DNA of 64,000 bases. It comes from Fulvia fulva (Eukaryota; Ascomycota; Dothideomycetes; Mycosphaerellales; Mycosphaerellaceae). Below, one piece after another: positions 1-64,000 of the stretch (positions are counted from its first letter, which is position 1; each line of letters begins with the position of its first letter). The notes under the pieces were generated by a model. The model had not been told where the DNA came from. It was given only the letters and a program-made list of their open reading frames with translations, and did no database searches. The position numbers and the translations under genes were made by a program. The DNA is taken from the NCBI RefSeq assembly GCF_020509005.1, contig NC_063021.1, positions 2,666,001-2,730,000 on the forward strand, in the 5' to 3' direction.

Positions 1-1110
1 TAAGGATCGAGGCCGCGATAATCGCCGCCGTAACTAGCGCTAAGAGACGGTACGTACTAGAGGAGGACGTACTAATCGTATATAGATACCGCTAGTAGAC
101 CTCGCCGAGCGTCTTATTAATATCGACCGTACCTTAGAGCGTAGTATAGAGATCGGTAAGGGAGTACTAGATCCTAAGAAGTTTAAGAACGATACCGACC
201 TATCTTTCGATAGTTAGTATACGAGTATCCTACTAAAGCTTATAGTAGCGACCTTCCGTACTAAGTAGGATGCCCTCCGCTTCCTATATAGATAGACTAA
301 TAGTAAAGTCTAGACTACTATTAAGCTACGTATCCCTATCCTAGGACATTAGTTATATAACGAGTTTAGTACCGGCGAGGAGCTACTAGACTAGATAACT
401 CGATAGTACGGTACCCGGAACGAAGCTATAAAGGCTATAGTCGATATTATAACCTATAAGTAGTAGTAGAAGGAATCCTTTATCGTATTCTTCGTACGTT
501 ACTCGAAGTTACGTACCTAGATAGACTAGGGGGATAATACCGAGCTAATACTTTTCCGTAACTGCCTAAACCGTAAGTATTTCGTTAAGACATTCGGCGA
601 CCGAGAGGTCAACCGTTACCTAAATAGTATATAGGATACTATTAAGGAGTGTACCGAGTTAGACGAGACCTTCTACGAGACCGAGCAGCTATACCCTTAG
701 TAGGATAATAACCGCCCTCGTAGTAGCGGCGGAGGAGGTAACTAGAACCTAGGCCCTACTAGTAACGTAATAACTACTATAGCTACCGTAGCTAGCGTAA
801 CTAGTACGATCGTATAGCGCCTACTATAGTACTTAGGCATTAAGAAGAAGGAAGACTTACTAGTACACCTTTAGAATCTACTACCGCTTAACCGCGAGGG
901 TCGCGAAGATCTAAAGAAGTAGGGTAAGTACTTCCGTTACCGTACCGGACTATATATTACTAGTAACCCCGAGTACGAGATATACGGCTACGACGGCGAC
1001 TACCTCCTACCTCGACTACGTAACGTAAGTCCGAACTTAACCGCCCTCGCTACCGAGTAGGGAAATGCCGGGGCTACTACCTAAGTATAGTAGATAGTAG
1101 TTAGAATAAG
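1..1110 (+). pseudogene. Gypsy-1 gag remnant, 5' truncated by window
   Basis: Gag forms the virus-like particle of an LTR retrotransposon and packages its RNA. The frame contains many TAG codons but remains readable. Near 930-985 it shows a degraded CCHC zinc knuckle (KYFRYRTGLYITSNPEYEIY, in which several Tyr probably replace Cys, as TGT to TAT or TGC to TAC changes would give). The start is outside the window. The following protease lies in the expected order about 150 bases downstream. Assignment rests on position and the knuckle, not on a full-length match. Confidence 0.65.
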
Positions 1111-1261
1111 AATTAGAAAGAGTATAAGATCGAGAGGCATAGAATATAAGAGACGGACTATAGCGGAGAACTTAAGATATCGGCCTATATATTAGAACTA
1201 TAGTTACCGGATATATACCCTTATATAGTACTACCTATAATAATACAAAATGGAAAGGCAC

Positions 1262-1600
1262 GAGGCCTACTAGATTCTACTTTAACCTCTCTCTTTCTCG
1301 ATTAGAAATATATACGTAAACATAACATCCCTCTAATACCCCTAGTTTAGAGTAAGAACTTGATACTAGGTAATAGGAAGGCGAGTGCTAGACGTATTAT
1401 ACACGTAGCCTTAGTCGACGTTATTATCGGCGGTTATTATTACGAGTAAATAATATGCTACGTAACCGACCTCGAATACGAGATCGTCCTCGGCCTATCT
1501 TAGTTAAGCTAGCACAACCCTAATATCTTCTAGGAAACCGGCGAAGTGGCCCTTAGATTAGACTACTACTTTAGTCACTGTCTTCGTAGGAAGACTTCGG
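1262..1600 (+). pseudogene. Gypsy-1 aspartic protease domain remnant
   Basis: This is a retropepsin-like domain, which cuts the Gag-Pol polyprotein. The frame reads LDSTLTSLF at about 1267, where families carry D-S/T-G-A; then RKHNIPLIPL; then YEIVLGLS*LS*HNP near 1470-1520, the conserved second half of chromovirus proteases. The active-site Gly is replaced by Thr and there are several TAG stops, so it is inactive. It lies between gag and RT as expected. Confidence 0.75.
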
Positions 1601-1949
1601 TAATAGTTTAGTCCCTAAACTACTAATACCGGTAACGTACGAAATACGGACTAGAGCCCTTTACCGGGGAGTCGCTAGGATTTACGGTAGGAGGGGCGGA
1701 GTTAAACGTCTCGTCCTTATATATAGACGACGATAAGAAAGTGGACTATTAAGGCGTTAGTCGTTACGCTTAGGAGATATATACGTACCGGCCTAGGGCC
1801 GAGTGCTTCTATATTCTACCTACTAGTAACGAGTCTAGCGAAACGGATAGTAATAGCGAGTTAAAGCTAAGCGTAATGTTAGCTAACGATCTTAATTAGT
1901 TCCTAAATAAGCAATTTAACTACAACCCGAAGGAGAAGCTTCCGTCCGA

Positions 1950-3340
1950 GTACTATTATATTACGGACGCGTTCTTAGCTAAAGACTATAAAGGGCTCCC
2001 GCCTTATAGGCCGGGTATTAACTATAAAATCTATATTAAGCCCGACGGCCTATAAGAGCCTCCTTACCGTAAACCCTATAGGCTTATACCGTAAGAGAAT
2101 AAAGTAGTTAAGAAATAGGTCACTAAGTAGGAGAGCGAAGGGAAAGTCCGTAAGGCTAGTTAGAAGACAAGCTAGTCCCTAGCTCCTATTCTAGTAGTAC
2201 GTAAGCTAGGAGGAGGACTCCGAGTATATATTAACTATCGAGGGCTAAGTATAATAACTATTAAGAATAGGTACCCTATACCTTTAATCTAGGAAACCCT
2301 TAATAGGATATATAGTAAGAGGTACTTTACGAAGCTAGACATCGTCGTAGCCTTTAATAAGCTTTGTATTGCCGAGGGGTATAAATAGCTAATAGCGTTC
2401 GCTACGCGGTACGGAGTATATAAATGTCTAGTCTTACCGTTTAGTCTATATAACGGCCCGGCATCGTTTCAGTCGTACATTATTAGTATATTATAGGAAC
2501 ACCTTAACGACTTCGTATCGGTATACCTAGATAATATGCTAATTTGTAGCGATATACTCGAAGAGTATATCGAGTACGTAACGAAGGTTTTAATAAAACT
2601 ACGCGATACCGGGTTGACCGTAGATATTAATAAATACGAATTCTATTAGTAGAGAGTCAAATACCTAGGCCTAATCATTACGCTAGAAGGCATTAAAATG
2701 GACCCCAATAAGCTAGAATATATCTAAAGCTAGGAGGCTCTAACTAACCTAAAGGATATATAAGCGTTCCTAGGCTTCGCTAACTTCTATAGACGGTTTA
2801 TCGAAGCGTTCTCGATTAACTAAGTCCGATAGCCCTAGTAACTATAAGAATAGAAGAATCGATTAGACACTAGGGTACTAGAAGGCGTTTAACGTACTAA
2901 AGGTAGTATTTAGTAAAGCGGGCATATTAGTATAGTACGTACCGGGGAGGTAGATAGTCGTTAAGACGGACTCCTCGGATTTCGTTAATACCGGCGTCCT
3001 CTCCTAATATAACGAAGAAGGCGTCCTATACCCGGTAGCGTTTTACTCTAAGAAGTTAAGTCTATAAGAGTATAACTATAAAATCTACGATAAGGAGCTA
3101 TTAGCTATTATTAAGGCGTTTGAAGAGTAGAGGCCTAAATTTGCCTACGAAGTAGATAATAATACTATCGAACCGGTCAAAGTGTTTATAGATTATAAGA
3201 ACCTAGAGTACTTTATAACGACGAAGTAGCTTAATCGACGTTAGGCGAGGTAGGCTAAGTTCCTCTCTTAGTTCAACTTCCGTATCGTCTATAGGCCCGG
3301 TGTTTAAGGCACAAAGCTAGATAGTCTAACGAGACGTAGC
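1950..3340 (+). pseudogene. Gypsy-1 reverse transcriptase and RNase H remnant
   Basis: RT copies element RNA to cDNA and RNase H removes the RNA strand. Visible RT blocks include [20 protein letters not shown] (about 2224-2283), YFTKLDIVVAFNKL, LVLPFSLYNGPASFQ and the catalytic block YLDNMLI (about 2520-2540), in which the second Asp is Asn. RNase H follows with [23 protein letters not shown] and DYKNLEYF. About a dozen TAG/TAA stops interrupt the frame. Domain order and spacing are those of a Ty3/Gypsy pol. Confidence 0.88.
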
Positions 3341-3579
3341 TAGGACCTTCCGTAGGAGGTAGACGATCTACGTAATTAGTATTAGTACTAGACGTTACTA
3401 CCGCCTAAGCGATTCCTTAAGATCGACTCTATACGCGTAACCGTAGAAGATATTACTAAAGAGACGGAAACTCCGCTAAACCTAGAAGTAACAGAATTTA
3501 TACTAGCCGAAGCCGCTATACCGGCAGAAGCTACTACCGTATCGAAGCCTACGATAGAGGCTAATTACGAGGCTAAACT

Positions 3580-5655
3580 CGAGTATCGAATAGTAATAGC
3601 GTACGCCGTAGACTAGGAGCTCAAGGTAGTAATTAAGATACTATAGAAAGGTAACGTAATCCCGCTACTTCTTTAAAAGGCGAAGGTACACCTAGTATAC
3701 TACGAGGTAGAAGGAGACATACTCTACGTCCGTAATTAGTACGGCGACTAGAGCTTATAGGTACCGGATAACTAGAAGCTACGGACTCGAATAGTGAAGA
3801 TGAACTACGACGTACTAGTAGTAGGCTATCCTAGTAGAGCCCGTATATATAAGCTCGTAGTACGTGAGTTTTACTAGCCTGGCTTAGTAAGATTAGTATA
3901 TAGATATACCGCAAATTGCCGAGTATACCGTACGACGAAATCTCTATATACCTAGCTACCTAGATTATTATATCCACTTTCTATACTAGAACGACCTTAG
4001 CGCTATATATTAGTCGACTTTATAGTAGACTTACTAGATAGCGAACTCGACGGTATAACTTATAACAATATTATAACCGTTACGGACCGCCTAACAAAAG
4101 AAGTAGAACTTATTCCTATTAGAGCTATAACGGCGAAGAATATAGCGCGCCTATTCTTAAAGCACGTATTTAGTCGACGTAGGCTCCCGGACACGATTAC
4201 CTCTAATAGAGGGAAATAGTTTATCGTAACTTTCTAGAAGTAGCTATATAAGATGCTACGGATTTAACGTAAGCTAAGTTCATTATATTACCCCGAGACG
4301 GACGGTTAGTCTAAGCGTACTAATTAGAATATAGAATAGTACTTACGCGCCTACGTTAATAAGGTATAGAGCGACTAGGCTAAATAGCTATACCTAGCTT
4401 AGTTTACTATTAATAACTACGTATTAGAGACTACCGGTGTCTTACCTTTCTATATAAACCTTAGATATAACCCCGAGTTTACGGAACGTATCGACTTGTA
4501 GGTAGGCGGGGATCGCCGCTAGATAACGACTCTTTAGCGACTCGATAGTAAATCCGCCGAAGCATTCGCCCGACGCCTTTACGAGCTATATCAGTTCCTC
4601 TAAGAGAATATAAGAATGTCCTAAGCCTTATAAGCTAAGGCTACTAACCGATATCGCCGTATCTCGCCCGACTATAAGGTAGGCGATTAGGTGTTCCTTA
4701 GTACGAAGAACATCCGTACGACACGCCCTTCTAAGAAACTAGATCGACGATATACTAGACTATACTAGATCGTAAAAGTTATGCCCTCGAAGCTCTCCTA
4801 TAAGCTAAAGCTCTCCGATACGTTAGCTAGACTCGATAACTATTTCTATACGTCGCTACTATAGCGCGCCGACGATACTGACCTACCGCCGCTAGAGGGA
4901 TAGCACCTTATACCGCCGCTACCCGTAGTTATAGATCCTAATACGACGGAAGCTAATGCCGAGGCCGATATTATAGTAGTACCCGCGGCGATCGAGTACG
5001 AGGTAGATAAGATCTTAGATATATATACGAGGAAGCGTACTAGGAAGGTGAAGAAGGGGCATTAGCGTAAGGTCGACATATAGTATAAGGTACGATAGGT
5101 CGGATATTAGGACATAGAGGATAGTAAAACTTAGTAACCTACTAAGGACCTATTTACGAGGATAGCCGCCGCTATTATAGACTTCTACTATAACCGGCCG
5201 GAGTTGTCTACGCCTATAAGTTTCGTAGCTCTATCTAACTAGTTACCGCTACACGCTAAGGTGCTCGGACTTAATACGATTAGGATTAATAGAGACACCG
5301 TTACGAATAAGTCGACTCGAGGCTTACCTCTAATAGAATCTACTCCGTATATATTCGATACTCGAGTAGAGCCTATAGAGCCTATAATAATACCTAACTT
5401 TAGTTATAAGGATTATACGCGAGTACTAGCCGAAGACAGACTTAGGTCTAGGGTAAGCTAGCTAACTAGGCAATATGTTTCTCGAAGGAAGCCGGTCGAG
5501 GATAGTCTTAATAGAGCGAATACGATGTTATCGGATAACGACAGGGTACTAGAGGATGACTAGGCGTTCGCGCGATTATAGGGCTCGATAGGTAAGTAGC
5601 CTTATAAGGTAGATAACGCTTAGAGGACTAAGGCGTGTTTTAGGAAGGGGGGTAC
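3580..5655 (+). pseudogene. Gypsy-1 integrase with C-terminal chromodomain-like region
   Basis: Integrase inserts the cDNA into the genome. The zinc-binding region near 3850-3940 survives poorly (ANCRVYRTTKS). The DDE core includes VDFIVDLLDSE (about 4015) with the first Asp, RLPDTITSNRGK where an Asp is usual before RGK, and LYYPETDG. A downstream stretch around 4660-4860 (YKVGD, YTRLYQIVKVMPSKLSYKL) resembles the GPY/F module. The region 5040-5200 (KVR*VGY, then AAIIDFYYNRPE) resembles a chromodomain. The C-terminal tail stays open from 5261 to 5461. Confidence 0.82.
5641..5655 (+). other. Polypurine tract of Gypsy-1
   Basis: A purine run (AGGAAGGGGGG) sits directly upstream of the LTR start at 5656. 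Plus-strand DNA synthesis of LTR elements primes at such a tract. Confidence 0.7.
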
Positions 5656-5800
5656 TATTACGGGTAGCCGGCGACCCCCTACTATAGCTACGTCGGCCCG
5701 GCTAAACCGCGGACCTTCTGCATCGGGTTAGCGCGGCTTAGCTTTGCTTTATAACTTCGCCGCGCCTCGCGCTCCTCTTTCGTAGCTTCGTAGAATAATA
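5656..5800 (+). repeat. 3' LTR of Gypsy-1, probably truncated
   Basis: The LTR starts TATTACGGG, consistent with TGTTACGG after one G-to-A change, directly after the polypurine tract. It contains a TATA-like TTTATAAC at 5748-5755 and a C-rich CGCGCTCCTCTTTC stretch, also found in the LTR of Gypsy-2. I cannot see its true end. Copia-like coding sequence on the other strand begins by about 5800. Confidence 0.65.
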
Positions 5801-6891
5801 ACTATCTCTCCCGGACCCTATAGTACGCGCGCCCTTATAATTTCTAAGGTAGTAAGGCGCTCTATAATGCACTCTATACCCTCCTAGTCATAATGATTAA
5901 TTATATAAGTGTCTAAACAGTTATTATATACCTAGTAATCCCTAAAGTTAACGCTTAACTTGCTAATTGAGCTAGAAAGAATAGTAAGGCTAATAAAGCC
6001 CTTATCGCTTAGTAATGCCTTCTTTGTATTAGCAATAGCCTTGTCACGTTTCTAGTCCTTACGATTGTTACGATTTAATACGCTAAGTAGACGCTCGCCG
6101 TCGTCGCTTAAGTAGTAGTTAATAAAGTTTCTCTAGTACTTCTTCTACTACTCTAAGCGCTAATCCTTTACTAGGCGCTTGTCGGGGTTAATCACATCGT
6201 ATAAGAACAGGCCCTTATAATAGGTGTTCTTAGGCTCGCCGGTAATGTTCTAGTAGCCGCTTGGCCTATTATTATCCTTATCTTTATTCTTGTCGCCGCG
6301 GCTACTACTACGACCCTTATTACCGCGGCTATTACTACGGTTATTACTACGGCTACTACTACGGTTACCCTCCTTTTAACTAGTACCTATAGGTGCTGTT
6401 TCATCCTCTACTAAGGTTTCTCCGGAGAAGGTTACGAAGACTAATCGACCGTTAGTTATTACTAGTACGGTGTCGCGTATCTATTCGAGGTAACGCTTAG
6501 TAAGCTTTTATAGTAACATTTTATTACGCTTCTACTCGTTATATAGAGAAGCACCGTAGGCTAGAGCCTACTTCTACTAAATAGTAAGTAGGAAGTGTCT
6601 ACTAAGGTCGTCGTACTCGGCGTAGTTATACTTAAGTATCTTAGTCTATAAAACTAACTAGTCTAAGTACTAGTTATCGATTCTACGTACGCTAGCCTTC
6701 TAAAGCCTAGATAGCTTAAGCGTAAGCTACCGCTTACGTAGTATATTATCTAGACTATACTGATCCTTAAGAGCCTAGTATTTTGCTCTAAGAGTGTTCT
6801 AGCCGTATATTAGCTCTTACCCTAGCTCTATCGTCGTACGGATAAGGTAGGTAATAAGCTTTAATTGCGTAGTAGTAAGGATGTCGTACAT
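5801..6891 (-). pseudogene. Ty1/Copia-type gag and start of protease, truncated
   Basis: Read on the minus strand from an ATG at 6889-6891, the frame begins MYDILTTTQLKLITYLIR and continues for about 350 codons with TAG stops. The middle is a Ser/Arg/Asn-rich tract (RSSSRSNNRSNSRGNKGRSS). It is followed by NITGEPKNTYYKG, a possible degraded zinc knuckle, and then NPDKRLVKD. Near 5895-5940 the frame reads DY*VYNNCLDTYIINHYD, which resembles the Copia protease start, where D-S-G is normal and N-N-C is present. Nothing of Copia integrase or RT follows, so the piece is a 5' fragment. Superfamily assignment is moderately sure. Confidence 0.55.
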
Positions 6892-6989
6892 CCGTTACCT
6901 TCGGTCTATATCTATTTATCGTAGCTTAATAAGGTGATCTACTAGTAACCTTATTACTTATAGAACAACGGTATAGATTTAGATCGGTA

Positions 6990-9525
6990 ACTACGTAGAG
7001 ACTAGGTCTAGCTACTACGTATTACTAGAATACGATATAGTCCTCGGCCGTCCCTAGTACGACGAGTATTAACCTATATTCTACTATACGTTAGGAACTA
7101 TAACCCTATTCCTACTATATTATCTATAGAACTATATACTCGGAACTAAACTAGTATACGTATAGTCTATTAATAATAAGGGTATTATACTAAGAGGCGT
7201 TCTTTAGACCGAGATACTAGTACTAGAGAGTTCGCGACCTTAAGCTATATCTAATTACGCTAAACCCTACGTAGAGGATGAACACGAACCTATAGTAGTA
7301 TAGGAGACGTATACGACGAAGGTAGTAATACGACATGCCGTCGATACCTACGATAAACCGGAACCGTCTTACTACGTCCGCTAGCTACTACCCGCCGATA
7401 GGGTTGAAACACTTAAGCGCCTAGCGCGTCAAACAAAGAAAGAATTAAAGGCCGAGACTGAGCCGGAGATCGACATCAAGCCTATTAATATAGAAGCACT
7501 TCGGCGTATAAGCCGGAGGAAGGGCTATAAAGTATATATAATATATATGTTTAACCCGAAAGAGAATCCTAATAAGTAAGTCGCGCGAGACCCGCTATCC
7601 GCGTATATACTAAAGGCTCTCGGTATAAGAGCGAAGCTAGTACTAGAAGGTAGCGCGGCGATATTAGTAGATACTAATACTTAAGAAAACATAGACAGAA
7701 AGGAGGAGCCCTAGGGTAACTATACCTAGCGGCAACTTAACGCCTCTACTATATTAGCTAACAACTATTAACGTTTTATAAATAGTAAGGACAAAGACTA
7801 GGATCCTTTCCCTTTATTACTAGTAGAGTTTAGGGAAATGGCTAGGCTATTTAGCCGTAAGGTAGTAGATAAGGTCCTACCGCGACGGCCTAGCGTAGAC
7901 TATAAGATTAAGCTAAAGAATAGTTAGACACCGCTACTTCGAAGACTATACTCCTTCTCTATACGAGAGAACGAGGTGATTAAGAAGTAGATCGACGACC
8001 AACTTGAGAAACTTATTTAGAGAAGCGTATTACTAGTAGTAGTACCTGTTCTAATAGTTAAAAAGCCGGGTAGAGGGCTACGAGTATACGTAGACTATAG
8101 AGCTCTAAACGCGCTTACGACGAAGAGTCGCTACCCGATTCTGCTATTTTAGGAGACCTTAGATCGCATTACTAGTGCGTAATTTTACTAAGCTAGATAT
8201 TATCGCTACGTTCAATCGTATCCGTGTTATAGTAGGAGACGAGTAGAAAACGGCCTTTACTACTAGATATAGGTAGTTTAAGTACGTAGTTATACCTTTT
8301 AGACTATATAATGCACTAGGAACGTTTTAGTTATTTATAAACGACATACTAAGGGAGTTTCTCGATGACTTCGTATTATATTACCTTAATAACGTACTTG
8401 TCTTTAGTAAGACAAGAGAAGAGCATATCTAATATATCCTAAAGGTTCTACGAAAGCTAGATACCGCCGGGCTCTAGTTAGATATTAATAAATACGAGTT
8501 CTTTAGATACGAGACTACTTATCTAGGTTTCATTATTACAAATAAGGGCATTAAGATAGACCTAGCTAAGAATAATTGCGTTAAGAATTGGCCTATATCC
8601 GTAAATATCACCGACATCTTATTGTTTAAAGGGTTTACTAACTTCTACTATAGGTTTATTAAGGATTTTAGTAAGATCTACTTGCCTATAACGAAGCTTA
8701 CGAGGAACAATGTCCTATAGGACTAGTCTCTAGTATATTAATAGGCGTTCGAGGCATTAAAGTAAGTACTTATCGATACGCCTACCTTAAGACACTTCTA
8801 CCTAGGGCGAGAGACTATTCTAGAAACAGATGCCTTAGATTACGTAATAGTAGTAGTACTCTTATAACGTAACAAGCAAGGAGTGTTATATCCTATCGTT
8901 TATATGTCTTAGAAGATAGATCCCTAGTAATATAACTACGATATCTACGATAAGGAGCTCCTAGCTATTATATAAGCTTTCGAGGAATAGCGACCGGAGC
9001 TAACTATTAACGAATACGGTACCGACGATTATAAGAATCTACTAGACCCGGAATCTAAGGCCAAGCCGACGCTTATATACTCCGATTATAAGAACCTCGA
9101 ATAGTTTATAAGCACGAAGTAATTAAACCGTAGATAAGCTCGCTAGGCCGAGTTTCTCTCGTAGTTCTTCTTTAAGATCGTCTATAGGCTAGGAGTTTAA
9201 GGTACTAAGCTAGATAGCTTAATACGACGTTTATAGGACTTACCAAAGCCTAGAGACCTAGATGACCGACGAAACTAATAGTAGTATTAGGTATTACTAG
9301 GCCTAGATCGTATCCTAAACCTATTATCTACTAGAGTATTATCGGTATATAATAGTAACGTTATAACCCCGCTTACGACCGCTATTCGAGGACTCTATAC
9401 GTAACCAGAGGCTAAGGAAGCCGTTTAATAGCTAGAACGAGATAATCTATATACCTTACTAAGGAAGTACCGTATCGATAACTATTATATAGTCCTAGTC
9501 GGAGGTATAATATATATTAAGAATA
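6990..9525 (+). pseudogene. Gypsy-3 pol: protease end, RT, RNase H; frameshifted
   Basis: The protease end shows LLEYDIVLGRP*YDEY (about 7020-7070). RT includes [29 protein letters not shown] (about 8055-8110), then [15 protein letters not shown] in a different frame, so a small indel lies near 8175-8185. The catalytic block reads YYLNNVLVF (about 8377-8403), with both Asp changed to Asn. RNase H follows with YDKELLAII and SDYKNLE*F. A long linker leads to NYYIVLVGGIIYIKN at 9480-9523. Stops are mostly TAG. Confidence 0.85.
9513..9525. repeat. Left target-site duplication of LINE-1 copy B
   Basis: TATATTAAGAATA recurs exactly at 24388-24400. The two copies bracket everything between 9526 and 24387 and rejoin the Gypsy-3 pol reading. 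Confidence 0.8.
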
Positions 9526-9553
9526 CTTAGACTCGGATTTTCGCCTTATATCG
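9526..9553 (+). other. Extra 5' sequence on LINE-1 copy B
   Basis: These 28 bases lie between the left target duplication and the point where the full-length LINE-1 copies start to match. They match neither Gypsy-3 nor the equivalent stretch of copies D and E. They may be non-templated or template-switched sequence added at the end of reverse transcription. Confidence 0.5.
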
Positions 9554-9993
9554 CTAAATACGACACATTCGAAAGCTCTTATTAAGGCTATTCTAACGAT
9601 CTATAAAGTAGGCCACTACCCCTAGAATTAAGGGAGTTCTACCTTATTTGATTTAGATAGCTTAAAGTTCTCTTCACTATATTCCTTTAGCTCTAAACGC
9701 CGCGGAGGTGCCTAGCTATATTAGGTAACTCCTAGGTAATAGTAGCCTAAGCTACGGTACTAACGGCGCCTACGGCTCTATAGGCGAAGCTCCCCTAAGA
9801 CAACTAGTAGCAACTTATAGAGGACGTAAAAAGTATAGAAACTAACGATTAGCTCCTATACCGGTCTCTATAGGTAATAATTACTTAGCTACGTACGGCG
9901 CTTATACTATCGTATTACCGAGGGCAATAAGAAATAAGGACGACGTCTTAGGTGATTAGTAAGGCCACCCGGAATCAACACCCCTATAGCTAG
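9554..9993 (+). mobile_element. LINE-1 copy B, 5' end and start of ORF1
   Basis: This stretch closely matches 31668-32108 (copy D) and the complement of the right end of copy E. All three begin at CTAAA followed by an ACGACA-like string, which sets the 5' end of the family. The piece covers the 5' UTR and the N-terminal part of ORF1. It stops at the start of the Gypsy-2 LTR. The next 149 bases of the LINE (as judged from copy D, 32109-32257) are missing, and the element resumes at 20032. Confidence 0.85.
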
Positions 9994-10151
9994 TGTCACG
10001 GCCCTAGGCCTAGTAAATAGTTAGCTAGTATATAGGTCACGCGACCGCGCGTCACTAGCGCGCCTCGGCTATATATAACCTCGGCGTACCTCGCGCTCCT
10101 CTTTCCTACGTACCTAGCTACTTTATATCAATACGATTATAAACTGTTATA
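9994..10151 (+). repeat. 5' LTR of Gypsy-2 (right edge approximate)
   Basis: It begins TGTCACGGCC right after LINE sequence and is repeated at 17110. Its end is placed near GTTATA at 10151, a possible altered GTTACA; this end is a guess because the 3' LTR is incomplete. Confidence 0.65.
10070..10079 (+). promoter_or_regulatory. TATA-like box in the Gypsy-2 LTR
   Basis: TATATATAAC sits centrally in the LTR, followed by a C-rich stretch (CTCGCGCTCCTCTTTCC). Equivalent TATA-like strings occur in the LTRs at 5748 and 26200. This is the likely RNA polymerase II core promoter of the element. Confidence 0.45.
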
Positions 10152-10189
10152 CTTAGCTAGGTCTCTATATCCGTAGAAGAGCTACGACG

Positions 10190-12460
10190 GGATCTATAAG
10201 AGCGTAGATTATTAATAACCGCGACAAGAAATCGCGGCGTACTATAGAAGAGTACGACGTAGTATAAGAGACTACCTTAGGCTAAGTAGTACCTAATATA
10301 GTACGACCCTAAGGACAGCGAGGCTCGCTACTAGCTATACGCCTAGTAGTACGGCGCGAGTCTATATTTAATATATAGACTTAAGGACAAACTTAAGAAT
10401 AGTAGTAGGCTACTAACGACGCCGTCTAGTAGAGACTCGAGAACTTATCGCGCCTAGTTACCTACCTACCTACTAAGTTCAACTTGTACGACCTCCTTAC
10501 CGACGACGAGATTTAAGAAGTTAACGGTATAGCTATAGCGGTAGTCGACTACGATAACGACGGTACGACCGAGGAAGGCGAAGGAGAAGAAATATAATAA
10601 GTCGCGAAAACCCTCCGTATCCTAGTTAATAACTTCCTCTAACTCGACGCTAACTAGCTCGTTAGGCTAATATAAGATCCCGAGATAGTAGCGGCTATTT
10701 ACTTTATCCTACGCCGCGCCGAGTAAGAGTATAGGAATGTAATATAGATAGCTACTATCCTTTACGAACAACTAGGTAAGGTAGGGTAGGCACTCGGGAA
10801 ATAGAAGAGCTATAAACAGTAGATACGTAACGAGTATAACGTATTAGTTAAGGACCGCGATATATAGAAGACTAAGAAGGAGGAAGCTACTAAGCACCGC
10901 GATATATATTAGAAGGACTTAGGCATAGCACGAGTAGAGATAAATTAGGCTAAGTAGTAGCTTATTACGGTCTAGTAGGAACTCGATAACCTAAAGGCTT
11001 AACCTAAATTCTCCTCTAGCGCCGTACTCGTAGTACAAAACGAGTCTCTAAAGAAATAAGCTAAGGAAGCCCTATAATAGCTTAACGATAACGACTCTAA
11101 GATCAAGGTACTTGAATTAGACCTCGACATATATAAGACAGAGGCTTAAACCTACTAGAACGACATCTAGGAGCTAAATTAATTCTAGCAAAACTAGGTC
11201 GACGAGCTTAAGAAGTAACTCGAGGATTGTAGTAGGTCTAGGGTACGCTCGTCGCTATCTCGCGTAATATTATAACGCCGCGTACTATAGAACGGTCGTA
11301 ACTCTTTAAGAGGTAAGGATAATAAGGCGGAAGGTAGACGAGTAACTAAGAAGGTTAAGAAACACTCTCGTAAGCTAGATAATGACTCGGACCCGTTATC
11401 TAAAGGTTTAGAGTTAGAGGAGGACTCGGAGTCGGATAGCGATACCCGTACTTATCGCTACTCTTCTAAGAAGAAGAAGTAGGTGTACGACTTCGAGTCT
11501 CTAGTCAAGTACGATACCGAACTTAGCCAGCCCTTTAAGACTTAGCGCGGTGTTAATAAGCCCGAGAAGTTTATTAGTACTATCGATAGTAAGCTATTAG
11601 GACCCTCCCTTAAGAAGTTCCTCTTAGAGTTAGAGACTATCGTCGACTATACGGTCTTCCGTAATAAGAAGGTAGTATTAAAGTTCGTCTATAACCTCCT
11701 TACTTCTCCTAGCGACGCGTAGGAGTTAGTCGGACCTAAGATTCCTACTATTTCTAGCGTCCTTACGAGTAATAAGAAGTTATATAAGGGTATTAACGAC
11801 CTAATTCAAGAGCTCGCTAATCGCTATAGTGACTATAACCCTATCGGCCGAGCCCGCGAGCGTATATACTCTCTAAAGATAGACGGTAAGGACACCTTCT
11901 AGTCCTTCTACCCGAAGTAGCGCTAGAACGTAAACATCCTATACCTAAAGGGTAAAGACGCGATAGACTACCTATAACGTAAGCTAATAGTCCGCTACCT
12001 TAATAAGTATCTAACGTATCGGCTAACCTCTCTTAGCGATATAATCGATAACCTTTATTAGGCCGATCAAGACTTTAAGATCTTAGACAGCCTCTACCCC
12101 CGTAATAAGAAGCCTAAGAATAAGAAGAAGGACGACAAGAAGGACGGTAAGGAAAAGGACGATAAGCTAGTAGGCGTAGCTCCTAGTAAGCTACCTTATA
12201 AGGCCTAGTCGACCCGTCCTAAGCCCTTTAAGAGCAGTCTTAGTAAGACCTTAGACGAAGCCGAGAACACTCGCTATATACGCGAGAGCCTCTATAAGAA
12301 GTACCGTAAGCCCGGTCACCGCTTATAGTAGCGTACCTACGAGCTCTTCGAGTACGAAATACCGGTACGTCTAGGTACTAATACTAGCGGTACTAACGTC
12401 GTCGAATTACCGGCGGGAAATACGTAGTCTACTACTTAAGCGTAGAAGTAAGTAGATATA
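10190..12460 (+). pseudogene. Gypsy-2 gag remnant
   Basis: The frame is about 750 codons with many TAG stops. An acidic stretch (DGTTEEGEGEE, about 10560) is followed by a Lys/Glu-rich, probably coiled-coil part (10800-11220). Next come a Ser/Asp-rich tract (DSDPLSKGLELEEDSESDSD) and a capsid-like domain (11550-12060, with KPEKFISTIDSKLLGPSLKK). A Lys-rich linker (KKPKNKKKDDKKDGKEKDDK) precedes a degraded CCHC knuckle, YKKYRKPGHRL**RTYELF, at about 12290-12350. It is longer than the usual chromovirus gag. Confidence 0.75.
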
Positions 12461-12599
12461 AATAAGAATAGTTATACGAAGAATTAACAGAAGTACTACT
12501 AGTAGAGCCTCTACTAGAAGGACTTAAGCTATTATTATATGTTCTTAGGATAGTAGAAATAGAATATAACCTAGTTATTAGCTTATACCTAGTAATACC

Positions 12600-12960
12600 G
12601 GGCGTAGCTAATAGGTAATATACATTGACTTTCCTTAATAACGGTACTAACTCAGATTATATTAACTCTTCTTATACGCGTAAACACAACCTACCCTTAA
12701 CTAAGCTTAATAACCTATTAGTACTCGGATTAGCTAATAGGTCTATAGCTACGGAAATGATCGAACACCGTATAACTATAGAATTCACGCTTAGTAATAG
12801 CTATAGAGAAACGAGAACGTTCTAGATTACTTATCTAGAATACGATATAGTACTAGGCAGACCTTAGTACGATAAATATTAGCTAGGTATCTACTTTGCC
12901 TCTAGTATAATAACCCTCGACTCGGAGTACTATAAGGAACATTACCTATAGAGTAGCAAG
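12600..12960 (+). pseudogene. Gypsy-2 aspartic protease remnant
   Basis: The active-site loop reads LNNGTNSDYINSSYTRKHNL (12634-12693), where the family has D-S-G followed by a hydrophobic stretch. The catalytic Asp is Asn. The second conserved block, YLEYDIVLGRP*YDKY, lies at about 12830-12880. The stretch 12625-12825 happens to stay open. It lies between gag and RT as expected. Confidence 0.8.
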
Positions 12961-13539
12961 CCAGTCTAGGTATAGATTGTTAACAATAAGTAGGAGCCTA
13001 TAATTACTAAGCAAAGCTTCGAAGTAGCTCTAAAGACCCGATCACTATATTAAGCCACCGTTAAAGAAGACGATAAAGGAGATCTAGTCTAGACTATAAC
13101 TTCCGACGTGATTATAAAGTAACGACCTAAGCCCGAGATATCGACCGGGACGCCGCCCGTACCGATACTACTAGATATCGATATCTAGGAAGTTAGCGAA
13201 GCGGCTATTGATAGGATAGCTAGGTAAAAGGGAGCTAAAGTATATATAATATTCATTTTCGATAAGAACGAACAATAGTAACTAGGGGATCTCCGCGTAA
13301 CGGACCCTTTAATAGCTTATACTATAAGTACTCGGAATATACGTAAGGTAGTAGTATATAGGCCCGATACTAGCTATAGGATGCTATCCGATAATAATAC
13401 TATCGAACGACTAGATACTCGAGTAGCGGCGTTCGTACTAGTAGCGTAGCGTACTAGCCCGATACTATCCGCTTATAAGATATACGTATAGTCTAATATT
13501 AACAAGTTTATAAAGAAAAAGGAGGAGACAATCGATCCG

Positions 13540-15000
13540 AAGGATCACCTCCTACCTATCTATTACGAGTTTGTATACGTCTTTTCTAAGTAAGATACGA
13601 AGGAGCTCCTACCGTATAGGCTAGGTATCGACTATAAGATCAAACTAAAGCCTAGTACGACTCCGCCCTTTAGCCGACCTTACCGTATATTAAACTAAGA
13701 GGACGAGGTAATAGCTTGTTAGGTCTAAGAGCAATTGGCCTAGAAGGGCATCCGTAGATACGAAGGAAGGGTAGACGTATCTTTACCTATACTTATTATT
13801 AAGAAACCTAGCGGGGGACTTAGAGTTTATATTAACTATAGATAGGTAAACGAACGTACGATAAAATCTAGGTATCCTATACCCCTAATATAGGATATAC
13901 TTGACCGTATTATAGGGAAGAAGTACTTTACTAAGCTAGATATTATCGCCGCCTTTAACCGTATACGTATAGCGGAAGGGTCGGAATAGCTTACGGCGTT
14001 TACGACACGGTATAGCTAGTTCGAGTACTTAGTACTACCGTTTAGACTATATAATATACCCGGGACATTTCAATCGTATATTAACGATACCCTAAGAGAG
14101 TTCCTCGATGACTTTATGTCCGCGTACCTCGACGACATCCTAATCTTTAGCGACACGCTCGAAGAACATATCGAGTATATAAAGAAGGTGCTCCGTAAAT
14201 ACGGTAAGGCGGGCCTTTAGCTCGATATCTCTAAATACGAGTTCTATACCTAGTCTACTAAGTACCTCGGATTAATTATCGGTAAGGATAGCGTATTAAT
14301 AGACCTAGCTAAGGTATGAGCGATACGTAAATAGGGGACTACTACTAACGTAAAAGACATCCTTACGTTTAATAGATTCTTAGGCTTCTATCGACGCTTT
14401 ATTAAGGACTATAGCAAGATAGTTCTGCCTATAGTAAAGCTAACTAAGAAGGAGAACCCCTAGTACTAGATAAACGAATATTAGAATGCGTTCGAAGGAC
14501 TAAAGTAAGTATTTACCGACGCTAAGGGAATAGTACTAGCGATGTTTACCCCCGGGAGACGTACCGTCTTAGAGACTAACGTAAGCGACTTTATAACCAT
14601 AGTAGTCCTATCGTAATATAACGAGGATAACATCCTCCGCCCTATCGTATACCTATCGAAAAAGATGAGCCCGTAGGAGTGTAACTACGACATCTACGAC
14701 AAGGAGTTGCTCGTAATTGTTAAGGCGTTTAAGGAATAGAAGCTAGAACTAATAGCCGGCGATATCGATAAACTAGACTTCGAGAACTTTACCGACCTAA
14801 GCGGCTACCCTATACTCGTCTATAGCGACTATAAGAACTTAGAATACTTTATAATATCTAAGTAGCTAAATAGACGCTAAGCTAGGTAGGCCGAGTTCTT
14901 ATTACAGTTCTTCTTTAAGATCGTATACCGACTAGGAGTATAAGGAGCGAAGCTAGATAGCCTTACTCGACGTTCCTAAGACGCTATCTTATATAACAAG
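13540..15000 (+). pseudogene. Gypsy-2 reverse transcriptase and RNase H remnant
   Basis: RT blocks include [33 protein letters not shown] (about 13813-13872), [40 protein letters not shown] and an intact catalytic [11 protein letters not shown] at about 14130-14160. RNase H follows with LETNVSDF (Asn for the usual Asp), YDKELLVIVKAFKE and YSDYKNLEYF. Stops are TAG or TAA. This is one of only two Gypsy RTs here with an unmutated DD pair; the other is Gypsy-6. Confidence 0.88.
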
Positions 15001-15229
15001 TTAGATCCGCGTTATACTTAATAGGATAGGGTACTACTAAAACTAGAACACTTCCTATCGGTTAGCGTAAGCTAGATCCTAAGACTATCCGTATCCGAAG
15101 TAGAAGGAGTAGTTATAGACGAAGTCCTAGTAGTAGACATTAGTAAGTTATACGAACAAGATAACGTAGTCGAAGCTACTACCTAATTCGCGGTAGGAGA
15201 ACTAGTAAAACTACTTCGAAAGAACAAGA

Positions 15230-16730
15230 TAGACGATAAGTACGTAATACTAGTCGATAGTATAATATATATCAAAAACCGATATAGCGGGTATAGCCTC
15301 TTCGTTCTACCTATAGAGGATAAGGAGAACACTATCTATATACGTATAGTCAGAGCCTTTTACGATATACCGGCAGCCGGACACCTAGGTAAGACTACTA
15401 CGAGCAGGCTCGTATTACGATATTATATATAGCTAAGGATGACCCGGTTTATTAGATCTTTCGTACGCGCCTACCGGATATGTCGTAATAGCCGTAGTAT
15501 TAACGAACTATAGTACGGACTTTTGGCCTTACTACCTATCCCCTTTAGTATAACGTCGCTATAGACTTCGTTATCGACTTGCTTAGAGCGAAGTATACGG
15601 CCGACGGTCAATAGTACGAGAATGCGCTTACGGTGACTAATAGACTAGGTAAGGAGCGCTACTATATTCTAGTTCTCGAAGTGATAGCTAAATATATCGC
15701 CTACGTCTACATTAAGCACATCTTCTTACGCTACGGATTACTAAAGACGATTATATCGGACCGCGGACCTTAATAGATTTTAGCCTTTTAGGGACGCCTT
15801 TATAAACTACTATAGATCAACCGTAAGATCTCTACCGGGTATTATCCTAAGACCGATAGACAGAGCGAGAATACGAATAAGATAATAGAGCAATATCTAC
15901 ACGCATTTATTAGCTATATATAAGATAACTAGCCGGACTAGTTACCGCTCGTAGAATTTATAGCTAACGACTATATCTCTAAAACGACTAGTATAAGCCC
16001 CTTTATAGCTAATATTAGTAAGAATCTAAGATACGCGGATATAGAGCTCAACCTACCTATATAGCTACTCCTATATAAATAACGCCTAGACGCGAAATTA
16101 GTAAATGCCTTCGTATAGCGTATAATAGAGCTTCGCTATAAACTAAGAGACTCGATAGAGATAGTATAAGCGTCGTAAGCCGAGTACGCGAATAAATACC
16201 GTACGATCGTACTACGATACGAAGTAGGTAATATAGTATACCTTAGTACTCGTAACTAGCGTACTAAGCGCCCGTTAAAAAAACTTAACTACCGCTATAC
16301 CGGACCTTATACGATTACTAAAGTACTACTATACGACACGTATCGCCTAGATTTACCGCGATTACTAAGTAACTTATATAACGGCTTCTACGCTAACCTA
16401 CTAATACCGGTATACGAACCGAGACTAGGCTAAGTATAACTACTACTAGCGCCTATAGAGGTAGAAGACGATAATAGCGATATAAGTACGTATTAGTTAC
16501 TAGATATAATATTAGATATAAAGGGCACACTACCGCCGGGACTAGCGCTACGTAGTAGAAGGAAGGAGAGACGATACGAGTATCTAGTATAATAGGTTAG
16601 TTATAGTAAGCCTACTTAGGAGCCCGCTAAGAAGTTAATAGATACTACCGCCGCCTCTATCGCGGACTTTTACTATAACTATCCTACGAAGGACAGGCCA
16701 GCCCGCTTTATACTACTACTAGGGTAGATT
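15230..16730 (+). pseudogene. Gypsy-2 integrase and chromodomain-like tail
   Basis: After the linker KYVILVDSIIYIKNRYSGYS, the zinc-binding part shows AAGHLGKTTTSRLVLRYY and RAYRICRNSRS. The core follows over about 15540-16060, with frame changes. The C-terminal region at 16570-16700 (RRYEYLV**VSYSKPT*EP, then DTTAASIADFYYNYP) resembles the chromodomain of fungal chromoviruses. It matches the tails of Gypsy-1 and Gypsy-3 in layout. Confidence 0.8.
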
Positions 16731-17091
16731 CCGAACGAGGATATACCCGGAGACGTTATAATTAGCGATACTATAAACGCTTTATTAATAGCTACGTCTA
16801 ACCTAGTAACTATAGGAGGACTACGTATACTAATTACGTAGGTACCTATAGCTCTACTACCGGTTAAGAGCTACAAGCCTAAGACTAGTATAAGTAAAGA
16901 CCCGTAGGCGGCTACTTTAAGTAAGATGCCCGACGGTTAGCTACCGCGGAGGATACGATAATACCGACCGAGGTAGTAACGACGACACGATAGCGGATAG
17001 AATAGATAATAGAAGTGATAGAAGTAACGATATAGAGGATAACACTACTTTCGTAGTAGCGATAATACGAGCTTAAGAGACTAAGCGCGAT

Positions 17092-17135
17092 TTTGAAGGG
17101 AGGGGGTAGTATTACGGCCCTAGGCCTCGTAAATA
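17092..17135 (+). repeat. Polypurine tract and first 26 bases of the Gypsy-2 3' LTR
   Basis: The purine tract (GAAGGGAGGGGG) ends at 17109. The LTR starts at 17110 and is cut at 17135 by the tail of LINE-1 copy A. The flank ends in GTAAATA, matching the LINE-1 insertion-site preference. Confidence 0.8.
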
Positions 17136-19873
17136 GATAGATAGATAGATAGATTTGTCATTCCCCTGTTCTAGGACCCTATCCGGCCTATATAGGTATA
17201 TATCTATTGTTATGTACAAAGGGAAACCCGAATAGGTAAAAACCCTTCCCGCCCCCGACTACTCCTTATCTAGATTAGCTTTCCCTCTAAACGTACGTAG
17301 TCTATGTCACTACCCCGTTAGCCCCCGCTCCTAGCCGGTCTCGTCGCGCTACGTCGTGTCCTCTCTTCCTATACTACTCCTACTAGGCGGTACTGTTCTA
17401 GCCAGCCCTTCTCTAGTATCTAGTTCGTAATACGCCGTAGGTCTTTAGCGTTGTTAAGAAGTGCCCTAATCGTCCGGTTCCTCGCCTTTGCTATCTACTC
17501 CCCCCTTCCTAGCGACCACCTCGGATAGACGAGGAGTGCGTGCCGTACGTTCTAGGAGCGATAGCCGTAGGGGCAGCTAGTATTCGTGTATCCTAGAACC
17601 TTCCTCTATAATAGGTACCCCTAGAGGCCGATATGTTCGCTTCGTAGTTGGGTTGCTATACTACTCTATGCCCTCGTAAGGCGGTAGTAGATAAGCTTCG
17701 GGGGGTACTTAACCGCGGATTTCGTAGCTAACTATTCCTTAGGTTATCCCGCTAGCTAAGGGCGTCTACTATGCCCTACAACCTAGTTGTTCTACCTCTC
17801 TTTCTATAGTTGCTCTACAAACGATTTCTTACCTTCCTATTATATTACTAGCTGTTCGTCCCTTACCCGGTAGTTCGGCTCGTTTCCGGGTCGAATGCCC
17901 TTATACGCTAGTACTGATTCGCGGGCCCTTACGACTACACTAGCGATGACCTTCTATACTAGGTACTGTGCCGACTTGCCTAAGTAGGAGGTCCGTAGTC
18001 CCTAGATATATAGGTCGATCGGCGGTATAGCGGTCTCGTGCTTAAGCATCCTCGTTAGTGTCGACTTATATGCCCCGGTGACCTTCCTTAGGTATTGGTT
18101 TTGGATCTTCGCTAGCGGCGCGACGAGTCCCTTCGATAGGTAGGCCCTCTCGCCTAAGGACTACACTTGGCTACTATAGGTAAGGACTGGCCGTATAATA
18201 GCCGTATATAGAAGTCGTGACTACCGGAAGTCCGCCCCCTATATAGACGTAGTGAGCCTCTAGCATGATGCTATATTCTATTTAGCTTTCCGTAATATTG
18301 CCTATACGTGCTTCCTCTACCGTAGCGCCGGGTCCACCTATAGTCCGAGGATCCTAAGCTGATTTGCCGGGTTAGTCGTGTGCCCCTATATCTAGATAGA
18401 AGCTTATATATTGTGGAACCGTGGCCGGCGCGTAAAGTGTATTAGATTGTACTTTTCTAGAGCAAACCGAGCCCCGTACCTCCTAGCCTAGTCCTCGTAG
18501 ATCTTGTGCTTCTCTTCTAGTAGCCTACAGTTCTCCTTAGTCGAGGAAGACTACGCTAGGATATTCGTGTCGTCTACGAAGCCGCTCGTAGCGGTATTCT
18601 AGGATTCTAGGGCTAGGAGTAGCGTCGCTATAAAGAAGAGGAATAGGATAGGTACTAGCGTTAAGCCTTACGGGATTCTAGTATAGACTACTTAAAAAAG
18701 ACTTTTATACTAGCCGACTAGGATCGACGTACTACGGTTTTAGAGGTAGGACCGTACGAAGTTAATAAGCTACTTAGGGACTCCTTTCGACCTTAGGATA
18801 TAGAGTAGCCGCGGGTATAATACGTAGTCGAAGGCTCCCGATATATCTAGGCTAAGTAAGGATACTACCTTGTCCCTATTCTTATACTAGATAGCCTTTA
18901 CCTAAGAGGTAATAAGTTCTATCGCGGATAGCGTCGATCGCTATACGCGCGTACCTATCTAGGTATCCGGGAGTAGGGAGTATTCCTCTACCGCCTCGGA
19001 GAGTCTCGTTATAACTAGCTTCTTAAGCGCCTTCCTAAGAGTGTTAAGGAGCGCAATTAGGCGGTACGACTTCACCTACGTATAGTCTTCCTTCTACGGC
19101 TTACGTAGGACTACTGTCGTCGATTGTTTAAAAGCTATCGGGTGGTATCCGGTCTATAGGTAGGCGTTAAAGATGGCTATAACTGCTAGGGCTAGTTAAT
19201 CTCTACACTTCTTTAGTAGCTCGTTTGGGATCCTATCCGGCCCCGGGGCTTTCTTCGCCGGCAACTTCCTTAGTATAGCGGTAACTTCTCCCTCGGACAC
19301 CTCCTATTAGACCGCGATGCTAGGGGCTAGGGGAGTAGAGCTGTTTATGTCGCTTAGATTAGCCTCGACTAGGGGTGGGAAGAACTTGCTAGCTAGTAGA
19401 CGCGCCTTGGCCTCGGGGTCGCTAACCGGGCTACTAGGCGATTGTAGCGCTAGGATAGAGAAGGAGGGGCCCTGTGTAGGGTCCTGTCGGGCCCATTTCG
19501 CTAGCTTCTACATCCTCTCTAGCTTGCCGGCGATTTCTTCCACTATAGCCCTCTAGCCGACTACTTTCTCCCTCCGTATTATAGCTTTCTTCTATTAGTA
19601 TACCTCCCTATATACGTTCTAGGCCTCCTCGCTATAGCTGCTCGTCTACACCCGGCGGGCTCTCCTTACTTCTCTTACTACCGTAGTGTACTTCGGCGTC
19701 TAGTATAGTTTAGACTATATCGTTAGTTAGGTAAGCGGAACGTAAAGTAAGGTCGCTTTTCTTATTTCGTCTATTAACCCCTAGACTACTTCGTCTATCT
19801 CGTCTTTACTATTGTATTACTACTACGTAATCTAGACTAGCCTCTTAGAGTTATCGAGGTTCGCCTAGATATT
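17136..19873 (-). mobile_element. LINE-1 copy A, 5'-truncated Tad1-like LINE
   Basis: The (TATC)n tail is at the left end (GATAGATAGATAG on the plus strand). It is followed by the 3' UTR (to about 17480) and ORF2 read leftward. ORF2 contains the C-terminal Cys/His region, the RT with an intact FVDDTNIL-type block near 18560-18590, and the linker before RT. The copy ends in ORF2 upstream of RT, so the endonuclease is mostly absent. The right-hand target duplication expected after 19873 is not there; a fragment of LINE 3' UTR in the opposite sense follows instead. It forms a long inverted repeat with 21650-24387. Confidence 0.9.
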
Positions 19874-20031
19874 ACGATTAGGGCACTTCTTAACAACGCT
19901 GAAGACCTACGGCGTATTACGAACTAGATACTAGAGAAGGGCTAGCTAGAACAGTACCGCCTAGTAGGAGCAGTATAGGAAGAGAGGACACGACGTAGCG
20001 CGACGAGACCGGCTAGGAGCGGGGGCTAACG
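19874..20031 (+). mobile_element. 158-bp LINE-1 3'-region fragment at a rearranged junction
   Basis: It matches the end of ORF2 and start of the 3' UTR of plus-strand copies (for example 24051-24212 and the region from about 36282). It has no tail and is joined directly to LINE-1 copy B at 20032. Neither the remaining Gypsy-2 LTR nor the missing 149 bases of copy B occur here. The junction therefore reflects a deletion or recombination, or an assembly fault. Confidence 0.75.
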
Positions 20032-20039
20032 GAACTAAT

Positions 20040-20910
20040 AGTCTAACGGCACTCTACAGATCTATACTAGCTCTACTACTACTAGGAGGTACCTAGAGGC
20101 ATAGCTATAGTAGGCATCTAAGGTTACGGCATTAGCGAAGGTCTTAACGAAACAATTTACGATCCTAGTCTACGACATACCTAAGGAGTTTGACCTAACT
20201 AACTAGGGTCACCTACGCGCTCTCTAAGAGGACAACCCGGTCACTCTTAACTCTCTAATCTAGAAGGCGACTTGGGTCTATAGGAAATGGCTAGAAGGTA
20301 AGAAGGCCTCGGCGCTAATAGTATAGCTATAAGACGCGAAAGCGGCGGATCTAGTAATAGAACAAGGCCTAGTCTAGTAATATAGCCTTAAGATAGTAGA
20401 AAAGTACTCCTTCTCCTTTCCTGTCCTCTAATACTTTAAGTACTAATAGTATAGACACCAAACCTATACGTATATAAACAAGTAGGCCTGCTCGAACTGT
20501 ATAGGAGACTATATGTCTAGGGACTATATATCGACTACGAGACGGTACGCGAACTGTCCGGGGCACTACCTATCGTATAGTACGGAATGCCTATAGCGGA
20601 AACTAGCGAAAAACAAGGCAATTATAAACAGAACCGTCGCCCTAAGATTCTACGGCGACTGTAAGGCTAGCCTATACCGGAACTAACTAGCGGCGGTCGG
20701 GTATAAGCGCCCTAGGGCCGAGACCGATATAAAGGATACGTAACCTAGGGCGTACGGGAGGCCACGTACTCTACTAGCTACGGCGAGGGAATCTAACTAG
20801 GCCCGACTCCCCTTTATTATATAGCCGATAGGCGTAGACTAGGACGTATAGGGTAGTAGGACATAGGACGCTATAGAGGAAATGATTATCGATACCGATA
20901 ACTAGCCTCG
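20040..20910 (+). pseudogene. LINE-1 copy B ORF1 (nucleocapsid-like) remnant
   Basis: ORF1 proteins of Tad1-like LINEs bind the element RNA. The frame runs through KEFDLTN*G, LNSLI*KATWVYRKWLEGKK and ASALIV*L*DAKAADL to a Cys/His-rich block near 20425-20590. There copy D shows CFKC and H/C spacing of CX2CX4HX4C; in copy B several Cys are Tyr. Gln codons have become TAG. The start codon cannot be placed because the 5' part is interrupted. Confidence 0.75.
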
Positions 20911-20914
20911 ACAC

Positions 20915-23900
20915 GCTTAGTATTATCTAGTATAATGTTAACTATAGCAAGGATATAGTCTAGAACCATTTCCTATACGAGGCGGACCCGCGCGTCTACT
21001 ACGTCCTTATAATCTAGGAGCTATAGATTAACCCGTACTATAAGAGACTAACGACCTACAAGTTACTAGGCTATATAACATACCTACGAGGCGACGGTAG
21101 ACCCCGTACGTACTTCTATATTAGTAAGGACATACTAGAATCCGACTAGGAGGTAGTGTACTACGTAGACGAAGAAGGCGGGGGCGATATTACCTCCCTC
21201 TACGTAGGTAGCACCTAGATACACAACCTATATATATAACCGCTAGCCTCGAGGTCTAGCCGCGACCTAGGGGTCTATAGACACCTAGATAGTGCGCTTA
21301 AGAGACAAGGGTGCCACATCGTAGTAGGAGACTTTAATATATACTACCCTTCCTAGGAAAGCCTTATATAGCCGTACCCTATAGCCGACGAAGTACTCGA
21401 CTTAATAGCGAGTAACGTAATTACCCTTAATACCCTAAAGGACCTAGGTACCTAGAAGAGAGGGGGACTCTAAGGCACGATCGACCTCTCCTAGTTCTTA
21501 GATAGCTACTACTATACGGTAACCTACTATAGAATCAAACATAAACTCGAGGCGTCGTTAGACTATATACTAGTCAGGACCTCTATTACGATATAGATAT
21601 AACGTATACTAGCGAGAACCCTTAAGCTAAACTAGGGAAAGGCCTACTAGGCTAATATCTAGGCGAACCTCGATAACTCTAAGAGGCTAGTCCAGATTAC
21701 GTAGTAGTAATACAATAGTAAAGACGAGATAGACGAAGTAGTCTAGGGGTTAATAGACGAAATAAGAAAAGCGACCTTACTTTACGTTCCGCTTACCTAA
21801 CTAACGATATAGTCTAAACTATACTAGACGCCGAAGTACACTACGGTAGTAAGAGAAGTAAGGAGAGCCCGCCGGGTGTAGACGAGCAGCTATAGCGAGG
21901 AGGCCTAGAACGTATATAGGGAGGTATACTAATAGAAGAAAGCTATAATACGAAGGGAGAAAGTAGTCGGCTAGAGGGCTATAGTAGAAGAAATCGCCGG
22001 CAAGCTAGAGAGGATGTAGAAGCTAGCGAAATGGGCCCGACAGGACCCTACATAGGGCCCCTCCTTCTCTATCCTAGCGCTACAATCGCCTAGTGGCCCG
22101 GTTAGCGACCCCGAGGCCAAGGCGCGTCTACTAGCTAGCAAGTTCTTCCCACCCCTAGTCGAGGCTAATCTAAGCGACATAAACAGCTCTACTCCCCTAG
22201 CCCCTAGCATCGCGGTCTAATAGGAGGTGTCCGAGGGAGAAGTTACCGCTGTGCTAAGGAAGTTGCCGGCGAAGAAAGCCCCGGGGCCGGATAGGATCCC
22301 AAACGAGCTACTAAAGAAGTGTAGAGATTAACTAGCCCTAGCAGTTGTAGCGATCTTTAACGCCTACCTATAGACCGGATACCACCCGATAGCTTTTAAA
22401 CAATCGACGATAGTGGTCCTACGTAAGCCGTAGAAGGAAGACTATACGTAGGTAAAGTCGTACCGCCTAATTGCGCTCCTTAACACTCTTAGGAAGGCGC
22501 TTAAGAAGCTAGTTATAACGAGACTCTCCGAGGCGGTAGAGGAATACTCCCTACTCCCGGATACCTAGATAGGTACGCGCGTATAGCGATCGACGCTATC
22601 CGCGATAGAACTTATTACCTCTTAGGTAAAGGCTATCTAGTATAAGAATAGGGACAAGGTAGTATCCTTACTTAGCCTAGATATATCGGGAGCCTTCGAC
22701 TACGTATTATACCCGCGGCTACTCTATATCCTAAGGTCGAAAGGAGTCCCTAAGTAGCTTATTAACTTCGTACGGTCCTACCTCTAAAACCGTAGTACGT
22801 CGATCCTAGTCGGCTAGTATAAAAGTCTTTTTTAAGTAGTCTATACTAGAATCCCGTAAGGCTTAACGCTAGTACCTATCCTATTCCTCTTCTTTATAGC
22901 GACGCTACTCCTAGCCCTAGAATCCTAGAATACCGCTACGAGCGGCTTCGTAGACGACACGAATATCCTAGCGTAGTCTTCCTCGACTAAGGAGAACTAT
23001 AGGCTACTAGAAGAGAAGTATAAGATCTACGAGGACTAGGCTAGGAGGTACGGGGCTCGGTTTACCCTAGAAAAGTACAGTCTAATATACTTTACGCGCC
23101 GGCTATAGTTCTATAATATATAAGCTTCTATCTAGATATAGGGGTATACGACTAACCCGGCAAATTAGCTTAGGATTCTCGGACTATAGGTAGACCCGGC
23201 GCTACGGTAGAGGAAGTACGTATAGGTAATATTACGGAAAGCCAAACAGAATATAGTATTATACTAGAGGCTTACTACGTCTATCTAGTAGGCGGACTTC
23301 CGGTAGTTACGACTTATATATACGGCTATTATACGGCTAGTTATTACCTATAGTAGCTAAGTATAGTCCTTAGGCGAGAGGGCCTACCTATCGAAGGCAC
23401 TCGTCGCGCCGCTAGCGAAGATCTAAAACTAATGCCTAAGGAAGGTTACCGGGGTATATAAGTCGATACTAATAAGGATACTTAAGGACGAGACCGCTAT
23501 ACCGCCGATCGACCTATATATCTAGGGACTACAGACCTCCTACTTAGGTAAGTCGGTATAGTACCTAGTATAGAAGGTTATCGCTAGTATAGTCGTAAGG
23601 GCCCGCGAATTAGTACTAGTATATAAGGGCATTCGGCCCGGAAACGAGCCGAACTACCGGGTAAGGGACGAATAGCTAGTAATATAATAGGAAGGTAAGA
23701 AATCGTTTATAGAGTAACTATAGAAAGAGAGGTAGAACAACTAGGTTGTAGGGTATAGTAGACGCCCTTAGCTAGCGGGACAACCTAAGGAATAGTTAGC
23801 TACGAAATCCGCGGTAAAGTACCCCCCGAAGCTTATCTACTACCGCCTTACGAGGGTATAGAGTAGTATAGTAACCTAACTACGAAGCAAACATATCGGC

Positions 23901-24060
23901 CTCTAGGGGTACCTATTATAGAGGAAGGTTCTAGGATATACAAATACTAGCTGCCCCTACGGCTATCGCTCCTAGAATATACGGCACGTACTCCTCGTCT
24001 ATCCGAGGTAGTCGCTAGGAAGGGGGGAGTAGATAGTAAAGGCGAGGAACCGGAGGATTA
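20915..24060 (+). pseudogene. LINE-1 copy B ORF2 (endonuclease, reverse transcriptase) remnant
   Basis: ORF2 nicks the target and reverse-transcribes the RNA there. The AP-type endonuclease starts near 20915 (YNVNYSKDIV*NHFL-like) and includes II*EL*INPYYK and VVGDFNIYYPS*E (about 21322-21360). RT starts near 22210 with EVSEGEVTAVLRKLPAKKA, then PGPDRIPNELLKK, SLDISGAFDYV and FVDDTNILA (about 22945-22975), with the DD pair intact. The C-terminal region ends in a Cys/His motif at about 23930-23990. I see no RNase H motif. Stops are mostly TAG. Confidence 0.85.
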
Positions 24061-24387
24061 GGGCACTTCTTAATAACGTTAGGGACCTACGGCGTATTAC
24101 GAACTAGATACTAGAGAAGGGCTAGCTAGAATAGTACCGCCTAGTAGGAGTAGTATAGGAAGAGAGGACACGGCGTAGCGCGACGAGACCGGCTAGGAGC
24201 GGGGGCTAACGGGGTAGTGATATAAACTACGTACGTTTAGAGGGAAAGCTAATCTAGATAAGGAGTAGTCGGGGGCGGGAAGGGTTTTTACCTATTCGGG
24301 TTTCCCTCTATATATAACAATAGATATATACCTATATAGGCCGAATAGGGTCCTAGAATAGGGGAATGACAAATCTATCTATCTATC

Positions 24388-26107
24388 TATATTAAGAATA
24401 TATATAGTAGTTATAGCCTATTCGTTCCTCCGGAGTTAAAAGACAATCTAGATAAAGGTGAAATCCCGGTACGTACTCGTATCGTATAGGCTTTCTACGA
24501 CTATATAGTAGCTAGTCACTTAGGGGACGAGAAGACGTATAAATTAGTAGCTCGTAACTATACCTAGCTAGATATCGTACGATTTATTAAGAGCTATAAA
24601 CGTGCCTACCGCGCTTACCGTACGAATAAGAACACTAATATCTAGTACCTAGGGCTATTAAGACCGCTACTAGTACTATTTAGCGCTTTAGAGGATATCT
24701 CTATTAACTTCGTAGTCAAACTACCGAAGGGAATAAGCGTAGTCGACGGACAAACGTACGAGAACATTATAACCGTTATATACCGCTTAACTAAGGAGCG
24801 ATATATCATTCCTATCACCTCGATAATAGTAGAGTATTACGTATTAGTATTCCTTTAGTACGTGTCTAGTAGACATAGGCTCCCGAAGTCTATTGTCTCG
24901 GATTGTAATACGTAATAGGTTTCCGTATTCTAGCGTAGGATATACGCGCTACTTAGTATTAGTCGAAAGCTATCCTCGTCGTTCTATCTAGAAGTAGATA
25001 GACAGTCGGAGAATACGAACAAAGTAATAGAGTAATACCTACGCATCTTTATTAACTATACCTAGGACGACTAGCTAGATTAGACTCTATTAGCTAAGTT
25101 TATAGTAAACAATATAGTGTCCGTAATAATAGGCGTCTCGCCGTTCTATACTAATACTAGGCGTAATCTAAGGTTCTCTAAGTTCGACTTAGACTTGCCT
25201 ATACTACTAATGCTATATAAATAGCGACTAGACGCCGAGTCCGCGGACAAGTTTACGGCTAAGATATAAGAGATATACTAATACTTACGATAGTAGATAG
25301 GCTTAGTATAAGTAGTCTAAGCTAAGTACGTAAACTAGACGCGTATACCTATACTATAGTACGCCGAAGGCGACGAAGTAAAGGTAAGCACTAAGAACTA
25401 GACGATAGATAGACCTTCTCGTAAGATAGACATAAAGTAGTCTAGACCGTACGTAATTACGGAGGTACTACCGGGTAACACTTATAAAGTAGAGCTCCTA
25501 CCTACTTTAAATATCGACAATCGCTTCTACTTATACCTTCTTATACTAGTTTATCCGCCGGTTATAGGATAGACATAACCCGTACTACTACCGATCCGAA
25601 TTGTCGACGACGAATAATATAAAGCCGATCCCGCCGAACCTAATTAATAGGAAGTTAAGCAAACTCTAGACTATAAGAAGAGATAGCCGCGAGGACTAAT
25701 ACCGGTAGGAGGTAAACAGCTATATTAGGAATACTTAGTAAAATATATTAGATATAATAAGCTATCCTATAAAGCTACGGACTAGGTTATCGAGACTACC
25801 GCCGCCTCCGTAGCCGACTTTTACTATAACTACCCGAGAGCGACTAAGCTACCTAGTTTTTAACTACCTATAGACTAGATACTAAATAAGAAGGCTATAG
25901 GTATACGTATAGCGCGCTAACTAGCAAAAGTAGCGATAGCTCTAATACCGGTAGAACGAGGCCTCCGGGCTTATAAGAAAGAGAGCGATACGTATAGTCT
26001 AATAGATAATAAGGTATTTACGAAGGTAATAGGAGATGTAATAGATACGAAAGATATAAGAGGAGAGGAGAGTACTCCGGAGCGTACTCTAAGAGGGGGG
26101 GGGGTAG
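24388..26107 (+). pseudogene. Gypsy-3, right part: integrase and chromodomain
   Basis: This continues the pol interrupted at 9525. The zinc-binding part (ASHLGDEKTYKLVARNYT, KRAYRAYRTNKN) is degraded. The core reads SINFVVKLPKG (Asn for the first Asp), ENIITVIYRLTKERYIIP, RLPKSIVSDCNT** and NTNKVIE*YLR. A GPY/F-like part (RPYVITEVLPGNTYKVELL) is followed by a chromodomain-like stretch, EYLVKYIRYNKLSYKATD*V, at about 25730-25795 and by FYYNYP. A polypurine tract of about ten G follows at 26094-26104. The right target duplication of LINE-1 B occupies 24388-24400. Confidence 0.87.
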
Positions 26108-26293
26108 TGTTACCGTACCGGCGTATATTTACCTAAAACCGCGGGTTCGTACCTAGACCTCGCGCCCGCTAACTAATCCGACTAGCGGCTTAGCGCCCGT
26201 ATATAACTCTCGCGCCCTCCGCGCCTCCCTTAGATAGAACATCTATTCGACTTATACCTTACCCGAGTACGTACTTATACCTACTTATAATAC
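26108..26293 (+). repeat. 3' LTR of Gypsy-3
   Basis: It starts TGTTACCG directly after the polypurine tract and carries a TATA-like TATATAAC at 26200-26207. Its right end is hidden because the Gypsy-4 LTR begins at 26294 in the opposite orientation. Either the LTR ends there or it was cut by Gypsy-4. Confidence 0.7.
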
Positions 26294-26486
26294 TATTACG
26301 GGTAGTAATCTATAAGACGATAGTATAGAGTTACCGTAAAACAAGCGTTATTTAGTAAGGCTACGAAAGAGAAGCGCGAAGCGCGCGAGATATATAAGGA
26401 AGCGCTAAGGCGCTAGTACCCGGGAATACGGGTTCCCCGCGGGGAAGAGCCGCGGCGCGACGTTACGGTAGTAGTAAACCGTAATA
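26294..26486 (-). repeat. 3' LTR of Gypsy-4 (193 bp)
   Basis: Read on the minus strand it starts TATTACGG at 26486 and ends CCGTAATA at 26294. The ends form an 8-bp inverted repeat, consistent with TGTTACGG...CCGTAACA before RIP. A polypurine tract (AAGGGGGGGG on the minus strand) lies directly upstream at 26490-26500. Confidence 0.75.
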
Positions 26487-28485
26487 GTACCCCCCCCTTA
26501 AGATCGCTACTCGTCCTTAGACGGCTCTATCTCTATAGTAGTATATCTACGAAAACTATAGTATCCTCTAGTCTACCTTATTTAGCTTAAGTATCCTCTA
26601 AACCCTTAATATCCTCTTTACTATCGATTACTATATCCGTCGGGCGGCTAAGCTAGTACGGCTATATAGAGGCTTAGAGTATATAGCGACATCCTTATTC
26701 TAACGCTTATTATAGAGACTTCTACCCGCTATTATCCTTATAGAAGTAGGCATACGCGGTCCTATAGTAGCCCTATCGTATTAAGTATCCGAGCCTATAT
26801 TTATAGCGTTCGTTTCTATAGAGCTTTATAGGTTAATTATAGGCGTATCGACGGCGGCTATAGGATAAAACTCTATCGTACTCGTATTAAGTCTTATCGA
26901 GTAGCGTAACGTCCTTACTTATAGCTTAGACGCCGTTACGGGCGTATTAGTTTACGGTATAACTACCGGTATAGACGTACTCGCGTTCTCCGTAGGTACC
27001 TAGCTAGACTTAGTATCAGATTATAGTATACTAGTAACTCGGTCCTTATTAGGTACCTAGTCGTACGGCGGCTTAAAGTCGGTAGGTATAGACTTCGTTA
27101 GAAAGTTATAGTAGGAGTCTATAATAGAGGCGGCTACTCCTACTAATACTTCTAGTAGCTCCTAGCTCGGCTCGCGGTATCCTTTCTACTTTACTAGGTA
27201 CTTATACTCGTCTTACCTCGGTAGTAAGTGTTTTAGTAGTCTTCCCTTTAGCTTAAAATATTTCCTATCGAGTATATCCTCTACGGAGTACTCTTTAGAT
27301 ATTTCGCCGTCGTCGTCGCGGGTGATCTCGATTAGAGGCGGCGGTACTAGGATCTGTCTAGGTTCGGGGTTATTAGTAGCTAGTTATAGGAGCGAGGCGT
27401 AGAAAGTGTTATAGAGATTACCTAACTAATCGGGTATTATAACGCGGTAAGCATTTTAATACGGGAGTGCTACGGTGATCTTATACGGCCCTATATTCTT
27501 AATATCGAGCTTCTTAGACGGGCGTGTTATTGAATAGTTAGTAGTGTTAATATAAACTTCGTCGCCGATATTATAATTCGGAGGTAGCTAGTAATATACG
27601 TTTATAAAATCTACTTATAACGCTTAGGCCAATACAATTTCTTGCCTTAGATATACGTATATCTAGTTTATACGCTTAGTAAACGCATTCGTAGATTCTA
27701 TATCGAGTCGTTACTTATAGGGCATAAGCTTTATAGGGGTAGTTAGACTAGTATCCGTAAATTCTAGGTTACGACCGGTATTAGCGTAGAAGGGTAACAC
27801 TCTAGTAGTAGCTAACATATAATTATTAGTAGTAAACTCGGTAAGTAGTAACTAATCAACCTAATTATCTTAGTCGTAGTTAATGTAGACTCTAAGGTAA
27901 CGTTCTATAACCTTATTTGTATTTTTAGACTATCTATTAGATTCTAGGTAAAAGGCCGTTAATAGTCGTTATAAAATGCCGAGTAGGGAGCAAACTCGTC
28001 TCTAGAACGTAGACGTCTACTAGGAGCCGCGATCCGAGACGATGCTCTTAGGAATGCTATAACGTACGAAGATATAGCGGATAAAGATATATACGATATA
28101 TAGGGCGTCTATCTATAGTACTAGAATTAGGTATCTCTCCTTAGTAAGCCTATCCGTAACTATAAGGACGTTCTTATACGTTTGTCTATCGGTTAAGCTC
28201 TTACTTACGGGCAAATCTATAACGAAGTTAATAGCGATATCCTCCTATACTCCGAAGGGTACCGGTAATAGTATTAACGAGCTAAGGGCCCCTTTAGACC
28301 CTGAAATTTGCGCGTCGAATCTCGTGAACCTTTAACGGTTAATTACGTAGTAGGGGTGTATAGGGGTACTAAGGCACCTAAGGTCAAGGTTCTTAGTATT
28401 AAGCAAAGTAAGTATAACGTTACGAGCAAGGTTACGAATATAGTCATAAGTTTTAGTTATGTCTTTATCGAGGTTCGAGTCGTTT
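26487..28485 (-). pseudogene. Gypsy-4: integrase and chromodomain remnant, 5' truncated
   Basis: On the minus strand the integrase core starts near 28260 (PFGV*EDIAINFVIDLP, with Asn for the catalytic Asp). It continues with YKNVLIVTDRLTKERYLI, SIPKSIVSDRGS**T (second Asp kept) and KNTNKVIERYLRVYINY. The region 27050-27310 reads KEYSVEDILDRKYFK and then DEYKYLVK*KGYREPS*ELLE, a recognisable chromodomain. A tail of unknown role runs to the polypurine tract. RT and upstream parts are missing. The boundary with Gypsy-5 between about 28260 and 28490 is uncertain. Confidence 0.82.
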
Positions 28486-29418
28486 ACTAGTATTAGAGCT
28501 GGCTAAGAGTTACTAGAAAGTCTAACGAAGGCCTATAGGCCTTATAGGGAGGCTATAATCCTAGAACGGATAGAAGACTCGGATAGTAACGAAGATAACA
28601 CCCCGGAGGCTTTAGGCTCTAATAAGGGTAAGGAAAGAGTACGACAAAATGACTAAGAAGAGGATGACTTAAATAAGGGCACTATAACGTTAGGAATGCC
28701 CTATAGTCCGGATACGATAGTAGCCTTATTTAGCCGTCTTACTGTTACTATAGAAAATGTAGGACCTCGCTTCCCTACTCTAGGGAGTCCGGAAAACCCC
28801 CTCTTTAATAGTAGGAACGCTACTAAATTCTAGGAGAGGTTTAATAATCTTATAGACTAGTATCTACTAGGGCTATTAATTAAGAAAGACAACTTCTAGG
28901 GTCGTTTCTAGCGTAACTACGAGACTACTATCCGACGTTAAGTAATAAGGTTAGAGGGATAGTAAGTGAGGCGGAGCACCTTTAGGAGGTCCTTCTTAGC
29001 TAAATTTTCGAGATTCGATGCCCATTCGATATTAGGAAGTCGAGAATATCTTAAAGAGATAGTCCGGGCCGAGAAAGGGAAAAGCCCTAAGGAACAGGAT
29101 ATAAAGGAGTTTATCCGTCTCTTCGTAGCCTCTAGTAACCTAATTGATCCCGAAGACCTCGATAATAGCTCCCGTAGCCGTCTCCTACTCTAGGGGCTCC
29201 TAGAGTTAGTTACTAAGGCAGTTTATAAGAAATGTAGGCTCTATCCGAAGTAGCCTAAGAAGTTTCGGCGCTTTTAAAAGATACTAGACGAGGCAATAAG
29301 TATCGCTAATAGTAAAGAAGGATAGAAGACCGTATATACGGACTTTCTACTTACTTTACCGTAGCTTTATCGGTCAGTTATAAAGTAGATACCGCGCTTC
29401 ATCACTAAGATTAATATA
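28486..29418 (+). pseudogene. Gypsy-5 (host element) gag, piece 1
   Basis: The frame reads ELLESLTKAYRPYREAIILE, an acidic stretch, then PLFNSRNATKF*ERFNNLID (about 28800-28857), the start of a capsid-like domain typical of fungal Gypsy gag. It continues RRSTFRRSFLAKFSRFDA and KEIVRAEKGKSPKEQDIKE; 28966-29193 stays open. It ends at RFITKINI, where LINE-1 copy C is inserted; the reading resumes at 30419 with LNKLAIPATIDDDLI. The 5' LTR and the true start are not seen. Confidence 0.85.
29405..29418. repeat. Left target-site duplication of LINE-1 copy C
   Basis: CTAAGATTAATATA recurs exactly at 30405-30418, on either side of copy C. It abuts the LINE tail. Confidence 0.9.
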
Positions 29419-30404
29419 GATAGATAGATAGATTTGTCATTCCCCTGTTCTAGGATCCTATCCGGCCTATATAGGTATATATCTATTGTTATATATAAAG
29501 GGAAACCCGAATAGGTGAAAACCCTTCCCGCCCCCGACTACTCCTTATCTAGTTTAGCTTTCCCTCTAAACGTACGTAGTCTATGTCACTACCCCGTTAG
29601 CCCCCGCTCCTAGCCGGTCTCGTCGCGCTACGTCGTATCCTCTCTTCCTATACTACTCCTACTAGGCGGTACTGTTCTAGCTAGCCCTTCTCTAGTATCT
29701 AGTTCGTAATACGCCGTAGGTCCTTAGCGTTATTAAGAAGTGCCCTAATCGTCCGGTTCCTCGCCTTTACTATCTACTCCCCCCTTCCTAGCGACCACCT
29801 CGGATAGACGAGGAGTACGTACCGTACGTTCTAGGAGCGATAGCCGTAGGGGTAGCTAGTATTCGTATATCCTAGAACCTTCCTCTATAATAGGTACCCC
29901 TAGAGGCCGATGTGTTCGCTTCGTAGTTAGGTTACTATACTACTCTATACCCTCGTAAGGCGGTAGTAGATAAGCTTCGGGGGGTGCTTAACCGCGGATT
30001 TTATAGCTAACTATTCCTTAGGTTGTCCCGCTAGCTAAGGGCGTCTACTATGCCCTATAACCTGGTTGTTCTACCTCTCTTTCTATAGTTACTCTATAAA
30101 CGATTTCTTACCTTCCTATTATATTACTAGCTATTCGTCCCTTACCCGGTAGTTCGGCTCGTTTCCGGGTCGAATACCCTTATACGCTAGTACTAACTCG
30201 CGGGCCCTTACGACTGTACTAGTAATGACCTTCTATACTAGGTACTATACCGACTTGCCTAAGTAGGAGGTCCGTAGTCCCTAGATATATAGGTCGATCG
30301 GCGGTAGAGCGGTCTCGTACTAAAGTATCCTCGTTAGTGTCGACTTATATACCCCGGTGACCTTCCTTAGGCATTAGTTTTGGATCTTCGCTAGCGGCGC
30401 GTCC
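29419..30404 (-). mobile_element. LINE-1 copy C, short 5'-truncated copy (986 bp)
   Basis: It has the tetranucleotide tail at its left end, the 3' UTR, and the last part of ORF2 including the C-terminal Cys/His region. It is cut at CGCTAGCGGCGCG, within ORF2. A clean 14-bp duplication flanks it, and the Gypsy-5 gag frame is restored when it is removed. This is an ordinary LINE insertion truncated during reverse transcription. Confidence 0.92.
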
Positions 30405-30418
30405 CTAAGATTAATATA

Positions 30419-30881
30419 CTTAATAAACTTGCTATTCCCGCTACTATCGACGATGACCTTATTTAGAAAATAGTAGAAATAAGTATTCGGGCTTACTAAC
30501 GAGGTCGCGCGGCGGAGGTTAGATCCTTTAAACCTAGTGAAAATCAAAGGTCTATATAACTAGAGAACCCCGATCGCGTGCCTAAACTATAGGTTTACTT
30601 AATATAGCGCCCGTAGTTATAGAACCGCGAGTAGTCTAAAGCGCTTAATAGGTGCTATTATAACTATAGTAGTACGGAACATTAGGCTAATAGGTGCCCC
30701 GCGATACTATTCCTTATCTTATAAGGGTATATCTTTTTAGCTACGAACAACTAGTAGTACCTAGGAAAGAAGACCGATCTAAATCCCCCTAAGTTTAACT
30801 TCCGACGGGACTATAGCAAACCTAAGCTCCTTTATATACTTCCGTAGCTTAAGGAACACTATAGCCCGATTCTATTTAATA
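30419..30881 (+). pseudogene. Gypsy-5 gag, piece 2, with zinc knuckle
   Basis: Gag continues from piece 1. A CCHC zinc knuckle is visible at about 30651-30695, reading YYNYSSTEH*ANRCP, with two Tyr where Cys are expected. The piece ends at PILFN, where LINE-2 is inserted; the reading resumes at 39152 with KDIKIPTLRK. TAG stops are frequent. Confidence 0.82.
30868..30881. repeat. Left target-site duplication of LINE-2
   Basis: GATTCTATTTAATA recurs at 39138-39151. The two copies bracket the family-2 LINE with its nested LINE-1 D. Confidence 0.9.
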
Positions 30882-31458
30882 GATAGATAGATAGATATTT
30901 CATTAAGCTGTTATAGTGCCCTTTGGCCTATATAGCTATACTATCTTGTTTTTATATATATAGAGGGGAAACCGTATTAGTGAAAACCCCTCCTCCTTCC
31001 CGCCTATCTTTTCCTCCTAGTTGTCGTCTTAAATTTCCCTTGTTAGGGGTACGCTAGTGTTATAGGCCTGCCCTAATAACTACCCTATCTACAACCCCCC
31101 TCGCTTCCGCCTCTTGTCTATCTACTCCTCCGTCTCGCTCGCGAGGCTAGACTACTAGAGGTATCCCTACTATAGTATCTACCGAGAGATTCGGCGAATG
31201 TTGCCTTTGTCCCTAATGATTAACTTATAGTCTCTCCTTCCCGCTTAGTGCCTCTAATTTCCCCTACCTCTCGCCTACTACGGGCATCGTAGTAGTATAT
31301 GTTCTAGGTTTTACGATAGGTAGCTATACTAGTAGGCTAGGCTATAGATATCTAGTACGCGTCTCCTAAATAGGTAGGCCCTTAATCTAATATGTTCGGA
31401 CCTAATTTGGGTCGCTATACTTGCTTCGGCCCTTGTTAGGTCCCTATATAGCTAGTAA
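30882..31458 (-). mobile_element. LINE-2 copy, 3' part (C-terminus of ORF2, 3' UTR and tail)
   Basis: This is a second LINE family. Its 3' UTR differs from LINE-1 (TATTTCATTAAGCTGTTATAG next to the tail), yet it has the same (TATC)n tail. On the minus strand the coding part carries a degraded Cys/His motif (YQYSYLSQNLEHILLRCPQ) like that at the LINE-1 ORF2 C-terminus. It ends at a 14-bp duplication (31445-31458 and 36610-36623) made by LINE-1 copy D and resumes at 36624. Confidence 0.85.
31445..31458. repeat. Left target-site duplication of LINE-1 copy D
   Basis: TATATAGCTAGTAA recurs at 36610-36623 on the far side of copy D. The two LINE-2 halves join when one copy is removed. Confidence 0.88.
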
Positions 31459-31613
31459 GACCTCACTTCACGTTCCGCTTACCTAACTAACGATATAGTC
31501 CAAACTATACTAGACGCCGGAGTATACTACGGTAGTAAGAGAAGCAAGGAGAGCCCGCCGGGTATAGACGAGTAGCTATAGCGAGGAGGCCTAGAACGTA
31601 TATAGGGAGGCAA
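31459..31613 (+). other. Extra 5' sequence on copy D: LINE-1 ORF2 fragment
   Basis: These 155 bases match the interior of LINE-1 ORF2 (copy D, about 34000-34155) in the sense direction, yet lie upstream of the LINE-1 5' end and inside the target duplication. They were therefore inserted together with copy D. The simplest reading is that reverse transcriptase finished one LINE-1 RNA and continued on another LINE-1 RNA. Confidence 0.75.
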
Positions 31614-31667
31614 TATATCAAAGCTAGACTAAAGGCACCGGGAGGAAAACGCTTATCGATCTCTACG
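31614..31667 (+). other. 54 bp of unknown origin between ORF2 fragment and copy D
   Basis: No match to any other part of the window was recognised. It lies between two LINE-1-derived parts of one insertion, so it is probably a further template or the true leader of the donor element. Confidence 0.5.
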
Positions 31668-31869
31668 CTAAAACAAGACATATTCGAAAGCTCTTATTAA
31701 GGCTATTCTAACGATATATAAAGCAGGCCACTACCCCTAGGACTAAGGGAGTTCTACCTTATTCAATCTAGATAGCTTAAAGCTCTCTTCACCCTATTTC
31801 TTTAGCTCTAAACGCCGCGGAGGTGCCTAGCTACATTAGGCAACTCCTAGGCAATAGTAGCCTAGGCTA

Positions 31870-33110
31870 CGGTACTAACGGCGCCTACGGCCCTATAGGC
31901 GAAGCCCCCCTAAGACAACTAGTAGCAACTTATAGAGGACGTAAAAAGTATAGAAACTAACGATTAGCTCCCTTACCGGTCTCTATAGGTAATGATCACT
32001 TAGCTACGTACGGCGCTTATACTATCGTATTACCGAGGGTAATAAGAAATAAGGACGACGTCCTAGGCGATTAGTAAGGCCACCCGGAATCAATACCCCT
32101 ATAGCTAGGCATCGGTCGCGGTATCGATACTAGGCCCCCGCCTAACGCACGATATAGTTACGATCCGTATTGTAGTAAAGGAAGACTAGGCCGAAGTTAC
32201 GAAGCTATCGAACAAGGAGCTCGCCTAACGAATTAACTAACTAGGGGTAGTCGTAGTGAACTAACAGTCTAACGGCACTCTATAGATCTATACTAGCTCT
32301 ACTACTACTAGGAGGCACCTAGAGGCACAGCTATAGTAGGCATCTAAGGTTACGGCATTAGCGAAGGTCTTAACGAAACAATTTACGATCCTAGTCCACG
32401 ATATACCTAAGGAGTTTGACCTAACTAACTAGGGTTACCTACGCGCTCTCTAAGAGGACAACCCGGTTACTCTTAACTCTCTAATCCAGAAGGCGACTTG
32501 GCTCTATAGGAAATGGCTAGAAGGCAAGAAGGCCTCGGCGCTAATAGTATAGCTATAAGACGCGAAAGCGGCGGATCTAGCGATAGAACAAGGCCTAGTC
32601 TAGTAATATAGCCTTAAGATAGTAGAAAAGCACTCCTTATCCTTTCGTGTCCTCTAATGCTTCAAATGCTAATAGTATAGACACTAAACCTACACGTGTA
32701 CAAATAAGTAGGCCTACTCGAACTATATAGGAGACTATATATCTAGGGACTATATATCGACTACGAGACGGTACGCGAACTGTCCGGGGTACTACCTATC
32801 GTATAGTACGGAATGCCTATAGCGGAAACTAGCGAAAAACAAGGCAATCACAAACAGAACCGTCGCCCTAAGATTCTACGGCGACCGTAAGGCTAGCCTA
32901 TACCGGAACTAACTAGCGGCGGTCGGGTATAAGCGCCCTAGGGCCGAGAACGATATAAAGGATACGTAACCTAGGGCGTACGGGAGGCCACGTGCTCTAC
33001 TAGCTACGGCGAGGGAATCTAACTAGGCCCGGCTCCCCTTTAGTATATAGCCGATAGGCGTAGACTAGGACGTATAGGGTAGTAGGACATAGGACGATAT
33101 AGAGGAAATG
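31870..33110 (+). pseudogene. LINE-1 copy D ORF1 remnant
   Basis: ORF1 is the RNA-binding, nucleocapsid-like protein. Readable parts are EAIEQGARLTN-like and KELA*RIN*LGVVVVN* (about 32215-32262), KVTALAKVLTK*FTILV-like, PKEFDLTN*G, LIQKATWLYRKWLEGKK and AIEQGLV**YSLKIVEKHS. A zinc-knuckle block at about 32655-32825 has CFKC**YRH*TYTC (CX2CX4HX4C intact in Cys and His). It is followed by two degraded knuckles ending in YANCPGYYLSYSTEC. Frame changes in the N-terminal part leave the start uncertain. Confidence 0.8.
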
Positions 33111-33129
33111 ATTGTCGATACCGATAACT

Positions 33130-36100
33130 AGCCTCGACACGCTTAGTATTATCTAGTATAACGTCAACTATAGCAAGGATATAGTCTAGAACCATTTCCT
33201 ACACGAGGCCGACCCGCGCGTCTACTACGTCCTTATAATCTAGGAGCTATAGATTAACCCGTACTATAAGAGACTAACGACCTACAAGTCACTAGGCTAT
33301 ACGATATGCCTACGAGGCGACGGCAGACCCCGTACGTGCTTCTATATTAGCAAGGACATACTAGAATCCGACTAGGAGGTAGTGTACTACGTAGACGAAG
33401 AAGGCGGGGGCGATATTACCTCCCTCTACGTAGGTAGTACCTAGATACACAACCTATATATACAACCGCTAGCCTCGAGGTCTAGCCGCGACCTAGGGGT
33501 CTATAGACACCTAGATAGTGCGCTTAAGAGACAAGGGTGCCACATCGTAGTAGGAGACTTTAATATATACTACCCTTCCTAGGAAAGCCTTATATAGCCG
33601 TACCCTATAGCCGACGAAGTACTCGACTTGATAGCGAGCAACGTAATTGCCCTTAATACCCCGAAGGACCTAGGCACCTAGAAGAGAGGGGGACTCTAAG
33701 GCACGATCGACCTCTCCTAGATCTTAGATAGCCACTACTATACGGTAACCTACTATAGGATCAGATATGAACTCGAGGCGTCGTTAGACTACATACTAGT
33801 TAGGACCTCTATTACGATATAGATATAACGTATACTAGCGAGAACCCCTAAGCCAAACTAGGGAAAGGCCTACTAGGCCAATATCTAGGCGTACCTCGAT
33901 AACTCTAAGAGGCTAGTCTAGATCGCGTAGTAGTAATACAATAGTAAAGACGAGATAGACGAAGTAGTCTAGGGGTTAATAGACGAAATAAGAAAAGCGA
34001 CCTCACTTTACGTTCCGCTTACCTAACTAACGATATAGTCTAAACTATACTAGACGCCGGAGTACACTACGGTAGTAAGAGAAGCAAGGAGAGCCCGCCG
34101 GGTATAGACGAGCAGCTATAGTAAGGAGGCCTAGAACGTATATAGGGAGGCATACTAATAGAAGAAAGCTATAATACGAAGGGAGAAAGCAGTCGGCTAG
34201 AGGGCTATAGTAGAAGAAATCGCCGGCAAGCTAGAGAGGATATAGAAGCTAGCGAAATGGGCCCGACAGAACCCTATATAGGGCCCCTCCTTCTCTATCC
34301 TAGCGCTATAATCGCCTAGTAGCCCGGTTAGCGACCCCGAGGCCAAGGCGCGTCTACTAGCTAGTAAGTTCTTCCCGCCCCTAGTCGAGGCTAATCTAAG
34401 CGATATAAACAGCTCTACTCCCCTAGCCCCTAGCATCGCGGTCTAATAGGAGGTGTCCGAGGGAGAAGTTGCCGCTATACTAAGGAAGTTACCGGCGAAG
34501 AAAGCCCCGGGGCCGGATAGGATCCTAAACGAGCTACTAAAGAAGTGTAGAGATTAACTAGCCCTAGTAGTTATAGCGATCTTTAACGCCTGCCTATAGA
34601 CCGGGTACTACCCGATAGCTTTTAAACAATCGACGACAGTGGTCCTACGTAAGCCGTAGAAGCAAGACTATACGTAGGTAAAGTCGTACCGCCCAATTAC
34701 GCTCCTTAATACTCTTAGGAAGGCGCTTAAGAAGCTAGTTATAACGAGACTCTCCGAGGCGGTAGAGGAACACTCCCTACTCCCGGACACCTAGATAGGT
34801 GCGCGCCTATAGCGATCGACGCTATCCGCGATAGAATTTATCACCTCTTAGGTAAAGGCTATCTAGTATAAGAATAGGGACAAGGTGGCTTCCTTACTTA
34901 GCCTAGACATATCGGGAGCCTTCGACTACGTGTTATACCCGCGGCTACTCTATATCCTAAGGTCGAAAGGACTCCCTTAGTAGCTTGTTAACTTCGTACG
35001 GTCCTACCTCTAAAACCGTAGTACGTCGATCCTAGTCGGCTAGTATAGAAGCCTATTTTAAGTAGTCTATACTAGAATCCCGTAAGGCTCTACGCTAGTA
35101 CCTATTCTGTTCCTCTTCTTTATAGCGACGCTGCTCCTAGCCCTAGAATCCTAGAACACCGCTACGAGCGGCTTCGTAGACGACATAAACATCCTAGCGT
35201 AGTCTTCCTCGACTAAGGAGAACTATAGGCTACTAGAAGAGAAGCACAAGATCTACGAGGACTAGGCTAGGAGGCACGGGGCTCGGTTTGCCCTAGAAAA
35301 GTACAATCTAATACACTTTACGCGCCGGCCACGGTTCTATAATATATAAGCTTCTATCTAGATATAGGGGCACACGACTAACCCGGCAAATCAGCTTAGG
35401 ATCCTCGGACTATAGGTAGACCCGGCGCTACGGTAGAGGAAGTACGTATAGGCAATATTACGGAAAGCTAAACAGAATATAGCATTATACTAGAGGCTCA
35501 CTACGTCTATATAGGGGGCGGACTTCCGGTAGTTACGACTTCTATATACGGCTATTATACGGCCAGTCCTTACCTATAGTAGCTAAGTATAGTCCTTAGG
35601 CGAGAGGGCCTACCTATCGAAGGGACTCGTCGCGCCGCTAGCGAAGATCTAAAACTAATGCCTAAGGAAGGTTACCGGGGTATATAAGTCGATACTAACG
35701 AGGATACTTAAGTACGAGACCGCTATACCGCCGATCGACCTATATATCTAGGGACTACGGACCTCCTACTTAGGCAAGTCGGCATAGTACCTAGTACAGA
35801 AGGTCATCGCTAGTGTAGTCGTAAGGGCCCGCGAATTAGTACTAGCGTATAAGGGCATTCGACCCGGAAACGAGCCGAACTACCGGGTAAGGGACGAATA
35901 GCTAGTAATATAATAGGAAGGTAAGAAATCGTTTATAGAGCAACTATAGAAAGAGAGGTAGAACAACTAGGTTGTAGGGTATAGTAGACGCCCTTAGCTA
36001 GCGGGATAACCTATAGAATAGTTAGCTATAAAATCCGTAGTCAAGTACCCCCCGAAGCTTATCTACTACCGCCTTACGAGGGTATAGAGTAGTATAGCAA

Positions 36101-36290
36101 CCTAACTACGAAGCGAACATATCGGCCTCTAGGGGTACCTATTATAGAGGAAGGTTCTAGGATATACGAATACTAGCTACCCCTACGGCTATCGCTCCTA
36201 GAACGTACGGCACGTACTCCTTGTCTATCCGAGGTAGTCGCTAGGAAGGGGGGAGTAGATAGCAAAGGCGAGGAACCGGACGATTAGGGT
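33130..36290 (+). pseudogene. LINE-1 copy D ORF2 (endonuclease, RT, C-terminal Cys/His)
   Basis: The endonuclease (33130-33800) reads YNVNYSKDIV*NHFLHEADP, II*EL*INPYYKRL, IVVGDFNIYYPS*E (about 33550-33590) and GTIDLS*ILDS. The Glu and the Asp/Asn of GDFN remain. RT (34445-35230) shows EVSEGEVAAILRKLPAKKAP, GPDRILNELLKK, VKSYRPITLLNTLRKALKK, LSLDISGAFDYV and GFVDDINIL, with DD intact. The C-terminus (36120-36220) has PYGYRS*NVRHVLLVYPR, a degraded Cys/His motif, then IRVLLNN and RRITN*ILEKG. About 40 stops, nearly all TAG, make it inactive. Confidence 0.9.
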
Positions 36291-36609
36291 ACTTCTTAAC
36301 AACGCTAAGGACCTACGGCGTATTACGAACTAGATACTAGAGAAGGGCTAGCTAGAACAGTACCGCCTAGTAGGAGTAGTGTAGGAAGAGAGGACACGAC
36401 GTAGCGCGACGAGACCGGCTAGGAGCGGGGGCTAACGGGGTAGTAATATAGACTACGTACGTTTAGAGGGAAAGCTAATCTAGATAAGGAGTAGTCGGGG
36501 GCGGGAAGGGTTTTTACCTCTTCGGGTTTCCCTTTATATATAATAATAGATATATACCTATATAGGCCGGATAGGGTCCTAGAACAGGGGAATGACAAAT
36601 CTATCTATC
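36290..36609 (+). other. LINE-1 3' UTR and (TATC)n tail of copy D
   Basis: About 320 bases are conserved at the 3' end of all eight LINE-1 copies in the window. They include GTACGTTTAGAGGGAAAGC and the element end GGGAATGACAAATCTATC. There is no poly(A). The tail is three to four TATC units. This region is the likely recognition site for the element's own reverse transcriptase. Confidence 0.75.
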
Positions 36610-36623
36610 TATATAGCTAGTAA

Positions 36624-39137
36624 TTATGTCTCTAGAAGGCTCGGAGCGCTATCGGGCCTATTGTCTTAGGGGGCTTCCTTTTCTAGTCCTACTCCTATAG
36701 GTAGCTCGCTATCTATTCCGCTAGGCTTTAGGTCTTAGCCTTGCTCCTACCGGCCTAGCGAGTCCTACGCTCCTCCTCCTTACGTACTAGCCATTCGGTG
36801 CTTGTCTATACGGCCGTAAAGGTAGTAAGGTCATCCTCTTTTTGGCTTGTCCTATGTCCTACCCCTCTCCGGTAGCGGCTTTCTATCTTATTCTTTACCT
36901 CCTAGATCGTAGTTTATACTAGGTAACCTGTCGTCTTTACCGCGTATAAAATTCTTATTCCCCGGATATACTAGCCGATTAGTAGTATTCCTGTCTCCAT
37001 TTCTACCGTGCTTATTAATGTTATCTTATATACGCCTAGTACCCTACGTAGGTTACCTACTAATGTCCTATTTAGGGGTTGCTCTATCCGTTTCGGGATC
37101 GGCTTGCCTACGCCTCCTATTCCCTAAATCTGTACCCCGTATAATATAGCTAGTCTAACGATCGCCTTATATATTCCTCTTACCTTATCGAATGTTGCTC
37201 CCTATATAGATGCCGTAAGCCTCTTTATCGAGGCTTTATTAACTTGCGCTCGACTCTAGGCTTTCTTAATCTATATATTCTAGCTTAGCTTCGGGTCGAG
37301 CTAGATCCCTAGTACTCGTAGCTCCGCTAATAGCTTGGTCTCGTAGCCTTAGATTCTTACCGCCGCCTTTATATTATAGTATGTTCTCGCTTTACTAAAG
37401 TGTATAAGTTAGTACTTTTTAGGGGCGAACCGGGCACTATACTTCTTTGCCCACTCCTCGCATTTCTTATGCCTATCTTTAAGGAGGCGACAGTTCTCTT
37501 CTATCGAGTCTAACTAGGCTAGAATGTTCGTGTCGTCTACTAACCCCGATATAAAGGTTTACGGAGAGGTAAGTAGGGGGATTAGATCAGACATAAATAT
37601 TAGAAATAGGATAGGGGAGAGAGTAGATCCCTAAGGTATTCTAGCCTCTACCTTTACCGGGTCGGACGTATACCTTCCTAGGACTAGGTATATCGTCCGT
37701 TCCTAGAGAAAGTAGTAGACGAACGTTATTGCCTACTAGGGGATGCCGTTCTGCTATAAGATATATATTAGCCTTTAGTATAAGACGTTATCGAAGGCTC
37801 CTACGATGTCGAGGGATAGTAAGGACGCCGCTCGGTTCCTACCGTAGTGCTAGAGGGTCTGAATTTGCTCCGTAATTAGCTCTATTACTATTAGTGTCGA
37901 TCGCTAGCTTCTTCCCCCTATCTATATTACTAGGAGTACGTAGTTGTCCTCGGCTAGCTACGTAAGTCTCTAGGCTACTATCTTTTCTAGGACCTTCCCT
38001 ATCGTATTTAGAAGTACGATTAGTCTATACGACTTAGGCTAAGTATAGTCCTCCTTCTATAGCTTACGTAGTACTACTGTTATAGACTCTCTATACGGCT
38101 TCGGGTAATAACCTAGCCGTAGGTACGCGGTAAATAGGTTTATAAGGCTCGGCGCGATCTCTTCTCTATACTCTTTTAGTAGTATATTTAGTATCCTGTC
38201 TAGGCCTAGGGCTTTTCGTCCTTTTAGCTTAGTTATGACTCCTATTACTATGTTAGAGCTAACCACCTAATCTATGTCTAGGGGTTCCGGGTATATACTC
38301 GGGTCGATGTCCGTAAGGTCTACCTCTACTTACGTCGAAAAGAAATAGTCGGCTAACGCTTTTGCCTTGCCCCGGGGCGTAGCCTAGGCAATCCCTTTGC
38401 GGTCTACGATTAGGGGGAAGTAAGGGCTTGTTACTCTTCCGGTAGTCGTGCCTATTTAGTAAGTCTCTATATCTGTTCCGGGTTTTCTATAACGAGCCCG
38501 ATCGTCGCTCTCTAGTCCTATAGCTTATCGCGTCTTATCTATACCTTCTTCTCTTATATCGCGTAATAGTATTGCTTCTACGTCTCTTAGGTATACTCCT
38601 TCGTCTACTATCGCCTTGCCCTTCTAGCCTTCCTTACCTTCGTAGAGTATTTAGGGGTCTAGAAGGCCTTCTACTACGTTAAGGGCCGGAGTAACGGCGT
38701 ATATTGTTCCGCTACTTACTATATAACCGAGGTAATCTGTTCCGCTGCTTAATCTAGCTAAGCTATCGTCTCGAGTTCTCTATACTATAGTAGGTTCGCT
38801 ATTAGAAAGCCTCTTATGTCGTCCTAGCGTGCCTTCTTCTAGTTACGGCGTAGTTCGTTTACTAGCTCCTCTATCGCCTTTACCCCTAGCGTCGTTTAGA
38901 TAGGGATATAGTCTAAGGAGGCTTCTAGCGCGTAGTTCGGTCGGCATTAGACTAGTCTCTCTTTAAGTTCTCGTAATAGAAAGTATAGGTCGATCGTACT
39001 TATACTAGTACGGGCCTTCTAGGTCTCTGTTCCCTTTAGTATTACTAAGGCCATTCCGTAGCGTACGGTTATGTCTAGTAGCTTCCCCCCTAGAAACGCG
39101 TACGGGGGAGTGAATTCGAGTCCCTACTATAGGTAGT
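36624..39137 (-). pseudogene. LINE-2 copy, ORF2 part (endonuclease end, RT)
   Basis: On the minus strand the frame begins near 39130 within or just after the endonuclease and continues to RT. RT shows GVITKLKGRKALGLDRILNI and LLKEYREEIAPSL (38057-38266 stays open), SLDIVGAFDNV-like, RIP*GSTLSPILFL-like, and GLVDDTNILA near 37530-37550, where Leu replaces the usual Phe/Tyr before DD. Its sequence is clearly different from LINE-1 although the plan is the same. The 5' end is truncated. The remaining C-terminal part is at 30882-31458, beyond the nested copy D. Confidence 0.87.
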
Positions 39138-39151
39138 GATTCTATTTAATA
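39138..39151. repeat. Right target-site duplication of LINE-2
   Basis: GATTCTATTTAATA, identical to 30868-30881. Gypsy-5 gag resumes directly after it. Confidence 0.9.
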
Positions 39152-39444
39152 AGGACATAAAAATCCCTACGCTTCGGAAACAGTAGATAGGTCGAGATTA
39201 TACTAGTATCTTAAGCGTAAAGCTTCCTAACTACTCTAACCTCTACCTAATAACCGACACCTTATAGAATACGGCCCTTAAGATACTAGATCTAGGTAGT
39301 AGCCGACGGCCGCTAGTTGTTACTAGATCTAGTTTAAGGAAGAAGAAGAACCGGCTCTATAAGGGAGTAGGATTATAAACTACGACGAGGATAAGGTTAA
39401 GGCCTACCTAATCTAGAGTAATAGATCTCGAGGTAAAGCTCTAG
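39152..39444 (+). pseudogene. Gypsy-5 gag/pol linker, piece 3
   Basis: The reading continues KDIKIPTLRKQ*IGRDYTSI, SVKLPNYSNLYLITDTL and DLGSSRRPLVVTRSSLRKKK. It ends at KALV, where Gypsy-6 is inserted at CTAG. It resumes at 50205 with GIIKNPNPRTR. The piece probably includes spacer sequence between gag and protease. I cannot name a domain in it. Confidence 0.72.
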
Positions 39445-39633
39445 TGTTAGGGCGAGAGCCTAGCCTATAAGATATAAGAGTGAAAGCGAGAATATAGGTA
39501 CGAAGTATACATACAAAGGGTATAGTATAATTGCTATATAAAACGAAAGACGAAGAAAGTAAGAGAGGCCTAGGGAAGGCCGGATATTTATACGCGACCC
39601 TCGCGAGTACGTGTCCGCGTATTAATAGGGCTA
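39445..39633 (-). repeat. Gypsy-6 3' LTR, part 1
   Basis: It matches 49686-49873. It is interrupted after TATTAATAGGGCTA (39620-39633), which is the left target duplication of chimera H. Confidence 0.9.
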
Positions 39634-40711
39634 GGTCGACAACGAGAATTACCTATACGTAGTATCGGCTACGAACCTCTCGTCTAGCTACTAGAGAGCT
39701 AAGTATTCTTACGCTAGAGCGTCGTAGGCGCGACGGGCGCGTAACGTAGGCGAAGCCGCGGCGAATAGAGGACTACTAGTAAAACGGGTATAAAAACTAT
39801 CCGACGAGCGTATACTCGTGTCGGGAGCGAGTCCCTCTTCTTTCTACGTGTAAGAAGGGCGCGGAACCGTGGCCTATACGCTCGATAGGACACCTCTAGT
39901 ATAAGTATAGAATTTTTACCTCCGGAGACCGTAAACCGAGCGGGCTAAGCGGCGAACATTAGACGAGCGGACTATAGAACAACAACTAAGCGGACTATAT
40001 AACGGCGTCGAGCGGACTACGAAACAATCTAGTGTTTACTAGCGGGCAATACGGTAGGTAGGTAGACACGCGACGAAGCCTATAAGGGCCTATTAAACAC
40101 CCGGTATAGGAACGAGGGTTTTGCCTAAGGCACTACCTATCCCGCTACATAACGCACCTAGTCTAATATAGTAGATTGCGACGAGGAAAAGACGATAGCC
40201 TAAGCAAGGAAAAGACGGCTATTAGGACGGGGAAAAGACGTATAATACAAGTAGATTAGTTCTATAATCGGGGAGGATCGAGGGCAGGGTAATAAGGAAC
40301 TTTATATTAGTTAGTAGGTAGAAACGTAAGGAGTACGCTACCCGGCGTAGTGTATACCCCGAGCAAACCTACGAGGTATAGACGGCCGCTTTCTAGAGAT
40401 AGGCTACGGTAACGCGAAGGGCGTCAAAACCTAGGGCGTAGTATACACTAGTAGCGACGGCTAACACTATCTATATAGCCCGAGAGGACGGATACGTATG
40501 TCGGTCAATAGAGAGCACTAAAGGGCTTAGGCCTATAGAGGTAGATATTAGCTTAAGGAGTAAATAGGGAGGGAGGGCGTAGAGGGAAGCTTTTGCTCCG
40601 GGCTAACCTCTCGAAACGAGGCTATACGGTAGTACTAGATAAGTAGGAAAGCGCGGTTAAGACTTGTTACCTTATCTCGTAGCTAGCTTACTAAATACGA
40701 TTCCTTCCTTG
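39634..40711 (+). other. Segment X, copy H (1078 bp), fused upstream of LINE-1 copy H
   Basis: This sequence is not LINE-like and not LTR-like. It recurs, complemented, at 61062-62139 with the same two ends and at 57320-57648 as a 3' fragment, each time joined to a truncated LINE-1. It starts GGTCGAC and ends GATTCCTTCCTTG. Two motif sets are visible: GAGCGGRCTA four times (39938, 39965, 39988, 40010) and GGAAAAGACG three times (40185, 40208, 40231). No long open frame or known protein motif was seen. It is probably a cDNA copy of a separate RNA, perhaps non-coding. See the findings. Confidence 0.8.
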
Positions 40712-43700
40712 CCTTATAATCTAGGAGCTATAGATTAACCCGTACTATAAGAGACTAACGACCTATAAGTCACTAGGCTATACGATATACCTACGAGGCG
40801 ACGGTAGACCCCGCACGTGCTTCTATATTAGTAAGGACATACTAGAATCCGACTAGGAGGTAGTGTACTACGTAGACGAAGAAGGCGGGGGCGATATTAC
40901 CCCCCTCTACGTAGGTAGCACCTAGATACACAACCTATATATACAACCGCTAGCCTCGAGGTCTAGCCGCGACCTAGGGGTCTATAGACACCTAGACAGT
41001 ACGCTTAAGAGACAAGGGTGCCACATCGTAGTAGGAGACTTTAATATACACTACCCTTCCTAGGAAAGCCTTATATAGCCGCACCCTATAGCCGACGAAG
41101 TACTCGACTTGATAGCGAGCAACGCAATTGCCCTTAATACCCCGAAGGACCTAGGCACCTAGAAGAGAGGGGGACTCTAAGGCACGATCGACCTCTCCTA
41201 GATCTTAGATAGCCACTACTATACGGTAACCTACTATAGGATCGAACATGAACTCGAGGCGTCGTTAGACTATATACTAGTCAGGACCTCTATTACGATA
41301 TAGATATAACGTACACTAGCGAGAACCCCTAAGCCAAACTAGGGAAAGGCCTACTAGGCTAACATCTAGGCGTACCTCGATAACTCTAAGAGGCTAGTCT
41401 AGATCGCGTAGTAGTAATATAATAGTAAAGACGAGATAGACGAAGCAGTCTAGGGGTTAATAGACGAGATAAGAAAAGCGACCTTACTTCACGTTCCGCT
41501 TACCTAACTAACGACATAGTCTAAACTATACTAGACGCCGGAGTGTACTACGGTAGTAAGAGAAGTAAGGAGAGCCCGCCGGGTATAGACGAGTAGCTAT
41601 AGCGAGGAGGCCTAGAACGTATATAGGGAGGTATACTAATAGAAGAAAGCTATAATACGAAGGGAGAAAGCAGTCGGCTAGAGGGCTATAGTAGAAGAAA
41701 TCGCCGGCAAGCTAGAGAGGATGTAGAAGCTAGCGAAATGGGCCCGATAGGACCCTACACAGGGCCCCTCCTTCTCTATCCTAGCACTACAATCGCCTAG
41801 TAGCCCGGTTAGCGACCCCGAGGCTAAGGCGCGTCTACTAGCTAGCAAGTTCTTCCCGCCCCTAGTCGAGGCTGATCTAAGCGATATAAACAGCTCTACT
41901 CCCCTAGCCCCTAGCATCGCGGTCTAATAGGAGGTGTCCGAGGGAGAAGTTGCCGCTATACTAAGGAAGTTGCCGGCGAAGAAAGCCCCGGGGTCGGATA
42001 GGATCCTAAACGAGCTACTAAAGAAGTGTAGAGATCAACTAGCCCTAGTAGTTATAGCGATCTTTAACGCCTGCCTATAGACCGGATACCACCTAATAGC
42101 TTTTAAACAATCGACGATAGTGGTCCTACGTAAGCCGTAGAAGGAAGACTATACGTAGGTAAAGTCGTACCGCCTAATTGCGCTCCTTAACACTCTTAGG
42201 AAGGCGCTTAAGAAGCTGGTTATAACGAGACTCTCCGAGGCAGCAGAGGAACACTCCCTACTCCCGGACACCTAGATAGGTGCGCGCCTATAGCGATCGA
42301 CGCTATCCGCGATAGAACTTATCACCTCTTAGGTAAAGGCTATCTAGTATAAGAATAGGGACAAGGTGGCTTCCTTACTTAGCCTAGACATATCGGGAGC
42401 CTTCGACTACGTGTTCTACTCGCGGCTACTCTATATCCTAAGGTCGAAAGGACTCCCTAAGTAGCTTATTAACTTCGTACGGTCCTACCTCTAAAACCGT
42501 AGTACGTCGATCCTAGTCGGCTAGTATAAAAGCCTATTTTAAGTAGTCTATACTAGAATCCCGTAAGGCTTAACGCTAGTACCTATTCTGTTCCTCTTCT
42601 TTATAGCGACGCTACTCCTAGCCCTAGAATCCTAGAACACCGCTACGAGCGGCTTCGTAGACGATACGAATATCCTAGCGTAGTCTTCCTCGACTAAGGA
42701 GAACTATAGGCTACTAGAAGAGAAGTATAAGATCTACGAGGACTAGGCTAGGAGGTACGGGGCTCGGTTTGCCCTAGAAAAGTACAATCTAATACACTTT
42801 ACGCGCCGGCCACGGTTCTATAATATATAAGCTTCTATCTAGATATAGGGGCATACGACTAACCCGGCAAATCAGCTTAGGATCCTCGGACTATAGGTAG
42901 ACCCGGCGCTACGGTAGAGGAAGTATATATAGGCAATATTACGGAAAGCTAAATAGAATATAGCATTATACTAGAGGCTCACTACGTCTATATAGGGGGC
43001 GGACTTCCGGTAGTTACGACTTCTATATACGGCTATTATACGGCCAGTCCTTACCTATAGTAGCTAAGTATAGTCCTTAGGCGAGAGGGCCTACCTATCG
43101 AAGGGACTCGTCGCTCCGCTAGCGAAGATCTAAAACTAATGCCTAAGGAAGGTCACCGGGGTATATAAGTCGATACTAACGAGGATGCTTAAGCACGAGA
43201 CCGCTATACCGCCGATCGACCTATATATCTAGGGACTCCGGACCTCCTACTTAGGCAAGTCGGTATAGTACCTAGTATAGAAGGTCATTACTAGTATAGT
43301 CGTAAGGGCCCGCGAATTAGTACTAGCGTATAAGGGCATTCGACCCGGAAACGAGCCGAACTACCGGGCAAGGGACGAATAGCTAGTAATATAATAGGAA
43401 GGTAAGAAATCGTTTGTAGAGCAACTATAGAAAGAGAGGTAGAACAACTAGGTTGTAGGGTATAGTAGACGCCCTTAGCTAGCGGGATAACCTAAGGAAT
43501 AGTTAGCTACGAAATCCGCGGTTAAGTACCCCCCGAAGCTTATCTACTACCGCCTTACGAGGGCATAGAGTAGTATAGCAACCCAACTACGAAGCGAACA
43601 TATCGGCCTCTAGGGGTACCTATTATAGAGGAAGGTTCTAGGATACACGAATACTAGCTGCCCCTACGGCTATCGCTCCTAGAACGTACGGTACGCACTC

Positions 43701-44090
43701 CTCGTCTATCCGAGGTGGTCGCTAGGAAGGGGGGAGTGGATAGCAAAGGCGAGGAACCGGACGATTAGGGCACTTCTTAACAACGCTAAGGACCTACGGC
43801 GTATTACGAACTAGATACTAGAGAAGGGCTAGCTAGAATAGTACCGCCTAGTAGGAGTAGTGTAGGAAGAGAGGACACGACGTAGCGCGACGAGACCGGC
43901 TAGGAGCGGGGGCTAACGGGGTAGTAATATAGACTACGTACGTTTAGAGGGAAAGCTAAACTAGACAAGGAGTAGTCGGGGGCGGGAAGGGTTTTCACCT
44001 ATTCGGGTTTCCCTTTGTACATAATAATAGATATATACCTATATAGGCCGGATAGGGTCCTAGAATAGCGGAATGACAAATCTATCTATC
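40712..44090 (+). mobile_element. LINE-1 part of chimera H, 5'-truncated (3379 bp)
   Basis: It begins inside the ORF2 endonuclease (LII*EL*INPYYK) and includes GDFNI, the whole RT with an intact FVDDTNI block at about 42654-42675, the C-terminal Cys/His region, 3' UTR and (TATC)n tail. It is fused at its 5' side to segment X. The whole insertion (39634-44090) has a 14-bp duplication. The uninterrupted site exists in the second LTR of Gypsy-6 at 49869-49882. Confidence 0.92.
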
Positions 44091-44434
44091 TATTAATAGG
44101 GCTAACCTATACGAAGCCGCGCTTAGTAGCTTTGCTTAAAACCTTATTCTAACCTGCCCTACGTTCCGAGTCTTCTACGTGCTTCTTCTAGGGTCTAGCG
44201 TAGTCGCGGGTACTCGCGGGAGTACCGTAAGTTATATAGCTACGAGTCGAAGTAAATCTATTAAGGTTTAGTAGAGTAGTAAATTTGGAGGGCTAGGTCC
44301 CGTAGTAAATATCACGGGGTATATAATTCTTAGCGCTTATATACTAAGCTAGACTTTTACTTCTTAACGACTTCTAAGTACTCTAAGGCTCTTCTGTCCC
44401 TACCTTCTATATACTCTATAGGGGGACTATTATA
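44091..44434 (-). repeat. Gypsy-6 3' LTR, part 2, starting with the right duplication of chimera H
   Basis: TATTAATAGGGCTA at 44091-44104 duplicates 39620-39633. The rest matches 49883-50204 closely and ends near 44434. The neighbouring CCCCCCC is the complement of the polypurine tract. Confidence 0.88.
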
Positions 44435-44437
44435 GTA

Positions 44438-47400
44438 GCCCCCCCGAACAAAGCTAAGTTCCTACGAAGCCGTAGTAGTTCTATATATCGAGGATGTTTA
44501 GCTTTAGTACTAGGCTTAGGCCTAATGTTATAGTCGATATACTATTAGTAAGCCCCGTCGAAGAGCTTAGATTCGAAAAGCCTACTAATATTAACCTCTA
44601 GGCCGTCTACGCGGGCGTAGTATTCTTAGATTACTTAACGATTAAAGATAATATATTAGATCGGTTCCTATAAGGTATCCTACTTAGGGTAACCTTACTA
44701 TTCGACTTTATACTTAATCGGCGGTAGCCCTTTAATATTGTTAGGCTCTACGCGGATTCCCCGGATCTTACGGACGGTATAGCCGTTAGAAGGTAGGTTA
44801 ACCGGCTCGTCGACTTCTACTTCATTAGGAGGACCTAGTATGTCTTAGTTTTAGTTCGGGAATAGGTCCTTAGCCGACGGCCGAAGGCGTACGGGATAGA
44901 AGACGTCGTAGATCTTTATATTCGTAGGAAGAGCTAGACGGTAGGCGTATAAACTAATATGCTCGGTAATCTTAAAAGGACCTAGGTTCTTCTAGCTTAG
45001 CTTCTTAGAGGGGCGGTCCGTCTTAATATTCTTAGAGTCAAGGTATACTATATCGCCTACTTAGTAGTCGGGAGCTAGCTAGCGACAACGATTAGCTTAA
45101 TCCTCGTAGATTGTTTATACGTATACTATCTCGTCGTAGACTTCTTTATAGATCTATAAGAGTATAGTAGCGAACTCGTCTACTACTTACTCGTTTACGC
45201 CTTCGGTAGGCGAGAGAGGCTCTTCTAGTTCTATACCTATACGAGGGTAGTAACCTCTCGTAGTATAGAAGGGAGAGTAGCTAGTAGTCTCCGAGTCCTA
45301 GTTACGAGTAGCGAACTCTACCGTAGGGATATACTAAGGCCAATCCTTCTAGTAGTAGTTAACGAAGTAACGAAGGACCTACTCGAGGATAGTATTCGTA
45401 ATTTCGGTCTAGCCGTCGGTCTGTAGCTAAAAACTCGTCGAGAGGTTATACTTGATGCCTAGGATAGTATATAGACGCTTCTAGAAGTACGAGATGAACT
45501 AGGAGCCTCTATTAGAGGTGATGCTATCCGGGAGGCCTTAAAAGCGCTAGACGAATTCGTAGAACTAGCGAGTAGTCTCCTTTATAGTTATACTCTAGTA
45601 CGGGATTATATACCGGTCCTTAGAGTAACGGTCTACGATTACTAGAAGGGCCTTTACCTTTACGCCGCTAAAGGTCTTACCGTAAGGAAGATCGGTAATA
45701 AAGTCTATAGTAATGTGCTTCTACGGACGATTAGGAGCCGGGAGAGGGTATAAGAGACCGTAGGGGCGGTAGCGGTTAGCTTTAGCTCTTCGACAAGTAG
45801 CGTAGTTTAGTATATAGCGGCGGACGTCCTTCTAGGAATACGGCTACTAGTAATACCTAGCGAGGAGCTTATAGGTCTTAGCTACGCCTAGGTAACCCCT
45901 AGAGGCGGAGTCGTAGACAATTTAAAGAATCTTAGCTCGGATATTAGAGCCTTCGGGCTACGGTATATAAAGCTTCTTACGGAAGTAGTCGACACCTTCC
46001 TAGAGCTCGTACTTAGATAGCGAGAAGCCCGGGAATGTCCTCGCGCTAGATTTAAGGGCTTGAACTAACTCTTAGGCGTCTAGGTTAGCATTATACGCTA
46101 TTCGTACTCGTACTATAATACCCTTAGGTTGCTCCTTATTATTAAACCCCTTAAAGTCTAATTCGGATAAGCCGTTAGTCGTTATTAAGCCCTCTTTATC
46201 GTCGTTCAAGTCCTTAGCGTCCGAGGCGTATTCTTTAGGCTCGGATTTATTATTACTCTCGTTAAGGTAGGTAGGAGCGAGTACGAGAGTAGTAAAGGAA
46301 GCGGCGAGCGTAGGCTAGCCGTTCGATAGGTACTCTCGAAGCTCGGAAGAGAGGTTGTACTCTTTAATAACTTGTTACTCTACGATTTGCTAGCCCCCTC
46401 TTCGATTAACTAGAGAGTTACTAGGGCGGCGGGTAAGGGCGTCGGCTATCGAGTTGGCCTTACCGGGCGTATACGAGATTATAAAGTTAAACCGGGAGAG
46501 GAACTCGCTCTAGCGGGCCTAGCGACGATTAAGTAGCTTACTCTTTATAAATTAGACGAGGTTCTTATAGTCGGAGCTTACTTAGACGGGTATAGTAGAG
46601 CCTTCGAGCTCGGGGCGCTACTCTTTAAAAGCTTTAACGATAGCGAGAAGCTCCTTATCGTAGATCTCGTAGTTATACTCCGTAGCGGTCATCTTCTTAG
46701 AGAGGAAGGCGATAGATAGCTAGGGAGATTTAGGCGAGCGGCGTTATAGTAGGATACCGCCTACTACGCCGTCGGATATATTAGTCTCTATACGGGTCTC
46801 TAGTTCGAAATCGAAGTGCTATAGAAGCGGGTTCTTAATAAACTTCGCTTTAAGCAAGTCAAAAGCCTCCTAGTATTCGTCGGTCTAGGTAAACTTCTTA
46901 CCCTTACGTATAAGCTTCGATAAAGGGCGTACTACGCCCGAGAATACGTAGATAAAGCGGCGGTAGAAGTTAGTAAAGCCTAGGAAACCCTAGACCTCCT
47001 TAACGTTCGTAGGAGCATCCTATTCGACGATAGCGTCGATCTTCTCTTAGTCTATCTTAATGCCGTCTACGGTAATAATTAAACTAAGGAACTTGACTTT
47101 AGTCTTCTTAAACTCGTACTTATCGATATCGAGCTATAAGCCGGCGTCTACGAGCTTCTAAAGGACCTTATAGACGTGCTCGCGGTGCTCCTCCTTAGTC
47201 TCGCTATAGACTAGGATGTCGTCGATATAGGTAGTATAGAACTAATCGAGGAACTCCTAAAGGATATTGTTAATAAAGTTCTAGAAGGTACTAGGCCCGT
47301 TATAAACGCCGAAGGGTATAACGAGCGACTCGAATAGCCCGTAGCGAGTACGGAAGGCTATAAGATACTCGTATCCTTCTACTATTCGTAACTTATTAAA

Positions 47401-48440
47401 CGTAGCGATAATATCGAGCTTAGTAAAGTACTTGGCCTTAGAGAGGTGTTTAAGCGTCTCCTAAATCAGTAGTATTAGGTAGCGGTTCTTCTTTATAATA
47501 GCTTTTAAGCCTCGGTAGTCTACGTAGAAGCGTAGGCTACCGCCGGGCTTCTTAACGAATATAACGGGACTACTAGCGCTAGAACGGCTCGCTTAAATAA
47601 ACCCCTTCTTTAGGTTTTCTTCGAGGTATCTCTTAAGGACGATAAGCTATTCTCGGGACATAGAATATAGCGGTCCGAACGGTACCTCTATACCTTCTTC
47701 TAGCTTAATCTTATAGTCGTAAGGGCGATAAGGAGGTAGCTCGTCTACGGCTTTAGTATCGAATACGTAGAGGATGTAGTATACCTAAGGAGGGACCTTC
47801 GTAGTAGGGTCGGTAGGTATACGCTTCTTATCGAGCTTCTCGAGGGCGATGTCGATATCGCGGAGAGAGGCTACGAAGACTTAAGCTTTAGGCTACTTAG
47901 TAGTAGTAGTAAAGGTAGCGGCGTTTACCTAGAAGATCTTAGTATACTTAGGACCGCGCTAAGGCGGCGGAGAAGGCGGAGGCGCCGGAGGAGCTTCTAG
48001 AGGGAAACTGATAGTAAGTGAAGTCTAGTCGATAATAGGTTAGTATTATCTAAACTAGGGGAGGCCGAGGATAAACTTCTAATACGGTAGAGACGTAAGG
48101 AAGCTAGTGATCGACATACGCTTTCCTCCGAGAGTGATTGACGTGTATATAACATAAGTAATCTTACTAGTAGTAGTCTCCGTGCCGTTAAAGAGTTTAA
48201 GGGTACGAGGGTACTTTAGTTCCTACGGTTCGAGGTTAAGAGAGGTCGCGAGTTTATAGTCTATAAAAGACTCGCCTAGTACGCTAGTGTCTATAAGAGT
48301 AGGATTAGAAGAAGAGAGTTTCTTTAAGCCGATATTTATATTCGTAACGAACGGTTTATAAGCGTAGTCCTTACCCGTCTTGTCGTATAGGTCTAGCTAT
48401 ACTATATTGATCCTTAACTTCTTTCCTCTCTTTACTTTCG
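44438..48440 (-). pseudogene. Gypsy-6 pol: protease, RT, RNase H, integrase
   Basis: On the minus strand the protease near 48255-48310 reads LIDTSVLGESFIDYKLATSL (the usual D-S-G is D-T-S). RT shows [16 protein letters not shown] and an intact TTYIDDILVYSETKEEH near 47195-47240. RNase H shows [20 protein letters not shown] and SSDYKNLV*F. The integrase zinc part is GYLGVAKTYKLLARYYQ and YATCRRAKANRYRPYGLL (first His is Tyr). The core reads HITIDFITDLPYGKTFSG (45670-45720), IVDRYSKDRYIIP and ITSNRGS*FI (Asn for the second Asp). A C-terminal domain of uncertain type lies at about 44600-44760. Confidence 0.9.
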
Positions 48441-49650
48441 GTAAACGTTATGCTTAGTCTTTACCGCGTCGATAAGGAAGACCTAGGCTTTTTCCTACTT
48501 AGCGGGAGTAGTAGGAGTAGGCTCGATAGCGCCGATAGCGCCGCGAACCGGGTTACGGGCGTTACGGGTAGCGAGCTACGGATAGCTAACTACGATATAG
48601 CCTAGACCGCCGTAGTAGGTATAGAGTTAGGCCTAGCGACGGCGAAGCTTCTCTTCGGGAGTAAGCTTACCGTTAACGAGGCCCTAGACTCGAGAGACGG
48701 CGGTACTAGCGCTAAGATCTATAGTATTACCTATAGAGACGGGAGGGAGAGCCGTAGGAGCGGCGGCGCCTAGTAGAGTAGCAAAGTGGCTTCCGGGACT
48801 ACGAGGCTAACGACCTTAAGAACGGGAAGTAAGGAGAGAGGCGGTATATTTTATATTAGAGTCGAGGCGCTAGTAGGTCTCGACGAGCTTACGGAAGCTT
48901 ATAGTACCGACGTCCTTATCCTCGAGGGCTCGAAGAAGCTCTACTAACAAGCTACGGCGGAGAGTACTCTTCTTAGTCTCTTCGTTATAGCCGGTAAACC
49001 CGACGTCGCGGTTAAAGGCCGCGAGGTACTCGGCGAAGCTCTTGTTCTTCTAGAGGAGGTTATAGATAGCGTTCTAGGCGGTAGCTCTACGGTCTAGATT
49101 ACTAAAGGTAGTACGGAGGTCCTATATTAAGGTAAGGACGTCCGGGTAGCCGATAGTCTACGTAGCGTTATCGATATAGTATTATACCTAAGCCGCGGCG
49201 TCTCCCCGAAGGAGGGAGAAGACGTACGTAACCTTATCCTTCTCTTACGGAAAGTAGTCGGTATTAGCTAATAGCTTAATAGTGAGCTATGTCTTAAATG
49301 CCTCGAACTTACTCTTATTACCGTCAAACTCGTCTAGGTTATTAACCTTCTTAGAGAAGTACTAGCGGCGGTTATCGTCGGCGTACGGTACGAGGTTCTA
49401 GAAGGTGTTTATAATACCTTAAAGGTATATTACTTAGTTGTTTACTTACTCGACCTACTAGGCGGTCTCGCGGAAAGAGGAGACGGTACGGTTAATAAGA
49501 GCGTAGGCGGTGTCGGGGTTAGCGTTTACCTAGGTACCGAAGGTAGCGGCGTTCGAGAAGGGGATATTAGCCTACTCACTAAAGTAGAATAGGATGTCTT
49601 AGTTGTCGAGATCGACACCTTTATCGGTAGCGTAGTCACCTATAAGGATG
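48441..49650 (-). pseudogene. Gypsy-6 gag remnant
   Basis: The capsid-like part reads RRSLLVELLRALEDKDVGTI and SFRKLVETYQRLDSN (about 48850-48960). The zinc knuckle at about 48577-48625 is LYTYYGGLGYIVVSYP, with Tyr in the Cys and His places of CX2CX4HX4C. The following part, rich in Pro, Thr and Ala, leads to the protease. The start lies near 49650, just inside the 5' LTR, but I could not fix the ATG. Confidence 0.78.
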
Positions 49651-49685
49651 ACTCGAGTAGTTAATAGTTTGTTAGTCTTTCGTAA

Positions 49686-50204
49686 TATTAGGGCGAGAGC
49701 CTAGCCTATAAGATATAAGAGTAAAAGCGAGAATGTAGGTACAAAGTGTAGGTATAAAGGGTATAGTATAATTACTACACAAAACGAAAGACGAAGAAAA
49801 CAAGAGAGGCCTAGGGAAGGCTAGATACTTATACGCGACCCTCGCGAGTACGTGTCCCCGTATTAATAGGGCTAACCTATACGAAGCCGCGCTTAGTAGC
49901 TTTGCTTAAAACCTTATTCTAACCTGCCCTACGTTCCGAGTCTTCTACGTGCTTCTTCTAGGGTCTAGCGTAGTCGCGGGTACTCGCGGGAGTACCGTAA
50001 GTTATATAGCTACGAGTCGAAGTAAATCTATTAAGGTTTAGTAGAGTAGTAAATTTGGAGGGCTAGGTCCCGTAGTAAATATTACGGTATATATAATTCT
50101 TAGCGCTTATATACTAAGCTAGACTTTCACTTCTTAACAACTTCTAAGCACTCTAAGGCTCTTCTGTCGCTACCTTCTATATACTCTATAGGGAGACTAT
50201 AACA
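49686..50204 (-). repeat. Gypsy-6 5' LTR, intact (519 bp)
   Basis: It is the uninterrupted partner of 39445-39633 plus 44105-44434, and provides the empty-site sequence for chimera H at 49869-49882. Differences between the two LTRs include C/T and G/A changes such as TGTTAG versus TATTAG, as RIP would make. These changes would inflate any divergence-based age. Confidence 0.9.
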
Positions 50205-51171
50205 CTAGTAGGAATTATAAAGAACCCGAATCCTCGAACTAGGTCTAGTATATAGGTATTAAGAGTACGAGCCGAGGCCGCTAAAGCTATATAATAAGAA
50301 CTCGAAGAGGAGATCCGGTAGGAAGAACTCGGTTAGTAGGAGGTAGAGATAATTAGAGACGCCGGTTCTAGGGCTAGTAGAAGCTAGTTAACGGTAGCGT
50401 TAGGGGAGACTCTTAGAAGGAGGGCACCTAAGCCTCGAGCTAAGTTATGGCCTACGCCCTCGGAATATCCGGTAGGGCCTATTAATACCCTATTCGTATA
50501 GCGTAAACGGCTATAGAATATAAAGACGATAAGCATTAATAACTACGTCCGATAGTACGGTACTAGAGATAGGCCCGTTACTAAGGAGGAGGGAGTGACC
50601 TATTAAATTGATCAAATCCTTTAGAATAGGTTTCTAAACGTTAATACCCGGGACTAGTTTCGGTAAAGTTACTAGTTTAAGACTACCTTGTTTAGGAGAG
50701 TAGTAAATACCCCTAATCTATAGTCTAAGCTTACTACTGTCCGTAAGTTAGCTAGCTAAGAAGGGACTAAAGTCCGTACGACTTATGTCGCTACCTATAA
50801 AGACGAGGAAGAAGAGGCTAATAAAGAAGTCTTTCGGGATAATTATTAAGCTCGCTTTATAGGTGTATTCTTAACGATATTATATAGTAAGGATACTATC
50901 CCTACCGCCGAGTTGTACGAGAACATTAAAAAGATCGGTCTCTCTAGTATACTAGACGATTTTGTAATAGTACCTAGCCCTTAGGTAGTTACCGAGCTTA
51001 GGACGAGTAAAGGTTAGACTCGAGCCCTACTTAACAAGGGATCTAAAGTCAATATTATTAGCCCGAGGATAGTATATAAGTTTGGCTTGCCTATCGTACC
51101 TAGCGCCTACTTGTCCTTTCGAGGAGCGGGTAGAAGAGCGAAGTTTAAGGGAGTAATTTCAAAGCTTAATA
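50205..51171 (+). pseudogene. Gypsy-5 gag/pol, piece 4, with protease start
   Basis: The frame reads GIIKNPNPRTR, then a Glu/Arg-rich stretch (EAAKAI**ELEEEIR*EE). Further on are TLFVQRKRL*NIKTISINNY and FRDNY*ARFIGVFLTILYSK. It ends with the protease: ALLNKGSKVNIISPRIVYKF (about 51030-51090), in which Asn stands for the catalytic Asp. LINE-1 copy E interrupts it at 51171 and the domain continues at 56221. Confidence 0.83.
51158..51171. repeat. Left target-site duplication of LINE-1 copy E
   Basis: TTCAAAGCTTAATA matches TTTAAAGCTTAATA at 56207-56220. The single difference is C against T next to A, a RIP-type change after insertion. Confidence 0.87.
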
Positions 51172-54100
51172 GATAAATAGATTTGTTATTCCCCTGTTCT
51201 AGGACTCTATCCGGCCAATATAGGTATATATCTATTGTTATATACAAAGGGAAACCCGAATAGGTAGAAACCCTTCCCGCCCCCGACTACTCCTTATCTA
51301 GATTAGCTTTTCCTCTAAACGTACGTAGTCTATATCACTACCCCGTTAGCCCCCGCTCCTAGCCGGTCTCGTCGCGCTACGTCGTGTCCTCTCTTCCTAC
51401 ACTACTCCTACTACGCGGTACTGTTCTAGCCAGCCCTTCTCTAGTATCTAGTTCGTAATACGCCGTAGGTCCTTAGCGTTGTTAAGAAGTGCCCTAATCG
51501 TCCGGTTCCTCGCCTTTACTATCTACTCCCCCCTTCCTAGCGACTACCTCGGATAGACGAGGAGTACGTACCGTACGTTCTAGGAGCGATAGCCGTAGAG
51601 GTAGCTAGTATTCGTATATCCTAGAACCTTCCTCTATAATAGGTACCCCTAGAGGCCGATGTGTTCGCTTCGTAGTTAGGTTACTATACTACTCTATACC
51701 CTCGTAAGGCGGTAGTAGATAAGCTTCGGGGGGTACTTAACCGCGGATTTCGTAGCTAACTATTCCTTAGGTTATCCCGCTAGCTAAGGGCGTCTACTAT
51801 GCCCTACAACCTAGTTGTTCCACCTCTCTTTCTATAGTTGCTCTATAAACGATTTCTTACCTTCCTATTATATTACTAGCTATTCGTCCCTTACCCGGTA
51901 GTTCGGCTCGTTTCCGGGTCGAATACCCTTATACGCTAGTACTAACTCGCGGGCCCTTACGACTATACTAGTAATGACCTTCTATACTAGGTACTATGCC
52001 GACTTGCCTAAGTAGGAGGTCCGTAGTCCCTAGATATATAGGTAGATCGGCGGTAGAGCGGTCTCGTACTTAAGTATCCTCGTTAGTATCGACTTATATA
52101 CCCCGGTAACCTTCCTTAGGCATTAGTTTTGAATCTTCGCTAGCGGCGCGACGAGTCCCTTCGATAGGTAGGCCCTCTCGCCTAAGGACTATACTTAGCT
52201 ACTATAGGTAAGGACTAGCCGTATAATAGCCGTATATAGAAGTCGTAACTACCGGAAGTCCGCCCCCTATATAGACGTAGTGAGCCTCTAGTATAATACT
52301 ATATTCTATTTAGCTTTCCGTAATATTGCCTATACGTACTTCCTCTACCGTAGCGCCGGGTCTACCTATAGTCCGAGGATCCTAAGCTGATTTGCCGGGT
52401 TAGTCGTATACCCCTATATCTAGATAGAAGCTTGTAAATTATAGAACCGTAGCCGGCGCGTAAAGTGTATTAGATTGTACCTTTCTAGGGTAAACCGAGC
52501 CCCGTACCTCCTAGCCTAGTCCTCGTAGATCTTGTACTTCTCTTCTAGTAGCCTATAGTTCTCCTTAGTCGAGGAAGACTACGCTAGGATGTTTATATCG
52601 TCTACGAAGCCACTCGTAGCGGTGTTCTAGGATTCTAGGGCTAGGAGTAGCGTCGCTATAAAGAAGAGGAACAGAATAGGTACTAGCGTTAAGCCTTACG
52701 GGATTCTACTATAGACTACTTGAAATAGGCTTCTATACTAGCCGACTAGGATCGAGGTGCTACGGTTTTAGAGGTAGGACCGTACGAAGTTAATAAGCTA
52801 CGTAGGGAGTCCTTTCGACCTTAGGATATAGAGTAGCCGCGGGTATAACACGTAGTCGAAGGCTCCCGATATGTCTAGGCTAAGTAAGGAAGCTACCTTG
52901 TCTCTATTCTTATACTAGATAGCCTTTACCTAAGAGGTGATAAGTTCTATCGCGGATCGCGTCGATCGCTATAGGCGCGTACCTATCTAGGTGTCCGGGA
53001 GTAGGGAGTATTCCTCTACCGCCTCGGAGAGTCTCGTTATAACTAGCTTCTTAAGCGCCTTCCTAAGAGTATTAAGGAGCGCAATTAGGCGGTACGACTT
53101 TACCTACGTATAGTCTTCCTTTTACGGCTTACGTAGGACTACTATCGTTAATTGTTTAAAAGCTATCGGGTAGTACCCGGTCTATAGGCAGGCGTTAAAG
53201 ATCGCTATAACTACTAGGGCTAGTTGATCTCTACACTTCTTTAGTAGCTCGTTTAGGATCCTATCCGGCCCCGGGGCTTTCTTCGCCGGCAACTTCCTTA
53301 GTATAGCGGCAACTTCTCCCTCGGACACCTCCTATTAGACCGCGATACTAGGGGCTAGGGGAGTAGAGCTATTTATGTCGCTTAGATCAGCCTCGACTAG
53401 GGGTAGGAAGAACTTACTAGCTAGTAGACGCGCCTTAGCCTCGGGGTCGCTAACCGGGCTACTAGGCGATTGTAGCGCTAGGATAGAGAAGGAGGGGCCC
53501 TATATAGGGTCCTATCGGGCCCATTTCGCTAGCTTCTATATCCTCTCTAGCTTACCGGCGATTTCTTCTACTATAGCCCTCTAGCCGACTACTTTCTCCC
53601 TTCGTATTATAGCTTTCTTCTATTAGTATACCTCCCTATATACGTTCTAGGCCTCCTCGCTATAGCTGCTCGTCTACACTCGGCGGGCTCTCCTTACTTC
53701 TCTTACTACCGTAGTGTACTTCGGCGTCTAGTATAGTTTAGACTATATTGTTAGTTAGGTAAGCGGAACGTAAAGTAAGGTCGCTTTTCTTATTTCGTCT
53801 ATTAACGCCTAGACTACTTTGTCTATCTCGTCTTTACTATTATATTACTACTACGTAATCTAGACTAGCCTCTTAGAGTTATCGAGGTACGCCTAGATGT
53901 TAGCCTAGTAGGCCTTTCCCTAGTTTAGCTTAAGGGTTCTCGCTAGTATACGTTATATCTATATCGTAATAGAGGTCCTGACTAGTATATAGTCTAACGA
54001 CGCCTCGAGTTTATATTCGATCCTATAGTAGGTTACTGTATAGTAGTAGCTATCTAAGATCGAGGAGAGGTCGATCGTGCCTTAGAATCCCCCTCTCTTC

Positions 54101-56112
54101 TATATATATAGGTCCTTCGGGGTATTAAGGGCAATTACGTTGCTCGCTATTAAGTCGAGTACTTCGTCGGCTATAGGGTACGGCTATATAAGGCTTTCCT
54201 AGGAAGGGTAGTATATATTAAAGTCTCCTACTACAATATGGCACCCTTGTCTCTTAAGCTACTATCTAGGTGTCTAAAGACCCCTAGGTCGCGGCTAGAC
54301 CTCGAGGCTAGCGGTTATATATATAGGTTGTGTATCTAGGTGCTACCTACGTAGAGGGAGGTAATATCGCCCCCGCCTTCTTCGTCTACGTAGTACACTA
54401 CCTCCTAGTCGGATTCTAGTATGTCCTTACTAATATAGAAGTACGTACGGGGTCTACCGTCGCCTCGTAGGTATGTCGTATAGCCTAGTAACTTGTAGGT
54501 CGTTAGTCTCTTATAGTACGGGTTAATCTATAGCTCCTAGATTATAAGGACGTAGTAGACGCGCGGGTCCGCCTCGTGTAGGAGATGGTTCTAGACTATA
54601 TCCTTGCTATAGTTAACATTATACTAGATAATACTAAGCGTGTCGAGGCTAGTTATCGGCATCGACAATCATTTCCTCTATAGCGTCCTATGTCCTACTA
54701 CCCTATACGTCCTAGTCTACGCCTATCGGCTATATAATAAAGGGGAGTCGGGCCTAGTTAGATTCCCTCGCCGTAGCTAGTAGAGTACGTGGCCTCCCGT
54801 ACGCCCTAGGTTACGTATCCTTTATATCGGTCTCGGCCCTAGGGCGCTTATACCCGACCGCCGCTAGTTAGTTCCGGTATAGGCTAGCCTTACGGTCGCC
54901 GTAGAATCTTAGGGCGACGGTTCTATTTATGATTGCCTTGTTTTTCGCTAGTTTCCGCTATAGGCATTCCGTACTATACGATAGGTAGTACCCCGGACAG
55001 TTCGCGTACCGTCTCGTAGTCGATATATAGTCCCTAGATATATAGTCTCCTATATAGTTCGAGTAGGCCTACTTGTTTATATACGTATAGGTTTAGTGTC
55101 TATACTGTTAGTATTTAAAGTATTAGAGGACAGGAAAGGAGAAGGAGTACTTTTCTACTATCTTAAGACTATATTACTAGACTAGGCCTTGTTCTATTAC
55201 TAGATCCGCCGCTTTCGCGTCTTATAGCTATACTATTAGCGCCGAGGCCTTCTTACCTTCTAGCCATTTCCTATAGACCTAAGTCGCCTTCTAGATTAGA
55301 GAGTTAAGAGTGACCGGGTTGTCCTCTTAGAGAGCGCGTAGGTAACCCTAGTTAGTTAGGTCAAACTCCTTAGGCATGTCGTAGACTAGGATCGTAAATT
55401 GTTTCGTTAAGACCTTCGCTAATGCCGTAACCTTAGATGCCTACTATAGCTATGCCTCTAGGTACCTCCTAGTAGTAGTAGAGCTAGTATAGATCTATAG
55501 AGTGCTATTAGACTATTAGTTCACTACGACTACCCCTAGTTAATCAATTCGTTAGGCGAGCTCCTTATTCGATAGCTTCGTAACTTCGGCCTAGTCTTCC
55601 TTTACTATAATACGGATCGTAACTATATCGTACGTTAGACGGGGGCCTAGTATCGATACCGCGACCGATGCCTAGCTATAGGGGTATTGATTCCGGGTGG
55701 CCTTATTAATCGCCTAGGACGTCGTCCTCATTTCTTATTACCCTCGGTAATACGATAGTATAAGCGCCGTACGTAGCTAAGTGATTATTACCTATAGAGA
55801 CCGGTAAGGGAGCTAATTATTAGTTTCTATACTTTTTACGTCCTCTATAAGTTGCTACTAGTTGTCTTAGGGGAGCTTCGCCTATAGAGCCGTAGGCGCC
55901 GTTAGTACCGTAGCCTAGCCTACTATTATCTAGGAGTTGCCTAATGTAGCTAGGCACCTCCGCGGCGTTTAGAGCTAAAGAAATAGGGTGAAGAGAGCTT
56001 TAAGCTATCTAGATTGAATAAGGTAGAACTCCCTTAATCCTAGGGGTAGTGGCCTGCTTTATATATCGTTAGAATGACCTTGATAAGAGCTTTCGAATGT
56101 GTCGTGTTTTAG
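51172..56112 (-). mobile_element. LINE-1 copy E, full length (4941 bp)
   Basis: It is inverted relative to copy D and of the same length. In minus-strand order it has the 5' UTR (from 56112), ORF1 (about 55900-54670, with the zinc block near 54960-55130), and ORF2. ORF2 has endonuclease (about 54650-53960), RT (about 53350-52560, FVDDI-type block near 52590-52610) and the C-terminal Cys/His region near 51590-51700. The 3' UTR and tail (GATAAATAGATTT on the plus strand) end at 51172. RIP stops occur throughout. It lies in the Gypsy-5 protease. Confidence 0.92.
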
Positions 56113-56206
56113 GGCCGGGGTCTACTGTCGCCTCGTAGTAGGGGGGCGAATGATCTAGTTCGCTATATAAGTATAGGACGACCTACTAATAAACTATTAA
56201 GTACTC
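56113..56206 (-). other. Extra 5' sequence on LINE-1 copy E (94 bp)
   Basis: It lies between the LINE-1 5' end and the right duplication, so it entered with copy E. About 25 bases (56118-56142) match LINE-1 ORF2 in the sense direction (CTACGAGGCGAC, then AGACCCCG, as at 33306-33332). The remaining 64 bases have no recognised source. Copies B and D also carry extra 5' sequence. Confidence 0.65.
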
Positions 56207-56220
56207 TTTAAAGCTTAATA

Positions 56221-56457
56221 CTTAGGTGTTTAGTATATACTACTAGATCGATATACTTGTCTCCGCTAATCTAAATTCGCCTATAATCCTTAGCCGCCGT
56301 TAGTATAGGAAGGTACGACTAATAGGCCGTAACTACGACGATAGATTATAGGAGGGAATAATCGCTAGTAGGAAAGGTAAAAGTATAATGTTCACGGCTA
56401 TTATAGGTACTAATAAGTACAAAACTCTTTAAGAACTTCTAGAGTCCTCGGTAAATA
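56221..56457 (+). pseudogene. Gypsy-5 protease, piece 5
   Basis: The protease reading continues with SANLNSPIILSRR*YRKVRL and RNYDDRL*EGIIASRKGKSI. It is cut by chimera F after GTCCTCGGTAAATA (56444-56457), the left duplication of that insertion. Confidence 0.75.
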
Positions 56458-57319
56458 GATAGATAGATTTGTTATTCCCCTGTTCTAGGACCCTATCCGG
56501 CCTATATAGGTATATATCTATTGTTATATACAAAGGGAAACCCGAATAGGTGAAAACCCTTCCCGCCCCCGACTACTCCTTATCTAGTTTAGCTTTCCCT
56601 CTAAACGTACGTAGTCTATATCACTACCCCGTTAGCCCCCGCTCCTAGCCGGTCTCGTCGCGCTACGTCGTATCCTCTCTTCCTATACTACTCCTACTAG
56701 GCGGTACTGTTCTAGCTAGCCCTTCTCTAGTATCTAGTTCGTAATACGCCGTAGGTCCTTAGCGTTATTAAGAAGTGCCCTAATCGTCCGGTTCCTTACC
56801 TTTGCTATCTACTCCCCCCTTCCTAGCGACTACCTCGGACAGACGAGGAGTACGTACCGTACGTTCTAGGAGCGATAGCCGTAGGGGCAGCTAGTATTCG
56901 TATATCCTAGAACCTTCCTCTATAATAGGTACCCCTAGAGGCCGATATCTTCGCTTCGTAGTTGGGTTACTATACTACTCTATACCCTCGTAAGGCGGTA
57001 GTAGATAAGCTTCGGGGGGTACTTGACCGCGGATTTTGTAGCTAACTATTCCTTAGGTTGTCCCGCTAGCTAAGGGCGTCTACTATGCCCTATAACCTAG
57101 TTGTTCTACCTCTCTTTCTATAGTTGCTCTATAAACGATTTCTTACCTTCCTATTATATTACTAGCTATTCGTCCCTTACCCGGTAGTTCGGCTCGGTTC
57201 CGGGTCGAATACCCCTATACGCTAGTACTAATTCGCGGGCCCTTACGACTGTACTAGCGATGACCTTCTATACTAGGTACTGTGCCGACTTGCCTAAGTA
57301 GGAGGTCCGTAGTCCCTAG
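56458..57319 (-). mobile_element. LINE-1 part of chimera F (862 bp)
   Basis: It has the tail and 3' UTR at the left and ORF2 C-terminal sequence up to GTCCCTAG at 57319. At its 5' side (right) it joins segment X. The LINE breakpoint differs from those of H and G. The whole insertion, 56458-57648, is flanked by GTCCTCGGTAAATA. Confidence 0.9.
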
Positions 57320-57648
57320 TAAGGAAGGAATCGTATTTAGTAAGCTAGCTACGAGATAAGGTAATAAGTCTTAACCGCGCTTTCCTACTTATCTAGCACT
57401 ACCGTATAGCCTCGTTTCGAGAGGTTAGCCCGGAGCAAAAGCTTCCCTCTACGCCCTCCCTCCCTATTTACTCCTTAAGCCAATATCTCCCTCTATAGGC
57501 CTAAGCCCTTTAGTACTCTCTATTGACCGACATACGCATCCGTCCTCTCGGGCTATATAGACAGTATTAGCCGTCGCTACTAGTATACACCACGCCCTAG
57601 GTTTTGACGCCCTTCGCGTTACCGTAGCCTATCTCTAGAAAGCGGCCG
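57320..57648 (-). other. Segment X, copy F, 3' 329 bp only
   Basis: It matches the last third of X in copies H and G, with the same junction base at its LINE side. It is truncated on its 5' side at 57648, where the right target duplication (57649-57662) begins. This is what incomplete reverse transcription of the X template would give. Confidence 0.82.
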
Positions 57649-57662
57649 GTCCTCGGTAAATA

Positions 57663-59350
57663 CGAACGCGGGTTAATTTACGGTTGTTAACCCGCTATAA
57701 GTATTCGAAGTCCGGTTTTGAAACAAGTCCGCTTTTCTAGTCTAGTCGGGGAGACCTTAGTAAATATATTAGGGGCGGAGTGTTCTAATAATACGGCGTA
57801 TCGACATCGATAAGAAGGTATAACGAAGCTAAACCCTAAGCCTATAGACACGACTGTCTTCGACTACTTTAAGAACTACGGCGGCTCCGTATTATAATAA
57901 AGAGAAAATGTCCTCGACCTTAGCCCGTATTCGAAGAAATTACTAGAACTACTCGGGAACCGCTAAGACTTAAGCGCTAAGGTGACTACTAACGCTCTAG
58001 GAGAGTAGATCATTATAAATATATACTCCGTGTAGGGCGACTAGTATATAGAGATCCTAAAACAGGGCCAGATTAATAGGTAGGCTTAGAAACGAGACGT
58101 AGGGTTATATAGACCCGGTATTAGGATGCCGTATATATTTACTATATATAAGCAAAAAGCTAATAAGAAAAGACCTGTTAATACGAGCGTTTACGAGAGG
58201 CCTTAGTCGAAAGTAGATAGTAATATAGATTAGAAGCGGAAGGCCCTTTACTAGGAATCTCTAATACTAGTAGGGTAAGGCCCGTTTAATAGGAGGTATC
58301 TTATTAAAAAGTTCTCTAGTATCGAGCGCGGCTCGAGGATTATACCTAAAAGGCTCGCTAGTATTAAGGTTAGTATCGCTCTCTCGGGTAAGGAAAGACA
58401 AATGTTTAATAAAATGCTCTTTAACCGAGAAGGTGTCCTAGCGTAGGATTTTAGCTATATACGGTAGATTAGATATAACGTTATACCTCCTTAGAAGATC
58501 ATAACGATTACGTAAAAACCGTAGTAGGCGCGGAACATTCGGTTATACCTAAGCTTACGAGCGATTATAGAACAGATAATCCGCGCTCGAATTAAGAACA
58601 GAATTCTTGAATATAGTCAAGGTGCTTATACGAATGCTTAGTTCTTAGTAGCGAGGAAGGTCGAGCTAAATAGCAAAGCTATACTATATAGGTTGATTAA
58701 CTCCGCTATACTCTTAAACGAGGTAACGATAAGGGATACGAACATTCCCCTAGATACGGACGGGTTCTCGGAAGACTTTACTAGGTATAGAGTAGCCTCT
58801 TTAGTAGACTTGTTTTTAGGGTACGACTAGATCACGCTTAACAAAAGTAGCCGGGATTTAACGGCCTTTATAACGCCTCTTAGGCTTATACGGTATATAA
58901 TGTTACTATAGGGTACGAGGAACTTAGTTGCTCTATTCGTATAGGTAGTAACTAAGGTGTTAATAGACTATATTTCTTACCGAGCAAAACTATTTCTTAA
59001 CGATATCGGCGTAAAAGGTCCTACTAAGGACTATAGTAACGCTAAGGTAGAGCCTAGCCTTCGACTATAGGTCGTAGAACATATTATATATTTTGATCTT
59101 ATTCTTACGGACCTAGAGAGGGCCGGAGCGGTAGTCGTAGGGGAGAAGTCGTAGTGGCTTTATAAGACCCTAAAGATCGTAGGCTATATTACTAGCCCGA
59201 GCGGCCGCTATCTAGATCCTAAGGTAGTAGCTAAGATCTTGAACTAGCTAACCCTAAAGTACGTAAAGGACGTTCGAGTTTATATTAGGATCTATATTTA
59301 CTTCCGGATTTAGGTCCTCTAGTTCGTATTTGTCGCTCGGCCAATATATA
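57663..59350 (+). pseudogene. Gypsy-5 reverse transcriptase, piece 6
   Basis: A pol N-terminal part (57663-58600) leads to RT. Readable blocks are RLINSAILLNEVTIRDTNIP (from about 58690), GFSEDFTRYRVASLVDLFLG (58762-58821), SRDLTAFITPLRLIRY and LFLNDIGVKGPTKD (about 58988-59030). In the last, the catalytic pair is N-D rather than D-D. It continues LILTDLERAGAVVVGEKS*W, LKIVGYITSPSGRYLDP and KYVKDVRVYIRIYIYFRI. I recognise this as a fungal Gypsy lineage distinct from the chromoviruses in the left block. Chimera G interrupts it at 59350. Confidence 0.87.
59338..59350. repeat. Left target-site duplication of chimera G
   Basis: CGGCCAATATATA recurs at 62140-62152. The Gypsy-5 reading is VARPIY on the left and ARPIYKLLRKDVEF after it. 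Confidence 0.87.
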
Positions 59351-61061
59351 GATAGATAGATAGATTTGTCATTCCCCTGTTCTAGGACCCTATCCGGCCT
59401 ATACAGGTATATATCTATTGTTATATACAAAGGGAAACCCGAATAGGTAAAAACCCTTCCCGCCCCCGACTACTCCTTATCTAGATTAGCTTTCCCTCTG
59501 AACGTACGTAGTCTATGTCACTACCCCGTTAGCCCCCGCTCCTAGCCGGTCTCGTCGCGCTACGTCGTGTCCTCTCTTCCTATACTGCTCCTACTAGGCG
59601 GTACTGTTCTAGCCAGCCCTTCTCTAGTATCTAGTTCGTAATGCGCCGTAGGTCTTTAGCGTTGTTAAGAAGTGCCCTAATCGTCCGGTTCCTCGCCTTT
59701 ACTATCCACTCCCCCCTTCCTAGCGACCACCTCGGACAGACGAGGAGTACGTACCGTACGTTCTAGGAGCGATAGCCGTAGGGGTAGCTAGTATTCGTAT
59801 ATCCTAGGACCTTCCTCTATGATAGGTACCCCTAGAGGCCGATGTGTTCGCTTCGTAGTTAGGTTGCTATGCTACTCTATGCCCTCGTAAGGCGGTAGTA
59901 GATAAGCTTCGGGGGGTGCTTGACCGCGGATTTTGTAGCTAACTATTCCTTAGGTTGTCCCGCTAGCTAAGGGCGTCCACTATGCCCTACAACCTAGTTG
60001 TTCTACCTCTCTTTCTATAGTTGCCCTACAAACGATTTCTTACCTTCCTATTATATTGCTAGCTGTTCGTCCCTTGCCCGGTAGTTCGGCTCGTTTCCGG
60101 GTCGAATGCCCTTATACGCTAGTACTAATTCGCGGGCCCTTACGACTGTACTAGCGATGACCTTCTGTACTAGGTACTGTGCCGACTTGCCTAAGTAGGA
60201 GGTCCGTAGTCCCTAGATGTATAGGTCGATCGGCGGTATAGCGGTCTCGTGCTTAAGCATCCTCGTTAGTGTCGACTTATATACCCCGGTGACCTTCCTT
60301 AGGCATTAGTTTTGGATCTTCGCTAGCGGCGCGACGAGTCCCTTCGATAGGCAGGCCCTCTCGCCTAAGGACCACACTTAGCTACTATAGGTAAGGACTG
60401 GCCGTATAATAGCCGTATATAGAAGTCGTGACTACCGGAAGTCCGCCCCCTATATAGACGTAGTGAGCCTCTGGCATGATGCTATATTCTGTTTAGCTTT
60501 CCGTAATATTGCCTATACGTGCTTCCTCCACCGTAGCGCCGGGTCCACCTATAGTCCGAGGATCCTGAGCTGATTTGCCGGGTTAGTCGTGTGCCCCTAT
60601 ATCTGGATAGAAGCTTGCATATTGTAGAACCGTGGCCGGCGCGTAAAGTGTATCAGATTGTACTTTTCTGGGGCAAACCGAGCCCCGTACCTCCTAGCCC
60701 AGTCCTCGCAGATCTTGTGCTTCTCTTCTAGTAGCCTACAGTTCTCCTTAGTCGAGGAAGACCACGCTAGGATGTTTGTGTCGTCTACGAAGCCGCTCGT
60801 AGCGGTGTTCTAGGATTCTAGGGCTGGGAGCAGCGTCGCTATAAAGAAGAGGAACAGAATAGGTGCTAGCGTTAAGCCTTACGGGATTCTAGTGTAGACT
60901 GCTTGAAATGGGCTTCTGTACTAGCCGACTAGGATCGACGTACTGCGGTTTTGGAGGTAGGACCGTACGAAGTTAACAAGCTACTCAGGGAGTCCTTTCG
61001 ACCTTAGGATGTAGAGAAGCCGCGGGTGTGACACGTAGTCGAAGGCTCCCGATATGTCTAG
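59351..61061 (-). mobile_element. LINE-1 part of chimera G (1711 bp), least mutated copy
   Basis: It contains the tail, 3' UTR, ORF2 C-terminus and part of RT, including the FVDDTNI-type block near 60775-60800. It ends within RT at GATATGTCTAG. Compared with copies A, C, E and F it keeps many more CA and TG dinucleotides (for example TTAAGCATCCTCG, CACACTTAG, CTGGCATGATGC), so it has been hit least by RIP and is probably the youngest. At its 5' side it joins segment X. Confidence 0.9.
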
Positions 61062-62139
61062 TAAGGAAGGAATCGTATTTAGCAAGCTAGCTACGAGATA
61101 AGGTGACAAGTCTTAACCGCGCTTTCCTACTCATCTAGCACCACCGTATAGCCTCGTTTCGAGAGGTTAGCCCGGAGCAAAAGCTTCCCTCTACGCCCTC
61201 CCTCCCTGTTTGCTCCTTAAGCCAATATCCACCTCTATAGGCCTAAGCCCTTTAGTACTCTCTATTGACCGACATGCGTATCCGTCCTCTCGGGCTGTAT
61301 AGACAGTGTCAGCCGTCGCTGCTAGTGTACACTACGCCCTAGGTTTTGACGCCCTTCGCGTTACCGTAGCCTATCTCTAGAAAGCGGCCGTCTATGCCTC
61401 GCAGGTTTGCTCGGGGCACACACCACGCCGGGCAGCGTACTCCTTGCGTTTCCACCTACTAACCAATATGAAGTTCCTTATCACCCTGCCCTCGATCCTC
61501 CCCGATCATAGAACTAATCCACTTATATTGTACGTCTTTTCCCCGTCCTAACAGCCGCCTTTTCCTTGCTCAGGCTATCGTCTTTTCCTCGTCGTAATCT
61601 ACTATGTCAGACTAGGTGCGTTGTGTAGCGGGACAGGCAGTGCCTTAGGCAAAACCCTCGTTCCTATACCGGGTGTTCAACAGGCCCTTATAGGCTTCGT
61701 CGCGTGTCCACCTACCTACCGCATTGCCCGCTGGCAAACACTAGATTGTTTCGTAGTCCGCTCGACGCCGTTGTATAGTCCGCTCAGTTGTTGTTCTGTA
61801 GTCCGCTCGTCTAATGTTCGTCGCTTAGCCCGCTCGGTTTGCGGTCTCCGGAGGTAAAAATTCTGTACTTATACTAGAGGTGTCCTATCGAGCGTATAGG
61901 CTACGGTTCCGCGCCCTTCTTACACGTAGAAAGAAGAGGGACTCGCTCCCGACACGAGTACACGCTCGTCGGATGGTTTTCATACCCGTTTTGCTAGTAG
62001 TCCTCTATTCGCCGCGGCTTCGCCTACGCTACGCGCCCGTCGCGCCCACGACGCTCTAGCGTAAGAATACTTGGCTCTCTCGTAGCTAGACGAGAGGTTC
62101 GTAGCCGACACTACGTACAGGTGATTCTCGTCGTCGACC
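61062..62139 (-). other. Segment X, copy G (1078 bp), least mutated
   Basis: It has exactly the length and both ends of copy H, complemented. The motif sets are at 61826, 61799, 61776 and 61754 (complement TAGYCCGCTC) and at 61579, 61556 and 61533 (complement CGYCTTTTCC), with the same spacing as in copy H. This copy retains CA/TG and is the best version for identifying X. The longest open stretch, 61621-61857 on the opposite strand, has no recognisable domain and straddles the motif array, so it is probably not a gene. Confidence 0.82.
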
Positions 62140-62152
62140 CGGCCAATATATA

Positions 62153-64000
62153 AGCTTTTAAGGAAGGACGTCGAGTTTGTCTAGACTAAGAATAAGTAGT
62201 TCTCGAAAGAGAACCTAGTAAGATTCTTGTTAATAGCACTAGCGTTAGTAATTATCTCCTACGCCCTAGGAGCTAGTAGGATCTTCGTTTCTATTAACGC
62301 GAGTAGTATTAGGTAGGGTTATATAATATCGTAGGAATCACTAGACAATACTCGACGAAGATACCTAGTAAGGTATAAGAGCGGCACCTAGAACGTAAAC
62401 GAGGCTAAGTATAATATAGGAAAGCGGTAGTACCTCGGAGTACTAAAGGGCCTTAAGAAGGTATAGCGCTACCTCGTAGGAGTAGACTTTATCCTCGAAG
62501 TTGATACTAAAACGCTAGTTTAGTAGTTAAATCGGCTAGTATCCGACATTCTAAACTCTATAATAGTAAGGTAGGTTACTTAGATCCGGGTGTTCACCTT
62601 TAAAGTAAGGCATATCGATAGGAAGAAGTACTCCGGACCGGATATACTATCTCGTAAACTACCTATAGCTAAGGAGCTTACGGAACCTAACGATAATATT
62701 AATAAGATAATTAACGATAAATTCTTCCGTTACGCCGAGCTAGTTAACACCTTCCCCGTTATTCTAGAGCGTAAACGACTCCTCGAACCCTAGTATAGTA
62801 ACGATTCAGAGCTTATAGCTTATATTCTAGTATATCGAATACGACCGGAAGGGGTTACCCGGGCTAAGTATCGAAACCTCGTTAAGAAGAGTCCTCGGTA
62901 CTACTTAAGAGACAAGCTCTTATTTTATTTACGGCGAAGGGGTGTACTAATGTAGCTAGTAGTAGACGATAATAATACTTAGAAAGAGATCGTAATACAC
63001 TATTACAAAAAGTATAGTCACCGGAGTATAGAGCTAGTATATAATCTTATTACTAGCCGGTATTACTAGAAGGGCTACTTCTCCGACGTATCGAATTAGG
63101 TAAGGACTTATACTCCTTATAACTTTCGCGAAGGCAACTAGAGAGTAGGAGAAATATACTTATCGACTTAGTAGGTTATAGGAGAGAGGTAGTACTACGA
63201 TCCCGTCTACGTATATAGAAACCGGTACTTACTTATCGCCTAAGAAGCTCTAAGTAGGTAGATTAAGGCGAAGGTCGTACGGAAGCCTCTAAATTCGCGG
63301 GCAATTACTAAGTTCTTATACGAGATAGTGTTTAGCCGGTATAGATACTACTATAAGATTATACTTAATAACGCTAGTATTAACGAAGGGGAGGTAGAGA
63401 GGATGCTTATTAGTATAGGTATTAAGTACATCCGGATCTTACCCTACTATCCGTAGTTAAATATAACTATAGAAGTAGGATATTGACCTATTCTAGCTAC
63501 ATTAGCTAAGCTTACTAAGAACACCTATAAGTCCTAGGAACGATAGATTACTACGGTACTTTAGGCTAATAGAACTACGGTATCTAGAACTATAGGCATA
63601 ACGCCGGCGGAGGTTCTATATAGCTATCGTACTATTCTCCCGATCGAGGTAGAATACCTAATATAGGCGAAATATAAATAGGGATCTATTAGATTAATAG
63701 AGGAGCTATTAGCTATTCGGGCGCGTTAGTTATAGGTACGGGACATAAGTCTTTAGGAGTTATAGTTACGAAGAGTAAGGCTTCGTACCCTAAGTAAGAA
63801 ATACTTTGATACTAAACGTAGTATTAACTTCTAGGGGTTCTAGGTCGGAGATCTTATAGTCAAGTTCGACAAGCCGTATAAGGATGACCTATCTAGAAAG
63901 ATTAGTTACCGCTAGCTTAGGCCGTATCGTATAGCTAAGGTGTACTCGGGGTTTAGTATATACGTCCTCGAGGAGCTTAATAGTACGAGGTTAAAGGGTA
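62153..64000 (+). pseudogene. Gypsy-5 RNase H, integrase and GPY/F region, piece 7, runs off window
   Basis: It continues from RT with KLLRKDVEFV*TKNK*FSKEN and a degraded RNase H region. Next is VFTFKVRHIDRKKYSGPDIL (62590-62793 stays open), the usual link before integrase. The zinc-binding part reads VVDDNNT*KEIVIHYYKKYS, HRSIELVYNLITSRYY*KGY. The core spans about 63280-63660 with AITKFLYEIVFSRY, NEGEVERMLISIGIKYIRI, YRTILPIEVEYLI*AKYK. The C-terminal part, ISYR*LRPYRIAKVYSGFSI (63900-63960), is a GPY/F-type module. The 3' LTR is outside the window. Confidence 0.88.

What the first reader, a model, noticed from the sequence alone, without database searches (positions are those of the whole stretch)
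39634..62139. Segment X: a discrete 1078-bp sequence repeatedly captured at the 5' side of LINE-1 insertions
Seen: three separate insertions (H 39634-44090, F 56458-57648, G 59351-62139), each with its own 13-14 bp target duplication, consist of a truncated LINE-1 preceded by X. The X side of the junction is the same in all three (GATTCCTTCCTT plus A or G), while the LINE breakpoints differ (40712, 57319, 61061 in window terms). Copies H and G share the identical X start (GGTCGAC) and length; F has only the last 329 bp. Known: LINE reverse transcriptases can jump templates, and composite Magnaporthe elements (MINE, a LINE tail fused to a sequence called WEIRD) were explained that way. Inference: X is the 3'-end-defined copy of one RNA that this LINE's reverse transcriptase preferentially jumps onto, making a recurrent two-RNA element.
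Basis: partly seen in the sequence, partly recalled or inferred. Interest (0 to 1): 0.88.

Follow-up and report, generated by a model that had tools for sequence, protein, structure and literature searches.

The report
Ribozyme-capped RNA captured by many LINEs
A fungal-looking genome holds hundreds of copies of one 1.08-kb sequence, joined in every sampled case by the same end to jumping-gene (LINE) fragments cut at many different points, most likely because the LINE copying enzyme hops onto one particular RNA whose front end is predicted to be made by a self-cutting ribozyme.

Summary
In 120 of 120 sampled junctions X ends ...CCTTCCTT plus G (or A, which fits RIP), then enters other sequence at 64 distinct breakpoints; 117 of 120 link to LINEs. 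Four main LINE families, 37-55% identical in protein, are used, yet X is almost identical across them (2 of 1,077 sites between two families). All 33 complete copies have different 14-bp flanks with a TATA-like signature. Thirty LINE 5'-end loci of the window's family hold no X. LINE breakpoints share R-Y|C-C (RYYY at 39 of 47, 2.4 expected). This supports RT jumping onto one discrete RNA, as proposed for Magnaporthe MINE/WEIRD. New here: the scale, the several LINE families, and an HDV-ribozyme fold (P1, P1.1, P2, P3, P4, catalytic-C motif) beginning at X nucleotide 1, which would explain the fixed 5' end; it is predicted, and the Rfam match is below threshold. No X source gene was seen in the sample; what makes the 3' end is unknown. 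New variant of a known kind.

The parts
39620..39633 (+). Insertion H, left target-site duplication TATTAATAGGGCTA
   Evidence: sequence
39634..40710 (+). Insertion H, X copy (nt 1-1077, RIP-mutated)
   Evidence: blastn, 94% to copy G
39634..39710 (+). H: predicted HDV-like ribozyme (X nt 1-77); P2 intact, one pair each of P1, P3, P1.1 and P4 broken
40711..40711 (+). H: junction base G (last base of X)
40712..44090 (+). Insertion H, 5'-truncated LINE of the window's family, ending in (ATCT)n
44091..44104 (+). Insertion H, right target-site duplication
56444..56457 (-). Insertion F, target-site duplication (LINE side)
56458..57319 (-). Insertion F, 5'-truncated LINE
57320..57320 (-). F: junction base (A on the minus strand, RIP form of G)
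57321..57648 (-). Insertion F, X nt 750-1077 (5'-truncated X)
57649..57662 (-). Insertion F, target-site duplication (X side)
59338..59350 (-). Insertion G, target-site duplication (LINE side)
59351..61061 (-). Insertion G, 5'-truncated LINE; breakpoint at RT motif A codons (LDISGAFD), shared by 8 of 120 sampled junctions
61062..61062 (-). G: junction base (A on the minus strand, RIP form of G)
61063..62139 (-). Insertion G, complete X copy (nt 1-1077)
62063..62139 (-). G: predicted HDV-like ribozyme (X nt 1-77); P1, P1.1, P2 and P4 intact, one P3 pair broken
62140..62152 (-). Insertion G, target-site duplication (X side)
31668..36618 (+). Long copy of the window's LINE family without X (one of the references for breakpoints)

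Best explanation
X is one 1,078-base sequence that sits, in every sampled case by the same 3' end, on LINE fragments cut at many different points, and it likely gets there because LINE reverse transcriptases of several families leave their own RNA at R-Y|C-C sites and jump onto the 3' end of one discrete X RNA, whose fixed 5' end is predicted to be made by a hepatitis-delta-type self-cleaving ribozyme. Shown: the fixed ends, the varied breakpoints, the motif, the several LINE families, the near-identity of X among them and the separate target sites. Inferred: target-primed reverse transcription starts on the LINE 3' tail, leaves the LINE at a purine-pyrimidine step, copies X from ...CCUUCCUUG to its first base, and the cDNA joins the target. 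Predicted: X nt 1-77 fold as an HDV-like double pseudoknot cutting just before G1, so that X or X-LINE RNA can be freed from longer transcripts. Unknown: the locus that makes X RNA and what forms its 3' end.
For: Fixed 3' end: 120 of 120 junctions continue with G or A after CCTTCCTT, into 64 distinct breakpoints. Fixed 5' end: of 41 X copies held with their 3' end, 32 begin at X nt 1 and one (L025) at nt 2; 8 are 5'-truncated, as expected of reverse transcription. Separate insertions: 33 of 33 have different upstream 14-mers, with T at -14 in 28 and A at -13 in 26; duplications of 13-15 bp read directly for H, F, G, L007 and L032. Shared RNA: X of L018 (LINE family 1) and L022 (family 3) differ at 2 sites, L016 (family 0) and L018 at 4, all transitions, though these families are 37-55% identical in protein (Pfam RVT_1). 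Breakpoint motif: RYYY in 39 of 47 breakpoints, 2.4 expected. Double jump: L077/L078 read X(1-1077)-A-X(371-1077)-LINE. Ribozyme: an HDV layout with P1, P2, P3 and P4 and C.AA in J4/2 begins exactly at nt 1; 2 of 28,025 G starts of the window have such a layout and 0 with C.AA, 1 and 0 of 20,000 shuffles; of 4,227 Rfam families the only match up to E 10 in the 5' stretch is an HDV ribozyme (RF02682), over the whole model, starting at X nt 1; 767 of 824 pair cells hold, 255-473 when slid.
Against: The Rfam match is weak (13.1 bits, gathering 44, E 2.6); it is absent from the scan of the whole locus and from the gathering-threshold scan. P3 and P1.1 are intact in only 9 of 33 copies; the breaks are RIP-type changes. 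Both HDV descriptors were written after seeing X; a rival P2 (8-14 with 45-51) competes with P4 for the same bases, and weaker layouts of the looser descriptor occur elsewhere in X. X copies are too alike for covariation. No transcript data. No X source locus seen. 16 of 64 breakpoints had no LINE reference. Some same-breakpoint copies may be re-mobilised composites rather than new jumps. Two junctions, L020 and L038_2, lead into sequence I could not link to a LINE.
Confidence: 0.75

Rival explanations
1. X-LINE composites arose few times and then spread as non-autonomous units, with X as their promoter or ribozyme end and the LINE 3' tail as the priming end; shared breakpoints mark families, like SIDEs of Drosophila.
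For: 20 of 64 breakpoint groups hold two or more copies, up to 13; L004 and the window copy G share a breakpoint and an X without transversions.
Against: 44 of 64 groups are single in the sample; L002, L023 and L025 share a breakpoint but carry different X haplotypes, as do L021 and L030; 28 of 120 junctions fall at the same RT motif A codons in at least three LINE families, which points to hot spots. X is nearly identical between different LINE families.
Confidence: 0.15
2. X is the 5' untranslated part of an autonomous LINE not yet seen in full, and the chimeras come from jumps or deletions that keep its 5' module.
For: HDV-like ribozymes are known from LINE 5' ends such as R2 and L1Tc (PMC3774820 passages, PMC4035085 abstract); only the window's LINE family was examined for its 5' end; L137 has X in front of a LINE 5' region.
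Against: No common continuation after CCTTCCTTG in 120 junctions; the 40 scored X matches all end at nt 1077 or 1078; 30 of 30 LINE 5'-end loci of the window's family hold no X.
Confidence: 0.1
3. X is a spliced leader joined to LINE RNA by trans-splicing before reverse transcription.
For: Constant end on the donor side, many acceptor sites.
Against: The bases before the retained LINE part are R-Y (48 of 48 have a pyrimidine at the replaced position), not AG; an X-to-X junction (L077) exists.
Confidence: 0.03
4. The HDV-like layout is a coincidence and the X 5' end is an ordinary transcription start.
For: Rfam score below threshold; descriptors written post hoc; no covariation available.
Against: All five helices and a C.AA motif in J4/2 with the first pair at exactly nt 1; 1 of 20,000 shuffles has the layout, 0 with C.AA; the one Rfam match is an HDV ribozyme aligned from nt 1.
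Confidence: 0.2

Closest known systems
MINE / WEIRD-MGL chimeras of Magnaporthe grisea (PMC2104539; parts 1-4 of 5 of the text read)
   Same: A ~1.1-kb non-coding, full-length 5' partner fused to 5'-truncated LINE, 10-20 bp duplications, many LINE breakpoints with a C-rich motif (GCC*A/U there), shared breakpoints, a tripartite double jump, no solo copy found.
   Different: 33 chimeras reported there against 608 X 3' ends here; mainly one LINE (MGL) plus a SINE there against four main LINE families here; no ribozyme described in the parts read. Two published 20-nt WEIRD primers (PMC3978060 passages) do not match X better than shuffled X. WEIRD itself was not available here.
R2 and R2/R1 hybrid SIDEs of Drosophila (PMC3414825; abstract and section list read)
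   Same: A 5' HDV-like ribozyme module joined to the 3' end of a LINE, even of a different LINE; 14-bp duplications for the hybrid; template jumps onto U12 snRNA and tRNA also reported.
   Different: SIDEs are called rare and derive from R2 itself; X is 1.08 kb, was not found at the 5' ends examined for the window's LINE family, and is joined at dozens of breakpoints.
L1Tc/ingi clade elements with the Pr77 HDV-like ribozyme in trypanosomatids (PMC4035085; abstract and section list read)
   Same: A ribozyme-bearing module of LINE-type elements, widely spread.
   Different: Pr77 is part of the elements themselves.
Fungal variant HDV ribozymes (PMC5640933; passages read)
   Same: HDV-class ribozymes exist in fungi and two tested ones self-cleave.
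   Different: Those have a P4 partly replaced by a loop E and typically a C-G pair at the cleavage site; X has a plain 7-bp P4 and a G.U pair.
U6 snRNA-L1 chimeras of mammals (named in PMC2104539; otherwise recalled)
   Same: Jump of a LINE RT onto a small RNA.
   Different: A short nuclear RNA of known function; X is long and unidentified.

Membership tests
MINE-like template-jump chimera | 5' part is a full-length copy of one non-LINE RNA | tested here: met
   33 of 41 X copies begin at X nt 1 or 2; 120 of 120 junctions have the same X end; that X exists as an RNA is inferred
MINE-like template-jump chimera | 3' part is a 5'-truncated LINE with varying breakpoints | tested here: met
   64 distinct breakpoints in 120 junctions; 117 of 120 linked to LINEs by DNA or protein, not linked: L020, L038_2, and L077 which enters X
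MINE-like template-jump chimera | 10-20 bp target duplications | tested here: met
   13-15 bp read for H, F, G, L007, L032; most other loci end before the LINE 3' end and could not be read
MINE-like template-jump chimera | C-rich motif at the LINE breakpoint | tested here: met
   RYYY 39 of 47, expected 2.4; not identical to the published GCC*A/U
WEIRD | Sequence homology to WEIRD | tested here: inconclusive
   two 20-nt primers do not match; the rest of WEIRD not available
WEIRD | Expressed as a ~1.1-kb non-coding RNA | not testable with these tools
   no transcript data; the longest stop-free stretch in X is 67 aa sense, 76 aa antisense
HDV-like ribozyme | Nested double pseudoknot with P1, P1.1, P2, P3, P4 and G1 at the cleavage site | tested here: met
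   layout at nt 1, window and shuffle controls, pair counts; predicted only
HDV-like ribozyme | Catalytic C in J4/2 followed by N-A-A | tested here: met
   J4/2 AGCCAAGU, C66; C66 is A in at least one of 33 copies; that this C is catalytic is recalled knowledge of HDV and inference
HDV-like ribozyme | Rfam HDV family above its gathering score | tested here: not met
   RF02682 13.1 bits against 44
HDV-like ribozyme | Self-cleavage before G1 | not testable with these tools
   needs an in vitro assay
SIDE (ribozyme plus LINE 3' end unit) | Ribozyme module derived from the LINE's own 5' end | tested here: not met
   0 of 30 LINE 5'-end loci of the window's family hold X; other families not tested

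The most novel reading that the evidence does not exclude
X is a self-processing RNA parasite: a ribozyme-ended RNA without a LINE of its own that exploits the template jump of every LINE family in the genome, entering the chromosomes hundreds of times in trans and being re-made from the read-through transcripts of its own insertions by 5' self-cleavage, so that it needs no dedicated gene. WEIRD of Magnaporthe would then be a second member of this class.
Probability: 0.2. Interest if true: 0.9.

Novelty: new variant of a known kind. Interest (0 to 1): 0.76.

Why it matters
The 2007 Magnaporthe work left open what WEIRD is, why LINEs choose it and where its gene is. This genome offers almost twenty times more events, several LINE families as independent replicates, a single-base acceptor end and a measurable donor motif, so the template jump of LINE reverse transcriptases can be studied statistically. 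A 5' ribozyme on the captured RNA would give a concrete reason for its fixed 5' end and a simple bench test. It would also make template jumping a regular route for spreading an RNA rather than an occasional accident.

Tried and rejected
Rejected: X as the 5' part of the window's LINE family; one common breakpoint; segmental duplication as the general cause, though the trio L008/L112/L113 looks like one; canonical cis or trans splicing (breakpoint context); protein-coding X; a known Rfam RNA at gathering score; head-to-tail X-X units as a source in the sample, 0 of 120 junctions are followed within 60 nt by an X start; a viral contig carrying X, 0 exact matches of one 30-mer in viral contigs (records of or near this genome may be left out there); an HDV layout on the minus strand of X, none. 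The idea that the junction bases CC come from X was dropped because L077, L002 and L033 keep only the G (or A).

Mistakes and filters: one search used pair indices off by one; its 0-of-33 counts are wrong and are replaced. The first ribozyme model used another P2 and no P4; one search replaces it. One search counted L038_2 and L077 into a LINE family only through an X piece inside L038; one search cut at X and corrects this (117, not 118, of 120 linked). One fetched junction (L144) was dropped from the 120 by my exact-match filter; by eye it has G and the same breakpoint as L002. L001 duplicates window copy G and was left out. Same-breakpoint groups were made in purine/pyrimidine code with up to 8 of 60 mismatches, so near breakpoints could be merged or split. 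Three truncated LINEs without X in the window were too few to say whether the R-Y|C-C motif is special to jumps.

Not obtained: the count of LINE 3' ends, a genome-wide test for head-to-tail X, and the 3' sides of X starts on contig 1 that had no listed 3' end. Paper searches listed nothing that ties WEIRD or fungal LINE chimeras to ribozymes; most subscription papers are not held, so this does not show absence in print.
Full report
Setting. The window is contig 10, 2666001-2730000, of a 67.2-Mb genome in 14 contigs. The window's LINE family has long copies at 31668-36618 and 51163-56112 and several truncated ones.

Observation. X is 1,077 nt plus one junction base. Over 120 junctions that base is G in 64 and A in 56. 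TG-to-TA is a RIP-type change, so a single original G explains both.

Scale. The 20-nt X 3' end (up to one mismatch) has 608 places in the genome, its reversed control 0. A 33-place pattern for the X 5' end has 533, control 0. A DNA search with X scored 40 of 657 candidates; all 40 end at X nt 1077 or 1078.

Junction sample. I held 121 junction places: three in the window, 38 within loci from searches and 80 fetched as 340-base stretches. One (L144) fell to an exact-match filter. In the other 120, X ends in CCTTCCTT followed by G or A, and 64 distinct breakpoints follow. After cutting each downstream part at any further X, 117 of 120 link to LINE sequence by DNA or protein; L077 enters X itself, L020 and L038_2 could not be linked. 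The four largest DNA families hold 44, 39 (one is a reference copy), 14 and 9 members and are 37-55% identical in protein over their longest matches. Stop-free stretches of single young copies match Pfam RVT_1 and Exo_endo_phos_2, one (L010) a zinc knuckle, and one of nine (L012) nothing.

X is newly acquired. X copies attached to different LINE families are nearly identical: L018 (family 1) and L022 (family 3) differ at 2 of 1,077 sites, L016 (family 0) and L018 at 4, all transitions. Conversely, L002, L023 and L025 share one LINE breakpoint but carry X of different haplotypes, as do L021 and L030. Inheritance of X together with one LINE does not explain this; repeated capture from a common source does. 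The 14-mers just before X differ in all 33 complete copies, while T at -14 (28 of 33) and A at -13 (26 of 33) recur, as expected of separate insertions at a preferred target with ~14-bp duplications. Duplications could be read directly in H, F, G, L007 and L032; most other loci stop before the LINE 3' end.

X is not the 5' end of the window's LINE family. Thirty loci at its 5' end show differing flanks (some lie in other LINE copies) without the X end, and none of the 30 holds any X within the LINE part or about 1.5 kb before it. These were the best matches to a query from the window; the other LINE families were not examined in this way. One junction (L137) has X in front of the LINE 5' region, which fits a jump after nearly complete copying.

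Donor motif. For 48 of 64 breakpoints a copy without X gave the sequence across the breakpoint (for L077 the donor is X). Position -1 is a purine in 44, position 1 (the base that X's G replaces) a pyrimidine in 48, position 2 C in 40, T in 7 and G in 1, position 3 a pyrimidine in 43. Leaving out L077, R-Y-Y-Y is found in 39 of 47 against 2.4 expected from five young LINE sequences. Several exceptions and Ts fit RIP of CA. L077, L002 and L033 show X contributing only G (or A), so X RNA would end ...CCUUCCUUG and the CC belongs to the LINE. Magnaporthe MGL chimeras have GCC*A/U at this place (PMC2104539, parts 1-4 read), so a C-rich exit site recurs in another fungus. 28 of 120 junctions fall within a few bases of the codons for L-D-I-x-G, which I recall as RT motif A, in at least three LINE families: a hot spot at the same place of diverged LINEs.

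Double jump. At contig 1, 4549237-4551321 a complete X is followed by A and X 371-1077, then by LINE at the breakpoint also used by insertion H. This fits two successive jumps, as in the Magnaporthe tripartite element; a later DNA rearrangement is not excluded.

The 5' end. 33 of 41 X copies reach X nt 1 or 2, the rest are 5'-truncated. X nt 1-77 can form P1 (1-7 with 31-37, G1.U37 wobble), P2 (11-16 with 72-77), P3 (18-20 with 28-30), P1.1 (22-23 with 38-39) and P4 (44-50 with 57-63), with J4/2 AGCCAAGU holding C66 before N-A-A: the order and spacing of an HDV ribozyme. A descriptor for P1, P2, P3 and P4 finds 2 of 28,025 G starts in the window and 1 of 20,000 shuffles of X 2-100; with C.AA in J4/2, 0 and 0. 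A looser descriptor without P4 found 74 of 128,000 start positions (only G starts tested), 2 scoring as high as X, and 19 of 20,000 shuffles, none as high; it also finds weaker layouts elsewhere on the plus strand of X. Both descriptors were written after seeing X. Rfam at permissive threshold gives one match in the 151-base stretch, RF02682 (HDV ribozyme of F. prausnitzii), over the whole model and starting at X nt 1, pairing the same region as P4, but at 13.1 bits against a gathering score of 44 and E 2.6; the scan of the whole locus and the gathering scan show none. Over 33 complete copies 767 of 824 pair cells are standard pairs against 255-473 when the partner is slid by 1-3. P1 is intact in 25, P2 in 32, P4 in 32, P3 and P1.1 in 9 of 33; the frequent breaks are RIP-type. 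The old X lineage differs from the young one at a base of the P4 loop. X copies are too alike for covariation. A 7-bp stem 8-14/45-51 is a rival for the same bases as P4. The meaning of C66 and the likeness of L3 (U and CG at HDV spacing) rest on recall of the HDV ribozyme. I take the ribozyme as likely, not shown. If real, the fixed 5' end of X is a cleavage site and any X-LINE insertion transcribed from outside could free its own RNA.

What X is. It has no long reading frame, no Rfam family above threshold, no match of one 30-mer in viral contigs, and two published WEIRD primers do not fit it. No stand-alone copy was recognised in the sample (L020 and L038_2 stay open), the same puzzle that was reported for WEIRD. 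The 3' end is unexplained: 0 of 120 junctions are followed by another X start, so tandem units cut by the same ribozyme were not seen.

Assessment. Works like: template jumping of LINE RT onto an RNA 3' end (MINE, U6-L1), combined with a ribozyme 5' module as in R2-derived SIDEs. Membership: it meets the structural features of MINE-like chimeras; homology to WEIRD is untested apart from two primers; HDV-like ribozyme membership meets the fold, fails the Rfam score and awaits an assay; SIDE membership fails for the one LINE family tested. Novel are the scale, the several LINE families and the predicted ribozyme.

Noticed in passing
G000 contig 1, 8826064-8836478 (L008, L112, L113): Three X-LINE copies 4.67 kb apart with the same breakpoint: looks like a tandem segmental duplication.
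   Followed up: partly
window 19874-24389: A LINE 3' fragment lies directly upstream, same strand, of a LINE truncated elsewhere; looks like a LINE-to-LINE jump, next to an inverted LINE copy.
   Followed up: partly
L003 and L026: A second X piece in opposite orientation just upstream of the sampled one (nested insertions).
   Followed up: no
L039-L068: 5' ends of the LINE copies vary by some 10-15 bases and several carry short A-rich additions.
   Followed up: no
L002, L009, L018, L033: Young X-LINE copies keep 499-codon stop-free RT or endonuclease stretches, so several LINE families were recently active despite RIP.
   Followed up: partly
L010, L012, L013, L015, L020, L021, L023, L025, L030, L032: An older X lineage (a transversion in the predicted P4 loop; in L012, L013 and L021 also a 5-nt deletion near nt 213) shows that the X source changed over time.
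   Followed up: partly
L038: Two X fragments both starting at X nt 406 lie 1.35 kb apart with the same 22 bases before them; likely a local duplication.
   Followed up: no
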